A DNA stretch of 64,000 bases. It comes from Protonemura montana. Lineage: Eukaryota > Arthropoda > Insecta > Plecoptera > Nemouridae. Shown here one piece after another: positions 1-64,000 of this stretch. Numbering within the stretch: the stretch's first letter is position 1; each line of letters starts with the position of its first letter. Made by a program: the position numbers and the translations under genes. The notes under the pieces were generated by a model, which did no database searches, was not told the DNA's origin, and was given only the letters and a program-made list of their open reading frames with translations. Location: contig OX387612.1 in assembly GCA_947568835.1 (NCBI GenBank), positions 2,108,001 through 2,172,000 of the forward strand. The letters are read 5' to 3'.

Positions 1-156
1 AATGTCACAGTCTCGGTAGTTGGTATTATTCGACAGTCAAATGAGGGTAAAGTTATTGTTGTGTACTCGGAAGGGATCGATATTTCTTGGCCTTGCCGTA
101 TTGTTGTTTTGCTGACGGTTGCGAGGTTGATTTTTTTATGTTTTTGGAATGTTTGA
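1..156 (+). other. Open frame at window edge, possible 3' end of an upstream TVT paralogue
   Basis: Frame 1 is open from the first base to a TGA at 154-156 and begins NVTVSVVGII, which has the alternating Val/Thr character of the downstream cluster. It could be the last coding piece of a sixth gene cut by the window edge. Nothing else supports it: the rest of the frame (about 40 residues) is ordinary mixed sequence with a hydrophobic end and no TVT motif. Chance is quite possible. Confidence 0.15.
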
Positions 157-990
157 CTTGTTACGCCGTGCAGAGGGTAGATCGGTGACGTGTTGATCGT
201 ATCTTCCATCGATGCTGAAGTTGGGGCGACGTCTTCAGGGGTCCAGTGAAGTGAAGTGTGTGAAGTTGCAGCAGTCGCCAGGTCAGCACCATGTCTGCAG
301 ATAGAATAGCAACAATTTATAATCTACTTCTTATTTGGTTTTTAAATTTTTAAGTCTTAGCTTTAACTAAAACTATTTGAAATGGGTTTCGAATGCTAGG
401 TAAAGGACAGCTAAATTTTCAGTTAAAGTTAAGTTGTTCTTTACTTAGCATTCAAAGCTCATTTCAAATAGTTTTTCTAGTGCTAAGGATAAATCAAATA
501 GACATGAGTCTTAACAATCATAAGTCTTCGGTATTCCTTTTTTTAATCGACAGCAAGTAATTAGTTTCATGCAACCTTTTGGCTTTACAACTTTTAATGA
601 CATTATTTTAAGACAGCCAGCCGAGAAGAAAATCTTGTTTTGCAGCCAGCGTTCAAGCAGCTGAAAGTGAATTCACGAATTAATCGTCAATTTATCACAG
701 CTTATCTTTCAAATAGTTGCCTTGTGGCCACCTATCCTATATCTGACGCAGCCATTTCATGAGCTAGAACGTTCTTATGTGGGAACGGCTTTGCGGTTGG
801 GTCGTTTATAGTAATATGGAGATCTGCTGCTAGAGTGCGTTAGCATCGCAATCTTAAGTAAAAGAGAGGATTCAAATATCTGCATTTCCAGTGAGACAAG
901 ATAAACTGCAATTGACGTCATCTATTGTTCGATTTTCAGACTGTTCTAGCTTCTAGATTCATGAGCTTGCTAACACATGGACATTTTAAC
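157..990. other. Non-coding stretch with an inverted-repeat hairpin
   Basis: No gene is seen. Positions about 370-410 (AACTATTTGAAATGGG, then ATGCTAGGTAAAGGACA) and about 430-478 (TTCTTTACTTAGCATTC, then TTTCAAATAGTTTT) are inverted copies of the same dispersed sequence, separated by roughly 20-25 bp, and could fold into a hairpin. The same sequence recurs singly near 3862, 5318, 7308, 15650, 45100 and 58995. Confidence 0.6.
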
Positions 991-1438
991 CCATATACCC
1001 ATGTTCCCATGAACATGTACATGTTTACATGTACCCATGTTCCCATGAACATGTACATGTTTACATGTACCCATGTTCCCATGGACATGTACATGTTTAC
1101 ATGTACCCATGTTCCCATGGACATGTACATGTTTACATGTACCCATGTTCCCATGAACATGTACATGTTTACATGTACCCATGTTCCCATGAACATGTAC
1201 ATGTTTACATGTACCCATGTTCCCATGGACATGTACATGTTTACATGTACCCATGTTCCCATGGACATGTACATGTTTACATGTACCCATGTTCCCATGG
1301 ACATGTACATGTTTACATGTACCCATGTTCCCATGAACATGTACATGTTTACATATACCCATGTTCCCATGAACATGTACATGTTTACATGTACCCATGT
1401 TCCCATGAACATGTACATGTTTACATGTACCCATGTTC
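991..1438. repeat. 36-bp minisatellite, about 12 copies
   Basis: The unit combines ATGTACATGTTTACATGTAC with CCATGTTCCCATGAAC, with an A/G variant in the last part (GAAC or GGAC). ACATGTACATGT is a perfect palindrome and TTCCCATGAAC is nearly self-complementary, so each unit can extrude small hairpins. The length is a multiple of three and the unit lacks stop codons in several frames, which yields long artefactual reading frames on both strands. Confidence 0.95.
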
Positions 1439-1690
1439 TATCAGAGTCTTTGCTTCAACCAGAAGCTAAACAAATCCTGATAAATCTTGTTCGATAAGAA
1501 TTCGGATTTATTTACTTTTTGTACCTTGTTGCTGGGTTGTTGTCTTCAACGTACAACGCATTCACGACGCATTTCAATGACACAATGGCGCTCACTGACA
1601 CTAGAAAGTACAGCAGAAGATACTGAAACAAAATCAGTCGAGAGAATAATTCACAATTTAAAGGAAAGTATTATTATATCGCTAAAAAGG
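1439..1690. other. Short non-repetitive stretch
   Basis: Nothing recognised. It joins the 36-bp array to the first SINE cluster. Confidence 0.4.
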
Positions 1691-2320
1691 GAGGTGAAAG
1701 GTATTGCATGGGTGACCATCATACACATGACCAGTTCTGTTCGGGAGAGAGGTTGGAGGGATGAAAGTTAAGCAACACTGCGCTGGGTCAGGTATTGGAT
1801 GGGTGACCATCATACACATGACCAGTTCTGTTCGGGAGAGAGGCTGGAGGGATGAAAGTTAAGCAACACTGCACTGGGTCGGGTATTGGATGGGTGACCA
1901 TCATACACTGACCAGTTCTGTTCGGGAGAGAGGTTGGAGGGATGAAATTTAAACAACACTACGCTGGGTCAGGTATTGGATGGGTGACCATCATACACAT
2001 GACCAGTTCTGTTCGGGAGAGAGGCTGGAGGGATAAAAGTTAGTACAGCAACTTCACTCGCCTTGCTTATCAACTTTCGACAGCATTAATTTGTGGAGGA
2101 ATCCTGTTGTTCGCGTTGTACCGTCCTTTGGAAGGGACTTTAAGCCGGTGGTACCCTTGGTGCTCTTCGCCAGGAGTAGGCTACGTGCCAGCAACAAAAT
2201 GTTCTCTTCCCTTATCATTATTACCCACTCATTCACCGACCCCATTAGACTAGTGCCACATGGCCCGTTGTTAAAACACTGCGTCGTTAAACACAATAAA
2301 TCAACTAATGGAAAAGTACA
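1690..2320 (+). mobile_element. 5S-derived SINE with tandem heads (copy 1)
   Basis: About four 91-92 bp head units carry a 5S rRNA-like core with GTTAAGCAACACTGCGC and GGATGGGTGACC, each followed by the non-5S spacer ACCAGTTCTGTTCGGGAGAG. From about 2041 the single-copy body follows (CAACTTCACTCGCCTTGC, then the conserved TACCGTCC and AAGCCGGTGG segment). The element ends near 2310 with CTGCGTCGTTAAACAC. The tail resembles the 3' ends of other invertebrate SINEs that use LINE machinery; this comparison is from memory. Confidence 0.8.
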
Positions 2321-3400
2321 ACACATGTTTTTGCAGATTCGAAGTGTAAGCGTGCCAACTTGACGATGATGAATCGACCGTGATCTCACCTGTGTTGATT
2401 GCATCTCGGCGTCAAGGAGTTTGCTGTGAGACTGAACGACGCGATCGATGATTGCAATCACCACTTGCAGTGGCTCCTTTGTGGACAATGACCCGCGAGG
2501 AGTTTGGCTGGTTTTGCGGGACAAGAAAATAACCAAAAGCAAAAAGAAGCTGAGTAAACCAAACAGGAATCATAAACAAAACGAGTTGTTTTGTTATTTG
2601 GTAAAAAGCCGCTTTTGTGCGCTCGGTTTTGAAGTCCACAACGAGGAAAGTGCTTTTTTATCTGAGACACTTTAAATTCAATTATAATTTGTGCTTCAAA
2701 GTCATCAATGATGTTAAAGTACGGTTTGTACTTCTCATTGAAGACAATAACATAGATATTACACCTGGTATAGAGCAAAGAATTGTTATTGGAGAACGTC
2801 GAACCGTTATAGAAAAAAAACTAGCATCAAATTTGTATGCTGGATAATTATTCAGTTCTTCCTTAACCAAAAGACAAAAGCAATGGCTAGGAAAATATTT
2901 TTCTTGAACAAATCTATGACTTTCGCTAGAGCCATGTTGTGATTTTTGTCTTTTAATTTGGATTAATAATGTGCGGTTGGTGATAAATGAAAATTTCAAA
3001 CAGAAAGTTGTGGTTTTCGAAGCGTTTACTTAAAAAAAAAACACACTGTTCTTATTTAAAAAGAGCGAAAAAGTGTCACACGTCAATACTTAAAAGAGTG
3101 AACTGCCAACTTCGCATTTAAAATCATCAAACAAGGCAGTGAATTTCACCGCCTGCTAAGCAATTTAGTGCGGTGTTATTTTGTCAATTCAAAATAATAC
3201 ATTTACAAATATGAATTCAGAAATGCCGTTTGTGCTGTTTTTTTTTGTGATGAAAAATGTGTAAGGTTCTAATATTTGGGCCATTCCACGTCCAATCAAC
3301 ACAGAATAAAACCTGACCCTAACGTATTTTTGCTTATTTTACAACATTTTATCACGCAACGTTCTTGCTCAGTAGCCGTTCGAACTTCAGCACTTTTGCA
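2321..3400. other. AT-rich intergenic sequence
   Basis: No coding region with splice support and no recognisable repeat. Several short overlapping open frames on both strands lack homology or codon character and look like chance. Confidence 0.4.
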
Positions 3401-3640
3401 CGTTCCACATTTTTTGAGCTAACGGACCGTTAAATAGTAACAATGAAACCGAGGTCCACGTAAGTCAGTGTGCGGGATCAAATTACGTCCAGCGAGCCGC
3501 TCGGACTCGCTGTCTTCTCATTACCTCTAAAAATATTCCTGGCATCTTTTTGTGATGAGTCTTAAAATGAAATGCAGTTCAGAACATACATTAACATACA
3601 GCCCATAAGAGGTAAACACGAGGCAAGATGTGTGATTTAT
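3400..3640 (+). repeat. Remnant of the dispersed element carrying the 15-bp array
   Basis: The segment with GAAACCGAGGTCCACG, ATTACGTCCAGCGAGCCGCT and TTTTTGTGATGA is the same as the right flank of the element copies at 5100-5300 and 58820-58980, here without any tandem array. It marks an independent, truncated insertion. Confidence 0.7.
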
Positions 3641-4095
3641 ATATAATATTTATACCTTTCATGTATACCTTTTCATAATTACAATTTTGTCATTTTATCA
3701 GTTTGAAATTTTTAGAACGTTGTAGACAAACGCTATGTATAAGAAAAAACGCAAAAAATTTTTGCTAATCAAATTTTCTGATTTCAGCCCTTCGATAGAA
3801 GTTATGACAAAAGATTAGAAAACTATTTTTGTACACAATAAATTCAATATTTACAATATTTAGTAGCCCTTTACTTAGCATTCAAAACCCAGTTCAAATA
3901 GTTTTTCTAAAAACTTGTGCTAAGGATAAATTAAATAGACATGAGTCTAAAAACCACCATAAATTCAACACGTTTCTCTAGGTTGTGAAGTCAAATGCAA
4001 ATCATTCGGTGTAAAGGACTGTTCCCTGGAATTATTTTCGTCACCAACCACCATCAAGGCCTTGGATCCAGATAAAATATTTTCGTATCATTTAG
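3641..4095. other. AT-rich stretch with one dispersed-element end
   Basis: Positions about 3862-3960 contain CTTTACTTAGCATTCAAAAC and AGTTCAAATAGTTTTT, the minus-orientation form of the repeat end seen at 5318 and 45100. The rest shows nothing recognisable. Confidence 0.5.
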
Positions 4096-5480
4096 TACGT
4101 GGGGCAGTGTAATTGAGACGATTTCACTCGAAGTGGGTAAAATCGTCTCAGTTTCGCTCATTCAATTAAAAATATGTTTTGCAAAATCTTATTGTTTGCT
4201 ACCAGTGGGCACTCTAATATGGGAGTAAAGTCGTGTATGTCACATTATAGGTCAATTATCATCCATTCATTCACTGGCACCATTAACCCAGTGCAACAAT
4301 CCCAGTTATTAAAACAGTGCGTTCGTTAAATATCACAATTCGAATCACAATTAGTCAACGAGTGTACATTTGTGCTACGAAGTTTTCCTTTTCTTAGCGG
4401 TTACAAGTTGTTGACTTGCAAACCACTTTAATCCTACAGACAGTCAACCCTTAACCCTAAGTCGCATCAATGCGTCGTCAATCCGTCACTTGAAAGCTTC
4501 AATTGCAAACGCTTTTTTACCACTTCCCAGCAAGAAATTGAAGATGAATGGGTTGCCTTACAAACAACACGTGACGTACCATGGTAGGGGAGCAGAATAT
4601 CAAGCTCGTCCCAAAACATCGGTCGGTAGTTGGGGCGCAGTTTACATGGCTGCAGTTTACATGGCTGCAGTTTACATGGCTGCAGTTTACATGGCTGCAG
4701 TTTACATGGCTGCAGTTTACATGGCTGCAGTTAACATGGCTGCAGTTTACATGGCTGCAGTTTACATGGCTGCAGTTTACATGGCTGCAGTTTACATGGC
4801 TGCAGTTTACATGGCTGCAGTTTACATGGCTGCAGTTAACATGGCTGCAGTTTACATGGCTGCAGTTAACATGGTTGCAGTTTACATGGCTGCAGTTAAC
4901 ATGGCTGCAGTTTACATGGCTGCAGTTAACAAAGGCGCACAATACAAAAACACTTGGGGAGCAGGTTATAAGGCCGCAGTAAACAGAACTGCAGAAAACA
5001 CGTTGAGGCGCAGAATACAGAGGTGCACTTTATGCCGTGACAGAATTCGTCATAATTTACGCTAAAGTACGGCAATTTCAAAAATGTTCGTCTCATCTTG
5101 AGATCAGACAAATAGTAACAATGAAACCGAGGTCCACGTCAGTCGGTGCGCGGCGTCAAATTACGTCCAGCGAGCCGCTCGAACTCGCTGTCTTCTCATT
5201 ACCCCAACAAACATTCATGGCACCTTTTTGTGATGACTTTTAAAATGAAATGCAGTTCAGAACCTACATTTTTGTACAGATTATAAAAGGTTAAAACTAG
5301 GCAAGATGTACGTTCTAACAAAAACTATTTGAACTGGGTTTTGAAAGCTAAGTGAAGAACAACTAAATTTCCCAACGTTTCGTAACTTGTACCTGTTACT
5401 TTATCAAGGGTTAAAGCAGTCCTGAAAATTTTCCAATAACAAAAGAACCAAACTCTTTCACTATTTCATCTGCAAAACCC
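4096..5480 (+). mobile_element. Dispersed composite element, copy A (about 19 internal 15-bp units)
   Basis: The left flank (GCTCATTCAATTAAAAATAT, TTGTTTGCTACCAG), a SINE-tail-like block near 4255-4330, and the block ending TAGTTGGGGCGCAG recur in copy B (30375-31010) and, in part, copy C (52545-59115). The right flank (GGCGCACAATACAAAAACAC, then CGAGGTCCACGTCAGTCGGT) matches copy C closely. The right end near 5318-5460 is the dispersed end sequence TTTCCCAACGTTTCGTAACT. No transposase or reverse transcriptase frame is seen, so it is non-autonomous. Confidence 0.75.
4641..4930 (+). repeat. 15-bp minisatellite TTTACATGGCTGCAG, about 19 copies
   Basis: Head-to-tail 15-bp units, with TTAAC replacing TTTAC in some, lie inside composite element copy A. 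The array starts directly after TTGGGGCGCAG and ends at AAAGGCGCACAATAC. The same unit has about 386 copies at 52842-58634 and a single degenerate copy near 30891. Confidence 0.97.
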
Positions 5481-6097
5481 GATCGAATCGCGGTGAAAAT
5501 GTGACAGCGATGACAGCGATTTAAAAAACTTGATTTGTATTTACTGAACAATCTCAGGCAGAATCTCTGTCAAAACTTTCCTTTGAAATCGTTCTTATTT
5601 TCCCACCGAGGCAGTCGGCGCTCATGGAAGACGCAAATCCGTCTCACCCTTGTTACAGGATGAACTTTAAGCCAGCTTAACTTCCGCCTGGAATGCTAGA
5701 CAACCCGCGATGCATGACTGTTACACAGAGTTGCCTACCCTGTCACTAATGTGTTTGTGTAGGCAGACCGCGTTGCATGGACGCTACATGGGTTGCCTAC
5801 CTTGACAGGCAATATTACCGACAAAACGGAGGTTGCGTGTTACCATTGAAAAATAAGTTGAAGTCTCAAATTTTAACACCATTTTAAATGTGGGGGCGTG
5901 GCGGTCGGACCCACTCTTAATGAATCTCTTCTAGGAGCTCAAAACTCGAATAAATTGCCTGTCAGTGCGATGTGGAAAACTGAAGGTTTACCTTAAATAT
6001 TTCAACATTAAACGAAAACAGCTTTGAGTTTACTAAAACGAGAGGAAATATCAAGATTATAAATAACTTGATAACTTCGTCGTGATCACGGATTAAA
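5481..6097. other. Low-copy stretch with an imperfect internal duplication
   Basis: No gene is seen. Two similar segments lie near 5705-5745 (CGATGCATGACTG, GTTGCCTACCCTGTCA) and 5765-5810 (CGTTGCATGGACG, GTTGCCTACCTTGACA), suggesting a short diverged tandem duplication. Confidence 0.4.
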
Positions 6098-6098
6098 G

Positions 6099-6885
6099 CA
6101 TCCAGCCAGCTGATCTCAAATAACCTGGATAGAGCATAGGATCCAGCCAGCTGATCTCAAATAACCTGGATAGAGCATAGGATCCAGCCAGCTGATCTCA
6201 AATAACCTGGATAGAGCATAGGATCCAGCCAGCTGATCTCAAATAACATGGATAGAGCATAGGATCCAGCCAGCTGATCTCAAATAACCTGGATAGAGCA
6301 TAGGATCCAGCCAGCTGATCTCAAATAACATGGATAGAGCATAGGATCCAGTCAGCTGATCTCAAATAACCTGGATAGAGCATAGTATCCAGCCAGCTTA
6401 TCTCGAATAACCTGGATAGAGCATAGGATTCAGCCAGCTGATCTCAAATAACCTGGAAAGAGCATAGGATCCAGCCAGCTGATCTTTAATAACCTGAATA
6501 GAGCATAGGATCCAACCAGCTGATCTCAAATAACCTGGATGGAGCATAGGATCCAGCCAGCTGATCTCAAATAACCTGGATAGAGCATAGGATCCAGCCA
6601 GCTGATCTCAAATAACCTGGATAGAGCATAGAATCCAGCCAGCTGATCTCAAATAACCTGGATAGAGCATAGGATCCAGCCAGCTAATCTCAAATAACCT
6701 GGATAGAGCATAGGATCCAGCCAGCTGACCTCAAATAACCTGGATAAAGCATAGCATCCAGCCAGCTGATCTCAAATAACCTGGATAGAGCATAGGATCC
6801 AGCCAGCTGATCTCAAATAACCTGGATAGAGCATAGGATTCAGCCAACTGATCTCAAATAACCTGAATATAGCATAGGATCAGCC
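6099..6885 (+). repeat. 41-bp minisatellite, about 19 copies (locus A)
   Basis: The unit combines ATCCAGCCAGCTGATCTC with AAATAACCTGGATAGAGCAT and AGG. Variants change single bases (ACATGG, GAATAG). The reverse complement of the same unit forms a second array at 37372-38322 in intron 2 of gene 3. Confidence 0.97.
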
Positions 6886-9255
6886 TGTCGAAAATCCTTT
6901 GTAGGCAACAGGTACGAGTCCCTATTCAAGTTGAAGAGTTTTCAAAACCATTTTTTATTACTAATTTTGACAATTATTTTTGCTAAATATACTGAAACCA
7001 CAAATCTTCTGACAAAAATATTCTGAAAATAACACGCGCTCTTTCATTGAACTTAAATTCGGGGACTCTGAAGATGGCGGTTTTAGCTTCAAAGTCTCTC
7101 CATGGCAACCGCTATGCAGATTATTTGACTTCAGTAATGTTGACACCTGCCAGCTTTCAATCCGACAGAGTTGTTGATAACATAAAACGTAGGTTACAGT
7201 AATTACAAGATCATTCTTTTACTCTTCAACGCGTCTTGTTTGCAAGATTTTAAACTTAAAATATTTATTATCATTGGACGGCTTACAAGAAACTTCTTGA
7301 AATTTAGTTGTTCTTTAATTAGCATTCAAAACCCAGTTGAAATAGTTTTTGCTAAAACTAGTGCTAAATTTAGATAAAGTAGACATGAGTCTAAAAACTG
7401 TCATAACTCGAAACACGTTCTAAATGTTGTTCCATGCCATAATTCGTTTACATACAAATAATAATATTTTTGCTGTCCACGATTGATCAAAGAAAATGAT
7501 ATATAGACAGTCAATAAATTACTTTAAAATTTAAAGTGAAAATATAAACCAATAATGAGACGGTAACAGAGAAAAACACTAACTTTTGTAAGACAGTCCC
7601 TAAAAATTATTTAATATTATAGTAACATTTTTTCAAGAAAAACTTTTTCAGATTAGTCTTAACATTTTTTCCTAGATCTATTATCAAAGGGTAAGGTAAG
7701 TGGGTAAGGTAAGGGGGGGTAAGGTAAGGTAATGCGGATTGCAGCCCAGTAAGAAGCTCGTGCCGCCAGTATCCTATTTATACTATAGAAGGGCTTCTTA
7801 AAATAATGAGTTAATATTACTACATAAAATAAGGGAAGGATTTATACCTGAATATATGTCGGATAGAATCAATATGAATGTAAGTAACAGATAAAATAGC
7901 AGAAGTAAAAAAGGGGACAAATCATTGTGAAATATTTTAAAGTTAAACATTATAGAAGTAGCGTTGAAAAGAGTGAAAGATTGCAATGAGCACCAGGAGA
8001 TGTGAGAAAATTAGACATTGTTAAGTTTAAGTTAAGGTTCAAGAAATGATTGATAGAAGATAGGGAAAAAAGTGTATTATTATAGAATAAAACTGTAAGA
8101 CTCAATGTTTATTGATATTGTTTAAGATACCAACGTTAAACGATTATAATTCTACCTAAATTATTATAATTATTATTGTGTGAGTGTTTTTCATTTGAAA
8201 ATTTATTTCAAAATAACATCTGCTTAAAAAAAATTACATACATTACTATACTATTACTATACTATTACTATACTATTACGTTCTTAAATAATAAATTTGC
8301 ATCTTGCACAACCATTTGTATAACAACATTTCATAATAACCATAACCATAATCATAAAGCCAGGCCCTCATGGTCAACCATATACTTACTTGGATAGCTG
8401 TAGATTTTTAAATTAATTGATTTTCCTCCTATAATACTACTATAGTATTACTATACTACTACTATACTATTACTATAGTATTACTATACTATTACTATAC
8501 TACTACTATACTATTACTATACTATTACTATACTATTACTATACTATTACTATACTATTACTATACTATTACTATACTATTACTATACTATTACTTTCAA
8601 ACATTGCATACAGACTAACTTCCTTCTTATACGGACTGGCAAGTTATAACCCCCGAGTGACCAGTGCTATTTGACTCAGCTGGTTGAAACTGGCGGCATA
8701 TATTACAACATATGACAAGAGTTTATTACCATCGTTATAACCATAAAAAAAACATGATAAATTCCTGTACGATCCTCTTCGGTCGCTTCTAGCTACTTCA
8801 GTTGAAAGAGAGAGGACAAATACAAAAACTTTAATGCATAAAAAAGAGACATTATAATGCAGGTAAAACGATTAGTATTTTAACAATTCACATTTTTTTT
8901 TTATTATCATAATGCTCTCGTTTTGAAATAGCGACAGGCAAAAACAGGTTTCAAAATTTTTTCTGTTTTAATTTTTTTTTAACGGAAATTAAACTTGCTG
9001 AACTTTATTTAGTCTTGGAATCAGCACGGCATGTTGTGACCTGCATGCAACTATCGAAAAAGATGTATTCCGCTACCAGGCGGCATCGTGACAGCACCGA
9101 ATAAGCACCGAGTAAGTACTAAATAAGTACCGAATTAGTACCGAGCACAAGATCAGGACAACATTGCAAGAAATCTGCACAAAAACACCACAAAAACACC
9201 ACCAGAACAGCACCGGAACAGCACTAGGACAGCTAGAAGAAGGAAACCAAATAAG
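6886..9255. other. AT-rich region upstream of gene 1
   Basis: No coding region is supported. It holds a dispersed-element end in minus orientation at about 7308-7420, a GGTAA-rich run at about 7687-7730, microsatellites of CTATTACTATA type (8241-8280 and 8438-8595), and just before the gene 1 start a run of short similar words (GCACCGA, AGTACCGA, AACACCAC, CAGCACCGG) at about 9090-9235. The promoter and 5' UTR of gene 1 should lie in the last few hundred bases, but no clear TATA box or initiator was identified. Confidence 0.4.
8438..8595. repeat. TACTATACTAT microsatellite
   Basis: Simple repeat of short CTATTACTATA-type words, with a smaller patch at 8241-8280. Confidence 0.9.
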
Positions 9256-9258
9256 ATG
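9256..9258 (+). CDS. Gene 1 exon 1 (initiator codon only)
   Basis: ATG is followed immediately by a consensus donor (AAGATG|GTAAGTTC), so exon 1 contributes only the initiator Met in phase 0. The call rests on the parallel with genes 2, 4 and 5, where a tiny start exon precedes the signal-peptide exon. The 5' UTR boundary cannot be set. Confidence 0.6.
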
Positions 9259-9634
9259 GTAAGTTCATTTTGTAAATCTAGATCTTGCGAATGAAATTTG
9301 TGGTGCGTTGTTGATTATATTTTTATTTTGTTGAGAAAGTGGGCACCCATCATGCTTCTCTCGGGAAGTACTTAACAATCACCAACGATTCTTTCTAGTG
9401 CGTGATGTTAAAATTTTGCCAATAAATATTATATATTTATTTGTATATCTGTGGACTTCAATCATTTCTTCCATTTTTAGCATTGGAAAAGATTTTTTTT
9501 TTTAATCTGGAAAAAGTATAAACATAATCGGGATCCAGAGCTGGCAAACTTTAATTGATAAAACAAATTCAATTTTGGTATTTTTTTATTTTTTTTTTAC
9601 TGTTTTGTAATTTTTGTCCCGGTTTTTGTCCCAG

Positions 9635-9732
9635 GTGTCGACTGTTTGCTGCGCTTGCTGGCTGTTGGCTGCGCTTGCACACGTGACGCTCTCGGCCACC
9701 GCTGCGCAAAACCAAGACACGAACTTTAAAAG
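9635..9732 (+). CDS. Gene 1 exon 2 (signal peptide)
   Basis: It starts after the acceptor TTTTTGTCCCAG (phase 0) and ends TTTAAAAG|GTACAAAC in phase 2. Joined to exon 1 it reads MVSTVCCACWLLAALAHV and continues LSATAAQNQD, a typical signal peptide with likely cleavage after the TAA/TAAQ region. Intron 1 is 376 bp. Intron 2 (9733-13294) is 3.6 kb and filled by SINE and minisatellite DNA. Confidence 0.75.
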
Positions 9733-9906
9733 GTACAAACAAAGAGAGGGTAAAAAATATAAGAATTCGTTTTATTTCTTTAACAGCGTTTGGAAGTGAA
9801 TCAATACGATGACAGTATAGCGTGACAGAATCCTATAAGTCTATAAAAAAAAATTGAATATTTCGTTCAAAACCACTAAAATTAACAGTTTGCCTTGATT
9901 AACACA

Positions 9907-10995
9907 TGGAAGCTAAGCAACACTGCGCTGAGTCAGGTATTGGATGGGTGATCATCATACACATGACCAGTTCTGTTCGGAAGAGAGGCTGGAGGGATGA
10001 AAGTTAAGCAACACTGCTCTGAGTCAGGTATTGGATGGGTGACCATCATACACATGACCAGTTCTGTTCGGGAGAGAGGTTGGAGGGATGAAAGCTAAGC
10101 AATACTGCGCTGGGTCAGGTATTGGATGGGTGACCATCATATACATGACCAGTTCGGTTCGGGAGAGAGGTTGGAGGGATGAAAGTTAAGCAACACTGCG
10201 CTGGGTCAGGTATTGGATGGGTGACCATCATACACATGACCAGTTCTGTTCGGGAGAGAGGTTGGAGGGATGAAAGTTAAGCAACACTGCGCTGGGTCAG
10301 GTATTGGATGGGTGACCATCATACACATAACCAGTTCTGTTCGGGAGAGAGGTTGGAGGGATGAAAGTTAAGCAACACTGCGCTGGGTCAAGTATTGGAT
10401 GGGTGAACATCATACACATTACCTGTTCTGTTCGGGAGAGAGGTTGGAGGTATGAAAGTTAAGCAACACTGCGCTGGGTCAGGTATTGGATGGGTGACCA
10501 TCATACACATTACCTGTTCTGTTCGGGAGAGAGGTTGGTGGGATGAAAGTTAAGCAACACGGCGCTGGGTCAGGTATTGGATGGGTGACCATCATACACA
10601 TTACCAGTTCTGTTCGGGAGAGAGGTTGGAGGGATGAAAGTTAAGCAACACTGCTCTGAGTCAGGTATTGGATGGGTGACAATCATACACATGACCAGTT
10701 CTGTTCGGGAGAGAGGTTGGAGAGATGAAAGTTAGTACAGCAACTTCACTCGCCTTGCTTATCAACCTCTCGACAGCATGGATTTGTGGAGGAATCCTGT
10801 TCTTCACGTTGTACCGTCCTTCGGAAGGGACGTTAAGCCGGTGGTCCCCTTGGTGCTCTTCGACAGGAGTAGGCTACGTGCCGGCACCGGGTTTCCCCTC
10901 CTCCCTTCTAGGCTTAGTACGTGTATTCCAACCCTCGTCATAGAACCTGTGCCACAGCGCCAGTTGTCAAAACACCGTATCGTTTAAACCGCATC
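9907..10995 (+). mobile_element. 5S-derived SINE with nine tandem heads (copy 2), in gene 1 intron 2
   Basis: About nine 91-92 bp head units (5S-like core plus ACCAGTTCTGTTCGGGAGAG spacer) run from about 9907 to 10735, followed by one body and a tail ending near 10990 (GTTGTCAAAACACCGTATCG). The heads differ from each other by a few substitutions, consistent with local duplication after or during insertion. Confidence 0.85.
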
Positions 10996-11516
10996 AAATG
11001 AAGGAAGCTGATATTGAATCCATTTAGCTCAAGAATACCAGTATTTTGTTGAGCGTACACCGGTTATTGACGTCACCACCTGGTAATTGGTGTGTCCACT
11101 TATAGTCGAGTCGAGACCAGCAGATTCCTAGCCTCTGGTCTGGCCCCAAGTCTTCTTGCCCAATATACATAACCAAGGTGCGGAATTACTGAGATAAATG
11201 ACTCTAAGATTTCGCTTGGCGACTGGCGATTGGTACACTTGCTTTCGTTCCATGGCGACCATATCGATTAAATCTGTTTTTTTTTTGTTTATTTCAATAC
11301 TTTATTTGAATTCATTAAAAAAAAGGGGCTAGTTTCGGATTTGTTTAAAAACATTCAAGCGGACATCAGTTCGTTCGAGGCGTTGCGAAAATACAACGCT
11401 TGTCTTTGACATCATATTATTATTACAAAAGTTTCGAAACCAAAATTTAAATTGCATTGTAAACAAGCGTATAATTTATTTTTCTTCAGTATTTATTATT
11501 ATTTTTTTGGTTCAAA
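10996..11516. other. Unremarkable intronic sequence of gene 1
   Basis: Part of intron 2 between the SINE and the 43-bp array. Nothing recognised. Confidence 0.4.
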
Positions 11517-13281
11517 ATCATTGGGTAGACTGCGTACACTCGCGTGCATTGACCACTACATCACTGGGTGGACTGCGTTCACCCACGTGCATTGACCACT
11601 ACATCACTGGGTGGACTGCGTTCACCCACGTGCATTGACCACTACATCACTGGGTGGACTGCGTACACCCGCGTGAATTGACCACTACATCACTGGGTGG
11701 ACTGCGTACACCCACGTGCATTGACCACTACATCACTGGGTGGACTGCGTACACCCGCGTGCATTGACCACTACATCACTGGGTGGACTGCGTAAACCCG
11801 CATGCATTGACCACTACATCACTGGGTGGACTGCGTACACCCGCGTGCATTGACCACTACATCACTGGGTGGACTGCGTACACCCGCGTGCATTGACCAC
11901 TACATCACTGGGTGGACTGCGTACACCCGCGTGCATTGACCACTACATCACTGGGTGGACTGCGTACACCCGCGTGCATTGACCACTACATCACTGGGTG
12001 GACTGCGTACACCCGCGTGCATTGACCACTACATCACTGAGTGGACTGCGAACATCCGCGTGCATTGACCACTACATCACTTGGTGGACTACGTACACCC
12101 GCGTGCATTGACCACTATATCACTGGGTGAACTGCGTACACCCGCGTGCATTGACCACTACATCACTGGGTGGACTGCGTACACCCGCGTGCATTGACCA
12201 CTACATCACTGGGTGGACTGCGTACATCCGCGTGCATTGACCACTACATCACTTGGTGGACTACGTACACCCGCGTGCATTGACCACTACATCACTGGGT
12301 GGACTGCGTACACCCGCGTGCATTGACCACTACATCACTGGGTGCACTGCGTTCACCCGCGTACATTGACCATTACATCACTGGGTGGACTGCGTACACC
12401 CGCGTGCATTGACCATTACATCACTGGGTGGACTGTGTACACCCGCGTGCATTGACCGCTACATCACTAGGTAGACTGCGTACACCCGCTTGCATTGACC
12501 ACTACATCACTGGGTGGACTGCGTACATCCGCGTGCATTGACCACTACATCACTGGGTGGACTGCGTACACCCGCGTGCATTGACCGCTACATCACTGGG
12601 TGGACTGCGTACACCCGCGTGCATTGACCACTACATCACTGGGTGGACTGCGTACACCTGCGTGCATTGACCACTACATCACTGGGTGGACTGCGTACAC
12701 CCGCGTGCATTGACCGCTACATCACTGGGTGGACTGCGTACACCTGCGTGCATTGACCACTACATCACTGGGTAGACTGCATACACCCACGTGCATTGAC
12801 CACTACATCACTGGGTGGACTGCGTACACCCGCGTGCATTGACCACTACATCACTGGGTGGACTGCGTACACCCGCGTGCATTGACCACTACATCACTTG
12901 GTGGACTGCGTACACCCGCGTGCATTGACCACTACATCACTTGGTGGACTGCGTACACCCGCGTGCATTGACCACTACATCACAGGGTAGACTGCGTACA
13001 CCCACGTGCATTGACCACTACATCACTGGGTGGACTGCGTACACCCGCGTGCATTGACCACTAGATCACTGGGTGGACTGCGTACACCCGCGTGCATTGA
13101 CCACTACATCACTGGGTAGACTGCGTACACCCGCGTGCATTGACCACCACATCACTGGGTGGACTGCATACACCCGCTTGCATTGACCACTACATCACTG
13201 GGTGTACTGCGTACACCCACGTACATTGACCACTACATCACTGGATGGACTGCGTACACCCGCGTACATTGACCACTACAT
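11517..13281 (+). repeat. 43-bp minisatellite, about 41 copies, abutting a splice acceptor
   Basis: The unit combines TGGGTGGACTGCGTACACCC with GCGTGCATTGACCACTACAT and CAC. The final, truncated unit runs straight into the polypyrimidine tract GTTTGTTTTTCAG of gene 1 exon 3, so the array ends only 13 bp before the exon. The consensus unit contains no AG dinucleotide and carries a TTGAC word that fits the loose branch-point pattern; only a few variant units (GGGTAGACT) contain AG. Confidence 0.95.
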
Positions 13282-13294
13282 GTTTGTTTTTCAG

Positions 13295-15332
13295 ACTTTA
13301 TTCTCAAAATATCGGCCTTGCCGCTGAAGCTCAGAAACCAGAAGGTTTTCTTCCAACGGGCCATGAGTTCCATGCACCACTTCTCAGTGGACCTCGTCCA
13401 GATACTCTGCAAATTCAGATGGCAAAGAACCAGGTGACCACCTCATACATAGATGCCAGATTTGCCCAAGTGAGGGACACACTTCTTCGCATCGACGCCC
13501 GAATCGAACACGTTGCCAGATCGACTCAGTCGAGCGTCACGAACCCCGCGCTGAACGACATTCGTGCCGCAGTCAGCGCTACTAACGTGTTGCTGGCAAC
13601 ACTGTCTTTCCGGAAAGCGCCTCTTGCGCAACGTCAGATTCACTTGCAAACGTTGTTGGCGAAAGTCTTGGAGATTTTCGACAGCGCGAAACGATTACAG
13701 GCGAGCAGCGGCGTTGACGACAGCTTCTTGGACGAGATCGCGAACGGTGTTGGTGAGATTGAGGTTAGGGTGATCAAAGTTGACGCGCTGTTGCAGCAAA
13801 TGATCATCGAGAAAAGTCATGACAACCAAAATGTGAGACCCAATTCACCTTACGTCACAGAAACGGCAATTCCGACGTTAGATTTTGGACTGTTCCGACC
13901 TGATAACGATGGTCGCTTTGATTTGGCCGAAACAACGGAAACTACTTCAAAAGAAATATTACCTTCGGTTTATACGGTGACAGAGACAGTAAATTTGCCT
14001 CCAGAAATGTCAACAAAAACTATCACAATACAGGATCAAAGATCAACGCAATGTCCCGAGCAACAAGTGGTGACTAAGACTGACATATTATTCCAGCCCC
14101 TGCTCGTGGTAACGTTAACTGACGTGCGGACATCGTCGATAACAGTTACCGGCGAGGTTGTCACCGAGATAATTACCTTGCCCGGCACGACAATGACAGA
14201 GATTATTCAGTTGAATGTGACAAAAACTTTGCCCATAGAAACAATCACTCAATTGTCCACCCACTTCATTGCCGTGTCCGACATAGCAGATCTCTTGGGG
14301 ACCGTGACCGACACGCTGACGCTGCTCAGTGGAACGTTTTCAAAAGATCAGACGCGCGAAGCCGAGACGATCGAAGAGACGGTGACGGTGACAAGATTCC
14401 TGACGTTAAGAGCGGATCGGAACACACTTGGGGCGATTGCGTTGCATGATGCGAGTGCTCCTGTCGCAACGGTGACTGTTATGAAAGACGAATGCGCATG
14501 TCCAGCTCGAGAAACGGTCATTGAGTCATCAACGATGCACGATGAAGGAGTTAAATTTATCAGCAGTCAAAGCCAAGGCTTTGTGCAAACAAGCGAATCA
14601 ACTTTATCGCTCCGCGCAACGCTAACAGAAACTAGTTTGGCCATTGACGTGTCTCTTCCAGCTGCAAGCAATCAGCCATCGACTTTACAAACTGACAAAG
14701 ATGCAAAAATCAGCAAACGAACACAAAGTACGACAGAAACGGTAGCTACTTCTGCCAAAGAGACAGCGCAAACAGAACTATTTGTCACAAAAGTCCACGA
14801 GTCGGTCGTGTCTGATCTTGCCATCGACTTGGTCGACCGAACTGGACCGAGTGTTAGTTCATCAACGCAGGTGTCATTGCAAGACGCGTCAGTCATCAGC
14901 AGTGCAGACCATAACATTGAAGGTTCAATGAGTGACTCGACTTTACACCTGCCAGAAGTGACCAGAGTTTCTCAAGACATTGGTACGGTAACAGCTACAT
15001 CGACGCCTGCTCTAGCCATGGACCTTCCTACTGAAGAAATGACCCCAGCCATCAGCAGTGCAAAGGAAACGACAGTGATTTCAGAAAATGAACATATTGA
15101 CCATCACGATCAGCCAATGACAGAGTCTGGGTCAGTCTCTGATTTTAAAACATCTTACATTTCTTTCACACCGGATATGGTCGATGAATTAACAACATTA
15201 TTCGCCACTCAAACATACGGCGTTATTGCAATATCTGCACTTCCGGTAGATTATCCGGTTGTATTTCAAGTGTCGAACGGAGATCATGAGTCAACGTCCA
15301 CTGATATTGACAATATGAGCAACAACCATTGA
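13295..15332 (+). CDS. Gene 1 exon 3: secreted TVT-rich protein with N-terminal helical domain
   Basis: The exon starts after GTTTGTTTTTCAG in phase 2 (AG|A gives Arg34) and runs to TGA at 15330-15332, giving a protein of about 712 aa. After the signal peptide comes a helical, heptad-like region (about residues 85-190; words DTLLRIDARIEHV, LAQRQIHLQTLLAKVLEIF, SFLDEIANGVGEIEV). Next is a Thr/Val block with alternating strands (about 255-450; VTETVNL, EETVTVTRFLTL) and Cys-Pro motifs (QCPEQ, ECACPARE). A Ser/Thr-rich region follows (about 450-640), then a short hydrophobic C-terminus (ATQTYGVIAISALPVDYP). Only three cysteines are present in this exon. It is the longest member of the cluster, and its helical region resembles the C-terminal domains of genes 3-5. 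The family is not recognised; an extracellular location is inferred from the signal peptide, and a structural or matrix role is a guess. Confidence 0.85.
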
Positions 15333-15975
15333 GGATTTACCAGAATAGGGCGTTGTGAATGTTAACAATGAAACGCATGGCGAATTGCCTAGAATGACGA
15401 CAATCGATGATCTTTGATGACTGCTTGCCCAGCAGCAACCGCTGGTCGCAATTGGGAAGAGAACTTTATATAAAAACTCGGTCGCACTGGACGCCATGTT
15501 GGATTAGTGCATAAGTACAAGTAGAAAACAATGGCCTAGAGACATGGTTGTCCATAAAAACGCAGTGTTAGTGAAGTTTATAAAAATTACCATTTGCAAA
15601 ATCTATTTGAAACTATGGTCATGTCTTCTTTATCTTACCCTAGCAATAGTTTTGACAAAAGCTTTTTTAAGATGGGATTTTGAATACTAAATGAAGAACA
15701 ACTTAATTACCCAACGTTTCGTAGCTTAGACCTGTTACTGATTTATCCTAGCACTATCCAAGCACTATCCTAGCACTATCCTAGCACTATTTATCCCATA
15801 CGAATTTGGTAAAATAATTTTTAAAGTGGCACGTTTGCCTCGTGTAATTGCCACTGCCTCCAGCATCGCAATAATCTCACCAAACAAGTTTTGCTAGGCT
15901 AGAGGTCCACGAGCCGAAGTCGCTGCCCGAATTCGCCGGGCTTCCAAGTTGTGTTTCAGAGTGACCTAGGACTTC
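15333..15975. other. Intergenic region between genes 1 and 2
   Basis: Only 643 bp separate the gene 1 stop from the gene 2 ATG. It contains a dispersed-element end at about 15650-15745 (AATTACCCAACGTTTCGTAG) and a short tandem of TATCCTAGCAC words at about 15745-15795. The promoter of gene 2 and the 3' end of gene 1 must both lie here; no AATAAA signal was found for gene 1. Confidence 0.5.
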
Positions 15976-15999
15976 ATGGCGATGGCTCCTCGTGAACAG
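15976..15999 (+). CDS. Gene 2 exon 1 (start exon, 8 codons)
   Basis: Reads MAMAPREQ and ends CGTGAACAG|GTGAGTGAC, a strong donor in phase 0. Intron 1 (16000-17347) contains a minus-strand 5S-SINE. A second in-frame ATG lies two codons downstream and could also initiate. Confidence 0.7.
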
Positions 16000-16410
16000 G
16001 TGAGTGACTCCGATCTCTGCTGGGACAAGGACAAGGCATACAAGTTTTACTATGGCTTTTTTTTATTTTATAGTCGCGTATTTTATTTCATGTCGGTTCA
16101 TTTTCTAGCATTTGGCGATATTATTTATTGTAATTGAACACATTTTAATTAACTCACGATTAGCTGACGATGAGTAAAGTTGTTTCACTCTCGCTTTTAT
16201 TTGCCAATGAAAGTGGTCATGTGTCACCTTGTATCCGTTGACTTACCTACATTACCTCAAGTGGTTTCGTTCACGAAAATTTACAAAAAAAAAAATATAT
16301 ATTTTATTACGTAAACGTATATTTTTATAAACATTTCAGATGATGTTTTGTTTATATTTATGTTTGCGAAAAAAACTAAGTTAAATTCGAAAAAAATTTA
16401 ACTTGATTTG

Positions 16411-17285
16411 TGGTGTTTAACGACGCATTGTTTTGACAACTGGCCATGCGGCACTGGTCTAATGGCGTCGCTAAAATAGTGACGATGTCAATGACGATAG
16501 CCTAGAGGAAACAAAGGGAAATCCGGTGCCGGCACGTAGCCTACTCCTGTCGAAGACCAAGGGGACCACCGGCTTAACGTCCCTTCCGAAGGACGGTACA
16601 ACGCGAACAACAGGATTCCTCCACAAATTCATGCTGTCGAGAGGTTGATAAGCAAGGCGAGTGAAGTTGCTGTACTAACTTTCATCCCTCCAACCTCTCT
16701 CCCGAACAGAACTGGTCATGTGTATGATGGTCATCCATCCAATACCTGACCCAGCGCAGTGTTGCTTAACTTTCATCCCTCCAACCTCTCTCCCGAACAG
16801 AACTGGTCATGTGTATGATGGTCATCCATCCAATACCTGACCCAGCACAGTATTGCTTAACTTCCATCCATCCAACCTCTCTCCCGAACAGAACTGGTCA
16901 TGTGTATGATGGTCATCCATCCAATACCTGACCCAGCGCAGTGTTGCTTAACTTTCATCCCTCCAACCTCTCTCCCGAACAGAACTGGTCATGTGTATGA
17001 TGGTCATCCATCCAATACCTGACTCAGCGCAGTGTTGCTTAACTTTCATTCCTCCAGCCTCTCTCCCGAACAGAACTGGTCATGTGTATGATGGTCACCC
17101 ATCCAATACCTGACACAGCGCAGTGTTGCTTAACTTTCATCCCTCCAACCTCTCTCCCGAACAGAACTGGTCATGTGTATGATGGTCATGTGAATAATGG
17201 TCATGTGTATGATGGTCACCCATCCAATACCTGATCCAGCGCAGTGTTGCTTAACTTTGGTGATTTCACGAGAACGGGTGTTTCC
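16411..17285 (-). mobile_element. 5S-derived SINE (copy 3) in gene 2 intron 1
   Basis: Read on the minus strand, it begins with about six or seven tandem 5S-like heads (17285 to about 16680), continues into the body and ends with the tail at about 16411 (plus-strand GTGGTGTTTAACGACGCATT). One head-proximal unit includes the longer 5S-like segment with GTGTTTCCAACACGCC seen in the 24.7 kb array. Confidence 0.8.
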
Positions 17286-17347
17286 AACACGCCAAGCCAT
17301 TCGTTTTTTTTTTTACGAACCTGAGAATGAAAGATTTTTATTTCCAG

Positions 17348-17475
17348 CGTTTCTTCGCGATCGCAGCGCTTGCCGTGGCCGTGGCACTAACTTCGTCGAA
17401 TGGCTTCTTGGTTTCCGCCGACGATGCTGGAGGTCGCCACCGCAACCTGAGAGCGCCCACCGAGCCAATCATCAG
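17348..17475 (+). CDS. Gene 2 exon 2 (signal peptide)
   Basis: Starts after TTTTTATTTCCAG in phase 0 and ends CCAATCATCAG|GTAACA in phase 2. Spliced to exon 1 it gives MAMAPREQRFFAIAALAVAV followed by ALTSSNGFLVSADDAGG, a clear signal peptide, then a basic linker (GRHRNLRAP). The G+C content is well above that of the flanking introns. Confidence 0.8.
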
Positions 17476-18207
17476 GTAACAGAGGGAACATTCCTCACGA
17501 GCAGGATCCACAAAGTAGAGGTTTCACCAAGAAGTTTCATAATGATCAGCCAATCACAGATTGTTTCCCGACTTTCAGAGCTTGTTACCATGGTGAAAAC
17601 AACTTTACCTCTGATATTTTTTTAAAATAACTGTCAAATCTGCTTCGTGAATCTGGGCCCTGGTTACTTTCCAGTCTTGCAAATTCTATCATCTTTTGAA
17701 CATTTAAAAAATGAGAAATGTTTAAAACGTTTCTACAAGAAAGAGTTTTAATGGGATATCTTATTTAAATTGCAAAAGCTTGCAATGCGCGGGGTATTTT
17801 ATTATTAAGAACACTAATACCGTCTCAAAATGTGTTGTCATGATTTTTATTATTGGTTAACGCTTTGATTCGCAAAAATCAACAGAAATATTGTTAAATG
17901 TTTGCCGTACATATCGTATCAAATATAATCTATCCAAACTTTAATTACCAAACTTTATAAAATCTATAAAACCACATTTTTTTGTCTCTGTTCTCTTTGG
18001 CGAACCAAACTGTTCCCTCTGGCGATTTGATTGCAAACTATTCGACAAGATACTTTAGCACACGTGACCTCCAATTAGTAAGTCAGTGACCTCAGCCCAG
18101 GCCGGCTGTGCACGGAACAAAAGCGTCAAGACGGGAAAACAGATAAATAATTTGCTGGCCAATGAACCGGCCATGACGTAGACAGACGCTCAGTTCCAGA
18201 TTGATTG

Positions 18208-18472
18208 ATTTGTGGTGTTTAACGACGCACTGTTTTGACATCTGGCCATGCGGCACTGGTCTAATGGCGTCTGTGAATGAGTGAATCAGGATTATGACGA
18301 ACCTAACCTAGCTTAGAAGGGAGGCGATGAAACCCGGTACCGACACGTAGCCTAGTTGGGTCAAAGACCATGGGGACCAACGGCTTAACGTCCCTTCCGA
18401 AGGACGGTACAACGCGAACAACAGGATTCCTCCACAAATCCATGCTGACGAGAGGTTGATAAGCAAGGCGAG
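18208..18472 (-). mobile_element. 5S-SINE body and tail, minus orientation (copy 4)
   Basis: Plus-strand GTGGTGTTTAACGACGCACT marks the tail, and AAGGACGGTACAACGCGAAC lies in the body. The copy stops at AAGCAAGGCGAG, the start of the body, where it meets copy 5 head to head. Confidence 0.8.
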
Positions 18473-18900
18473 GGTCATCGTACACATGACCAGTTCTGTT
18501 CGGGAGAGAGGTTGGAGGGATGAAAGTTAAGCAACTCTGCGCTGAGTCAGGTATTGGATGGGTGATCATCATACACATGACCAGTTCTGTTCGGGAGAGA
18601 GGTTGGAGGGATGAAAGTTAGTACAGCAACTTCACTCGTCTTGCTTATCAACCTCTCGACAGCATGGATTTGTGGAGGAATTCTGTTGTTCGCGTTGTAC
18701 CGTCCTTCGGAAGGGACGTTAAGCCGGTGGTCCCCTTGGTCTTTGACAGGAGTAGGCTACGTGCCGGCACCGGGTTTCCCCTCCTCCTTTCTAAGCTAGG
18801 TTAGGTTCATCACCATCCTCAACATCATCCACTCATTCACCGACGCCATTAGACAAGTGCCGCATGGCGCGTTGTCAAAACAGTGCCTCGATAAAAAAAA
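18473..18900 (+). mobile_element. 5S-SINE with one to two heads, plus orientation (copy 5)
   Basis: Partial head, full head, body and tail in order, ending about 18895 (CAGTGCCTCGATAAAA), about 40 bp before gene 2 exon 3. With copy 4 it forms an inverted pair of about 260 bp arms. Confidence 0.8.
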
Positions 18901-18935
18901 ATTAAATTCATAAAAATGATGTTTCTTCATTCCAG

Positions 18936-20118
18936 AAACCGTCAGGCCAACGTCTTCCCTTTCCACACTGCTATCTTCCCGCAACTAAATATTCGCAACG
19001 CCATATTCGGCGATGCAACGGCAGCCCCCACTACAACCCCCACGACAACCCCCATCCCAAGCCCCGTGACATCAACGCCGTCCACTGAGGTCATCACGGC
19101 GACGACAACCATCATCTTGCCGGCAGCTACCATCACCTTCTTCGCCACTGAGACTGATGTAAAGACGCTTTACTCAACAAAGACTATTGTCAAAGATAAC
19201 GTTTATCTCGCTAAAATCATTCCCTTCGACAGAGCAGCAACCGCAAACCCAGAGTGCATGCTTGAGGTGGTTACAAAAACCCTGACAGATGAGGTAGTAG
19301 GAGGTTGCGTACCATTGACCACAACTTTAACAAAGAACCCTTCCATTACTGCCACACAAACCGTGACCGGAGCACCTGTCACAGAGACTTACAAGTCAAT
19401 GGTTATCAACACTAAATCGACCACAGTTTTAGCTGCACCACATCATACTGTCACTAATATAGTGACAGTTTTCAAGCCTGTCACCGTTAAAAAGAGTCAG
19501 GGTTGCGATTTGGCGACTGTTTACCAAACTGTCACCGAATCTTTGCCGGATTTAGCGAATAAACCGTGCGATTTCCTTCAGACAACTGTCACTGAAAGCG
19601 TGACAGGTCATCAAAGTACTGTCACGCAGTTCGAAGAGCAGACGATCACCGAAACAATGACTGTCGATCCAATAACTGCATGCCCCGGGGCAGTGACCGA
19701 GACTGGTAGCGCTACTAGATTGACTGTCATGAACTATGAGTATGTTACCGAGACGATAACAGAGCGCGCTAGATACCCGTTTAGGTGTTCCGCATCTTTG
19801 ACCACGGCAACCGAGACTATTCGCCCTACTATTACAGTGCCAGCTGTTCAGGTTTCTTTCGTCAAGAAGTTCCAGATGCGTTCGGGATCGGGTTCGAAGT
19901 GCCAGGACACGGTGACGGTGACACCGACCACGCTGACCGCGGAGGTGGTCAACGAGTTTATCAAGGTGACGCGTACTATCGTCAAGAGTAGCTTTGATTT
20001 CGCTGACTCGGGCACGGAGATCATAGTCGTCAGGCCAACTGTCACAGTGACAGATACACAGAATGTTGATGTCACTGTCACAGAGATCATGGCTGACAGG
20101 ATGTGCGCCTTGAAATAA
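18936..20118 (+). CDS. Gene 2 exon 3: secreted TVT-repeat protein
   Basis: Starts after GTTTCTTCATTCCAG in phase 2 (AG|A, Arg51) and ends TAA at 20116-20118; the protein is about 444 aa. A Pro/Thr linker (about residues 76-105, TTTPTTTPIPSPVTSTP) precedes a long Thr/Val region running to the C-terminus. That region shows diverged blocks, most opening with a Cys (QGCDLATVYQTVTE, KPCDFLQTTVTESVT, ACPGAVTETG, FRCSASLTTATETI, KCQDTVTVTPTT). Eight cysteines occur in the exon, an even number that would allow disulfides. Alternating Thr/Val predicts beta strands, and the Thr density makes O-glycosylation plausible. Unlike genes 3-5 it has no helical C-terminal domain. An AATAAA at 20114-20119 overlaps the stop codon. 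Function unknown. Confidence 0.85.
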
Positions 20119-20284
20119 ATTTTTTTGGAAAGTTTGAATTCTGTGCTTTTTTTTAAACCTTTTTAAACCCTGTTTTCTGTACTGTTTTCCTCTGTTATCA
20201 TTTGGTCTAATGCTGTGTATCATACTGATTTATAAACTGTCTTTTGGTGTCAGTGAATCAGTGGGTGATGAAAGTGATGATAGT
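20119..20284. other. Short sequence downstream of gene 2
   Basis: T-rich sequence just after the stop; nothing else recognised. Confidence 0.4.
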
Positions 20285-20545
20285 TATGAATAGAAGATAA
20301 TCACCCAACCAATACCTGACCCTAAACAATGTTGCTTAACTTCGGAGATCTCACGAGGGCCTGTGTTTCCAACACGCCAAACCGTTCGGTGGTCACCCAT
20401 CCAATACCTGACCCAGCGCAGTGTTGTTTAACTTTCATCCCTCCAACCTCTCTCCCGAACAGAACTGGTCATGTGTATGATGGTCACCCATCCAATACCT
20501 GACCCAGCGCAGTGTTGCTTAACTTCGGTGATCTCATAAGAACCG
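20285..20545 (-). repeat. 5S-like head units without SINE body
   Basis: About three minus-strand 5S-like units; two carry the longer core with GTGTTTCCAACACGCC or a related start, one carries the TCTGTTCGGGAGAGAGG type spacer. No body or tail follows. Confidence 0.7.
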
Positions 20546-20974
20546 GTTTGCCTAATGCACCGTATAGTTCAAATCGTTCTAACGAGTGACCAATTAAAAA
20601 AGGAAATGTCGATTGATTGACTGCCAGGATGGTCCAACTCCGCATAAGTGCCTTAATTTCTTGGCTGTCGATCATTCAGGTACCACTGACAGGTGCCAAG
20701 CACCCTGCGGCCTAATTTCTTGTTTTTAAGAACGGCTAACAAGAAATGTGGTCTACCTCTTGTTTTTTTTTTAAATCATTAGGCGAAAATTGAATACCTG
20801 TAGTTTTTTTTATTTATCGACCTTTGTTTCACCTGCTGCCTAGCACCTTCCTAGGGCCGCCGGCTTCGTGCCAATGCGAATATTTTGTTGTTTCTTTCAA
20901 AAAAACTCTTATAAGTTGATTCTATTTACTTGCGATTATTATTTCTTAATGCCCACAATCCTTAACAAACACAA

Positions 20975-21592
20975 CCGAACGGTTTGTCGTATTGAAAACA
21001 CCGGTTCACATGAGATCACCGAAGTTAAGCAACACTGCGCTGAGTTAGGTATTGGATGGGTGACCATCATACACATGACCAGTTCTGTTCGGGAGAGAGG
21101 TTGGAGGGATGAAAGTTAAGCAACATTACGCTGGGTCAGGTATTGGATGGGTGACCATCATACACATGACCAGTTCTGTTCGGGAGAGAGGTTGGAGGGA
21201 TGAAAGTTAAGCAACATTACGCTGGGTCAGGTATTGGATGGGTGACCATCATACACATGACCAGTTCTGTTCGGGAGAGAGGTTGGAGGGATGAAAGCTA
21301 GTACAGCAACTTCACTCGCCTTGCTTATCAACCTCTCGACAGCATGGATTTGTGAAGGAATCCTGTTGTTCGCGTTGTACCGTTCTTCGGAAGGGACGTT
21401 AAGCCGGTGGTCCTCTTGGTCTTCGACAGGAGTGGTCTACGTGCCGACACCAGGTTTCCCCTCCTCCCTTCTCGGCTAGGTTAGGATTATCATTATCCTC
21501 ATTATCATCCACTCATTCACCGACGCCATTATACCAGTGACGCATGGCCAGTTGTCAAAACAGTGCGTCGTTAAACACCATAATCAATCACA
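20975..21592 (+). mobile_element. 5S-derived SINE, full length with three heads (copy 6)
   Basis: The first head contains a longer 5S-like segment (GAAAACACCGGTTCACATGA, then GATCACCGAAGTTAAGCAAC). Two further heads of the usual type follow, then the body and the tail ending GTGCGTCGTTAAACACCATA followed by ATCAATCA. This is one of the best-preserved copies in the window. Confidence 0.85.
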
Positions 21593-23440
21593 TAATCTGA
21601 ACCCAAATGTCACCAAGTAATTTGTATTTAGTCCCAAAGCAGGTGCTACTCAAGCAGGTGCTTTAAAACAAATTGAAACTGATATTTTATTAATTATGAA
21701 CACTATAACCGTCTCAAAAATATATGCCCAAACGGTGACTCGAACCCGATCTCCACCTATCGCGGGTGTTCAAATGAAGATTTGAGAGAAATTAAAAAAA
21801 ATTTCTAATTAAATTTTCTACAGTTCGTCTCTGATTTATCGAGCTATTGTATATTATTATCTGGATATTAAAATCAACCGCATGTTTTACCGTATGATGG
21901 TAGCTTTATGTTTTTTAAAAGTGGGCAAGAACCATAATTATCGTAGTCACAGCCAGTTCATCGTTAAAAAGGGTTGGAAAAACCCGGCATATAACTAATC
22001 GAATTAATAAATGTGAAAATATCGCCGCGATTCATAAAAAATTCACAATCTCTTATAGATTGTGATTTAAAATAAAACTGAGAATTCGTTGACATTGCGC
22101 AATGAGATTAAGTTTCAATCCCTCCAGATTCTTTGCGTGCCAGCCAGTCATTTGATTATTTCAAACTAGAAATATGTTGTCTCAGGCGAATCTCAAACAC
22201 GTATAGCCACGTTTTTTAATCGATTTTAACCAAATATATTGAGACGCCCGTCTTCGAGTGGTTAGAAGAAATATAACCTGTTCACTGTTAGGTGCTAACC
22301 TTCATGTCTTAAATGTGTGTTAGCAGTTTTTATGCGTGTTTCTTGCATCATTACATTGATTTCGTTTGCCCAGAGGTTCGATCCTTTCTTGACTTGATAT
22401 TGATTGTAGAAACAATTTGTATTGCATTTGATCGACTTCGAACTAGACTTGTAAGTTGCGTTACGCCAAGCCGGTACTGAGAACCCATTTCAACAACGCC
22501 GTTTAAAACGCTCTTAAAAGCCGTTTAGGTGTAATTTTAACAGTAATTCGCTTTAAAACAATGATATTTTAATAATTGCAAACCAAGAAACGACGACAAC
22601 ACACGAAGAACAAGAATAAAATAGTTTTTAACAATGTGTTTGCTTCGAAACAGAATATTTGTTGACTTGGAAATACAAACAAAATATCAATGGGACTTCT
22701 TACTTTGACCTCCAAATGACAGTTTAAAAGTTAAACCCCGTCCGTCCAGGTTCAAATATTAAACGGTGATTTGGACAGAGAGAAAATAGTGGCGGCTGCT
22801 AAATAAAATTTCTTTTATGTGACAGGACAAAACCGTCCTGATTCACTACCAATTTAAAATTTTAATTTACATATTTTTTGAGCATTTTTCTTAACAACCT
22901 GTTTCAAATCTTTTAAAATGACGGCTAAACGAGGAAAATAAATACTAGCCTAAAACCTTACCTAAACGCCGATTAAGCAAGCTTTAAATGGCGTTGGTAA
23001 AATCGGACCTTAGACTGATAAAAATGTAAAAAAAAAGTTAAACACTTTTTAAACGTCAAAACTGCTAAAATTCAGTGTCTCAATGATACTAAAAGCATTG
23101 CGATGAATAAAAAAAATTGATTTAAAACTTTATTACACTATAACTTGTTTTCAGAAGGCAAATTTTGACATTTTGACATTGACAGCTGTGCACCGAAACG
23201 TGCTTCAGCTATTTTGAAATCCGAGCGCAAAGTGATCCATGTGGCTCGAAGAATGCCAGGAATTTACTCTGACCGCTTGCATTTACCAGAAGTTCTCGGC
23301 TTACCATAGCTTGGTCAATGCAACCATCGATTTGTACTAAGACACTTATTTACAAACCTGTTTTCCCCCCAAGGACATGGAATTCTACAATTCTCAAAAG
23401 AAATAAACCAATTTTCAAGTATTTATTTCCTGTTTTTCAG
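21593..23440. other. AT-rich intergenic sequence
   Basis: No gene with splice support and no clear repeat. An open frame of about 55 codons from ATG 22313 (MCVSSFYACFLHHYIDF) has no supporting context. Confidence 0.4.
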
Positions 23441-23509
23441 CGAGAATTATGTTCGAAATAATTGCCAAAGAAATAATAGCCACGAGAGCATTGCTTCGAA
23501 ACGCGGAAG
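23441..23509 (+). CDS. Candidate orphan exon
   Basis: A 69-bp segment is bounded by a strong acceptor (TTATTTCCTGTTTTTCAG) and donor (CGGAAG|GTAAAC). Two frames are open. Entered in phase 2, like exon 3 of the cluster genes, it reads SENYVRNNCQRNNSHESIA; the other open frame contains MFEIIAKEIIATRALLRN. The exit phase does not match the next candidate exon in its open frame, so the pair cannot simply be joined. It may be a relic of another paralogue or a chance pair of splice sites. Confidence 0.3.
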
Positions 23510-23819
23510 GTAAACATTAACTCTCAATTTGGAATAAATTAATTAAGATCAGTATTTATAATTATCAAGTAGACACCGTGCATGAGCAAAGCCAGCACGA
23601 AACGGCACTAAAGATTAAAAAAAAGGTAATTGAAAGATGAGCATGCCAAGGTGATAAGATGGGTTCAGTGGCGTATGCAGCAGGTACTTCTTGCCCAACT
23701 GCAATAATTAGCCCAGAAACTTCATGTTAAATCATCTGATCTTTAAAAGACTGAGGCACAAGTTTCTCCAACATTTAGACTTATGTGCACACATGTTTCT
23801 TCTTACTTTAAAAGCAATG

Positions 23820-24292
23820 CGTAAAACGCAAGACGCAAGGCGCAAGACGCAAGACGCAAGACGCAAAACGCAAGAGGCAAGACGCAAGACGCAAGACGCA
23901 AGACGCAAGACGCAAGACGAAAGACGCAAGACGCAAGACGCAAGACGCAAGATGCAAGACGCAAGACGCAAGACGCAAGACGCAAGACGCAAGACGCAAG
24001 ACGCAAGACGCAAGACGCAAGACGCAAGACGCAAGACGCAAGACGCAAGACGCAAGACGCAAGACGCAAGACGCAAGACGCAAGACGCAAGACGCAAGAC
24101 GCAAGACGCAAGACGCAAGACGCAAGACGCAAGACGCAAGACGCAAGACGCAAGACGCAAGACGCAAGACGCAAGACGCAAGACGCAAGACGCAAGACGT
24201 AAAACGCAAGACGCAAGACGCAAGACGCAAGACGCAAGACGCAAGACGCAAGACGCAAGACGCAAGACGCAAGACGCAAGACGCAAGGCGAC
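23820..24292 (+). repeat. Heptamer satellite ACGCAAG, about 67 copies
   Basis: An almost pure tandem of the 7-bp word ACGCAAG, with a handful of substitutions (GATGCAAG, GAAAGACG, ACGTAAAACG). It carries one CpG per unit and a purine-rich plus strand. Because three units make 21 bp, all frames are open (plus-strand KTQDARR repeats), which is an artefact. It lies between the two candidate exons at 23.4 and 24.4 kb. Confidence 0.97.
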
Positions 24293-24371
24293 GTAAGCGC
24301 GAGAAGAATTAAAATGTAACAAATAGTTTTCCTTGTGCTTGCGATGTTCGTCCCTATTGTTCAATCTGTAG

Positions 24372-24617
24372 ACCCAGTTAAGAGATTTGGAAGAAGCGGA
24401 TTTTCAGTGGAAAGTCCCGAGATTTCCTGACAAGTCCGAAGAGAAAGAAACTTATTTAGAAGATCAAGCGAAACTGAGAAGAAAACTGACTCAAAATATT
24501 ATATTACAAATAAGTGCAGCTTATTTTTCTAGTAATGATATTAAACTAAGCTTGGTAGGCGAAGAATTCCTCGATGAAGGCAATATTTGCACTTTATATC
24601 GGAAAGAACACTTTTAG
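24372..24617 (+). CDS. Candidate terminal exon, unrecognised protein
   Basis: An open frame begins exactly after a possible acceptor (TTGTTCAATCTGTAG|ACC), which is itself an in-frame stop, and ends TAG at 24615-24617: 81 residues, acidic and charged at first (RDLEEADFQWKVPRFPDKSE, KLRRKLTQNIILQI), ending GEEFLDEGNICTLYRKEHF. Composition is that of a real globular protein and differs from the TVT genes. No family recognised and no upstream exon in a compatible phase was found. It may be a gene fragment or pseudogene. Confidence 0.35.
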   Translation, partial: TQLRDLEEADFQWKVPRFPDKSEEKETYLEDQAKLRRKLTQNIILQISAAYFSSNDIKLSLVGEEFLDEGNICTLYRKEHF

Positions 24618-24654
24618 GGCGTTTTTTCTGCATAAGGTTTAAAAAAATGGTTAG

Positions 24655-25660
24655 GCGTGTTGGAAACATCGGTCTGAGATCACCAAAGTTAAGCAACACT
24701 GCGCTGGGTCAGGTATTGGATGGGTGACCACCGAACAGTTTGGCGTGTTGGAAACACCGGTCCTCGTGAGATCCCAAAAGTTAAGCAACACTGCACTAAG
24801 TCAGGTGTTGAGTGGGTGACCACCGAACAGTTTGGCGTGTTGGAAACACCGGTCCTCGTGAGATCACCGAAGTTAAGCAACACTGCGCTAGGTCAGGTAT
24901 TGGATGGGTGACCACCGAACAGTTTGGCGTGTTGGAAACACCGGTCCTCGTGAGATCATCGAAGTTAAGCAACACTGCGCTGAGTCAGGTATTGGATGGG
25001 TGACCACCGAACGGTTTGGCGTGTTGGAAACACCGGTCCTCGTGAGATCACCGAAGTTAAGCAACACTGCGCTGGGTCAGGTATTGGATGGGTGACTACC
25101 GAACGGTTTGGCGTGTTGGAAACACCGGTCCTCGTGAGATCACCGAAGTTAAGCAACACTGCGCTGGGTCAGGTATTGGATGGGTGACCACCGAACAGTT
25201 TGGCGTGTTGGAAACACCGGTCCTCGTGAGATCCCAAAAGTTAAGCAACACTGCACTAAGTCAGGTGTTGAGTGGGTGACCACCGAACAGTTTGGCGTGT
25301 TGGAAACACCGGTCCTCGTGAGATCACCGAAGTTAAGCAACACTGCGCTAGGTCAGGTATTGGATGGGTGACCACCGAACAGTTTGGCGTGTTGGAAACA
25401 CCGGTCCTCGTGAGATCATCGAAGTTAAGCAACACTGCGCTGAGTCAGGTATTGGATGGGTGACCACCGAACGGTTTGGCGTGTTGGAAACACCGGTCCT
25501 CGTGAGATCACCGAAGTTAAGCAACACTGCGCTGGGTCAGGTATTGGATGGGTGACTACCGAACGGTTTGGCGTGTTGGAAAACCCGGTCCTCGTGAGAT
25601 CACCGAAGTTAAGCAACACAGCACTGGGTCAGGTATTGGATGGGTGACTACTGATTTATT
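24655..25660 (+). repeat. 92-bp 5S-rRNA-like tandem array, about 11 units, with 460-bp higher-order repeat
   Basis: Each 92-bp unit matches 5S rRNA over about its nucleotides 15-100: TTGGAAACACCGGTCCTCG, GATCACCGAAGTTAAGCAAC, then a diverged stretch and ATTGGATGGGTGACC. The outer helix and 3' end of 5S are absent, so the units are not intact 5S genes, though the box A-like and box C-like promoter parts are kept. Diagnostic units (GTGTTGAGTGGGTGACC with TCCCAAAAGTTAAGC) recur exactly 460 bp apart, so five-unit blocks at 24720-25179 and 25180-25639 are near-identical copies. Confidence 0.9.
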
Positions 25661-26028
25661 GACACCATTAGACATGGTAAAAAAGCACTACTAGACAGAT
25701 AGGTAAATACTTACCAAATGTTTGGACGAATTAGTTGTGTTAAAATAGTTTTTAATTTCTAGAATTACTCTACCTCCCACTGGGCCATGTTGACCGCGCT
25801 CTTTGTTGGTAGGGACGTACGCCACTGGCAGCTAAAGGTGATCAGCCGCGCCGAAAACCCAAACAAACGAGTTTTTGTTTTTTCACCTCTCTCCATCTCT
25901 CTCCATGTCCCGTCTTCTTGTCTGAATGGCAGGCTGCAAGTTTTGGGATGGACCTCGATGACCGGCATCGCACTGACCAAGAATACGGCTGAGAGTGGCA
26001 TTTGACTTGGACCCGGCACACGGACAAG
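25661..26028. other. Possible promoter and 5' UTR of gene 3
   Basis: Low-copy sequence whose second half is relatively GC-rich (25780-26028), next to the tentative gene 3 start exon. Overlapping short open frames on both strands here lack any family likeness. No clear core-promoter motif. Confidence 0.35.
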
Positions 26029-26043
26029 ATGCTGAATTCAAGG
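26029..26043 (+). CDS. Gene 3 exon 1 (tentative start exon, 5 codons)
   Basis: ATG CTG AAT TCA AGG precedes GTGAGTGACTGCG. The ten bases GTGAGTGACT equal those at the gene 2 exon 1 donor, and five phase 0 codons match the start exons of genes 4 and 5. It would give MLNSR joined to SFRLVLGICFLASL across a 9.1-kb intron. Alternatives are ATG GTC AAG|GTAAAA at 32720-32728, or no intron with initiation at ATG 35166 (MCTVPQ before SFRLV). Confidence 0.4.
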
Positions 26044-27180
26044 GTGAGTGACTGCGTCGAGATTTACTTCCAATATCGCTGCTTTCTGCTAAACTTTTAA
26101 CTTTGTGATACAAAATTTTTTTTTTTTTTTTTGAGAAATTTTTGATAGATTTTTAACTTTTTGTGTTAAACATGCAGCTGGTGACGGTCAAGTTTTCTAG
26201 AAAGGTCCGAGAACTTTTTTTAATTTCTTTTCTTGTTTCCTGTTGATTTTTTTTTTTTATAAAATTTTGGCCGGTTGCAAGAATTTTGCAAGTATTTTTA
26301 GACACGAAATCACTGAGTTGACCAAATTCATTCGTTTATCTTGATAAGACGCACCTTTTGAATTTTTAAAAATTTTCTAAGATAATAACTTTTTGTGCGA
26401 TTGTCGGAAACGGTTTCGATTTTGATTTCTAAACTGTTTTGGTTTACTTTCAAAAAGAAACGTTCAAGGGTCGATGCTTCGATGTGTCCTGAACTTCTCC
26501 TGAACATTACAATCCGTTGTCCAACTCGTTTAACAAATTTAAACAAATTTATTTTATATTTTATTTTGTATGTATTGTCTCTGAGCTAAGCGTGTTTTGT
26601 TTAACTTAATTCACAAGGGACATTCGTATTTGTCTTATTTGTGGTGCAAGGCTGGGTAAGGTCTTGCAAAATATCCTTCACAAATTGTGACGTTCAAGAA
26701 TGCATTTTTTCGTGTGAAGATTGAATGCCATTTGCAAAAATTATAATTTTTAATTTTGGTGGTTCCCACCTTCATCGAACAGAAAGATTTGAGCAGAAAA
26801 AAAAAACGCATACACATTTTAAAATCTTCCAAACTGACGTGATTTTGGTCTTTAAAGACATTTAAAATTTGTTTGGCTTCCGTTTATTTCGGACATCTTG
26901 AAAGTAGTTGGTTTTTTTCAGCGTCCGAAACTCCGGGTTTGCTTTTTCGAACGTTGGGCGTGTGGCGATGAATACAAACTCTGAAGTTTAAAAAGAAGTT
27001 AAAGTTTTGCTAAAACATAAAGCATCAAACAGCAAACATCAAACATAAGAGGCAGCAAAAACGATCTGAAAAGAATTTTGGTTTTTAAGGAGTGAGATTT
27101 TGAAATCGGGAGAGTTGGGCTTTGATTTTTTTAGAATTACAATTGAGCTAATTCATGACAGCGTATACCACGCAGAATAA
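26044..27180. other. AT-rich sequence of proposed gene 3 intron 1
   Basis: T-rich runs and short chance frames; nothing recognised. Confidence 0.4.
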
Positions 27181-27189
27181 TTCACATTA

Positions 27190-27610
27190 TTTTAAAGCAA
27201 ATCGGAGATAATTCGCTTCAGTTGCGTTGTAAATGCAATTAAAGAGTTTTGCCTCTAGTGGCTTGACCAAACGACTTGGAAGATTTGAAACTGCTTTATC
27301 TTTATTGGTATACGGTTTAAAGGGGTGACGTCTAACTGCGGCTCTGTTTTCTGCAGCCCTGTTTTCTGCGCCTCTGTTTTCTGCGGCCCTAGCTGCCGAC
27401 TTGGTAATGTGCTCCTCAGCAAACTGCACCCCAAAGTGACCGATGTATTTAGGACGGATAAACTATTTCTCAGCTAGTGTATTCTGCAGCCAACCGTGGA
27501 CAGTCACGGGGTGCTAACCCTTAGCCATAGGCAATCCAAGCAACATCAACGGCTCACTGGGAAGTGAAAACCAAGGCGTTTGCAATCAAAGCTATGCAGG
27601 GTACCGAAGT
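27190..27610 (-). mobile_element. Decayed minus-strand copy of the composite element
   Basis: The reverse complement shows GCAGAAAACAGAG words like the right flank of copies A and C. Plus-strand ACTGGGAAGTGAAAACC, followed by GGCGTTTGCAATCAAAGC, is the inverse of the left-flank block with TTGCAAACGC and CACTTCCCAG. The 15-bp tandem array is absent here. Confidence 0.5.
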
Positions 27611-27649
27611 GACTGGTAGGTAAATTCGTTGAATTATTGCGACCCAAAT

Positions 27650-28120
27650 TGTGGAGTTTAACAACGCTCTGATCTAACAACGGGGCCCGATGCACTGGCT
27701 AAAATATTTGGTGAATGAGTGGATGTGAATTAGGATGATGATTAGCCTAACCTAGCCTACAACTGAAAAGTAGAGATCCGGAGACTGCCCTTTGCCTGCT
27801 CCTGTCGTAGAGCATTAAGAAACCAACGGCTTTAAGTCCTAAGTACTGGTAGAACTCGAGCAACTCCACTAATCTGACAAGGGGTTGAAAAATAAGTTGA
27901 ACAAAGTTGTTAAGACGTAAGGTCTCTCCAACCTCGCTCCCGCACTTACATGTGTGTGATGGTAACCCATCCAATACCTGGCCCAGAGCAGTGTTGCTTA
28001 ACTTTCATCCCTCTAACCTCTCTCCCGAACAGAACTGGTCATGTGGATGATGGTAACCCATCCAATACCTGGCCCAGAGCAGTGTTGCTTAACTTCAGTG
28101 ATCTCAGATAAACGGTGTTT
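27650..28120 (-). mobile_element. Old, diverged 5S-derived SINE (copy 7)
   Basis: Minus-strand element with two recognisable heads at the right (plus-strand CCATCCAATACCTGGCCCAG, twice) and a body much more diverged than other copies (AACCAACGGCTTTAAGTCC). Tail near 27655 (TTGTGGAGTTTAACAACGC). Confidence 0.65.
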
Positions 28121-29550
28121 ACATCGTGCAAAATCGTTTGGCAGGTTATTTTCTTTCAAACTTAGTCGTAAACCCGCTGGTTTTATAGCACTCGTAACAA
28201 TTGGTCGAAATGTTATTTTCATCAAAACTAACAATTTGGGGATGCGATTTTATACGCATGGCACTGTTAATAACTCTAGTTTGACAAGTTCATTGTCCTG
28301 TTGTTAGGCGGATATGAATCAGAACTGCTATTGAATGAAGAGCTGTAAGACAAGGCGAAGAACACCTCAAAGATTGAAATCATGCAAGCAATGTTTTTAA
28401 AGGAGTTTATGATAACATGCGTCGCCCATTTCATTATTACCGGTCCAAACATGGAAATGTTCAAACGTAGAAAGGCCTGTTCACAATAGGGAAATCTCCT
28501 TAAGATTATTATTTAATTATTATCATTGTGTTCAAATACGCGTTTAAAATAAAATCTGATGTATTTTTTCTTTTTATAATCCGATCATAACTTTTCTATT
28601 TATATTTGTTTTAAGAATGGCTAAAATATGAATTCTCGTGGCGGGATTAAAACGAGCTGTGATTAACTATAGGTAGTTCTGACGTCATTTTGTTGTATCC
28701 TTTGCGTTCGCTTCTGTTTCTTGACGTCATACTGACGTCAGATTTCACTTCATGTCATAAAAAATGGCGACCCTCGTTTTCGTACGAGATTCAAATGCAA
28801 ACATTTTAAACAGAGATATTTTATTCAAAATTGGATTTAGAAGAAAAGAAAAAAAAATATATGTGCTCATTATTTTCTCACAAAAAAAAGAGTTTCAAAT
28901 TTAAAGAGATTTCCCTCTTGATATATTGATTATGGAATATGGTATTATTATTTGTGTAAGCGAAATGAATGATGGCATTCCTGTTTTACCGTTCACAATG
29001 AGAAAATGTGGCATAGTGATATGGTTTATGGAATAAGAAATGAATTAAATCCATTTCTTATGACTATTCCTTATAACTGTAAAATTCTGACCAATCAGGT
29101 GACGTTACTACTGATGTCAAATGACTAGCATTTATGTGTTTTGGGGTATTTTATTCCAAGTCAAGTCAAATCAAACACTCTCAACTCTCAAGATCAAAAG
29201 ATGGAAGATTATATTTTGAATGATGGAGTGGAATTCGAAGATGACTGCCCAGATGACAACAATTTCGCTACTGGATATATCATAGATACCGATATGAGCC
29301 AACGGTGACACGGAGTAACACCTGCAAAAGATTGACAAGCTTCGAGGCGTGGGATTGAACAAAGATTGTTTGACCAATCGGCCGGATGATGCTGCCAAAC
29401 GATATTAGGGAGCAGGTATTTTAGTTAGGGCCTTCCGACCTGCAGTGCGCTACTTAAAGATTCAATGACAATGACAGTACCTTCCCCTAAAGAGCGCACT
29501 TTGTTCACCGCAGTGGATAGAAAACAATCTCAAAAAAATTCACTCCAACA
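28121..29550. other. AT-rich stretch with TGACGTCA-like cluster and small open frames
   Basis: No supported gene. TGACGT words fall at about 28680, 28724 and 28734, followed by AAAAATGGCGACC at 28760, where a 46-codon open frame starts (MATLVFVRDSNANILN). A second short frame from ATG 29201 reads MEDYILNDGVEFEDD and is acidic, 35 codons. Both are unrecognised and may be chance or transposon debris. Confidence 0.35.
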
Positions 29551-29555
29551 CGACT

Positions 29556-29875
29556 ATGAGGAAAATTAAATACCATACCTTTACAATTTTGTATCAATGT
29601 AACCGTTCAATCCGTTTTGAAATCACTGAATTATATAAAGCAATTAAAAACTTAAACTTGGATGTAAATATAATTACTTTCTCAGAACATTGGCTAAAAT
29701 CGAACGAAGGAGATTGTATAAATACAATTTTAATACAATCTATATTCAATAATTGTTCTACTGGGCTTCCAACTTCAATCAATCTCTACACGAGATGTTT
29801 ACTCTCACGGTGGGACTTGTATTTTCGCTCGACAAAACTGGAAGTACTTCTGTCAACGCCTGGGTTATTATATCT
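29556..29875 (+). pseudogene. Decayed non-LTR retrotransposon endonuclease fragment
   Basis: One frame reads ILYQCNRSIRFEITELYKAI followed by LNLDVNIITFSEHWLKSNE. These fit the start of the LINE-type endonuclease domain (usual N-V-R-S, then I-x-E-x-W-L). After a frameshift between about 29735 and 29785 another frame reads LLGFQLQSISTRDVYSHGGT and CIFARQNWKYF, fitting the next conserved block, which normally has a H-G-G-V/T-C-I core. A stop follows at about 29875. No reverse transcriptase domain follows, so only a broken 5' part of the domain is present. Family assignment comes from motif order seen here. Confidence 0.6.
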
Positions 29876-30374
29876 AAATCTAGTTTGAAGTCCCTCGCCG
29901 ATCATCTAATCTCGATAAAGATATTCTCTCTAAAATTACATCAAGAGTTAAAGAAATTGAACCGACACTTCATTTGTACAGAATTTAAATATGATCCTCT
30001 GGTAAAATTTTGTCCTGGATTAGCTCTGAGTTTGCCCTTATTTAGTTGCAGCATGACATTGACATTTCCTTTGTGACATGCTAGAGACAGAAATTATGCA
30101 ATTGTTTTGTTGAAGGAAAAAGGGTACCCCGTTCTGGCAACTTTTTCACATTATCTTCACTAACCAATAAACGCTTTGATCGCCTTTTCGCGTAGTAAGA
30201 TGAGCGATTTGAGATGAGTTTTTGATTTGAGTTGTTACCAATCAACAATAGTGAATAGATGCGTTTTTTGACGCAATTTGGGGGCCACAAATTTATATTC
30301 CTTGCCTTGAAATTATTCGTTGCTCTAAACAGTCACACACACACACACACACACACACAGACAAGTGATTTTTG
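29876..30374. other. Non-coding stretch ending in a (CA)n microsatellite
   Basis: May contain further LINE debris but nothing recognisable. An ACACACAC run lies at about 30331-30359. Confidence 0.5.
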
Positions 30375-31010
30375 GAGCAGTGTAATTAAGAGGATTTTGC
30401 TCGCTTCCCTCGCTCATTCAATTAGAAATATATTTTGCATTATCCTATTGTTTGCTACCAGAGGGCGCTTCAATATGGGAATAAAGTCTTATATATCACA
30501 TTATAGGCTCAATATCATCCATTCATTCACCGACACCATGAGCCCAGTGCAACAATCCCAGTTATTAAAACAGTGCGTTCCTTAAACATCACAATTCGAA
30601 TCACAACTAGTCAACGAGTGTTAATTTACTTTTCGAAGCTTTTCTTTCCTTAGCGGTTACATTGATGACTTGCAAAGCGCTTTAATCCCACACGCAGCCA
30701 ACTCTTATCCCTAAGTCACGTCAATGCGTCGTCAATCTGTCACTTGATAGCTTTTATTGCAAACGCCTTGTTAACACTTTCCAGCAAGACGTTGAAGTTG
30801 AATGGGTTGCCCAACTAACAACACGTGACGTACCGTGGTAGGGGAGGAGAATATTAAGCCCAAAAACATCAGTCGCTAGTTGGGGCGCAGTATACACGGC
30901 TGCAGTTTCCACCGGCGCACAATCCCAAAACCAGTTTGCCACTTGGGGAGCAGTTTGTAGGGCCGCAGAAAACAGAGGCGCACTTTATGCCCTCTCGTTT
31001 AAAGCGCTTC
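30375..31010 (+). mobile_element. Dispersed composite element, copy B (single 15-bp unit)
   Basis: It shares with copy A the left block (GCTCATTCAATTAGAAATAT, TTGTTTGCTACCAG), the SINE-tail-like block near 30510-30595, and the TAGTTGGGGCGCAG junction. Here only TATACACGGCTGCAG and a broken second unit separate the junction from GGCGCACAATCCC. This is the unexpanded form of the array locus. The right flank diverges after GAGGCGCACTTTATGCC. Confidence 0.75.
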
Positions 31011-31309
31011 ATCTGTGGGCGCGCAACCAATAACTATCGGCCATCTATATTAGCGCGTAAACATATTTTAGGTTATGTAGACAAAGCTTCGTTCAACTCT
31101 GTAATTCCATCGCTAAAAACGAATTAACGATGCCAAAAAACGTATAAAATAAAATGATAATTTGTTGCGGCAGGTAATTAAATCTAGTACCAATTTCACT
31201 TGCGGTGACAAAACAGTTGGTCGGGTAAACACTTGTTGACCAACTGTCAGGTGTCTTTTCGTCACCCATTTTATGTCTGAGATGTAAATTAGTTGCATCG
31301 TTTACGGAA
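31011..31309. other. Short low-copy stretch
   Basis: Nothing recognised. Confidence 0.4.
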
Positions 31310-31314
31310 TAAAG

Positions 31315-32205
31315 GATGCAGACTCTTACACCCCGGCTTCTACCAAACATTGGGGATGAAGACTCTTACACCGCGGCTTCTACCAAACATTGGGGATGTA
31401 GACTCTTACACCGCGGCTTCTACCAAACATTGGGGATGTAGACTCTTACACCGCGGCTTCTACCAAACATTGGAGATGTAGACTCTTACACCGCGGCTTC
31501 TACCAAACATTGGGGATGTAGACTCTTACACCCCGGCTTCTACCAAACATTGGGGATGTAGACTCTTACACCCCGGCTTCTACCAAACATTGGGGATGTA
31601 GACTCTTACACCCCGGCTTCTACCGAACATTGGGGATGTAGACTCTTACACCCCGGCTTCTACCAAACATTGGGGATGTAGACTCTTACACCCCGGCTTC
31701 TACCAAACATTGGGGATGTAGACTCTTACACCGCGGCTTCTACCAAACATTGGGGATGTAGACTCTTACACCGCGGCTTCTACCAAACATTGGGGATGTA
31801 GACTCTTACACCCCGGCTTCTACCAAACATTGGGGATGTAGACTCTTACACCGCGGCTTCTACCAAACATTGGGGATGTAGACTCTTACACCGCGGCTTC
31901 TACCAAACATTGGGGATGTAGACTCTTACACCCCGGCTTCTACCAAACATTGGGGATGTAGACTCTTACACCGCGGCTTCTACCAAACATTGGGAATGTA
32001 GACTCTTACACCGCGGCTTCTACCAAACATTGGGGATGTAGACTCTTACACCGCGGCTTCTACCAAACATTGGGGATGTAGACTCTTACACCCCGGCTTC
32101 TACCAAACATTGGGGATGAAGACTCTTACACCCCGGCTTCTACCAAACATTGGGGATGTAGATTCTTACACCGCGGCTTCTACCAAACATTGGGGATGTA
32201 GACCT
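31315..32205 (+). repeat. 40-bp minisatellite, about 22 copies
   Basis: The unit combines GACTCTTACACCCCGGCTTC with TACCAAACATTGGGGATGTA. The main polymorphism is CCCCGG versus CCGCGG. Very homogeneous units suggest recent expansion or homogenisation. It lies within the proposed intron 1 of gene 3. Confidence 0.97.
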
Positions 32206-33329
32206 CGAAAATGTATTTGTAAATACATATATATATATATATTGACTTTGCGCAGAAATTGATGGCCTATGGCCTCGCGCAGTGGGGGACTCGGACTAAA
32301 CCGCTGCGCCCGATCTTTAAATGGTTGCGGTCGCGTCCCAAAACAAGATGCCAACATCAGGTTATTCACAGACTTGTCCAGACCCGGAAAGTGTGTTATA
32401 AAATATGTCCCGTTACTCTCCTCGTATCTAGCTCGTGGGGACCAACCTTATTCCGGAATACCAGCAAACTATTTGCTATTTTAAGTAATGACCACATCAC
32501 TTTTTGATGTGATTTTATGTGATTTTCAAAGATATCTTGTCCACTCAAGATCTGAAATCTCATGTGCCTGACAAAGCATGTTTAGAGTTTTTTTTTCAGG
32601 TTCCTGGTTGTGGCCGTCAAATATTAAATTTAAATAGTTTTGATAAAAACAAATTCCGGGCAAAATTTAAACTCCAGATAAGATTATTTTCAACCTAACC
32701 GGACGCATTCTGGGTCAAGATGGTCAAGGTAAAACCATCGAGTTTATAGGTACAGTCAGAGGATAACCGTTAATGTTTAAGTTTCTGCTGAGCTAACGAG
32801 ACTGGCAACACGTGGTTACGGCAGGTGCCACCCGATGGCGCTTGCTGCCATTCTTTTTATTAAAACCTCTGCAAGTAATTAATAACGGCTCAAAATATCG
32901 CGACACATGTTTATCAATCGTTGAGGTTAGCATTCATAAAGATTTATTGTGTAAACCAGTCTCAAATGCGAGTATTCTGCGAGAAATTAGGAAATGAAAT
33001 TTCTTAACACTCGAAACGACGGTGACTGCACCTTGCGGCATCCTACATTTGTGTCGTGGTTAATCAGTTGATTAGTGGCTCTATTTTCCATGACAAAGTT
33101 AAACATCAGCATTAAGTTAACACGAAAATAAACTGAAAACTCGTTTGTTTGGAAACGCTATGCACAACTAGTTGCTAAAAGGTGTCTAACAATGAGTGAA
33201 ATTGTGACAAAGTTGACAAGAATTTGTTAAATACAAGAAGTGCCGGTCTCTGAGTGGTCAAATGATTGGATGTTGCCACGCGAAGTTTGATTAAGTTCTT
33301 AACAGACGAATGAACAACCAGCGTTAAGT
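32206..33329. other. Low-copy intronic sequence
   Basis: A short TATATA run at 32228-32240, otherwise nothing recognisable. The word ATGGTCAAG|GTAAAA at 32720-32730 is an alternative start exon for gene 3. Confidence 0.35.
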
Positions 33330-33824
33330 GGTTTCATATGGAAAGTGAAAATCGACATTAGAGAAAATCTGTTTGCATGGCGTTATTCCCACGTGTAACT
33401 GAGTCACTAATAAATACTCAAACAATTATTCTGCGGGAAATTTGTAGGAAACTCGGAAAAACAAACTTTTTGTTGTCGCCTTTGGTTTCCCGAGAAGAAA
33501 AAGAGTTAAGTGATTCGCAATTTATTATAACATCAACAAAACTAATTTTTAGAGAATAATAAGTTTTCAGACATCTTTTTTATCTAATTCCTAATAAAAT
33601 TATTGTTTTTAATTGTGTTAAAACGAGTTAAAAACTCCGCCCGTGTTTCAACGCCAAAATCTCACCAGTAAATACAATTTTGAAAGCGATAATTTGTTAT
33701 AATATTCCCTAAAGCTCGACGATTTCAGAAATGTTGGTCTCATCTCGATCAGACAAATAGTGTCAATGTAAGTCGGTGGGCGGCGCTATTCCAATGGGAG
33801 GACTTAGATCCTCCTAACAGCTGA
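33330..33824 (+). repeat. Duplicated 0.5-kb segment, copy 1
   Basis: It shares with 39330-39845 the words GCGGGAAATTTGT, GAAACTCGGAAAA, TTGTTGTCGCCTTTGG-like, AAAACTCCGCCCGTGTTTCA and ATCTCGATCAGACAAATAGT. Each copy leads directly into a large minisatellite, the 57-bp array here and the 51-bp array at the other site. Confidence 0.85.
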
Positions 33825-34925
33825 GTGGGGAGACCCATGAATCGCTCAGACGCGCTGTCAGTAGATCCTCCTAACAGCGGAGTGGGGAGACACATGAATC
33901 GCTCAGACGCGCTGTCAGTAGATCCTCCTAACAGCGGAGTGGGGAGACCCATGAATCGCTCAGACGCGCTGTCAGTAGATCCTCCTAACAGCGGAGTGGG
34001 GAGACCCATGAATCACTCAGACTCGCTGTCAGTAGATCCTCCTAACAGCGCAGTGGGAAGACCCATGAATCACTCAGACGCGCTGTCAGTAGATCCTCCT
34101 AACAGCGGAGTGGGGAGACACATGAATCACTCAGACGCACTGTCAGTAGATCCTCCTAACAGCGGAGTGGGGAGACCCATGAATCACTCAGACGCGCTGT
34201 CAGTAGATCCTCCTAACAGCGGAGTGGGGAGACACATGAATCGCTCAGACGCGCTGTCAGTAGATCCTCCTAACAGCGGAGTGGGGAGACCCATGAATCA
34301 CTCAGACGCGCTGTCAGTAGATCCTCCTAACAGCGGAGTGGGGAGACCCATGAATCACTCAGACGCGCTGTCAGTAGATCCTCCTAACAGCGGAGTGGGG
34401 AGACCCATGAATCACTCAGATGCGCTGTCAGTAGATCCTCCTAACAGCGGAGTGGGGAGACACATGAATCACTCAGACGTGCTGTCAGTAGATCCTCCTA
34501 ACAGTGGAGTGGGGAGACCCATGAATCGCTCAGACGCACTGTCAGTAGATCCTCCTAACAGCAGAGTGGGGAGACCCATGAATCGCTCAGACGCGCTGTC
34601 AGTAGATCCTCCTAACAGCGGAGTGGGGAGACCCATGAAACACTCAGACGCGCTGTCAGTAGATCCTCCTAACAGCGGAGTGGGGAGACACATGAATCAC
34701 TCAGACGCGCTGTCAGTAGATCCTCCTAACAGCGGAGTGGGGAGACCCATGAATCACTCAGACGCGCTGTCAGTAGATCCTCCTAACAGCGGAGTGGGGA
34801 GACCCATGAATCGCTCAGACGCGCTGTCAGTAGATCCTCCTAACAGCGGAGTGGGGAGACCCATGAATCGCTCAGACGCGCTGTCAGTAGATCCTCCTAA
34901 CAGCGGAGTGGGGAGACACATGAAT
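33825..34925 (+). repeat. 57-bp minisatellite, about 19 copies
   Basis: The unit combines ATGAATCGCTCAGACGCGCT, GTCAGTAGATCCTCCTAACA and GCGGAGTGGGGAGACCC. It shares GGAGTGGGGAGAC and CATGAATC with the 51-bp unit at 39845-43728, so both derive from one precursor. Unit length divisible by three leaves frames open on both strands; there is no other evidence of coding. Confidence 0.95.
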
Positions 34926-35186
34926 CAGCTTAATTTTGTTTTGCTGTGCTGCCCTGAACAGAGTCTATGACCCGGTTTTAAAAGGTCCGCTAGGAACCTA
35001 ACAGTCCGTTAATTTGTTATTTGCTTAGCAACAGCCAATCATAATATGACTTTTATTTTTTAACGGTCTGTTACGAGTTACTGAAAAACCGACCCTAAGC
35101 TCCCCGGGCTAGGATAAGACCACAGCCAATCCAGCTAACAGGTTGTTAAATTGTGACTTAGCAAAATGTGCACTGTCCCACAGAGT
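34926..35186. other. Sequence just upstream of gene 3 exon 2
   Basis: Last part of the proposed intron 1, with the acceptor GTGCACTGTCCCACAG at 35171-35186. The pyrimidine tract is weak, which keeps the alternative of initiation at ATG 35166 open. Confidence 0.4.
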
Positions 35187-35344
35187 TTCCGCTTGGTGCT
35201 GGGCATCTGTTTCCTGGCGTCGCTCTCAGCGGCGACGGTCGCTGATAACGTCATCGTCAGCTCTCCAGTTCAGCTGCAAGGATCGGTGAATAATGAAGTT
35301 CGATCAGACAGGAGGTACGAGCACCGAGATGTTGTCGAGAGCAG
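35187..35344 (+). CDS. Gene 3 exon 2 (signal peptide)
   Basis: After CCCACAG the frame reads SFRLVLGICFLASLSAATVA, then DNVIVSSPVQLQGSVNNE, ending GAGAGCAG|GTAACA in phase 2. The first codons (AGTTTCCGC) resemble those of gene 5 exon 2 (AGCTTCCAG), which also directly follow CAG. Likely cleavage is near AATVA-DN. If translation starts at ATG 35166 the exon would extend to 35166 and add MCTVPQ. Confidence 0.75.
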
Positions 35345-35744
35345 GTAACACTAACACTGGCTTCTTCTGGATCCTTGTTCTTAGAGAATCTGTTACACAT
35401 CCATCCTCTTTCTGCAGGATTCAGGGAACTAAATCCTATTTTGCTATTCTTTAATTGGGGTTGGTAAAAACTGTCTCAGGAACAACAAAAATCTTCTTTG
35501 GCGCACATTTTCCAGAAAATCCATTCTAAAATATTTTTATAAAAAACTAGATACAACTACTTTACATTCTGAAAAACACTGGAAAAACACTTCAAACAGG
35601 GCCTTTCACAACGCGTGTAACTTTGAGACAAATTTATATTTTTTAATTTTGAAAAGCGTTCATTTGTAATAGTGTGATGAGTCGCCTAGTTTTTGTTTCG
35701 TCGCGATCGGACAAGTTGTTTGACCGATTAGTTGTTTCTAATAA

Positions 35745-36428
35745 ACCTAGATAAAGACCTGAGTAAGCTCCCACTCCAATAGACCTGAGTAAGCTCCCAC
35801 TCCAATAGACCTAAGTAAGCTCCCACTTCAATAGACCTGAGTAAGCTCCCACTCCAATAGACCTGAGTAAGCTCCCACTCCAATAGACCTAAGTAAGCTC
35901 CCACTCCAATAGACCTGAGTAAGCTCCCACTACAATATACCTGAGTAAGCTCCCACTTCAATAGACCTGAGTAAGCTCCCACTCCAATAGACCTGAGTAA
36001 GCTTCCACTCCAATAGACCTGAGTAAGCTCCCACTACAATAAACCTGAGTAAGCTCCCACTCCAATAGACCTGAGTAAGCTCCCACTCCAATAGACCTGA
36101 GTAAGCTCCCACTCCAATAGACCTGAGTAAGCTCCCACTCCAATAGACCTGAGTAAGCTCCCACTCCAATAGACCTGAGTTAGCTCCCACTCCAATAGAC
36201 CTGAGTAAGCTCCCACTCCAATAGACCTGAGTAAGCTCCCACTCCAATAGACCTGAGTAAGCTCCCACTCCAATAGACCTGAGTAAGCTCCCACTCCAAT
36301 AGACCTGAGTAAGCTCCCACTCCAATAGACCTGAGTAAGCTCCCACTCCAATAGACCTGAGTAAGCTCCCACTCCAATAGACCTGAGTAAGCTCCCACTC
36401 CAATAGACCTGAGTAAGCTTCTACTACA
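35745..36428 (+). repeat. 26-bp minisatellite, about 26 copies
   Basis: The unit is CTGAGTAAGCTCCCACTCC followed by AATAGAC, with few variants (CTAAGTAAG, CACTTC, CACTACAATA). In gene 3 intron 2. Confidence 0.97.
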
Positions 36429-36659
36429 ATAGGCAGTAATAAAATTAATTCCTTTTTGAACAAAAAAGTAAAAAAAAAAGTGTTAAGCAAAATTAACTTC
36501 TTTTCTAGTGTTAAAAAATTACATTGCGCTCATTGAGAGCAGTCTGCATAATTAGGTCGATTTCTTGATTTTTTTTAATAAAGCATAGGTTATTTAACAA
36601 AAAAAAATTAAAAAATTAAAAAAATTAAATATCAATCATCCCCTGTCTTTATTTTAATC

Positions 36660-37110
36660 ATGTGGAAAGGAAAAAACAGAAATTTGAAACAAGTCGAGAC
36701 AAGTTTCTATCAGAATCGTAATGACTCTTACCAGGAATTCAAAATGAATAACTGTCATAACTTAGCACCTGTTTATCCACTACGGGCCCACCTCGCACGC
36801 CCATGGTCACCTAGAGATGGTGACCTGATGCCCCTACATTGAAATCCTTCCACCGCATGCTGTGGTTGTCTGGAGCGTCTTGTGCCTCACGCCTCGGCGT
36901 GTTTAATTCTTTGGGCCTGAAATCGACCGCGCTGAAGTGGGATGACAAAGCAGTTCTAGTGAACCTCCGCAAAAGGTCGTTGTACGCTAGAAACGGCAAT
37001 CTCGTCCCGGCCCGTCAAAGTAATTTCCCGAATTCGTGGCTAATTGATATTGGGTCCAATCTGCAAGCAAAATTAGTCCTCCGGGGCGTGGAAGCAAGAT
37101 AAATCGATTT
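36660..37110 (+). other. GC-richer island with an unrecognised open frame
   Basis: The frame from ATG 36857 reads MLWLSGASCASRLGVFNSLG and SNFPNSWLIDIGSNLQAKLV and ends at TAA 37100-37102, about 81 codons. An opposite-strand frame overlaps. The island stands out from the AT-rich intron but shows no splice signals or known family; it may be a fossil mobile element. Confidence 0.25.
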
Positions 37111-37371
37111 CAGGGAACTTCTTGAATAGAGATAGAAGGCGAAAAGACCTTGTGCTTATTCCACATAACCTGGAAAGCGGCTGCCTTGAAACTTAGGAGC
37201 CAAGTCCACCATTAAGAGACACTTTGATTTTAAGTCAATAGCCAATGCAATCAAAGTGTTTTTACTGGTAGTTTTTGTTTTGGTTCGTACCACTTTACTG
37301 GTCAAAATTGGTTGAAAACGTGTAGCAAAAGCTCTAAAATTAGCATTGAATCCATAAGGGACACATTGGAT

Positions 37372-38322
37372 TTTGAGATCAGCTGACTGGATCCTATGCT
37401 CTATCCAGGTTATTTGAGATCAGCTGGCTGGATCCTATGCTCTATCCAGGTTATTTGAGATCAGCTGGCTGGATCCTATGCTCTATCCAGGTTATTTGAG
37501 ATCAGCTGGCTGGACTCTATGCTATATCCAGGTTATTTGAGATTAGCTGGCTGGACTCTATGCTCTATCCGGGTTATTTGAGATTAGCTGGCTGGATCCT
37601 ATGTTTTATCCATGTTATTTGAAATCAGCTGGCTGGATCCTATGCTCTATCCAGGTTATTTGAGATCAGCTGGCTGGACTCTATGCTATATCCAGGTTAT
37701 TTGAGATTAGCTGGCTGGACTCTATGCTCTATCCGGGTTATTTGAGATTAGCTGGCTGGATCCTATGTTTTATCCATGTTATTTGAAATCAGCTGGCTGG
37801 ATCCTATGCTCTATCCAGGTTTTTTGAGATCAGCTGACTGGATCCTATGCTCTATCCAGGTTATTTGAGATCAGCTGGCTGGATCCTATGCTCTATCCAG
37901 GTTATTTGAGATTAGCTGGCTGGATCCTATGCTCTATCCAGGTTATTTGAGATCAGCTGGCTGGATCCTATGCTCTATCCAGGTTATTTGAGATCAGCTG
38001 GCTGGATCCTATGCTCTATCCATGTTATTTGAGATGAGCTGGCTGGATCCTATGCTCTATCCAGGTTATTTGAGATCAGCTGGCTGGATCCTATGCTCTA
38101 TCCAGGTTATTTGAGATTAGCTGGCTGGATCCTATGCTCTATCCAGGTTATTTGAGATCAGCTGGCTGGATCCTATGCTCTATCCAGGTTATTTGAGATC
38201 AGCTGGCTGGATCCTATGCTCTATCCATGTTATTTGAGATGAGCTGGCTGGATCCTATGCTCTATCCAGGTTATTTGAGATCAGCTGGCTGGATCCAATG
38301 CTCTATCCAGGTTATTTGAGAT
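37372..38322 (-). repeat. 41-bp minisatellite, about 23 copies (locus B, inverted)
   Basis: On the minus strand this is the same unit as 6099-6885 (CCAGCCAGCTGATCTC, ACCTGGATAGAGCATAGG). Higher-order structure: the block with TGGACTCTATGCTATATCC repeats 164 bp apart (four units) near 37511 and 37675, and the CATGTTATTTGAGATGAGC variant recurs about 205 bp apart (five units) near 38022 and 38228. Confidence 0.97.
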
Positions 38323-39329
38323 CTACAGAGAAAACATATTATTTTATTTATTTGCTGATTTGTTTATTGCCATAACGTCACATGAGAGAATACGTTCTCT
38401 CTCTGTACAAGATGGAGGCCAGAGTGGTGAACTGTAGTTGTTTATTGCAATATATTTTGCACATGTAGTGGTCAGACCCATGTACGCGCTGAACGTTCAA
38501 GTGAGAATGTAACCGCTGCTTTATAGCACATTTTTTTACGCTTTAACGACCAAAATTATTGCCTAACGGAACGCAGGTATTTATTTGTGAACATGAATCA
38601 CAGGTGAGTTGTCTGCGATCGATGGTCCCACCTTCATTTGCGCCTTGAAAATGTATCGAGGGAAGGTGCTCAAATGGCTTAAGCTTTCTTGCGCGTTCGT
38701 TGCCATCCGAAACTAGTTTCGGGTAGTTATTTACGACGGGTTTTGGTCGCACAACGCCGTGTTGGTGTTCTTATTTAGAATACATTTTGTGGGCGGTCAA
38801 AAGGTCAGTTGACCTCTCCGTGCCCTCGAGTTCCTTAACAACCAAAGACGGCAGCTCAAAGAAGTAAAGCCTGTCCCTGAAATCGGATTTCAATTGCAAA
38901 TGTTTGCAATAGACAAAGCGTTTTTTTTTTTTTTTAAGAAAACTGGAAATAAAATAGCCAGGATTGTGAGTTATTGATCTGGCTTTCATATTATTAAAAG
39001 TGTGCTTTCTGTTTAAATAATAAGGGCTCTTGATATTAACATAGAAAATTCGTGAAATACTTTGCGTTACATCTTATATCATTCAATCATCAGTAAAGAT
39101 TGAACGTTTTATGTTTCCAACTAAAATTTGGAGTAAATTTATATGTTGCATCTTGTAAACTTAGCATTGGAAATTCTTTGAATATCTTTGACCAAAAATA
39201 TCCTGAATTCTCTCTGCCTAAACGTCCTTTTTATTCACATTAAGTAAGCAACGGCAGGTTTAATACAAACATACTTGCGATGGAAGACGAAGTTGCAAAA
39301 CTAGGATGGTAATTTCTGAAATTAAGTGG
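38323..39329. other. Low-copy sequence of gene 3 intron 2
   Basis: Nothing recognised; a poly-T run at about 38921-38935. Confidence 0.4.
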
Positions 39330-39844
39330 GTCCATGTGGATCGTGAAAATCTAGATCAGAGTAAATTTGTTTGCATAGCTTTATTCTCACGTGTTGCTGA
39401 GTCAATAATAAATTACTCAAACAATTATTTTGCGGGAAATTTGTGGGAAACTCGGAAAATACAAACTTTTTGCTGTCGCCTTTGGTTTTCCCAAGAAGTA
39501 TAGGGGGTTGAGTCATTCGAAATTTGATATAACATCAACAATTCTGACCCTGAGAGAATAACAAGTTTTAAGACATCTTACTTATCTAATTCTAAATAAA
39601 TTTATATATATATTTTTAATGGCATTAAAATGAGTAAAAAACTCCGCCCGTGTTTCAACGCCGAAATCTCACCAGTAAATACATTTTAGACTGTGACAAT
39701 ATGTCATAATATTCCCTAAAGTGCGACGATTTCAGAAATGTTGGTTTTATCTCGATCAGACAAATAGTGTCAATGACAGCGAAGTCCGCTTAAGTCGGTG
39801 CGCGGCGCCAAATTACGTCCAGCAAGTCGCTTGGACTCGCTGTC
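39330..39844 (+). repeat. Duplicated 0.5-kb segment, copy 2
   Basis: Homologous to 33330-33824 and followed by GTCGGTGCGCGGCG, AAATTACGTCCAGCAAGTCG and CTTGGACTCGCTGTC, the sequence also found in the composite element at 3480, 5150 and 58860. It leads straight into the 51-bp array. Confidence 0.85.
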
Positions 39845-42800
39845 GGTAGCTACTTATTACCCCTCCAAACAGTGGAGTGGGGAGACACATGAATCGGTAG
39901 CTACTCATTACCCCTCCAAACAGCGGAGTGGGGAGACACATGAATCGGTAGCTACTCATTACCCCTCCAAACAGTGGAGTGGGGAGACACATGAATCGGT
40001 AGCTACTCATTACCCCTCCAAACAGCGGAGTGGGGAGACACATGAATCGGTAGCTACTCATTACCCCTCCAAACAGTGGAGTGGGGAGACACATAAATCG
40101 GTAGCTACTCATTACCCCTCCAAACAGTGGAGTGGGGAGACACATGAATCGGTAGCTGCTCATTACCCCTCCAAACAGTGGAGTGGGGAGACACATGAAT
40201 CGGTAGCTACTCATTACCCCTCCAAACAGTGGAGTGGGGAGACACATGAATCGGTAGCTACTTATTACCCCTCCAAACAGTGGAGTGGGGAGACACATGA
40301 ATCGGTAGCTACTCATTACCCCTCCAAACAGTGGGGTGGGGAGACACATGAATCGGTAGCTACTCATTACCCCTCCAAACAGCTGAGTGGGGAGACACAT
40401 GAATCGGTAGCTACTTATTACCCCTCCAAACAGTGGAGTGGGGAGACACATGAATCGGTAGCTACTCATTACCCCTCCAAACAGTGGAGTGGGGAGACAC
40501 ATGAATCGGTAGCTACTCATTACCCCTCCAAACAGTGGAGTGGGGAGACACATGAATCGGTAGCTACTCATTACCCCTCCAAACAGCGGAGAGGGGAGAC
40601 ACATGAATCAGTAGCTACTCATTACCCCTCCAAACAGTGGAGTGGGGAGACACATGAATCGGTAGCTACTTATTACCCCTCCAAACAGTAGAGTGGGGAG
40701 ACACATGAATCGGTAGCTACTCATTACCCCTCCAAACAGTGGAGTGGGGAGACACATGAATCGGTAGCTACTCATTACCCCTCCAAACAGCGGAGTGGGG
40801 AGACACATGAATCAGTAGCTACTCATTACCCCTCCAAACAGCGGAGTGGGGAGACACATGAATCGGTAGCTACTCATTACCCCTCCAAACAGTGGAGTGG
40901 GGAGACACATGAATCGGTAGCTACTCATTACCCCTCCAAACAGCGGAGTGGGGAGACACATGAATCGGTAGCTACTCATTACCCCTCCAAACAGCGGAGT
41001 GGGGAGACACATGAATCGGTAGCTACTCATTACCCCTCCAAACAGTGGAGTGGGGAGACACATGAATCGGTAGCTACTCATTACCCCTCCAAACAGTGGA
41101 GTGGGGGGACACATGAATCGGTAGCTACTCATTACCCCTCCAAACAGTGGAGTGGGGAGACACATGAATCGGTAGCTACTCATTACCCCTCCAAACAGTG
41201 GAGTGGGGAGACACATGAATCGGTAGCTACTCATTACCCCTCCAAACAGCGGAGTGGGGAGACACATGAATCGGTAGCTACTCATTACCCCTCCAAACAG
41301 TGGAGTGGGGAGACACATGAATCAGTAGCTACTTATTACCCCTCCAAACAGTGGAGTGGGGAGACACATGAATCGGTAGCTACTCATTACCCCTCCAAAC
41401 AGCGGAGTGGGGAGACACATGAATCGGTAGCTACTCATTACCCCTCCAAACAGTGGAGTGGGGAGACACATGAATCAGTAGCTACTTATTACCCCTCCAA
41501 ACAGTGGAGTGGGGAGACCCATGAATCAGTAGCTACTCATTACCCCTCCAAACAGTGGAGTGGGGAGACACATGAATCGGTAGCTACTCATTACCCCTCC
41601 AAACAGTGGAGTGGGGAGACACATGAATCGGTAGCTACTCATTACCCCTCCAAACAGCGGAGTGGGGAGACACATGAATCGGTAGCTACTTATTACCCCT
41701 CCAAACAGTGGAGTGGGGAGACACATGAATCGGTAGCTACTCATTACCCCTCCAAACAGCGGAGTGGGGAGACACATGAATCGGTAGCTACTCATTACCC
41801 CTCCAAACAGTGGAGTGGGGAGACACATGAATCAGTAGCTACTCATTACCCCTCCAAACAGCGGAGTGGGGAGACACATGAATCGGTAGCTACTTATTAC
41901 CCCTCCAAACAGCGGAGTGGGGAGACACATGAATCGGTAGCTACTCATTACCCCTCCAAACAGCGGAGTGGGGAGACACATGAATCGGTAACTACTCATT
42001 ACCCCTCCAAACAGTGGAGTGGGGAGACATATGAATCGGTAGCTACTCATTACCCCTCCAAACAGTGGAGTGGGGAGACACATGAATCGGTAGCTACTCA
42101 TTACCCCTCCAAACAGTGGAGTGGGGAGACACATGAATCGGTAGCTACTCATTACCCCTCCAAACAGTGGAGTGGGGAGACACATGAATCGGTAGCTACT
42201 CATTACCCCTCCAAACAGTGGAGTGGGGAGACACATGAATCAGTAGCTACTCATTACCCCTCCAAACAGCGGAGTGGGGAGACACATGAATCGGTAGCTA
42301 CTCATTACCCCTCCAAACAGTGGAGTGGGGAGACACATGAATCGGTAGCTACTCATTACCCCTCCAAACAGTGGAGTGGGGAGACACATGAATCAGTAGC
42401 TACTCATTACCCCTCCAAACAGTGGAGTGGGGAGACACATGAATCGGTAGCTACTCATTACCCCTCCAAACAGCGGAGTGGGGATACACATGAATCGGTA
42501 GCTACTCATTACCCCTCCAAACAGCGGAGTGGGGAGACACATGAATCGGTAGCTACTTATTACCCCTCCAAACAGCGGAGTGGGGAGACACATGAATCGG
42601 TAGCTACTCATTACCCCTCCAAACAGCGGAGTGGGGAGACACATGAATCGGTAGCAACTCATTACCCCTCCAAACAGTGGAGTGGGGAGACACATGAATC
42701 GGTAGCTACTCATTACCCCTCCAAACAGTGGAGTGGGGAGACACATGAATCGGTAGCTACTCATTACCCCTCCAAACAGCGGAGTGGGGAGACACATGAA

Positions 42801-43728
42801 TCGGTAGCTACTCATTACCCCTCCAAACAGTGGAGTGGGGAGACACATGAATCGGTAGCTACTCATTACCCCTCCAATCAGTGGAGTGGGGAGACACATG
42901 AATCGGTAGCTACTCATTACCCCTCCAAACAGCGGAGTGGGGAGACACATGAATCGGTAGCTACTCATTACCCCTCCAAACAGTGGAGTGGGGAGACACA
43001 TGAATCGGTAGCTACTCATTACCCCTCCAAACAGCGGAGTGGGGAGACACATGAATCGGTAGCTACTCATTACCCCTCCAAACAGTGGAGTGGGGAGACA
43101 CATGAATCGGTAGCTACTCATTACCCCTCCAAACAGCGGAGTGGGGAGACACATGAATCGGTAGCTACTCATTACCCCTCCAAACAGCGGAGTGGGGAGA
43201 CACATGAATCAGTAGCTACTCATTACCCCTCCAAACAGTGGAGTGGGGAGACACATGAATCGGTAGCTACTCATTACCCCTCCAAACAGTGGAGTGGGGA
43301 GACACATGAATCGGTAGCTACTCATTACCCCTCCAAACAGTGGAGTGGGGAGACACATGAATCGGTAGCTACTCATTACCCCTCCAAACAGTGGAGTGGG
43401 GAGACACATGAATCGGTAGCTACTCATTACCCCTCCAAACAATGGAGTGGGGAGACACATGAATCAGTAGCTACTCATTACCCCTCCAAACAGTGGAGTG
43501 GGGAGACACATGAATCGGTAGCTACTCATTACCCCTCCAAACAGCGGAGTGGGGAGACACATGAATCGGTAGCTACTTATTACCCCTCCAAACAGTGGAG
43601 TGGGGAGACACATGAATCGGTAGCTACTCATTACCCCTCCAAACAGAAGAGTGGGGAGACACATGAATCGGTAGCTACTCATTACCCCTCCAAACAGTGG
43701 AGTGGGGAGACACATGAATCGGCTCAAT
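39845..43728 (+). repeat. 51-bp minisatellite, about 76 copies
   Basis: The unit combines CGGTAGCTACTCATTACCCC, TCCAAACAGTGGAGTGGGGA and GACACATGAAT, nearly homogeneous over 3.9 kb, with CAGTGG/CAGCGG and CTCATT/CTTATT as the main variants. Frames stay open for hundreds of codons because the unit is 17 codons long; stops appear wherever a GAATCAGTAG or AGTAGAG variant occurs. Second-largest array in the window. Confidence 0.97.
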
Positions 43729-45317
43729 TATTATCAATTATTATTAATTAATTATTTGGGATGATAGAACATTAGGGTTGTGATTTTGATGGTTAGAAAT
43801 AATGAAGTGAAAATTCTCAGCATTGTCAATTAAGCCAATTTCTGGTAAAGCTTGAAATTTGGACATGCCCTTGTACTCTTGGTATCCTGACCAAAAATGA
43901 CCGAGCATATAATGTTGTTACAACAAATTTTAAAACAAATTTCGCTTTCGGGATAAAAATCAAAAATGTAATTTTAATTTTCCATGTTTTTTTTTAGGTA
44001 CTTTTTGTGTCAGTTATTTGTAGCACCCAAGCAAAACACGTTACATACAAAAACAACATTCGTTCAAGTTGTTTCAGTTACCCAAGCGTGCACGTGACAT
44101 TCCACAATTTGACGGGCAATTTACGATGTAGTTTCGTTGTCTTATTTAAACAACTAACTTCATGTGTCTGGTTTCCAAGATAAGTCCTACTTAAAATGTG
44201 CACCCATTTAACTAATTTAATTTGGGAAGATTCGTAATCATCTTAGTTTTGTATCACTAATTTCATCAAACAAAATAACGCTATTTCTTTAACAATCTCC
44301 AGACGCTTGCACGCTTTTAAATATTTTCAGCGCACACAGATGTTTTTTTTTTAATATGGCTCTGTCAGTTGTGATAAAATTTGAAACCCGCCGTTGCCAA
44401 ATCACACCAAGCAATCTTAAGTGCCCCAGCTTGACCCACTGCACCTAGATCTTCTCAAATATTCATCGAGTATGAAAATGTCTCCCTCGGGGCCAAAACA
44501 ACTAAAAAAAACAAAAAACAGAAGACTGACACTTTACAAGCAAAATTCTTCGGAATGGTAGAATAAAAAAACGCTTCTCTAATTTATAGGTTATCTTTGT
44601 TGTGTTGGTACCACTGCAAGCTATTGGAAGTCTACAAGTCAAACCTCGAGCGATCCAAACCTGTATCGGCGATTTAAGAACACCAGCTCTGTTAATGAAT
44701 TCAATTTGCAAATGGTTTCGATAGTTTGAACAAAGTAGATCAAAAGAGTAAATCAATTATCTGGGTTCTGGAACGGAGAGGTATTTCTTGTGTATGACGA
44801 TCACACTCGTGTAATGATGTAAATTCAGAACGAACTTGCTTTATCACTGTAGCAATTTCACTCAGAATTATCTTACGATGTCTAGCCATAAGATTGTAGA
44901 TTTTATATATGAGAAGAATCACGATTTGGGAAGGGTTTTTGTAGCATTTTAAAAGATTGTTACAGAAAAAAATTGTTCGAAAGCTAAGCAACGGCGCGTT
45001 AAAGGAAAGATCATTTTACAGTGGAAAAAATTGGTCCCAATTTCATAAAATAAAAAATACAGAAAATAAAAAATATAATAAAATGTGACTAACATTTTTA
45101 GAAAAACTATTTCAACTGGGTTTTGAATGCCAAGTAAAGGGCAACTAAATTTCCCAACGTTTCGTTACATATACTAGTTACTTCTTCAGAGGTTTGAGCA
45201 GTCCTGACAATTTTCCGATAACAAAAGAACCACATAAAATTATAACAATTACCTAGTTCAAGCTTCCTAAATGCATCCAAACAAAATAATCTAACATATT
45301 TTTTCTTTCCTTTTCAG

Positions 45318-46896
45318 CGTGCGGCGCTACAACTTACAAGATCTCTCCGAAATCCGGCATCGCCCCTCAATCAACACATACCTTTTCCCCCAACTCTCGA
45401 TCAACCACGATCTCGACTGGATGCACCCTCACTCCCAAAACCAGCACCAGCACCAGAACCAGAATCCCCACAACCAATACCACCCCGAGCAGTCGCATCA
45501 CACAAACCGCCCTGAACACTCCTATCAGCCCCAACGCCCACCACGCCCACCACCAAACCATCACAAAGTAACAAAAACCGTAACCGAAACCGTAACCAAA
45601 GGTCCAACCGTGTTCTGGACCGAATTCGTCCCGTTCTGCACCCTCGACACGTTGCCATCATCTTGCAGCGTGGCCACCGAAGACGAGACAGTGACAACAA
45701 CAGCCACGTCAAATGTCCTCAGAGTCACCGAAAGCACCTTCACATACGAGGATGCCAACTGCCTGGACATTGTCTCGGATTTCACAACGGACGTATTAAC
45801 AATCTACGTGACCACTACAGAAGCGCCAGTGATAACAGTGACGGCCACCGTTGGCAACTCGATAACGGACACCAGAACTGCCATAGAACCGACCACAGTC
45901 GTCGTGACCAGTTCAACAACGACGGTCCTTTACGAAAAGTCAATAAACCAGGACAACTGTTACGATTTCGATTTCACGACAAGGGTACCGTTTCCCGGCC
46001 CGACCTTTCTGAGCACGAGTACCGTGTCGTATAGTGACACCGACAAGTGGTCCTACAACGATCTGGCGTCGTGCACGAATGCCGTCACAGAGTTGGTGGG
46101 TGAAGACCCTACCCTCTATCTGGACGTGCTTGGTGTACAGTTTAGCACCATCGTGGAGACGACGACACTCACCTCAGATTTGGTGTGCTCGAACTATATG
46201 AACATGGTCACCGAAACGCTCCCAGAGACCGAAGTGGTCGTACTTTACGAAGAGACTCTCTACACAGAATCAGTGTCCACGCCTGGTGGCCCTACCTTCA
46301 CGTGTCCGGACACTGTGACCGTGACCACAACCAACGTCGTCCCTCAGGTTACTACTACGACCAGGGGAGACGTGTTTACAAATGCCTATACGGTGATGGT
46401 CACTGCGTATGAATTAGTGCCGTTTTATTGGTGCACTAATGGCAAATCGACGAGTAGTGAGTTCCACGTCGTGCGAGAGACGGTGACGAGCGTGGTAACT
46501 GTTGCCGTTCCCAGCACCAGACTGATCCCTGAGCAGGCGTGCATGACGGGGACGAGTCTGCCAGATCATGGATGTCCGCAAGAGTTTTTAATGGCGGTGA
46601 AAATGATCATGATAGAGATGACAGAGATTTTCATTGAATTGAGGCATTTGCTGCACGATTTGTTGCCGCACGTTCACGAGCACGACCGGAAGATCATTGA
46701 GAGGTTCAACAACTTGCCGTTGCCGGAGATTTTAGGGAATTTACCACTGAAAGAGCAGCGTGACGAGGCGTTGTGGTCGCAGAAACAGTTGCAGGAGTTG
46801 AAGGAGATGATCAAGGATGCACAGAACAAAAAGGAGGTGCCGAGTAGGTTGTTTGACAAGATCGACATGGTCGTGTCGAGACTTCACTCTCTCTAG
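45318..46896 (+). CDS. Gene 3 exon 3: secreted TVT protein with His/Gln/Pro linker and helical C-terminus
   Basis: Entered in phase 2 (AG|C, Ser58), stop TAG 46894-46896; the protein is about 583 aa. Regions in order: a linker rich in His, Gln, Asn and Pro (about residues 85-145; HSQNQHQHQNQNPHNQ, PQRPPRPPPNHH); a Thr/Val region of about 320 residues with regularly spaced Cys and strands such as KTVTETVTKGPTVFW, APVITVTATVGNS and TCPDTVTVTTTNVV; and a helical domain from about 478 to the end (FLMAVKMIMIEMTEIFIEL, QLQELKEMIKDAQNK). Ten cysteines occur in this exon. The helical domain ends RLFDKIDMVVSRLHSL, comparable to genes 4 and 5. G+C is higher than the introns. Unknown family; a cross-linked extracellular fibre or coat component is a reasonable inference. 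Confidence 0.87.
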
Positions 46897-46925
46897 TGAC
46901 TTAAGTGGTTTTGTGAGAGAAGAGT

Positions 46926-47090
46926 ATTTATTTTGGGTATTTATTTATTTATTTATTAAACGAAGAAGGTCACGGTGAATACGTTGTGTTTTTTTTTCTT
47001 CTTTTTTCCCTCTTATTTTGTAGAAATATTTTTATATCATAAGAAGCCAAAGCAAATGGCAAGTCCTGGGTTTTTTTTGTAAATAAAATG
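46926..47090 (+). promoter_or_regulatory. Gene 3 3' UTR: AU-rich element and poly(A) signal candidate
   Basis: Overlapping ATTTA pentamers (GTATTTATTTATTTATTTAT) lie just after the stop, which in metazoan 3' UTRs commonly mark regulated mRNA decay. AATAAA occurs at 47082-47087. Both are sequence observations; use is not shown. Confidence 0.45.
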
Positions 47091-47549
47091 GCGTCCTGGT
47101 AACATTCAGGCTTGAAACATGTGGTTTATGAAGTTCCACTAACCGCTGATAGGTGGCGGCACGGAACGAGATTGAAACCAACATGGCGGACTGGTGGTGA
47201 ATCATCACGTATTCAAACAGACAGAAGTTGTTTTTGTGAGAAGGAAATGCACAACTGAATTCAGTATTCCGTGCAAAATTGTGTCCGTCGTAGAAGTAAT
47301 TCACTGATGAATAAACAGTCGAACCAAGTTTTTACTAATTTCGACATGACTGAACAAAATGTCTGCTAGGATATTGTTATGGTAAAGAAATTTGCTGTTT
47401 TTAATGCTTTGAAATGATTCTGAAAATCACTCAACTGATGATTCTGATGCTGACATGCATCATAGCGCTGAACGGCAAACTTTTGTTCGAACTTCTTTGT
47501 TATTTTACAGAAAAAAACTCGAAATTTTGTCATCACTTTGTCTCACGTA
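47091..47549. other. Intergenic sequence between genes 3 and 4
   Basis: No gene seen; leads into the 118-bp array. Confidence 0.4.
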
Positions 47550-48125
47550 CCTACCCCCACCCCTTGCCATCACGAGGGTCTTTGTTCTATTCATGTCCAT
47601 CTTGTCAGGTGACAACATTTCAACCCGTCTCGACTCGACCATCTAAGCTGTGTTGCCAACTCACGTACCTACCCCCACCCCTTGCCATCACGAGGGTCTT
47701 TGTTCGATTCATGTCCATCTTGTCAGGTGTCAACATTTCAACCCGTCTCGACTCGACCATCTAAGCTGTGTTGCCAACTCACGTACCTACCCCCACCCCT
47801 TCCCATCAGGAGGGTCTTTGTTCGATTCATGTCCATCTTGTCAGGTGTCAACATTTCAACCCGTCTCGACTCGACCATCTAAGCTGTGTTGCCAACTCAC
47901 GTACCTACCCCCACCCCTTCCCATCAAGAGGGTCTTTGTTCGATTCATGTCCATCTTGTCAGGTGTCAACATTTCAACCCGTCTCGACTCGACCATCTAA
48001 GCTGTGTTGCCAACTCACGTACCTACCCCCACCCCTTCCCATCAAGAGGGTCTTTGTTCGATTCATGTCCATCTTGTCAGGTGTCAAATTTTAACCCGTT
48101 TTGACTCGAGCATCTAAGCTGTTGC
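47545..48125 (+). repeat. 118-bp minisatellite, about 5 copies
   Basis: The unit includes CTCACGTACCTACCCCCACC, AGGGTCTTTGTTCGATTCAT, GTCCATCTTGTCAGGTGTCA and TCGACCATCTAAGCTGTGTT, repeating every 118 bp (47650, 47768, 47886, 48004). The last unit is diverged and truncated. Confidence 0.95.
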
Positions 48126-48627
48126 CATAATGCGTGACCCACATTTAGAAATCGATGTACATGAGTTTTTGGGATAGACTCTACAGCTAAGGTTAGTAAA
48201 AAAAAAAACATCCTGGTTATATAATAAATTACTTACCATCAGGTTTTTTTCTCGTGACATCCTTGTAAAATCCTCATTTAGCTGCTTGGCCCATTTAAAC
48301 CTCATCATTTTGGCAACACCTTCTTTACCTGCATTCCGAAAACTAGTTGTCTCAAATCTCACATATGGACCGTTACTCGCGAGCCACGTTTAAAAAAAAA
48401 GGAGTTTTTCCACTAATAATTCGTCCAGCACACTTGACCAGCATCGGAGTCAACAAACTCTGTGTCCTCTGAAACAGGGCAACAGGTGAAGGATGTGACA
48501 TGGCGTGCTAGGAGCATCTTTTTGCAGACAAGTTTAACGGACCCAGTCTTGGACTAGGCCGGCAGCGGCAGGACCAGAATGCTTCAATAAGTCAGTTTCC
48601 TCAAAGAGGTCTGCGGACAACGCGGTC
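48126..48627. other. Upstream region of gene 4
   Basis: The second half (48420-48627) is GC-richer and probably holds the 5' UTR and promoter; no TATA box is evident. Confidence 0.35.
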
Positions 48628-48642
48628 ATGGCAACGTACCAG
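48628..48642 (+). CDS. Gene 4 exon 1 (start exon, 5 codons)
   Basis: Reads MATYQ and ends GTACCAG|GTAACTC, phase 0. Intron 1 is 471 bp (48643-49113). The choice rests on the start-exon pattern shared with genes 2 and 5. Confidence 0.7.
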
Positions 48643-49113
48643 GTAACTCTGTCAACACTATCACTGAAAATATCGCTACCTTTTAGATATTCATACAGAT
48701 ATTCACAGAAACATGCCGTGTATTTAACATTTAAAATAGTAGACGTTTAGGTTTTGGATTCCAAATATGGTGTGAAACTGGTGTCACTCAAAACAGATCA
48801 AATAACTTTAAATTCAAAAAGATTAATAAACCTGATTTGTCTAAAATGAATGTATTTTCAATTTTGTGGTTCGTGCCTACAAGATTTTAACAAAAAACTA
48901 CAGCCCATTGGTAAAATGTATGCAAATGTTTGTTTAAAAAACTCATGCTTTTCTATAAGCTAAGAAATAATTCATGTTCGCTTACGAAAGCTTGGCAGTC
49001 TCATAAAAAAAACAGATAACAGCTTATGTGAAATGTCACTCGATTCCTATGAGTGTTATGACTTTGCAGAGATATGTCTCTCGAAGTCTGGAAATATTCT
49101 TATTTTCTTTTAG

Positions 49114-49214
49114 TTTGCAGTCAATGTTGCCGTGTTCCTGCTGTACGTGGTCGTCGTATCGGCAACCTACGCAGAGGGCGACATCATTCTCACGCCCTCA
49201 AGCAGCAACCTGGG
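49114..49214 (+). CDS. Gene 4 exon 2 (signal peptide)
   Basis: After TATTTTCTTTTAG the frame reads FAVNVAVFLLYVVVVSATYA then EGDIILTPSSSNLG, ending AACCTGG|GGTAACT with two bases of Gly carried over (phase 2). The likely cleavage site is after ATYA. The 129-bp array starts only about 80 bp beyond the donor. Confidence 0.8.
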
Positions 49215-49289
49215 GTAACTTGGAACTCATCATAACTTTAGAGATTTCACATCGCTTTTACTCTAAATATCAAATAGTAATTTTACGCG

Positions 49290-49985
49290 TCAAGCACAGC
49301 CATGGTGTGGTTCATACCCCACGACCTCCAGGCAAGGCTGGGACACGAGACATGGGACATGAGGGCAGGGTCCACGTTGGGCAGGGCGCGATGGAACAGG
49401 GTGGGTTCTTGGCACGCTGCATGCACAGCCATGGTGTGGTTCATACCCCACGACCTCCAGGCAAGGCTGGGACACGAGACATGGGACATGAGGGCAGGGT
49501 CCACGTTGGGCAGGGCGCGATGGAACAGGGTGGGTTCTTGGCACGCTGCATGCACAGCCATGGTGTGGTTCATACCCCACGACCTCCAGGCAAGGCTGGG
49601 ACACGAGACATGGGACATGGGGGCAGGGTCCAGGCAAGACTGGGACACGAGATATGGGACATGGGGGCAGGGTTCAGACAAGACTGGGACACGAGACATG
49701 GGACATGGGGGCAGGGTCCAGGCAAGACTAGGACACGAGGCATGGGACATGGGGGTAGGGTCCAGGCATGGCTGGGACAGGAGACATGGGACATGGAGGC
49801 AGGGTCCACGTTGGGCAGGGCGCTATGGGACAGGGTGGGTTCTTGGCACGCTGCAGGCACAGCCATGGTGTGGTTCATACCCCATGACCTCCAGGCAAGG
49901 CTGGGACACGAGACATGGGACATGCGGGCAGGGTCCAGGCTAGGCAGGGTGCTATGGGTCAGGGTGGGTTCTTGGCACGCTGCAA
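49290..49985 (+). repeat. 129-bp minisatellite with shorter internal units, gene 4 intron 2
   Basis: The first two full units (from 49295 and 49424) are 129 bp: CACAGCCATGGTGTGGTTCA, CTCCAGGCAAGGCTGGGACA, GGGCAGGGTCCACGTTGGGC, GTGGGTTCTTGGCACGCTGC. In the middle (about 49590-49790) only the segment GGCAAGACTGGGACACGAGA plus ATGGGACATGGGGGCAGGG is repeated, with periods of about 43 bp, before full units resume. It is GC-rich against an AT-rich background. Confidence 0.9.
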
Positions 49986-49997
49986 GGCTTAAATATT

Positions 49998-50275
49998 GGT
50001 TGGTGACCATCTTACTCAATACCAGTTCTGTTCGGCAGAGAGGTCCCATTTCCGGTGCTTCTCGGCGGTGACTCTCTTGGTGCTCTTCTGCAGACTGGTG
50101 AATGCTTTATGCCTTCAAAGGGGTTTGGGTTTCTCCCCCCCCCCTTCTTTTAAGTAAAAGTGTGTTTATCATTATTTTAATTTTATCTTTTTTTTCACTT
50201 ACGAGTGCCCTATTAGCCATTGCAAAAACAGAGCGTCACCAATTTAAAAAAAATCAATCAATCAATCAATCAGTC
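49998..50275 (+). mobile_element. Diverged SINE fragment ending in ATCAATCA tail
   Basis: GGTGACCATCTTACTC with ACCAGTTCTGTTCGGCAGAG is a head remnant. A degraded body follows and a tail with GAGCGTCACCAAT then ATCAATCAATCAATCAAT. In gene 4 intron 2. Confidence 0.6.
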
Positions 50276-50319
50276 AAAAAATTATAACTTTAAAGATGCC
50301 CAGTTATTTTTTTGATGTA

Positions 50320-50770
50320 CAGTGTTAAGCGATACACTGTTTTGACAACTGGCCATGAGGCACTGTTTTAACGGCGTCGGTGATTGAGAGGATTATGATG
50401 AACCTAACCTAGCCTAGAAGGGCGGAGGGGAAACCCAATTCCGGCACAAAGCCTACTTCGGTCGACTAGCACCAATGGGTCCGCCGGCTTAACACCCCTT
50501 ACGAAAGACGATACAACGCTTACAAAAGGATTCCTCCACAAATCCATGCTGTCGAGAGGTTGATAAGCAAGGCGAGTGAAGTTGCTGTACTAACCTTCAT
50601 CCCTACAACCTCTCTTCTGAACAGAACTGGTCATGTGTATGACGATCACCCATCCAATAACTGACCCAGTGCAATGTTTCTTCACTTTCATCCTTCCAAC
50701 CTCTCTCCCTGGTCATATGTATGATGGTCACCCATCTAATACCTGACCGAGCGTAGTGTTGCTCAACGTA
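50320..50770 (-). mobile_element. 5S-derived SINE (copy 8), gene 4 intron 2
   Basis: Minus-strand element: tail at about 50325-50390 (CACTGTTTTGACAACTGGCC), body with CACAAATCCATGCTGTCGAG, and about two diverged heads reaching 50770, about 55 bp before exon 3. Confidence 0.75.
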
Positions 50771-50826
50771 GAATTTCAATTACGTTTACCAGTGAATAAT
50801 TAACCAAGCGACAATTTTAATTCCAG

Positions 50827-51484
50827 TGACGCACACCAACCCCAACGATTTGTCGACATCCAACCGTCAACTGTGACAGTGACAGGTGTTCAACGCACGA
50901 CGACAGTCATCAAGACGACCGTGGTGACAGTTGTCGAAACAACCGTCATCAACGCGGCGACCACAACCACAGCAATCATCACAATACCAGTGACAATCAC
51001 TATGAGTCCAGTCACCACCGTAGTTTACCAACAACAAGCGTGCCCCAGCCAGGGCGAAGCCATAAACAATGCTCCAAATTCGCTTGCTGCCCCGCTAAAT
51101 ATTTCGAACCATAATATAGTTTTTGTATCAGATTTTGTTAAAATTAACCGAACTGTAGACCTAAAAAGTCCTGACATTGACAAGGAATTTGATAAGGTAA
51201 TACGTGTATACCCTACCAGTTTGTTTTCTTCTGTGATGGCTTCTCTGAGCCAGGTGGTGGCTGAAATGAAGAGACGTGGTTCCCGTGGGGACCTCGTTGA
51301 GCGGTATGAGGTACTGTCAAACAATAATGTGATGTATAAGCAGTCTGAACCTAGGATGGGAGAATTGGAGGAGATGGCAGGAGAGGTATTGGATGAAGCA
51401 AGAAAGGGTGGCCATGAGTCGGACGCGTTCTTCGAGAGGATGGAGAAGTTTGTTGGATTCTTGGAGACGATTTATGCGAGATAG
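50827..51484 (+). CDS. Gene 4 exon 3: short secreted TVT protein with helical C-terminus
   Basis: Starts after CAATTTTAATTCCAG in phase 2 (GG|T, Gly39) and stops at TAG 51482-51484; the protein is about 257 aa. One Thr/Val block (about residues 50-110) contains TVIKTTVVTVVETTVINA and ends VVYQQQACP, followed by a variable linker and a helical domain from about residue 165 to the end (FSSVMASLSQVVAEMKRRG, GELEEMAGEVLDEARKGG, DAFFERMEKFVGFLETI). Gene 5 gives a clear alignment over the TVT block (TVIKTVLSTVVETTIVNA, VVYVRQVCP), so these two are close paralogues. One Cys only in this exon, so no internal disulfide network as in genes 2 and 3. Function unknown. Confidence 0.85.
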
Positions 51485-52544
51485 ATGTTGTGGTACTCTT
51501 GACCAACCAAGCGGGAGGCACATGAGGGAGTAGAAATGTGATTTATTGAACATATGTACGACAAGCTGGTAAACCAGCAAAGAGACACAAGAGAATAAGA
51601 TATATTTCCAATTAAATTTCATGATGTCATTGTAAAGCATGATGATGTCAAGCAACAACAATTGCTATCGCTCCACGAACATGCGCCATCTTGATTGTTA
51701 TTTAGTTTTTTGAAAATGTTCGAGCTGAATGAGCTGAAGGAAGTATCACGATGGCTTTGACTTATCGACTCTTAACTGACATTTCAATCCGTGAGTTCAC
51801 ACGTGAACATGCCTTGCGTCTTGTGTCTGATGCTATTGCCTAAGATTAAGTCGATAGGTCTGAATTAAAGCGGCTGTCCATGTTTTCTTTCACCTTTCCA
51901 GGTAGCAAACGGCTGAACTCGAGACGGGTTTCATAATTTGGGGCGTTTTACGGTTGTACTCTGGTTAGAAAAGGGTTGCGGTCCCAAAAAGTGCCAAAAG
52001 TAGCGACGTTTCAGCGAGGCAAGGCCCACCATCTTCAGGAGAATATAATAGCTGTCAAATCTAAAAAGGGTTTTGTAAATTTCGACCAACAACAGAAAAC
52101 TTTAGAGTAACTTAATCTAAAAGAAGAAGGGCGATATGTCAATATTGTGCAAGAGCCCTAAAAAATTTTTTTAGCAAAATACCGATAAATTGTGAAGTTT
52201 TTGAAGTGTTTTACTGAAGTGCTATCGCTCGGATATGTTCTGTGATCCATGTTTTCAATTCATATTTTCCAATTATCTGAAATGATATCTCAATATTCTA
52301 AGCGAACATATTTTTTAAATCTATCCTTTCTAACAGAATAGATTTCAAAATTCGAAGTGGACTTCAATAGGTTCGAGATGATACCTACATTTAGAAAAAA
52401 AAAAAAAAACAGTATCTACTTATATTTATTATATTATTTTAATTGAGTTTGACTGTCGTTTCTCGATTGTATCTGGAATTGAACGCCAACAATAAAAATA
52501 CAGTGAGTTTTGACAAAAACTATTAAAACTGGGTTTTTACATTC
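51485..52544. other. Intergenic sequence after gene 4
   Basis: No gene or array recognised. A partial dispersed-element end (AAAACTATTAAAACTGGG) is at about 52515-52535, just before composite element copy C. Confidence 0.4.
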
Positions 52545-55500
52545 GAATCACAATTAATCAACGAGTGTAAATTTGCTTATCGAAGTTTTTCTTTCCTTAG
52601 CGGTGACAATGATGACTTGCATACTGCTTTAATCCTACAGACAGCCAACCCTTATCCCTAAGTCGCGTCAATGCGTCGTCAATCCATCACTTGAAAGCTT
52701 CAATTGCAAACGCTTTTTTACCACTTCCCAGCAAGAAATTGAAGATGAATGGGTTGCCTTACAAACAACACGTGACGTACCATGGTAGGGAAGCAGAATA
52801 TCAAGCACGTCCCAAAACATCGGTCGCTAGTTGGGGCGCAGTTTACATGGCTGCAGTTTACATGGCTGCAGTTAACATGGCTGCAGTTTACATGGCTGCA
52901 GTTTACATGGCTGCAGTTTACATGGCTGCAGTTTACATGGCTGCAGATAACATGGCTGCAGTTTACACGGCTGCAGTTTACATGGCTGCAGTTTACATGG
53001 CTGCAGTTTACATGGCTGCAGTTTACATGGCTGCAGTTTACATGGCTGCAGTTAACATGGCTGCAGTTTACATGGCTGCAGTTTACATGGCTGCAGTTTA
53101 CATGGCTGCAGTTAACATGGCTGCAGTTTACATGGCTGCAGTTAACATGGCTGCAGTTTACATGGCTGCAGTTAACATGGCTGCAGTTAACATGGCTGCA
53201 GTTTACATGGCTGCAGTTTACATGGCTGCAGTTTACATGGCTGCAGTTTACATGGCTGCAGTTTACATGGCTGCAGTTAACATGGCTGCAGTTTACATGG
53301 CTGCAGTTTACATGGCTGCAGTTTACATGGCTGCAGTTTACATGGCTGCAGATAACATGGCTGCAGTTTACACGGCTGCAGTTTACATGGCTGCAGTTTA
53401 CATGGCTGCAGTTTACATGGCTGCAGTTTACATGGCTGCAGTTTACATGGCTGCAGTTTACATGGCTGCAGTTAACACGGCTGCAGTTAACATGGCTGCA
53501 GTTTACATGGCTGCAGTTTACATGGCTGCAGTTTACATGGCTGCAGTTAACATGGCTGCAGTTTACACGGCTGCAGTTTACATGGCTGCAGTTTACATGG
53601 CTGCAGTTTACATGGCTGCAGTTTACATGGCTGCAGTTTACATGGCTGCAGTTAACATGGCTGCAGTTTACATGGCTGCAGTTAACATGGCTGCAGTTTA
53701 CATGGCTGCAATTAACATGGCTGCAGTTTACATGGCTGCAGTTTACATGGCTGCAGTTTACATGGCTGCAGTTAATATGGCTGCAGTTAACATGGCTGCA
53801 GTTAACATGGCTGCAGTTAACATGGCTGCAGTTTACATGGCTGCAGTTTACATGGCTGCAGTTTACATGGCTGCAGTTTACATGGCTGCAGTTTACATGG
53901 CTGCAGTTTACATGGCTGCAGTTAACATGGCTGCAGTTAACATGGCTGCAGTTAACATGGCTGCAGTTTACATGGGTGCAGTTTACATGGCTGCAGTTTA
54001 CATGGCTGCAGTTAACATGGCTGCAGTTTACATGGCTGCAGTTAACATGGCTGCAGTTTACATGGCTGCAGTTTACATGGCTGCAGTTTACATGGCTGCA
54101 GTTAACATGGCTGCAGTTTACATGGCTGCAGTTTACATGGCTGCAGTTAACACGGCTGCAGTTAACATGGGTGCAGTTTACATGGCTGCAGTTAACATGG
54201 CTGCAGTTTACATGGCTGCAGTTTACATGGCTGCAGTTTACATGGCTGCAGTTTACATGGCTGCAGTTAACATGGCTGCAGTTTACATGGCTGCAGTTTA
54301 CATGGCTGCAGTTTACATGGCTGCAGTTTACATGGCTGCAGTTAACATGGCTGCAGTTTACATGGCTGCAGTTTACATGGCTGCAGTTTACATGGCTGCA
54401 GTTTACATGGCTGCAGTTAACATGGCTGCAGTTTACATGGCTGCAGTTAACATGGCTGCAGTTTACATGGCGGCAGTTAACATGGCTGCAGTTTACATGG
54501 CTGCAGTTTACATGGCTGCAGTTTACATGGCTGCAGTTAATATGGCTGCAGTTTACATGGCTGCAGTTTACATGGCTGCAGTTAACATGGCTGCAGTTTA
54601 CATGGCTGCAGTTTACATGGCTGCAGTTTACATGGCTGCAGTTTACATGGCTGCAGTTTACATGGCTGCAGTTTACATGGCTGCAGTTTACATGGCTGCA
54701 GTAAACATGGCTGCAGTTTACACGGCTGCAGTTTACATGGCTGCAGTTTACATGGCTGCAGTTTACATGGCTGCAGTTTACATGGCTGCAGTTTACATGG
54801 CTGCAGTTAACATGGCTGCAGTTTACATGGCTGCAGTTTACATGGCTGCAGTTTACATGGCTGCAGTTTACATGGCTGCAGTTAACATGGCTGCAGTTTA
54901 CACGGCTGCAGTTTACATGGCTGCAGTTTACATGGCTGCAGTTTACATGGCTGCAGTTTACATGGCTGCAGTTTACATGGCTGCAGTTAACATGGCTGCA
55001 GTTAACATGGCTGCAGTTAACATGGCTGCAGTTTACATGGCTGCAGTTAACATGGCTGCAGTTTACATGGCTGCAGTTTACATGGCTGCAAATTACATGG
55101 CTGCAGTTATTATGGCTGCAGTTTACATGGCTGCAGTTTACATGGCTGCAGTTAACATGGCTGCAGTTTACATGGCTGCAGTTTACATGGCAGCAGTTTA
55201 CATGGCTGCAGTTTACATGGCTGCAGTTTACATGGCTGCAGTTGACATGGCTGCAGTTAACATGGCTGCAGTTAACATGGCTGCAGTTAACATGGCTGCA
55301 GTTAACATGGCTGCAGTTTACATGGCTGCAGTTTACATGGCTGCAGTTACATGGCTGCAGTTTACATGGCTGCAGTTTACATGGCTGCAGTTTACATGGC
55401 TGCAGTTTACATGGCTGCAGTTAACACGGCTGCAGTTAACATGGCTGCAGTTTACACGGCTGCAGTTAACATGGCTGCAGTTTACATGGCTGCAGTTTAC

Positions 55501-58500
55501 ATGGCTGCAGTTAACATGGCTGCAGTTTACATGGCTGCAGTTTACATGGCTGCAGTTAACACGGCTGCAGTTTACATGGCTGCAGTTTACATGGCTGCAG
55601 TTAACACGGCTGCAGTTTACATGGCTGCAGTTTACATGGCTGCAGTTAATATGGCTGCAGTTAACATGGCTGCAGTTAACATGGGTGCAGTTTACATGGC
55701 TGCAGTTAACATGGCTGCAGTTTACATGGCTGCAGTTTACATGGCTGCAGTTTACATGGCTGCAGTTTACATGGCTGCAGTTAACATGGCTGCAGTTTAC
55801 ATGGCTGCAGTTTACATGGCTGCAGTTTACATGGCTGCAGTTTACATGGCTGCAGTTAACATGGCTGCAGTTTACATGGCTGCAGTTTACATGGCTGCAG
55901 TTTACATGGCTGCAGTTTACATGGCTGCAGTTAACATGGCTGCAGTTAACATGGCTGCAGTTAACATGGCTGCAGTTTACATGGCTGCAGTTAACATGGC
56001 TGCAGTTTACATGGCTGCAGTTTACATGGCTGCAGTTTACATGGCTGCAGTTTACATGGCTGCAGTTTACATGGCTGCAGTTAATATGGCTGCAGTTTAC
56101 ATGGCTGCAGTTTACATGGCTGCAGTTAACATAGCTGCAGTTTACATGGCTGCAGTTTACATGGCTGCAGTTTACATGGCTGCAGTTTACATGGCTGCAG
56201 TTTACATGGCTGCAGTTTACATGGCTGCAGTTTACATGGCTGCAGTTTACATGGCTGCAGTTTACATGGCTGCAGTTTACATGGCTGCAGTTAACACGGC
56301 TGCAGTTAACATGGCTGCAGTTTACACGGCTGTAGTTAACATGGCTGCAGTTTACATGGCTGCAGTTTACATGGCTGCAGTTTACATGGCTGCAGTTTAC
56401 ACGGCGCAGTTTACATGGCTGCAGTTTACATGGCTGCAGTTAACATGGCTGCAGTTAACATGGCTGCAGTTAACATGGCTGCAGTTTACATGGCTGCAGT
56501 TTACATGGCTGCAGTTTACATGGCTGCAGTTAACATGGCTGCAGTTTACATGGCTGCAGTTTACACGGCTGCAGTTTACATGGCTGCAGTTAACATGGCT
56601 GCAGTTAACATGGCTGCAGTTTACACGGCTGCAGTTTACATGGCTGCAGTTAACATGGCTGCAGTTTACACGGCTGCAGTTTACATGGCTGCAGTTTACA
56701 TGGCTGCAGTTTACACGGCTGCAGTTTACATGGCTGCAGTTTACATGGCTGCAGTTTACATGGCTGCAGTTTACATGGCTGCAGTTTACATGGGTGCAGT
56801 TTACATGGCTGCAGTTTACATGGCTGCAGTTTACATGGGTGCAGTTTACATGGCTGCAGTTTACATGGGTGCAGTTTACATGGCTGCAGTTTACATGGCT
56901 GCAGTTTACATGGGTGCAGTTTACATGGGTGCAGTTTACATGGCTGCAGTTAACATGGCTGCAGTTTACACGGCTGCAGTTTACATGGCTGCAGTTAACA
57001 TGGCTGCAGTTTACACGGCTGCAGTTAACATGGCTGCAGTTTACATGGCTGCAGTTTACATGGCTGCAGTTAATATGGCTGCAGTTAACATGGCTGCAGT
57101 AAATATGGCTGCAGTTTACATGGCTGCAGTTTACATGGCTGCAGTTAACATGGCTGCAGTTTACATGGCTGCAGTTTACATGGCTGCAGTTTGCATGGCT
57201 GCAGTTTACATGGCTGCAGTTTACATGGCTGCAGTTTACATGGCTGCAGTTAACATGGCTGCAGTTAACATGGCTGCAGTTTACATGGCTGCAGTTTACA
57301 TGGCTGCAGATAACATGGCTGCAGTTTACATGGCTGCAGTTAACACGGCTGCAGTTAACATGGCTGCAGTTTACACGGCTGCAGTTTACATGGCTGCAGT
57401 TTACATGGCTGCAGTTTACATGGCTGCAGTTAACATGGCTGCAGTTTACATGGCTGCAGTTAACATGGCTGCAGTAAACATGGCTGCAGTTTACATGGCT
57501 GCAGTTTACATGGCTGCAGTTAGCATGGCTGCAGTTAACATGGCTGCAGTTTACATGGCTGCAGTTAACATGGCTGCAGTAAACATGGCTGCAGTTTACA
57601 TGGCTGCAGTTTACATGGGTGCAGTTTACATGGCTGCAGTTTACATGGGTGCAGTTTACATGGCTGCAGTTTACATGGCTGCAGTTAACATGGGTGCAGT
57701 TTACATGGGTGCAGTTTACATGGCTGCAGTTTACATGGCTGCAGTTTACATGGCTGCAGTTTACACGGCTGCAGTTTACATGGCTGCAGTTAACATGGCT
57801 GCAGTTTACATGGCTGCAGTTAACATGGCTGCAGTTTACATGGCTGCAGTTTACATGGCTGCAGTTAACATGGCTGCAGTTAACATGGCTGCAGTTAATA
57901 TGGCTGCAGTTTACATGGCTGCAGTTTACATGGCTGCAGTTAACATGGCTGCAGTTTACATGGCTGCAGTTTACATGGCTGCAGTTTACATGGCTGCAGT
58001 TTACATGGCTGCAGTTTACATGGCTGCAGTTTACATGGCTGCAGTTAACATGGCTGCAGTTAACATGGCTGCAGTTTACATGGCTGCAGTTTACATGGCT
58101 GCAGTTAACATGGCTGCAGTTTACATGGCTGCAGTTAACATGGCTGCAGTTTACATGGCTGCAGTTTACATGGCTGCAGTTTACATGGCTGCAGTTAACA
58201 TGGCTGCAGTTTACATGGCTGCAGTTTACATGGCTGCAGTTTACATGGCTGCAGTTTACATGGCTGCAGTTAACATGGCTGCAGTTTACACGGCTGCAGT
58301 TAACATGGCTGCAGTTAACATGGCTGCAGTTAACATGGCTGCAGTTAGCATGGCTGCAGTTAACATGGCTGCAGTTTACATGGCTGCAGTTAACATGGCT
58401 GCAGTTAACATGGCTGCAGTTTACATGGCTGCAGTTTACACGGCTGCAGTTTACATGGCTGCAGTTAACATGGCTGCAGTTAACATGGCTGCAGTTTACA

Positions 58501-59115
58501 TGGCTGCAGTTTACATGGCTGCAGTTAACATGGCTGCAGTTAACATGGCTGCAGTTTACATGGCTGCAGTTTACATGGCTGCAGTTTACATGGCTGCAGT
58601 TTACATGGCTGCAGTTTACATGGCTGCAGTTTACACATGCGCACAATACAAAAACACTTGGGGAGCAGTTTATAGGGCCGCAGAAAACAGAACTGCAGAA
58701 AACACGTTGAGGCGCAGAATACAGAGGTGCACTTTATGCCGTGACAGAATTCGTCATAATTTACGCAAAAGCACGGCAATTTCAAAAATGTTCATCTCAT
58801 CTTGAGATCAGACAAATAGTAACAATGAAACCGAGGTCCACGTCAGTCGGTGCGTGGCGTCAAATTACGTCCAGCGAGTAGCTCGGACTCGCTGTCTCCT
58901 CATTACCTCTACAAACATTCATGGCAGTTCAGAACCTACATTTTTGTACAGCCCATCAAAGGTTAAAACTAGGCAAGATGGACGTTCTAACAAAAACTAT
59001 TTCAACTGGGTTTTGAATGCTAAAAGAAGAACAACTAAATTTTCCAACGTTTGGTTACTTGTACTAGTTACTTTATCAAGGGTCAGAACAGTCCTGACAA
59101 TTTTCCGATAGCAAA
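52545..59115 (+). mobile_element. Dispersed composite element, copy C (about 386 internal 15-bp units)
   Basis: The left flank from ATTCGAATCACAATTAATCA through CCACTTCCCAGCAAGAAATT and TAGTTGGGGCGCAG matches copy A almost base for base, and so does the right flank from GCGCACAATACAAAAACAC through TTTCCAACGTTTGGTTACTT. The two copies differ chiefly in array size. No protein-coding capacity of its own is evident. Confidence 0.8.
52842..58634 (+). repeat. Giant 15-bp minisatellite TTTACATGGCTGCAG, about 386 copies (5.8 kb)
   Basis: Head-to-tail 15-bp units; the dominant polymorphism is TTTAC versus TTAAC, with rarer ACACGG, GGGTGCAG and GATAAC forms. Higher-order structure exists: the rare pair GATAACATGG then TTTACACGG recurs 405 bp apart (27 units) at about 52946 and 53351. 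Single-base deletions near 55348 and 56404 shift frames. Every unit carries CTGCAG and CATG palindromes. Frames are open in several registers on both strands because no unit contains a stop there; the minus-strand Cys-Ser-His-Val-Asn reading and the plus-strand Met-Ala-Ala-Val-Tyr reading are judged non-coding. Confidence 0.97.
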
Positions 59116-59925
59116 AGAACCACAAAAAAAAAAAAAAAAAAAAAACAATTATCTTATTCAAGCATCCTAAATGCATATAAATAAAATAATCAGTGTCGAT
59201 AACTAAAAAACTAACATATTTTGTATTTTTGAAATTATGACCCCAAAAAAATTGGGGTTTTTTACTTACTAACCAATTATGTGAGTGGATACGAAACGTT
59301 TAGTTCAAAACCTGACACTTGCTGCGCTCTCTAAAAGAAAATTTTGTTTTCAGCAACTACATTTTTGTAAGTCCTTTGTTTGATAATCGAATTTCAACTT
59401 AAAAAAAAAAATGTTCAGACAATCTAATTTACTATGTACTTAGGGGTAAACAAATTTCTTATGTTGTAATTACGGGCTAAGATTAGTCACTTTGAGCCGA
59501 AATGTAGAAGCGTAGGTTATTTTAATCGATGAAGTTTGCCAGTATTGGCGTTTTTTTATGTAATCTCTAAAATAATAAACTGGCAAATGAAATCAAGACG
59601 TAATATCAGAGTTTTAAAGGTAATGACCCTTTAAATTCTGCCACGTCTTCATGGGTGGTTAGGTGTCAGATCGTTATTAACTGGAAATATTCTTATATTT
59701 CTGATCAAATGAATTGCTCGAATGTTTTTAACTATTCAGCTGTTTTTTTATCTTGGCAATGAAATCAAAGCGTGGCCTGCGGTATACAAGATAAGTACAA
59801 CCAAATATAGTTAAACCAGTTTATTGATAAACGAAGCAAAAAAATGTAAATCCAGTCTTCGATAATCATCAAATATAATCGCAAATACCTACTGCAAACA
59901 CTTACATGACTATAAGTCCCATATA
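59116..59925. other. AT-rich intergenic sequence
   Basis: Poly-A run at about 59125-59145; nothing else recognised. Confidence 0.4.
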
Positions 59926-59927
59926 AA

Positions 59928-60330
59928 CACCAGTCCTCGTGAGATCACCGAAGTTAAGTAACACTGCGCTGAGTCAAGAATTGGATGGGTGACCATCATA
60001 CACATGACCAGTTCTGTTCGGGAGAGAAGTTGGAGGGATGAAAGTTAGTACAGCAACTTCACTCGCCTTGCTTATCAACCTCTCGACAGCATGGATTTGT
60101 GGAGGAATCCTGTTGTTCGCGTTGTACCGTCCTTCGGAAGGGACGTTAAGCCAGTGGTCGCCTTGGTCTTCGATAGGAGTAGGCTACGTACCGGCATCAC
60201 CACCACTTTCTCCCTTCTAGGCTGGGATATGATCATTATCTTCCTAAGCGTCACTTACTCATCATACCGACGCACAAGACCAGCACCACAGGGCACGTTA
60301 TTATACCACCAGGTCAATAAGATGAGACAA
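59928..60330 (+). mobile_element. 5S-derived SINE with single head (copy 9)
   Basis: The head begins ACACCAGTCCTCGTGAGATC and GAAGTTAAGTAACACTGCGC, then spacer, body and a diverged tail. A near-complete one-head copy that shows the probable ancestral order: 5S-like core, spacer, body, tail. Confidence 0.8.
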
Positions 60331-60814
60331 GTTTTTCATTTCATTTTTGGTTCTTAAGAATAATCTTCTAAAAGTGACATAATTAAGGACAAGACAATCG
60401 CTTGCGTGTGTCGAGGGCAATTTCAAGCAAAGCTGACCTGAGGATCTCAAGATAGAAACGACCAACAGTAATTGAACCAGTTTATTGATTGAAGATACAA
60501 GAATTTAATTTTAGCCCATTTTAAAACCATTCTGGCAACTTTCTGCAATGCAAATTCAATGTCTTTGTCCTTTTCTTTTTTCCTATTTTTCAACGTCCCG
60601 GCCGATCCTTCTCAGAAGTGCGTTGCCGAGAGTTGATTTTTGTTTATAGTTTGGTGTGATTTGGGGGGAACTAGATGATGAGTGGGTAGTCGAAGACGAG
60701 ATTGACTGAAAAACCAGTAAAACGTCTTGTTCGGTCAATGGCCGTCGATCTGAGAGTGGAGCTGTGTTTTGTGCCGATCAGTGTTTGGTGCAGAGCGTCG
60801 AAGCGTGGATCAAC
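60331..60814. other. Upstream region of gene 5
   Basis: Presumed promoter and 5' UTR. The last 250 bp are GC-richer. No clear TATA box. Confidence 0.35.
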
Positions 60815-60829
60815 ATGGCCGCCACGATC
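60815..60829 (+). CDS. Gene 5 exon 1 (start exon, 5 codons)
   Basis: Reads MAATI, ending CACGATC|GTGAGTTGG, phase 0. The context CAACATGGCC is favourable for initiation. Intron 1 (60830-62450) contains the 36-bp SINE-derived array. Confidence 0.7.
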
Positions 60830-61117
60830 GTGAGTTGGTTTCTTTTCTGACAAGTTAGCTTTTCAAATCTTGCTGAAGTCAAGCCGAACTAATTGGGGAG
60901 GTATATGATTTAATTGCTTCAAACTTATGTCACTATTTACAGCGTTTATTGACAAAAATGAATTAATAAAAACAATAAAATATAATTATTTAGAATATGT
61001 TTTGTTTTGTTTTAAAATTTCAGTCCTTGAATGCGATAAATATTTTCTATGATATATCAACACTCGCACTGTTTCTCAAAGGTTAAGCATTTTCTTCGGT
61101 GCTAGTGAAAAATGATA

Positions 61118-62270
61118 GAAGTTAGTCTAGCAACTTCACTCGCCTTGCTTATCAACCTCTCGACAGCAACTTCACTCGCCTTGCTTATCAACCTCTCGAC
61201 AGCAACTTCACTCGCCTTGCTTATCAACCTCTCGACAGCAACTTCACTCGCCTTGCTTATCAACCTCTCGACAGCAACTTCACTCGCCTTGCTTATCAAC
61301 CTCTCGACAGCAACTTCACTCGCCTTGCTTATCAACCTCTCGACAGCAACTTCACTCGCCTTGCTTATCAACCTCTCGACAGCAACTTCACTCGCCTTGC
61401 TTATCAACCTCTCGACAGCAACTTCACTCGCCTTGCTTATCAACCTCTCGACAGCAACTTTACTCGCCTTGCTTCTCAACCTCTCGACAGCAACTTCACT
61501 CGCCTTGCTTATCAACCTCTCGACAGCAACTTCACTCGCCTTGCTTATCAACCTCTCGACAGCAACTTCACTCGCCTTGCTTATCAACCTCTCGACAGCA
61601 ACTTCACTCGCCTTGCTTATCAACCTCTCGACAGCAACTTCACTCGCCTTGCTTATCAACCTCTCGACAGCAACTTCACTCGCCTTGCTTATCAACCTCT
61701 CGACAGCAACTTCACTCGCCTTGCTTATCAACCTCTCGACAGCAACTTCACTCGCCTTGCTTATCAACCGCTCGACAGCAACTTCACTCTCCTTGCTTAT
61801 CAACCTCTCGACAGCAACTTCACTCGCCTTGCTTATCAACCTCTCGACAGCAACTTCACTCGCCTTGCTTATCAACCTCTCGACAGCAACTTCACTCGCC
61901 TTGCTTAACAACCTCTCGACAGCAACTTCACTCGCCTTGCTTATCAACCTCTCGACAGCAACTTCACTCGCCTTGCTTATCAACCTCTCGACAACAACTT
62001 CACTCGCCTTGCTTATCAACCTCTCGACAGCATGGATTTGTGGAGGAATCCTGTTGTTCGCGTTGTACCGTCCTTCGGAAGGGACGTTAAGCCGGTGGTC
62101 CCCTTTGGTCTTCGACAGGAGTAGGCTACGTGTCGGGACCGGTTTCCTTTAGATTTCTTGTAGGCTAGGTTAGGATCATCATCCTCATCATCCACTCATT
62201 CACCGACGCCATTAGACCAGTGTCACATGACCAGATGTCAAAACAGTGCGTCGTTAAACACCACAATTAA
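61118..62270 (+). mobile_element. SINE whose body segment is expanded as a 36-bp tandem array
   Basis: About 25 copies of a 36-bp unit (AGCAACTTCACTCGCCTTGC, TTATCAACCTCTCGAC) run from about 61125 to 62030. They are exactly the first 36 bp of the SINE body, and the rest of the body and tail follows once (ATGGATTTGTGGAGGAATCC to GCGTCGTTAAACACCACAAT). The 5S-like head is missing. Open frames across it (plus-strand ATSLALLINLST repeats, minus-strand ASEVAVERLISK) are by-products of the multiple-of-three period. Confidence 0.92.
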
Positions 62271-62450
62271 TAATCATTGTTATATTGTTGACTTTGTGTG
62301 ATTGGTAGAACCGTTAGCTAAAATGGCCGACCACACAGTTGACTTGCAGCATCATCCAAACACAACATTGGTGAAGATGGCCATTTTAATTATCGTGTAT
62401 CCAACGAAGAAAATTACTATGAAGTCTATTTCAATCCTGGGTATTTGCAG

Positions 62451-62584
62451 AGCTTCCAGTTGACGACGTTGTTGGCGCTGCTGTCGGTCGTCACGCTTCA
62501 AGATGGCGTCCACGCTGAGCTGGCAGCGCCCCGGTGGCAAGCCATCAAACCATCGCGCATGTCCGCGTACGTCAGGAGAGTCAG
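62451..62584 (+). CDS. Gene 5 exon 2 (signal peptide)
   Basis: After TGGGTATTTGCAG the frame reads SFQLTTLLALLSVVTLQDGV then HAELAAPRWQAIKPSRMS, ending AGAGTCAG|GTATGAG in phase 2. The likely cleavage site is after GVHA. The first residues SFQL resemble SFRL of gene 3 exon 2. Confidence 0.8.
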
Positions 62585-62699
62585 GTATGAGGAGAAATGT
62601 TGCAAAAATGAAACATAAGGCAAATCCTAGAAGATCCTAATTCCAAAATTGTGTTGATAATCGCAGAAATCGTAAAACTAGTGAAATTCTTCCAGCTAA

Positions 62700-62810
62700 A
62701 CAGAATCTAGGTTAGTTTGATCATCATTCTCATCATCATCCAATCATTTATCGACGCCATAAGACCAATGCCAGTTGTAAAAACAATGTGTAAGCTAAAC
62801 ATCAATAATT
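62700..62810 (+). mobile_element. SINE tail fragment in gene 5 intron 2
   Basis: CATCATCATCCAATCATTTA with ATCGACGCCATAAGACC and a degraded TTAAAC end; the tail only, in the 310-bp intron 2. Confidence 0.6.
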
Positions 62811-62894
62811 ATCCTTTTTTAATTCTTTATGAAAACTGGTGCTTAGACAAAGAAAAAGTAGAGATAGAATAAAAATGAATTCCAAAATTTGCAG

Positions 62895-63618
62895 CGACGA
62901 AAATAACAAACGCAGAATATCGGGCGCAGAGTTGCCAACCGTCACTAGGACAGCGACCGAGCTGCATACTTTGACCGTCATCAAAACAGTTCTCTCGACC
63001 GTCGTGGAAACAACGATCGTCAACGCCCTCCGAGAAACTTCAATCTACGTGCCGGTCACTGTCACTGTCACTGCGGCTCCAGAGACGATGGTCGTCTACG
63101 TGCGTCAAGTCTGCCCTGTAAGAGATTTCCTACCAGTAGACAATGGTGATCCCGAGCCCGAGTCGGATGAGTCGGAAGCGGAACCAGTTGTTGGTAACGG
63201 GTTCATGAATCCAGAAACTGGGAACGTGCAGCAAGAGGATCAGGGGATAAATGTGCCACAGAAAGATGAGCCTGTTAAAATAGCAGATTCAGATGTTGAA
63301 GATTCAGGATCTGAAGGGCTAGATGTGCCCGAAGACGAGAGTCTAGAGTCGTTGGTCAGTTATTTGAACGAGTTTCACGAAGTAGTCGGCCATCTTGATG
63401 TGCCGCGCAATCGCCGAAAGGTGTTGCTGAGCTTTGTTAAGTACACTTCGGAGGAATCGTTGGGACAAACGACGCTCGCGCAGAGAATGGTCATCAAGGA
63501 CCAGTTGAAGTCGCTGTGTGAAGTAGGGATGTTAGTTGGAGACGATTCGGAGCCATTTTTCGAAATGTTGGCGGGTTTTGTCAAGTATTTGAAAATATCC
63601 GCGAAGAAAATCGTGTAG
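62895..63618 (+). CDS. Gene 5 exon 3: secreted TVT protein with acidic linker and helical C-terminus
   Basis: Starts after CCAAAATTTGCAG in phase 2 (AG|C, Ser50), stop TAG 63616-63618; the protein is about 290 aa. The TVT block (about residues 65-120) contains TVIKTVLSTVVETTIVNA and VVYVRQVCP. Next comes a strongly acidic linker (about 125-195; DPEPESDESEAEP, DVEDSGSEGLDVPEDE), then a helical domain to the end (LVSYLNEFHEVVGHL, LAQRMVIKDQLKSL, PFFEMLAGFVKYLKI). Two cysteines. An upstream in-frame ATG at 62876 lies in the intron and is not favoured because it would remove the signal peptide. Closest relative in the window is gene 4. Confidence 0.85.
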
Positions 63619-64000
63619 GTGATTGTGTCTGTTGGGGTAAGTTTGATAGATTTTCAATACTTCCATAGAAGAAGTCGCAGTTCGTATTATTTCAAAGCGA
63701 TATCCAATCATATACCGAGAAGTACAGACGTTTCTGTGAGTAAGAAGCCAGAGTTGTACGGTTTTTTTTGTCGTTTTTAATCTTCTGGGCTGACCCCAGC
63801 TTTGCGTATGAATCCGATCTTGTTGCCAGGGCTGAAAACAGCGGGTTATGTGTACAATGAGTTCAATGAAACTCTCAATCAATTTGACAGCGATTGGTTG
63901 TTGACAATTCTCCAAGAACCAATGAGAATGCTGCACCGATGGCGCCAACACCCAACTTTCCTAGCAGGATTACAGTGGCAACTTTTGGTCACTCTTGTTT
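63619..64000. other. Sequence downstream of gene 5
   Basis: Nothing recognised; an open frame on the minus strand across this part has no support. Confidence 0.4.

Follow-up and report, generated by a model that had tools for sequence, protein, structure and literature searches.

The window analysed here is a stretch of 64,000 nucleotides (C15:2108001-2172000) from the genome of Protonemura montana, which comprises 258,480,905 bases in 34 contigs; eleven scaffolds are larger than 12 Mb, and one scaffold starts with CCTAA repeats. Contig C34 (15,885 bases, the first 10,000 of which were examined) is an animal mitochondrial genome; translated with code 5, it yields cox1, confirmed by a sequence match in the PDB, as well as cox2, atp6, cox3 and nad2 by our reading. 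A tRNA-Leu with anticodon TAA is located between cox1 and cox2, a placement characteristic of Pancrustacea, and nad2 is preceded by tRNA-Gln and tRNA-Met. Together with the cuticle-domain matches described below, these features indicate an arthropod, most likely an insect. The original prediction was that the window holds five plus-strand genes with one mature exon each, and five long mature exons that are free of stops (G1-G5) were indeed present on this strand. Such exons are unlikely to occur by chance, with stop-free runs of 407, 533 and 700 codons expected about 2e-7, 1e-10 and 5e-15 times per 64 kb, and the two shorter runs of 226 and 261 codons 0.01 and 0.001 times.

The number of genes had to be revised upwards when we searched 30 kb, and then 60 kb, of flanking sequence on each side of the window for the additional copies that had been suggested. 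Three more genes were identified downstream (G6-G8) and another across the left edge (G0), giving a cluster of nine genes in about 84 kb. G1 to G8 form a single run on the plus strand, and G0 is located on the minus strand. Farther out, the cluster is flanked by a NACHT-ankyrin gene to the left and, to the right, by a NACHT gene with an ankyrin match that falls short of the cut-off. The features are listed below in window numbering.

294..1, running to about -1173, minus strand: 5' part of G0 exon 3, an inverted near-copy of G8
1525..1622, minus strand: G0 exon 2, predicted signal-peptide exon of 98 nt, entered in phase 0 and left in phase 2, with donor GTACAA
9256..9258, plus strand: G1 exon 1 candidate, ATG alone, donor ATG|GTAAGT, plausible but unproved
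9635..9732, plus strand: G1 exon 2, predicted signal peptide, 98 nt, donor GTACAA
13295..15332, plus strand: G1 exon 3, 678 aa, Thr/Val-rich, C-terminal helical domain not detected
15976..15999, plus strand: G2 exon 1 candidate, 24 nt, good donor
17348..17475, plus strand: G2 exon 2, predicted signal peptide, 128 nt, donor GTAACA
18936..20118, plus strand: G2 exon 3, 393 aa, Thr 21.6%, 8 Cys, C-terminal helical domain not detected
35184..35344, plus strand: G3 exon 2 candidate, predicted signal peptide, 161 nt, donor GTAACA, followed by a 10-kb intron
45318..46896, plus strand: G3 exon 3, stop-free mature exon, 525 aa, Cys spacings near 38
46570-46893, plus strand: G3 C-terminal helical domain, weak assignment (leave-one-out E 0.65)
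48628..48642, plus strand: G4 exon 1 candidate, 15 nt, with competing rival candidates
49114..49214, plus strand: G4 exon 2, predicted signal peptide, 101 nt, donor GTAACT
50827..51484, plus strand: G4 exon 3, 218 aa, one Thr/Val (TVT) unit, C-terminal helical domain at 51158-51481
60815..60829, plus strand: G5 exon 1 candidate, 15 nt, weak, other candidates having equal scores
62451..62584, plus strand: G5 exon 2, predicted signal peptide, 134 nt, donor GTATGA, an alternative acceptor moving the start to 62460
62895..63618, plus strand: G5 exon 3, 240 aa, one TVT unit, C-terminal helical domain at 63304-63615
68141-68253 and 70089-70617, plus strand, downstream of the window: G6 exons 2 and 3
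74715-74842 and 77513-78602, plus strand, downstream of the window: G7 exons 2 and 3, exon 2 donor GTGAGC
80612-80712 and 81515-82952, plus strand, downstream of the window: G8 exons 2 and 3, twin of G0

Duplication and constraint

The idea that the cluster arose by tandem duplication followed by fast divergence gained support from the members on both sides of the window and from their C-terminal domains, which are related yet diverged. One recent pair, G0 and G8, sits in an inverted duplication that spans about 4 kb, with blocks that are 87-98% identical. Across the 478 codons that the two genes share, 10 synonymous and 10 nonsynonymous differences were counted, in addition to a 30-bp in-frame indel. 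This corresponds to a dN/dS of 0.32, and 10 or fewer nonsynonymous changes among 20 would have a probability of 0.012 in the absence of constraint. Furthermore, both splice sites of exon 2 and its phase have been kept despite a length difference of 3 nt.

When the whole genome was searched at the protein level with the mature parts of G1, G2, G3, G5, G6 and G8 and with the tail of G7 (G4 was not a query), only cluster members were recovered among the matches listed, with 3-5 candidates scored for each query, a depth at which remote copies would escape. The one exception outside the cluster is located on C4, where 129 bp of G2 exon 3 are present as a fragment.

Predicted leaders and start exons

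Leader-like exons that are entered in phase 0 and left in phase 2 were found upstream of all five mature exons in the window, as predicted, with lengths of 98, 128, 161, 101 and 134 nt. Their donors begin with GTA in all five genes (GTACAA, GTAACA, GTAACA, GTAACT and GTATGA), but this does not hold as a rule for the cluster, since the donor in G7 is GTGAGC. The support for the predicted start exons is weak: good donors follow the 3-nt exon of G1 and the 24-nt exon of G2, but competing candidates are present elsewhere, and first exons are too short for the sequence alone to decide between them.

The second exons were searched for with one scoring rule that combined an acceptor, an open frame of 60-200 nt containing a hydrophobic segment, and a donor compatible with phase 2, a rule that was not blind because some of the leaders had already been seen by eye. 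In seven of the eight genes G1-G8, three of these seven being outside the original list, a convincing leader ranked first in the interval that separates the mature exon from the previous gene. The leader of G3, located 10 kb upstream, did not top its interval but was ranked under a repeat-derived string. The number of dinucleotide shuffles, of 40 each, that reached the real score was 1 for G1, 3 for G2, 0 for G4, 6 for G5, 4 for G6, 1 for G7 and 0 for G8 (combined p 3e-4, G3 left out), and all seven top-ranked leaders scored above the reverse complement of their own interval. A scan of 120 overlapping 4-kb windows on both strands also returned several non-gene strings that equalled the gene scores, with values of up to 32.6.

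Phase 2 is set by the acceptor of exon 3. When phases 0 and 1 were also run, on somewhat different intervals, phase 2 came out best for G2 and G4-G8; a phase-1 donor of the same exon was slightly better in G1 (28.1 vs 27.2), and the comparison gave no clear winner for G3. The original prediction had also considered that transcripts might start within the mature exons, without a leader. In five of the eight genes (G3, G4, G6, G7 and G8), the reading frame contains no ATG from the exon-3 acceptor back to the nearest stop, and the first Met within exon 3 is at residue 35, 59, 21, 132 and 29, respectively. In G1, G2 and G5, an in-frame ATG is located just 5' of exon 3, and an unspliced, leaderless start is thus possible in these three. 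Secretion, as originally proposed, is supported by the leader-like exons, the cleavage sites of which were judged by eye, and by the fact that no hydrophobic C-terminal tail was found in the cluster proteins; a single borderline hydrophobic stretch of 19 residues (mean 1.74) was seen in G2.

A shared C-terminal domain and divergent Thr/Val-rich parts

The mature proteins were thought to share little beyond Thr/Val strands and Cys-Pro motifs, a view that no longer holds, as a related C-terminal domain is present in G4-G8 and, weakly, in G3. In these six proteins the last ~100 residues can be aligned, with a late [FL]-[FY]-[ED] motif followed by an invariant Val. With the limits of the domain set by eye beforehand, we built a hidden Markov model from five of the genes and searched it against the 1926 open reading frames of the 184-kb region, leaving out each gene in turn. 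Every left-out gene took the next rank below those used for training (and below the G0 twin), with E-values of 2.1e-8 for G7, 4.5e-7 for G6, 5e-5 for G4, 4.3e-4 for G5, 0.004 for G8 and 0.65 for G3, the last of which is top-ranked yet not significant by itself. The domain is thus clear in five and weak in one of the eight distinct genes, and it was not detected in G1 or G2; in the searches run, it turned up nowhere outside the cluster. At least five members, and probably a sixth, can be identified by their sequences.

The tails are highly diverged, with 13-23% identity to that of G4, and the G7 tail by itself matched only the C-termini of G6 (E 0.8) and G4 (E 1.4) in the whole genome, both weakly. 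AlphaFold modelled the G4 tail as a helical bundle (pLDDT 77.5, pTM 0.68), and residues 81-175 of G6 were modelled in blocks with a pLDDT of 70-93, in a model with an overall mean of 60.8 and a pTM of 0.50. The fold matches of the bundle were generic, and searches with two profiles identified no relative by sequence in the PDB.

The Thr/Val-rich parts are harder to compare. G4-G7 contain one alignable TVT unit each, and the homology of G4 and G5 is supported by an E-value of 1.8e-7; the mature exons of G5-G7 show 24-26% identity to that of G4. When scored against the G4-G7 unit, G1, G2, G3 and G8 were no better than their own shuffles, 101, 192, 67 and 93 of 500 being as good. Likewise, none of the four units of G2 was detected with a profile built from four units of G3; among its 14 targets, G6 and one G8 unit scored above all 500 shuffles and two further targets stood at 14 and 16 of 500, results that carry little weight among 14 tests. 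As regards composition, T-[VILF]-T triplets exceed shuffles in G1 (11 vs 2.9), G2 (17 vs 4.8) and G8 (14 vs 3.1), but are inside the shuffle range in G3 (10 vs 4.6). Eight to twelve cysteines are present in each of G2, G3 and G8, and of four proteins tested, only G2 and G3 had a regular spacing near 38 residues (38, 35 and 38 being among the G2 spacings). The TVT part of G6 was modelled as a long two-stranded hairpin with a pLDDT of about 30, which is a hint only. The placement of G1 and G2 in the family is by position, exon plan and composition only.

Exon plan, interpretation and known systems

It was originally suggested that the exon plan, and not the sequence, identifies the family. We used the CPR cuticle genes of the same genome, in which the cuticle domain PF00379 is matched 130 times, as a control, examining 13 loci that represent 12 genes, of which 11 could be placed (RR-1 and RR-2 being labels given from reading the sequences, and the acceptor of L060 being read by eye). 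The mature exon of all six RR-1-type genes starts with AG|C in phase 2, and a signal exon entered in phase 0 and left in phase 2 was placed in five of them, with lengths of 101, 215, 125, 128 and 221 nt. This exon ranked at the top over all phases in four of the five; in L065 it was picked for its fit to exon 3, with a score of 25.2 against 26.1 and 25.8 for the other phases, and no signal-peptide exon was found in the sixth gene, L067. The RR-2-like genes (L058, L059 and L062) have a single exon for leader and mature part, with the exon 1 candidates MFK, MFK and MAFK; L069 resembles this layout and L070 has phase 0.

In Anopheles, an intron is described as interrupting the signal peptide in 86% of the CPR genes that have introns, the first exons measuring 3-36 nt (PMC2259329). 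For Drosophila, a single intron placed behind the first few codons of the signal is described for most CPR genes (PMC2793513). Since the RR-1-type genes of the same genome and the literature present the same plan, we regard it as a common layout of cuticle genes rather than as family-defining. The plan may instead give a clue to where the cluster genes are used, or to the descent of their 5' ends.

On balance, we lean towards the interpretation that the cluster is a lineage-restricted tandem family of secreted structural proteins of the matrix type, a role assigned by analogy because no Pfam or NCBIfam family scored above the cut-off for G1-G8. The mature exons, the leader-like exons, the shared tail, the tandem and inverted duplications and the constraint on one pair can be read from the sequence; a fibre, adhesive or coat function is what we infer from them. 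Each gene would, as in an RR-1 gene, consist of a very short exon 1, an intron inside the signal peptide, a phase-2 signal exon and a single mature exon, encoding a Thr/Val-rich, Cys-containing part that probably forms strands and, in most members, a helical bundle of ~100 residues behind it. The proteins would be exported by an epithelium, their Thr/Val parts could pack as beta strands and possibly be O-glycosylated, and their cysteines could form cross-links. The helical tail may mediate pairing or assembly, a role that terminal domains have in other fibrous proteins.

A less probable but serious alternative is that these are rapidly evolving secreted proteins of another kind, such as seminal, egg-coat, salivary or immune-related proteins, which also typically come in tandem arrays and combine a leader with a divergent mature part. 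The low identities of the tails and of the G5-G7 mature exons would fit such a role, and so would the NACHT genes on both sides of the cluster, as NACHT genes are linked with immunity, but the Thr/Val composition and the exon plan look more like those of matrix proteins, and the one recent pair, G0 and G8, is under purifying rather than diversifying constraint. Whether all members are kin is a separate question from their role, so the probabilities need not sum to one. We consider it somewhat doubtful that unrelated Thr-rich secreted genes with a common cuticle-type layout ended up as neighbours by chance, the true kin being G4-G8 and perhaps G3. The single run of G1-G8 on one strand and the excess of T-[VILF]-T triplets in G1, G2 and G8 argue against this, and the searches with G1 and G2 gave no whole copy elsewhere among the matches listed; in its favour are the wide use of the exon plan in CPR genes and the absence from G1 and G2 of both the tail and a TVT part distinguishable from shuffles.

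It is also conceivable, but quite improbable, that some introns are mispredicted, the mature exons being real and some leaders being chance strings or parts of other transcripts. The introns are up to 10 kb long and contain minisatellites, the G5 and G6 leaders were matched by several shuffles, strings of equal score occur in the region and an ATG precedes exon 3 in three genes; yet the leaders top their intervals in seven of eight genes and beat the reverse complement in all seven, and the G0/G8 pair has retained both splice sites and the phase.

An extension of the matrix-family interpretation, which we think rather unlikely, is that a 5' cassette (exons 1-2) of an RR-1 gene was joined to a new Thr/Val module with its own helical assembly domain and then expanded in tandem, yielding a lineage-specific fibre or adhesive system, that is, a new matrix family on borrowed cuticle-gene regulation. 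Expression in a gland or in the moulting epidermis would make the cluster a concrete case of a new matrix family on a cuticle-gene layout. Related proteins may well have been described already in other arthropods. Our findings point to a structural-looking secreted family outside Pfam and the solved structures, with a shared tail domain that can be used as a probe, and they caution that a cuticle-type exon plan alone is no proof of kinship.

Silk and fibroin-type proteins, for example the spidroins, also have helical terminal domains, and they resemble the cluster proteins in their general architecture of a leader, a possibly strand-forming middle and a helical terminal domain. They differ in that no long tandem array was found in the five mature exons of the window, where a 30-bp array at 19025-19054 stands alone, and a spidroin N-terminal domain appeared among the fold matches at an E-value of 7.1, among chance hits. 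The valine-rich midgut proteins (VMPs) of Lepidoptera are described as another secreted, Val-rich and lineage-specific family, with several xPA(V/I)xx motifs plus (S/A)PLVQIIV(N/K) (PMC3843731). The core PLVQII is absent from all eight cluster proteins, PA(V/I) occurs at most once per protein, and VMPs are Cys-poor, unlike the cysteine-bearing G2, G3 and G8. A further parallel is with the RR-1 CPR genes. Pfam scans of G1-G8 gave nothing above the cut-off and listed no PF00379 (Rebers-Riddiford, R&R) consensus, but the leader, the arrangement in arrays and, within this genome, the exon plan with its phases are alike. The candidate first exons of the cluster would correspond to the short ones described as usual, if not universal, for CPR genes (PMC2259329). 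What sets the cluster proteins apart is the mature part, which is rich in Thr and Val and ends in a helical tail in six of them.

NACHT genes on both sides of the cluster

The cluster of Thr/Val-rich (TVT) secreted protein genes is flanked by NACHT genes, noted together with further ORFs (window numbering carried past 64,000; L-numbers are P. montana genomic stretches with local numbering).

L044:2033-6784 (+), NACHT-ankyrin gene, left of the cluster
L047:861-4316 (-), NACHT gene, right of the cluster
99524-104197 (-), further ORF
120372-123827 (-), further ORF

The last of these and the ORF at 94861-98316 are equal in length and identical over their first 220 residues.

ORFs and an exon fragment on contig C4

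A 129-bp piece of exon 3 of cluster gene G2, which encodes the mature protein, was identified at 97% identity on contig C4 (L057, 1505-1632). Downstream of the cluster gene G8, a short ORF (L020:128-472, +) contains a hydrophobic stretch resembling a leader, and its match to SLATT_1 was weak and under the cut-off. The ORF at window 29475-29888 (+) reads like a LINE endonuclease fragment from its sequence; it had no Pfam matches at E 0.01.

Minisatellites and 5S rRNA-like repeats

Introns and spacers contain several arrays of 36-, 41-, 51- and 57-bp units, along with a 15-bp array, and a 43-bp array ends 13 bases 5' of the exon 3 acceptor of cluster gene G1.

11517-13281, 43-bp array
52838-58635, 15-bp unit, approximately 387 copies
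20974-21094, 24822-25572, 17191-17305, 5S rRNA-like tandem units, 91/92 bp
9906-10734, 16676-17189, 24650-25648, tandem arrays of 5S rRNA-like 91/92-bp units

The 5S rRNA-like units occur on both strands and are included in a dispersed repeat with 154 matches in the genome, as counted with a single query containing such a stretch. The 91/92-bp repeat resembles a SINE or satellite derived from 5S rRNA.
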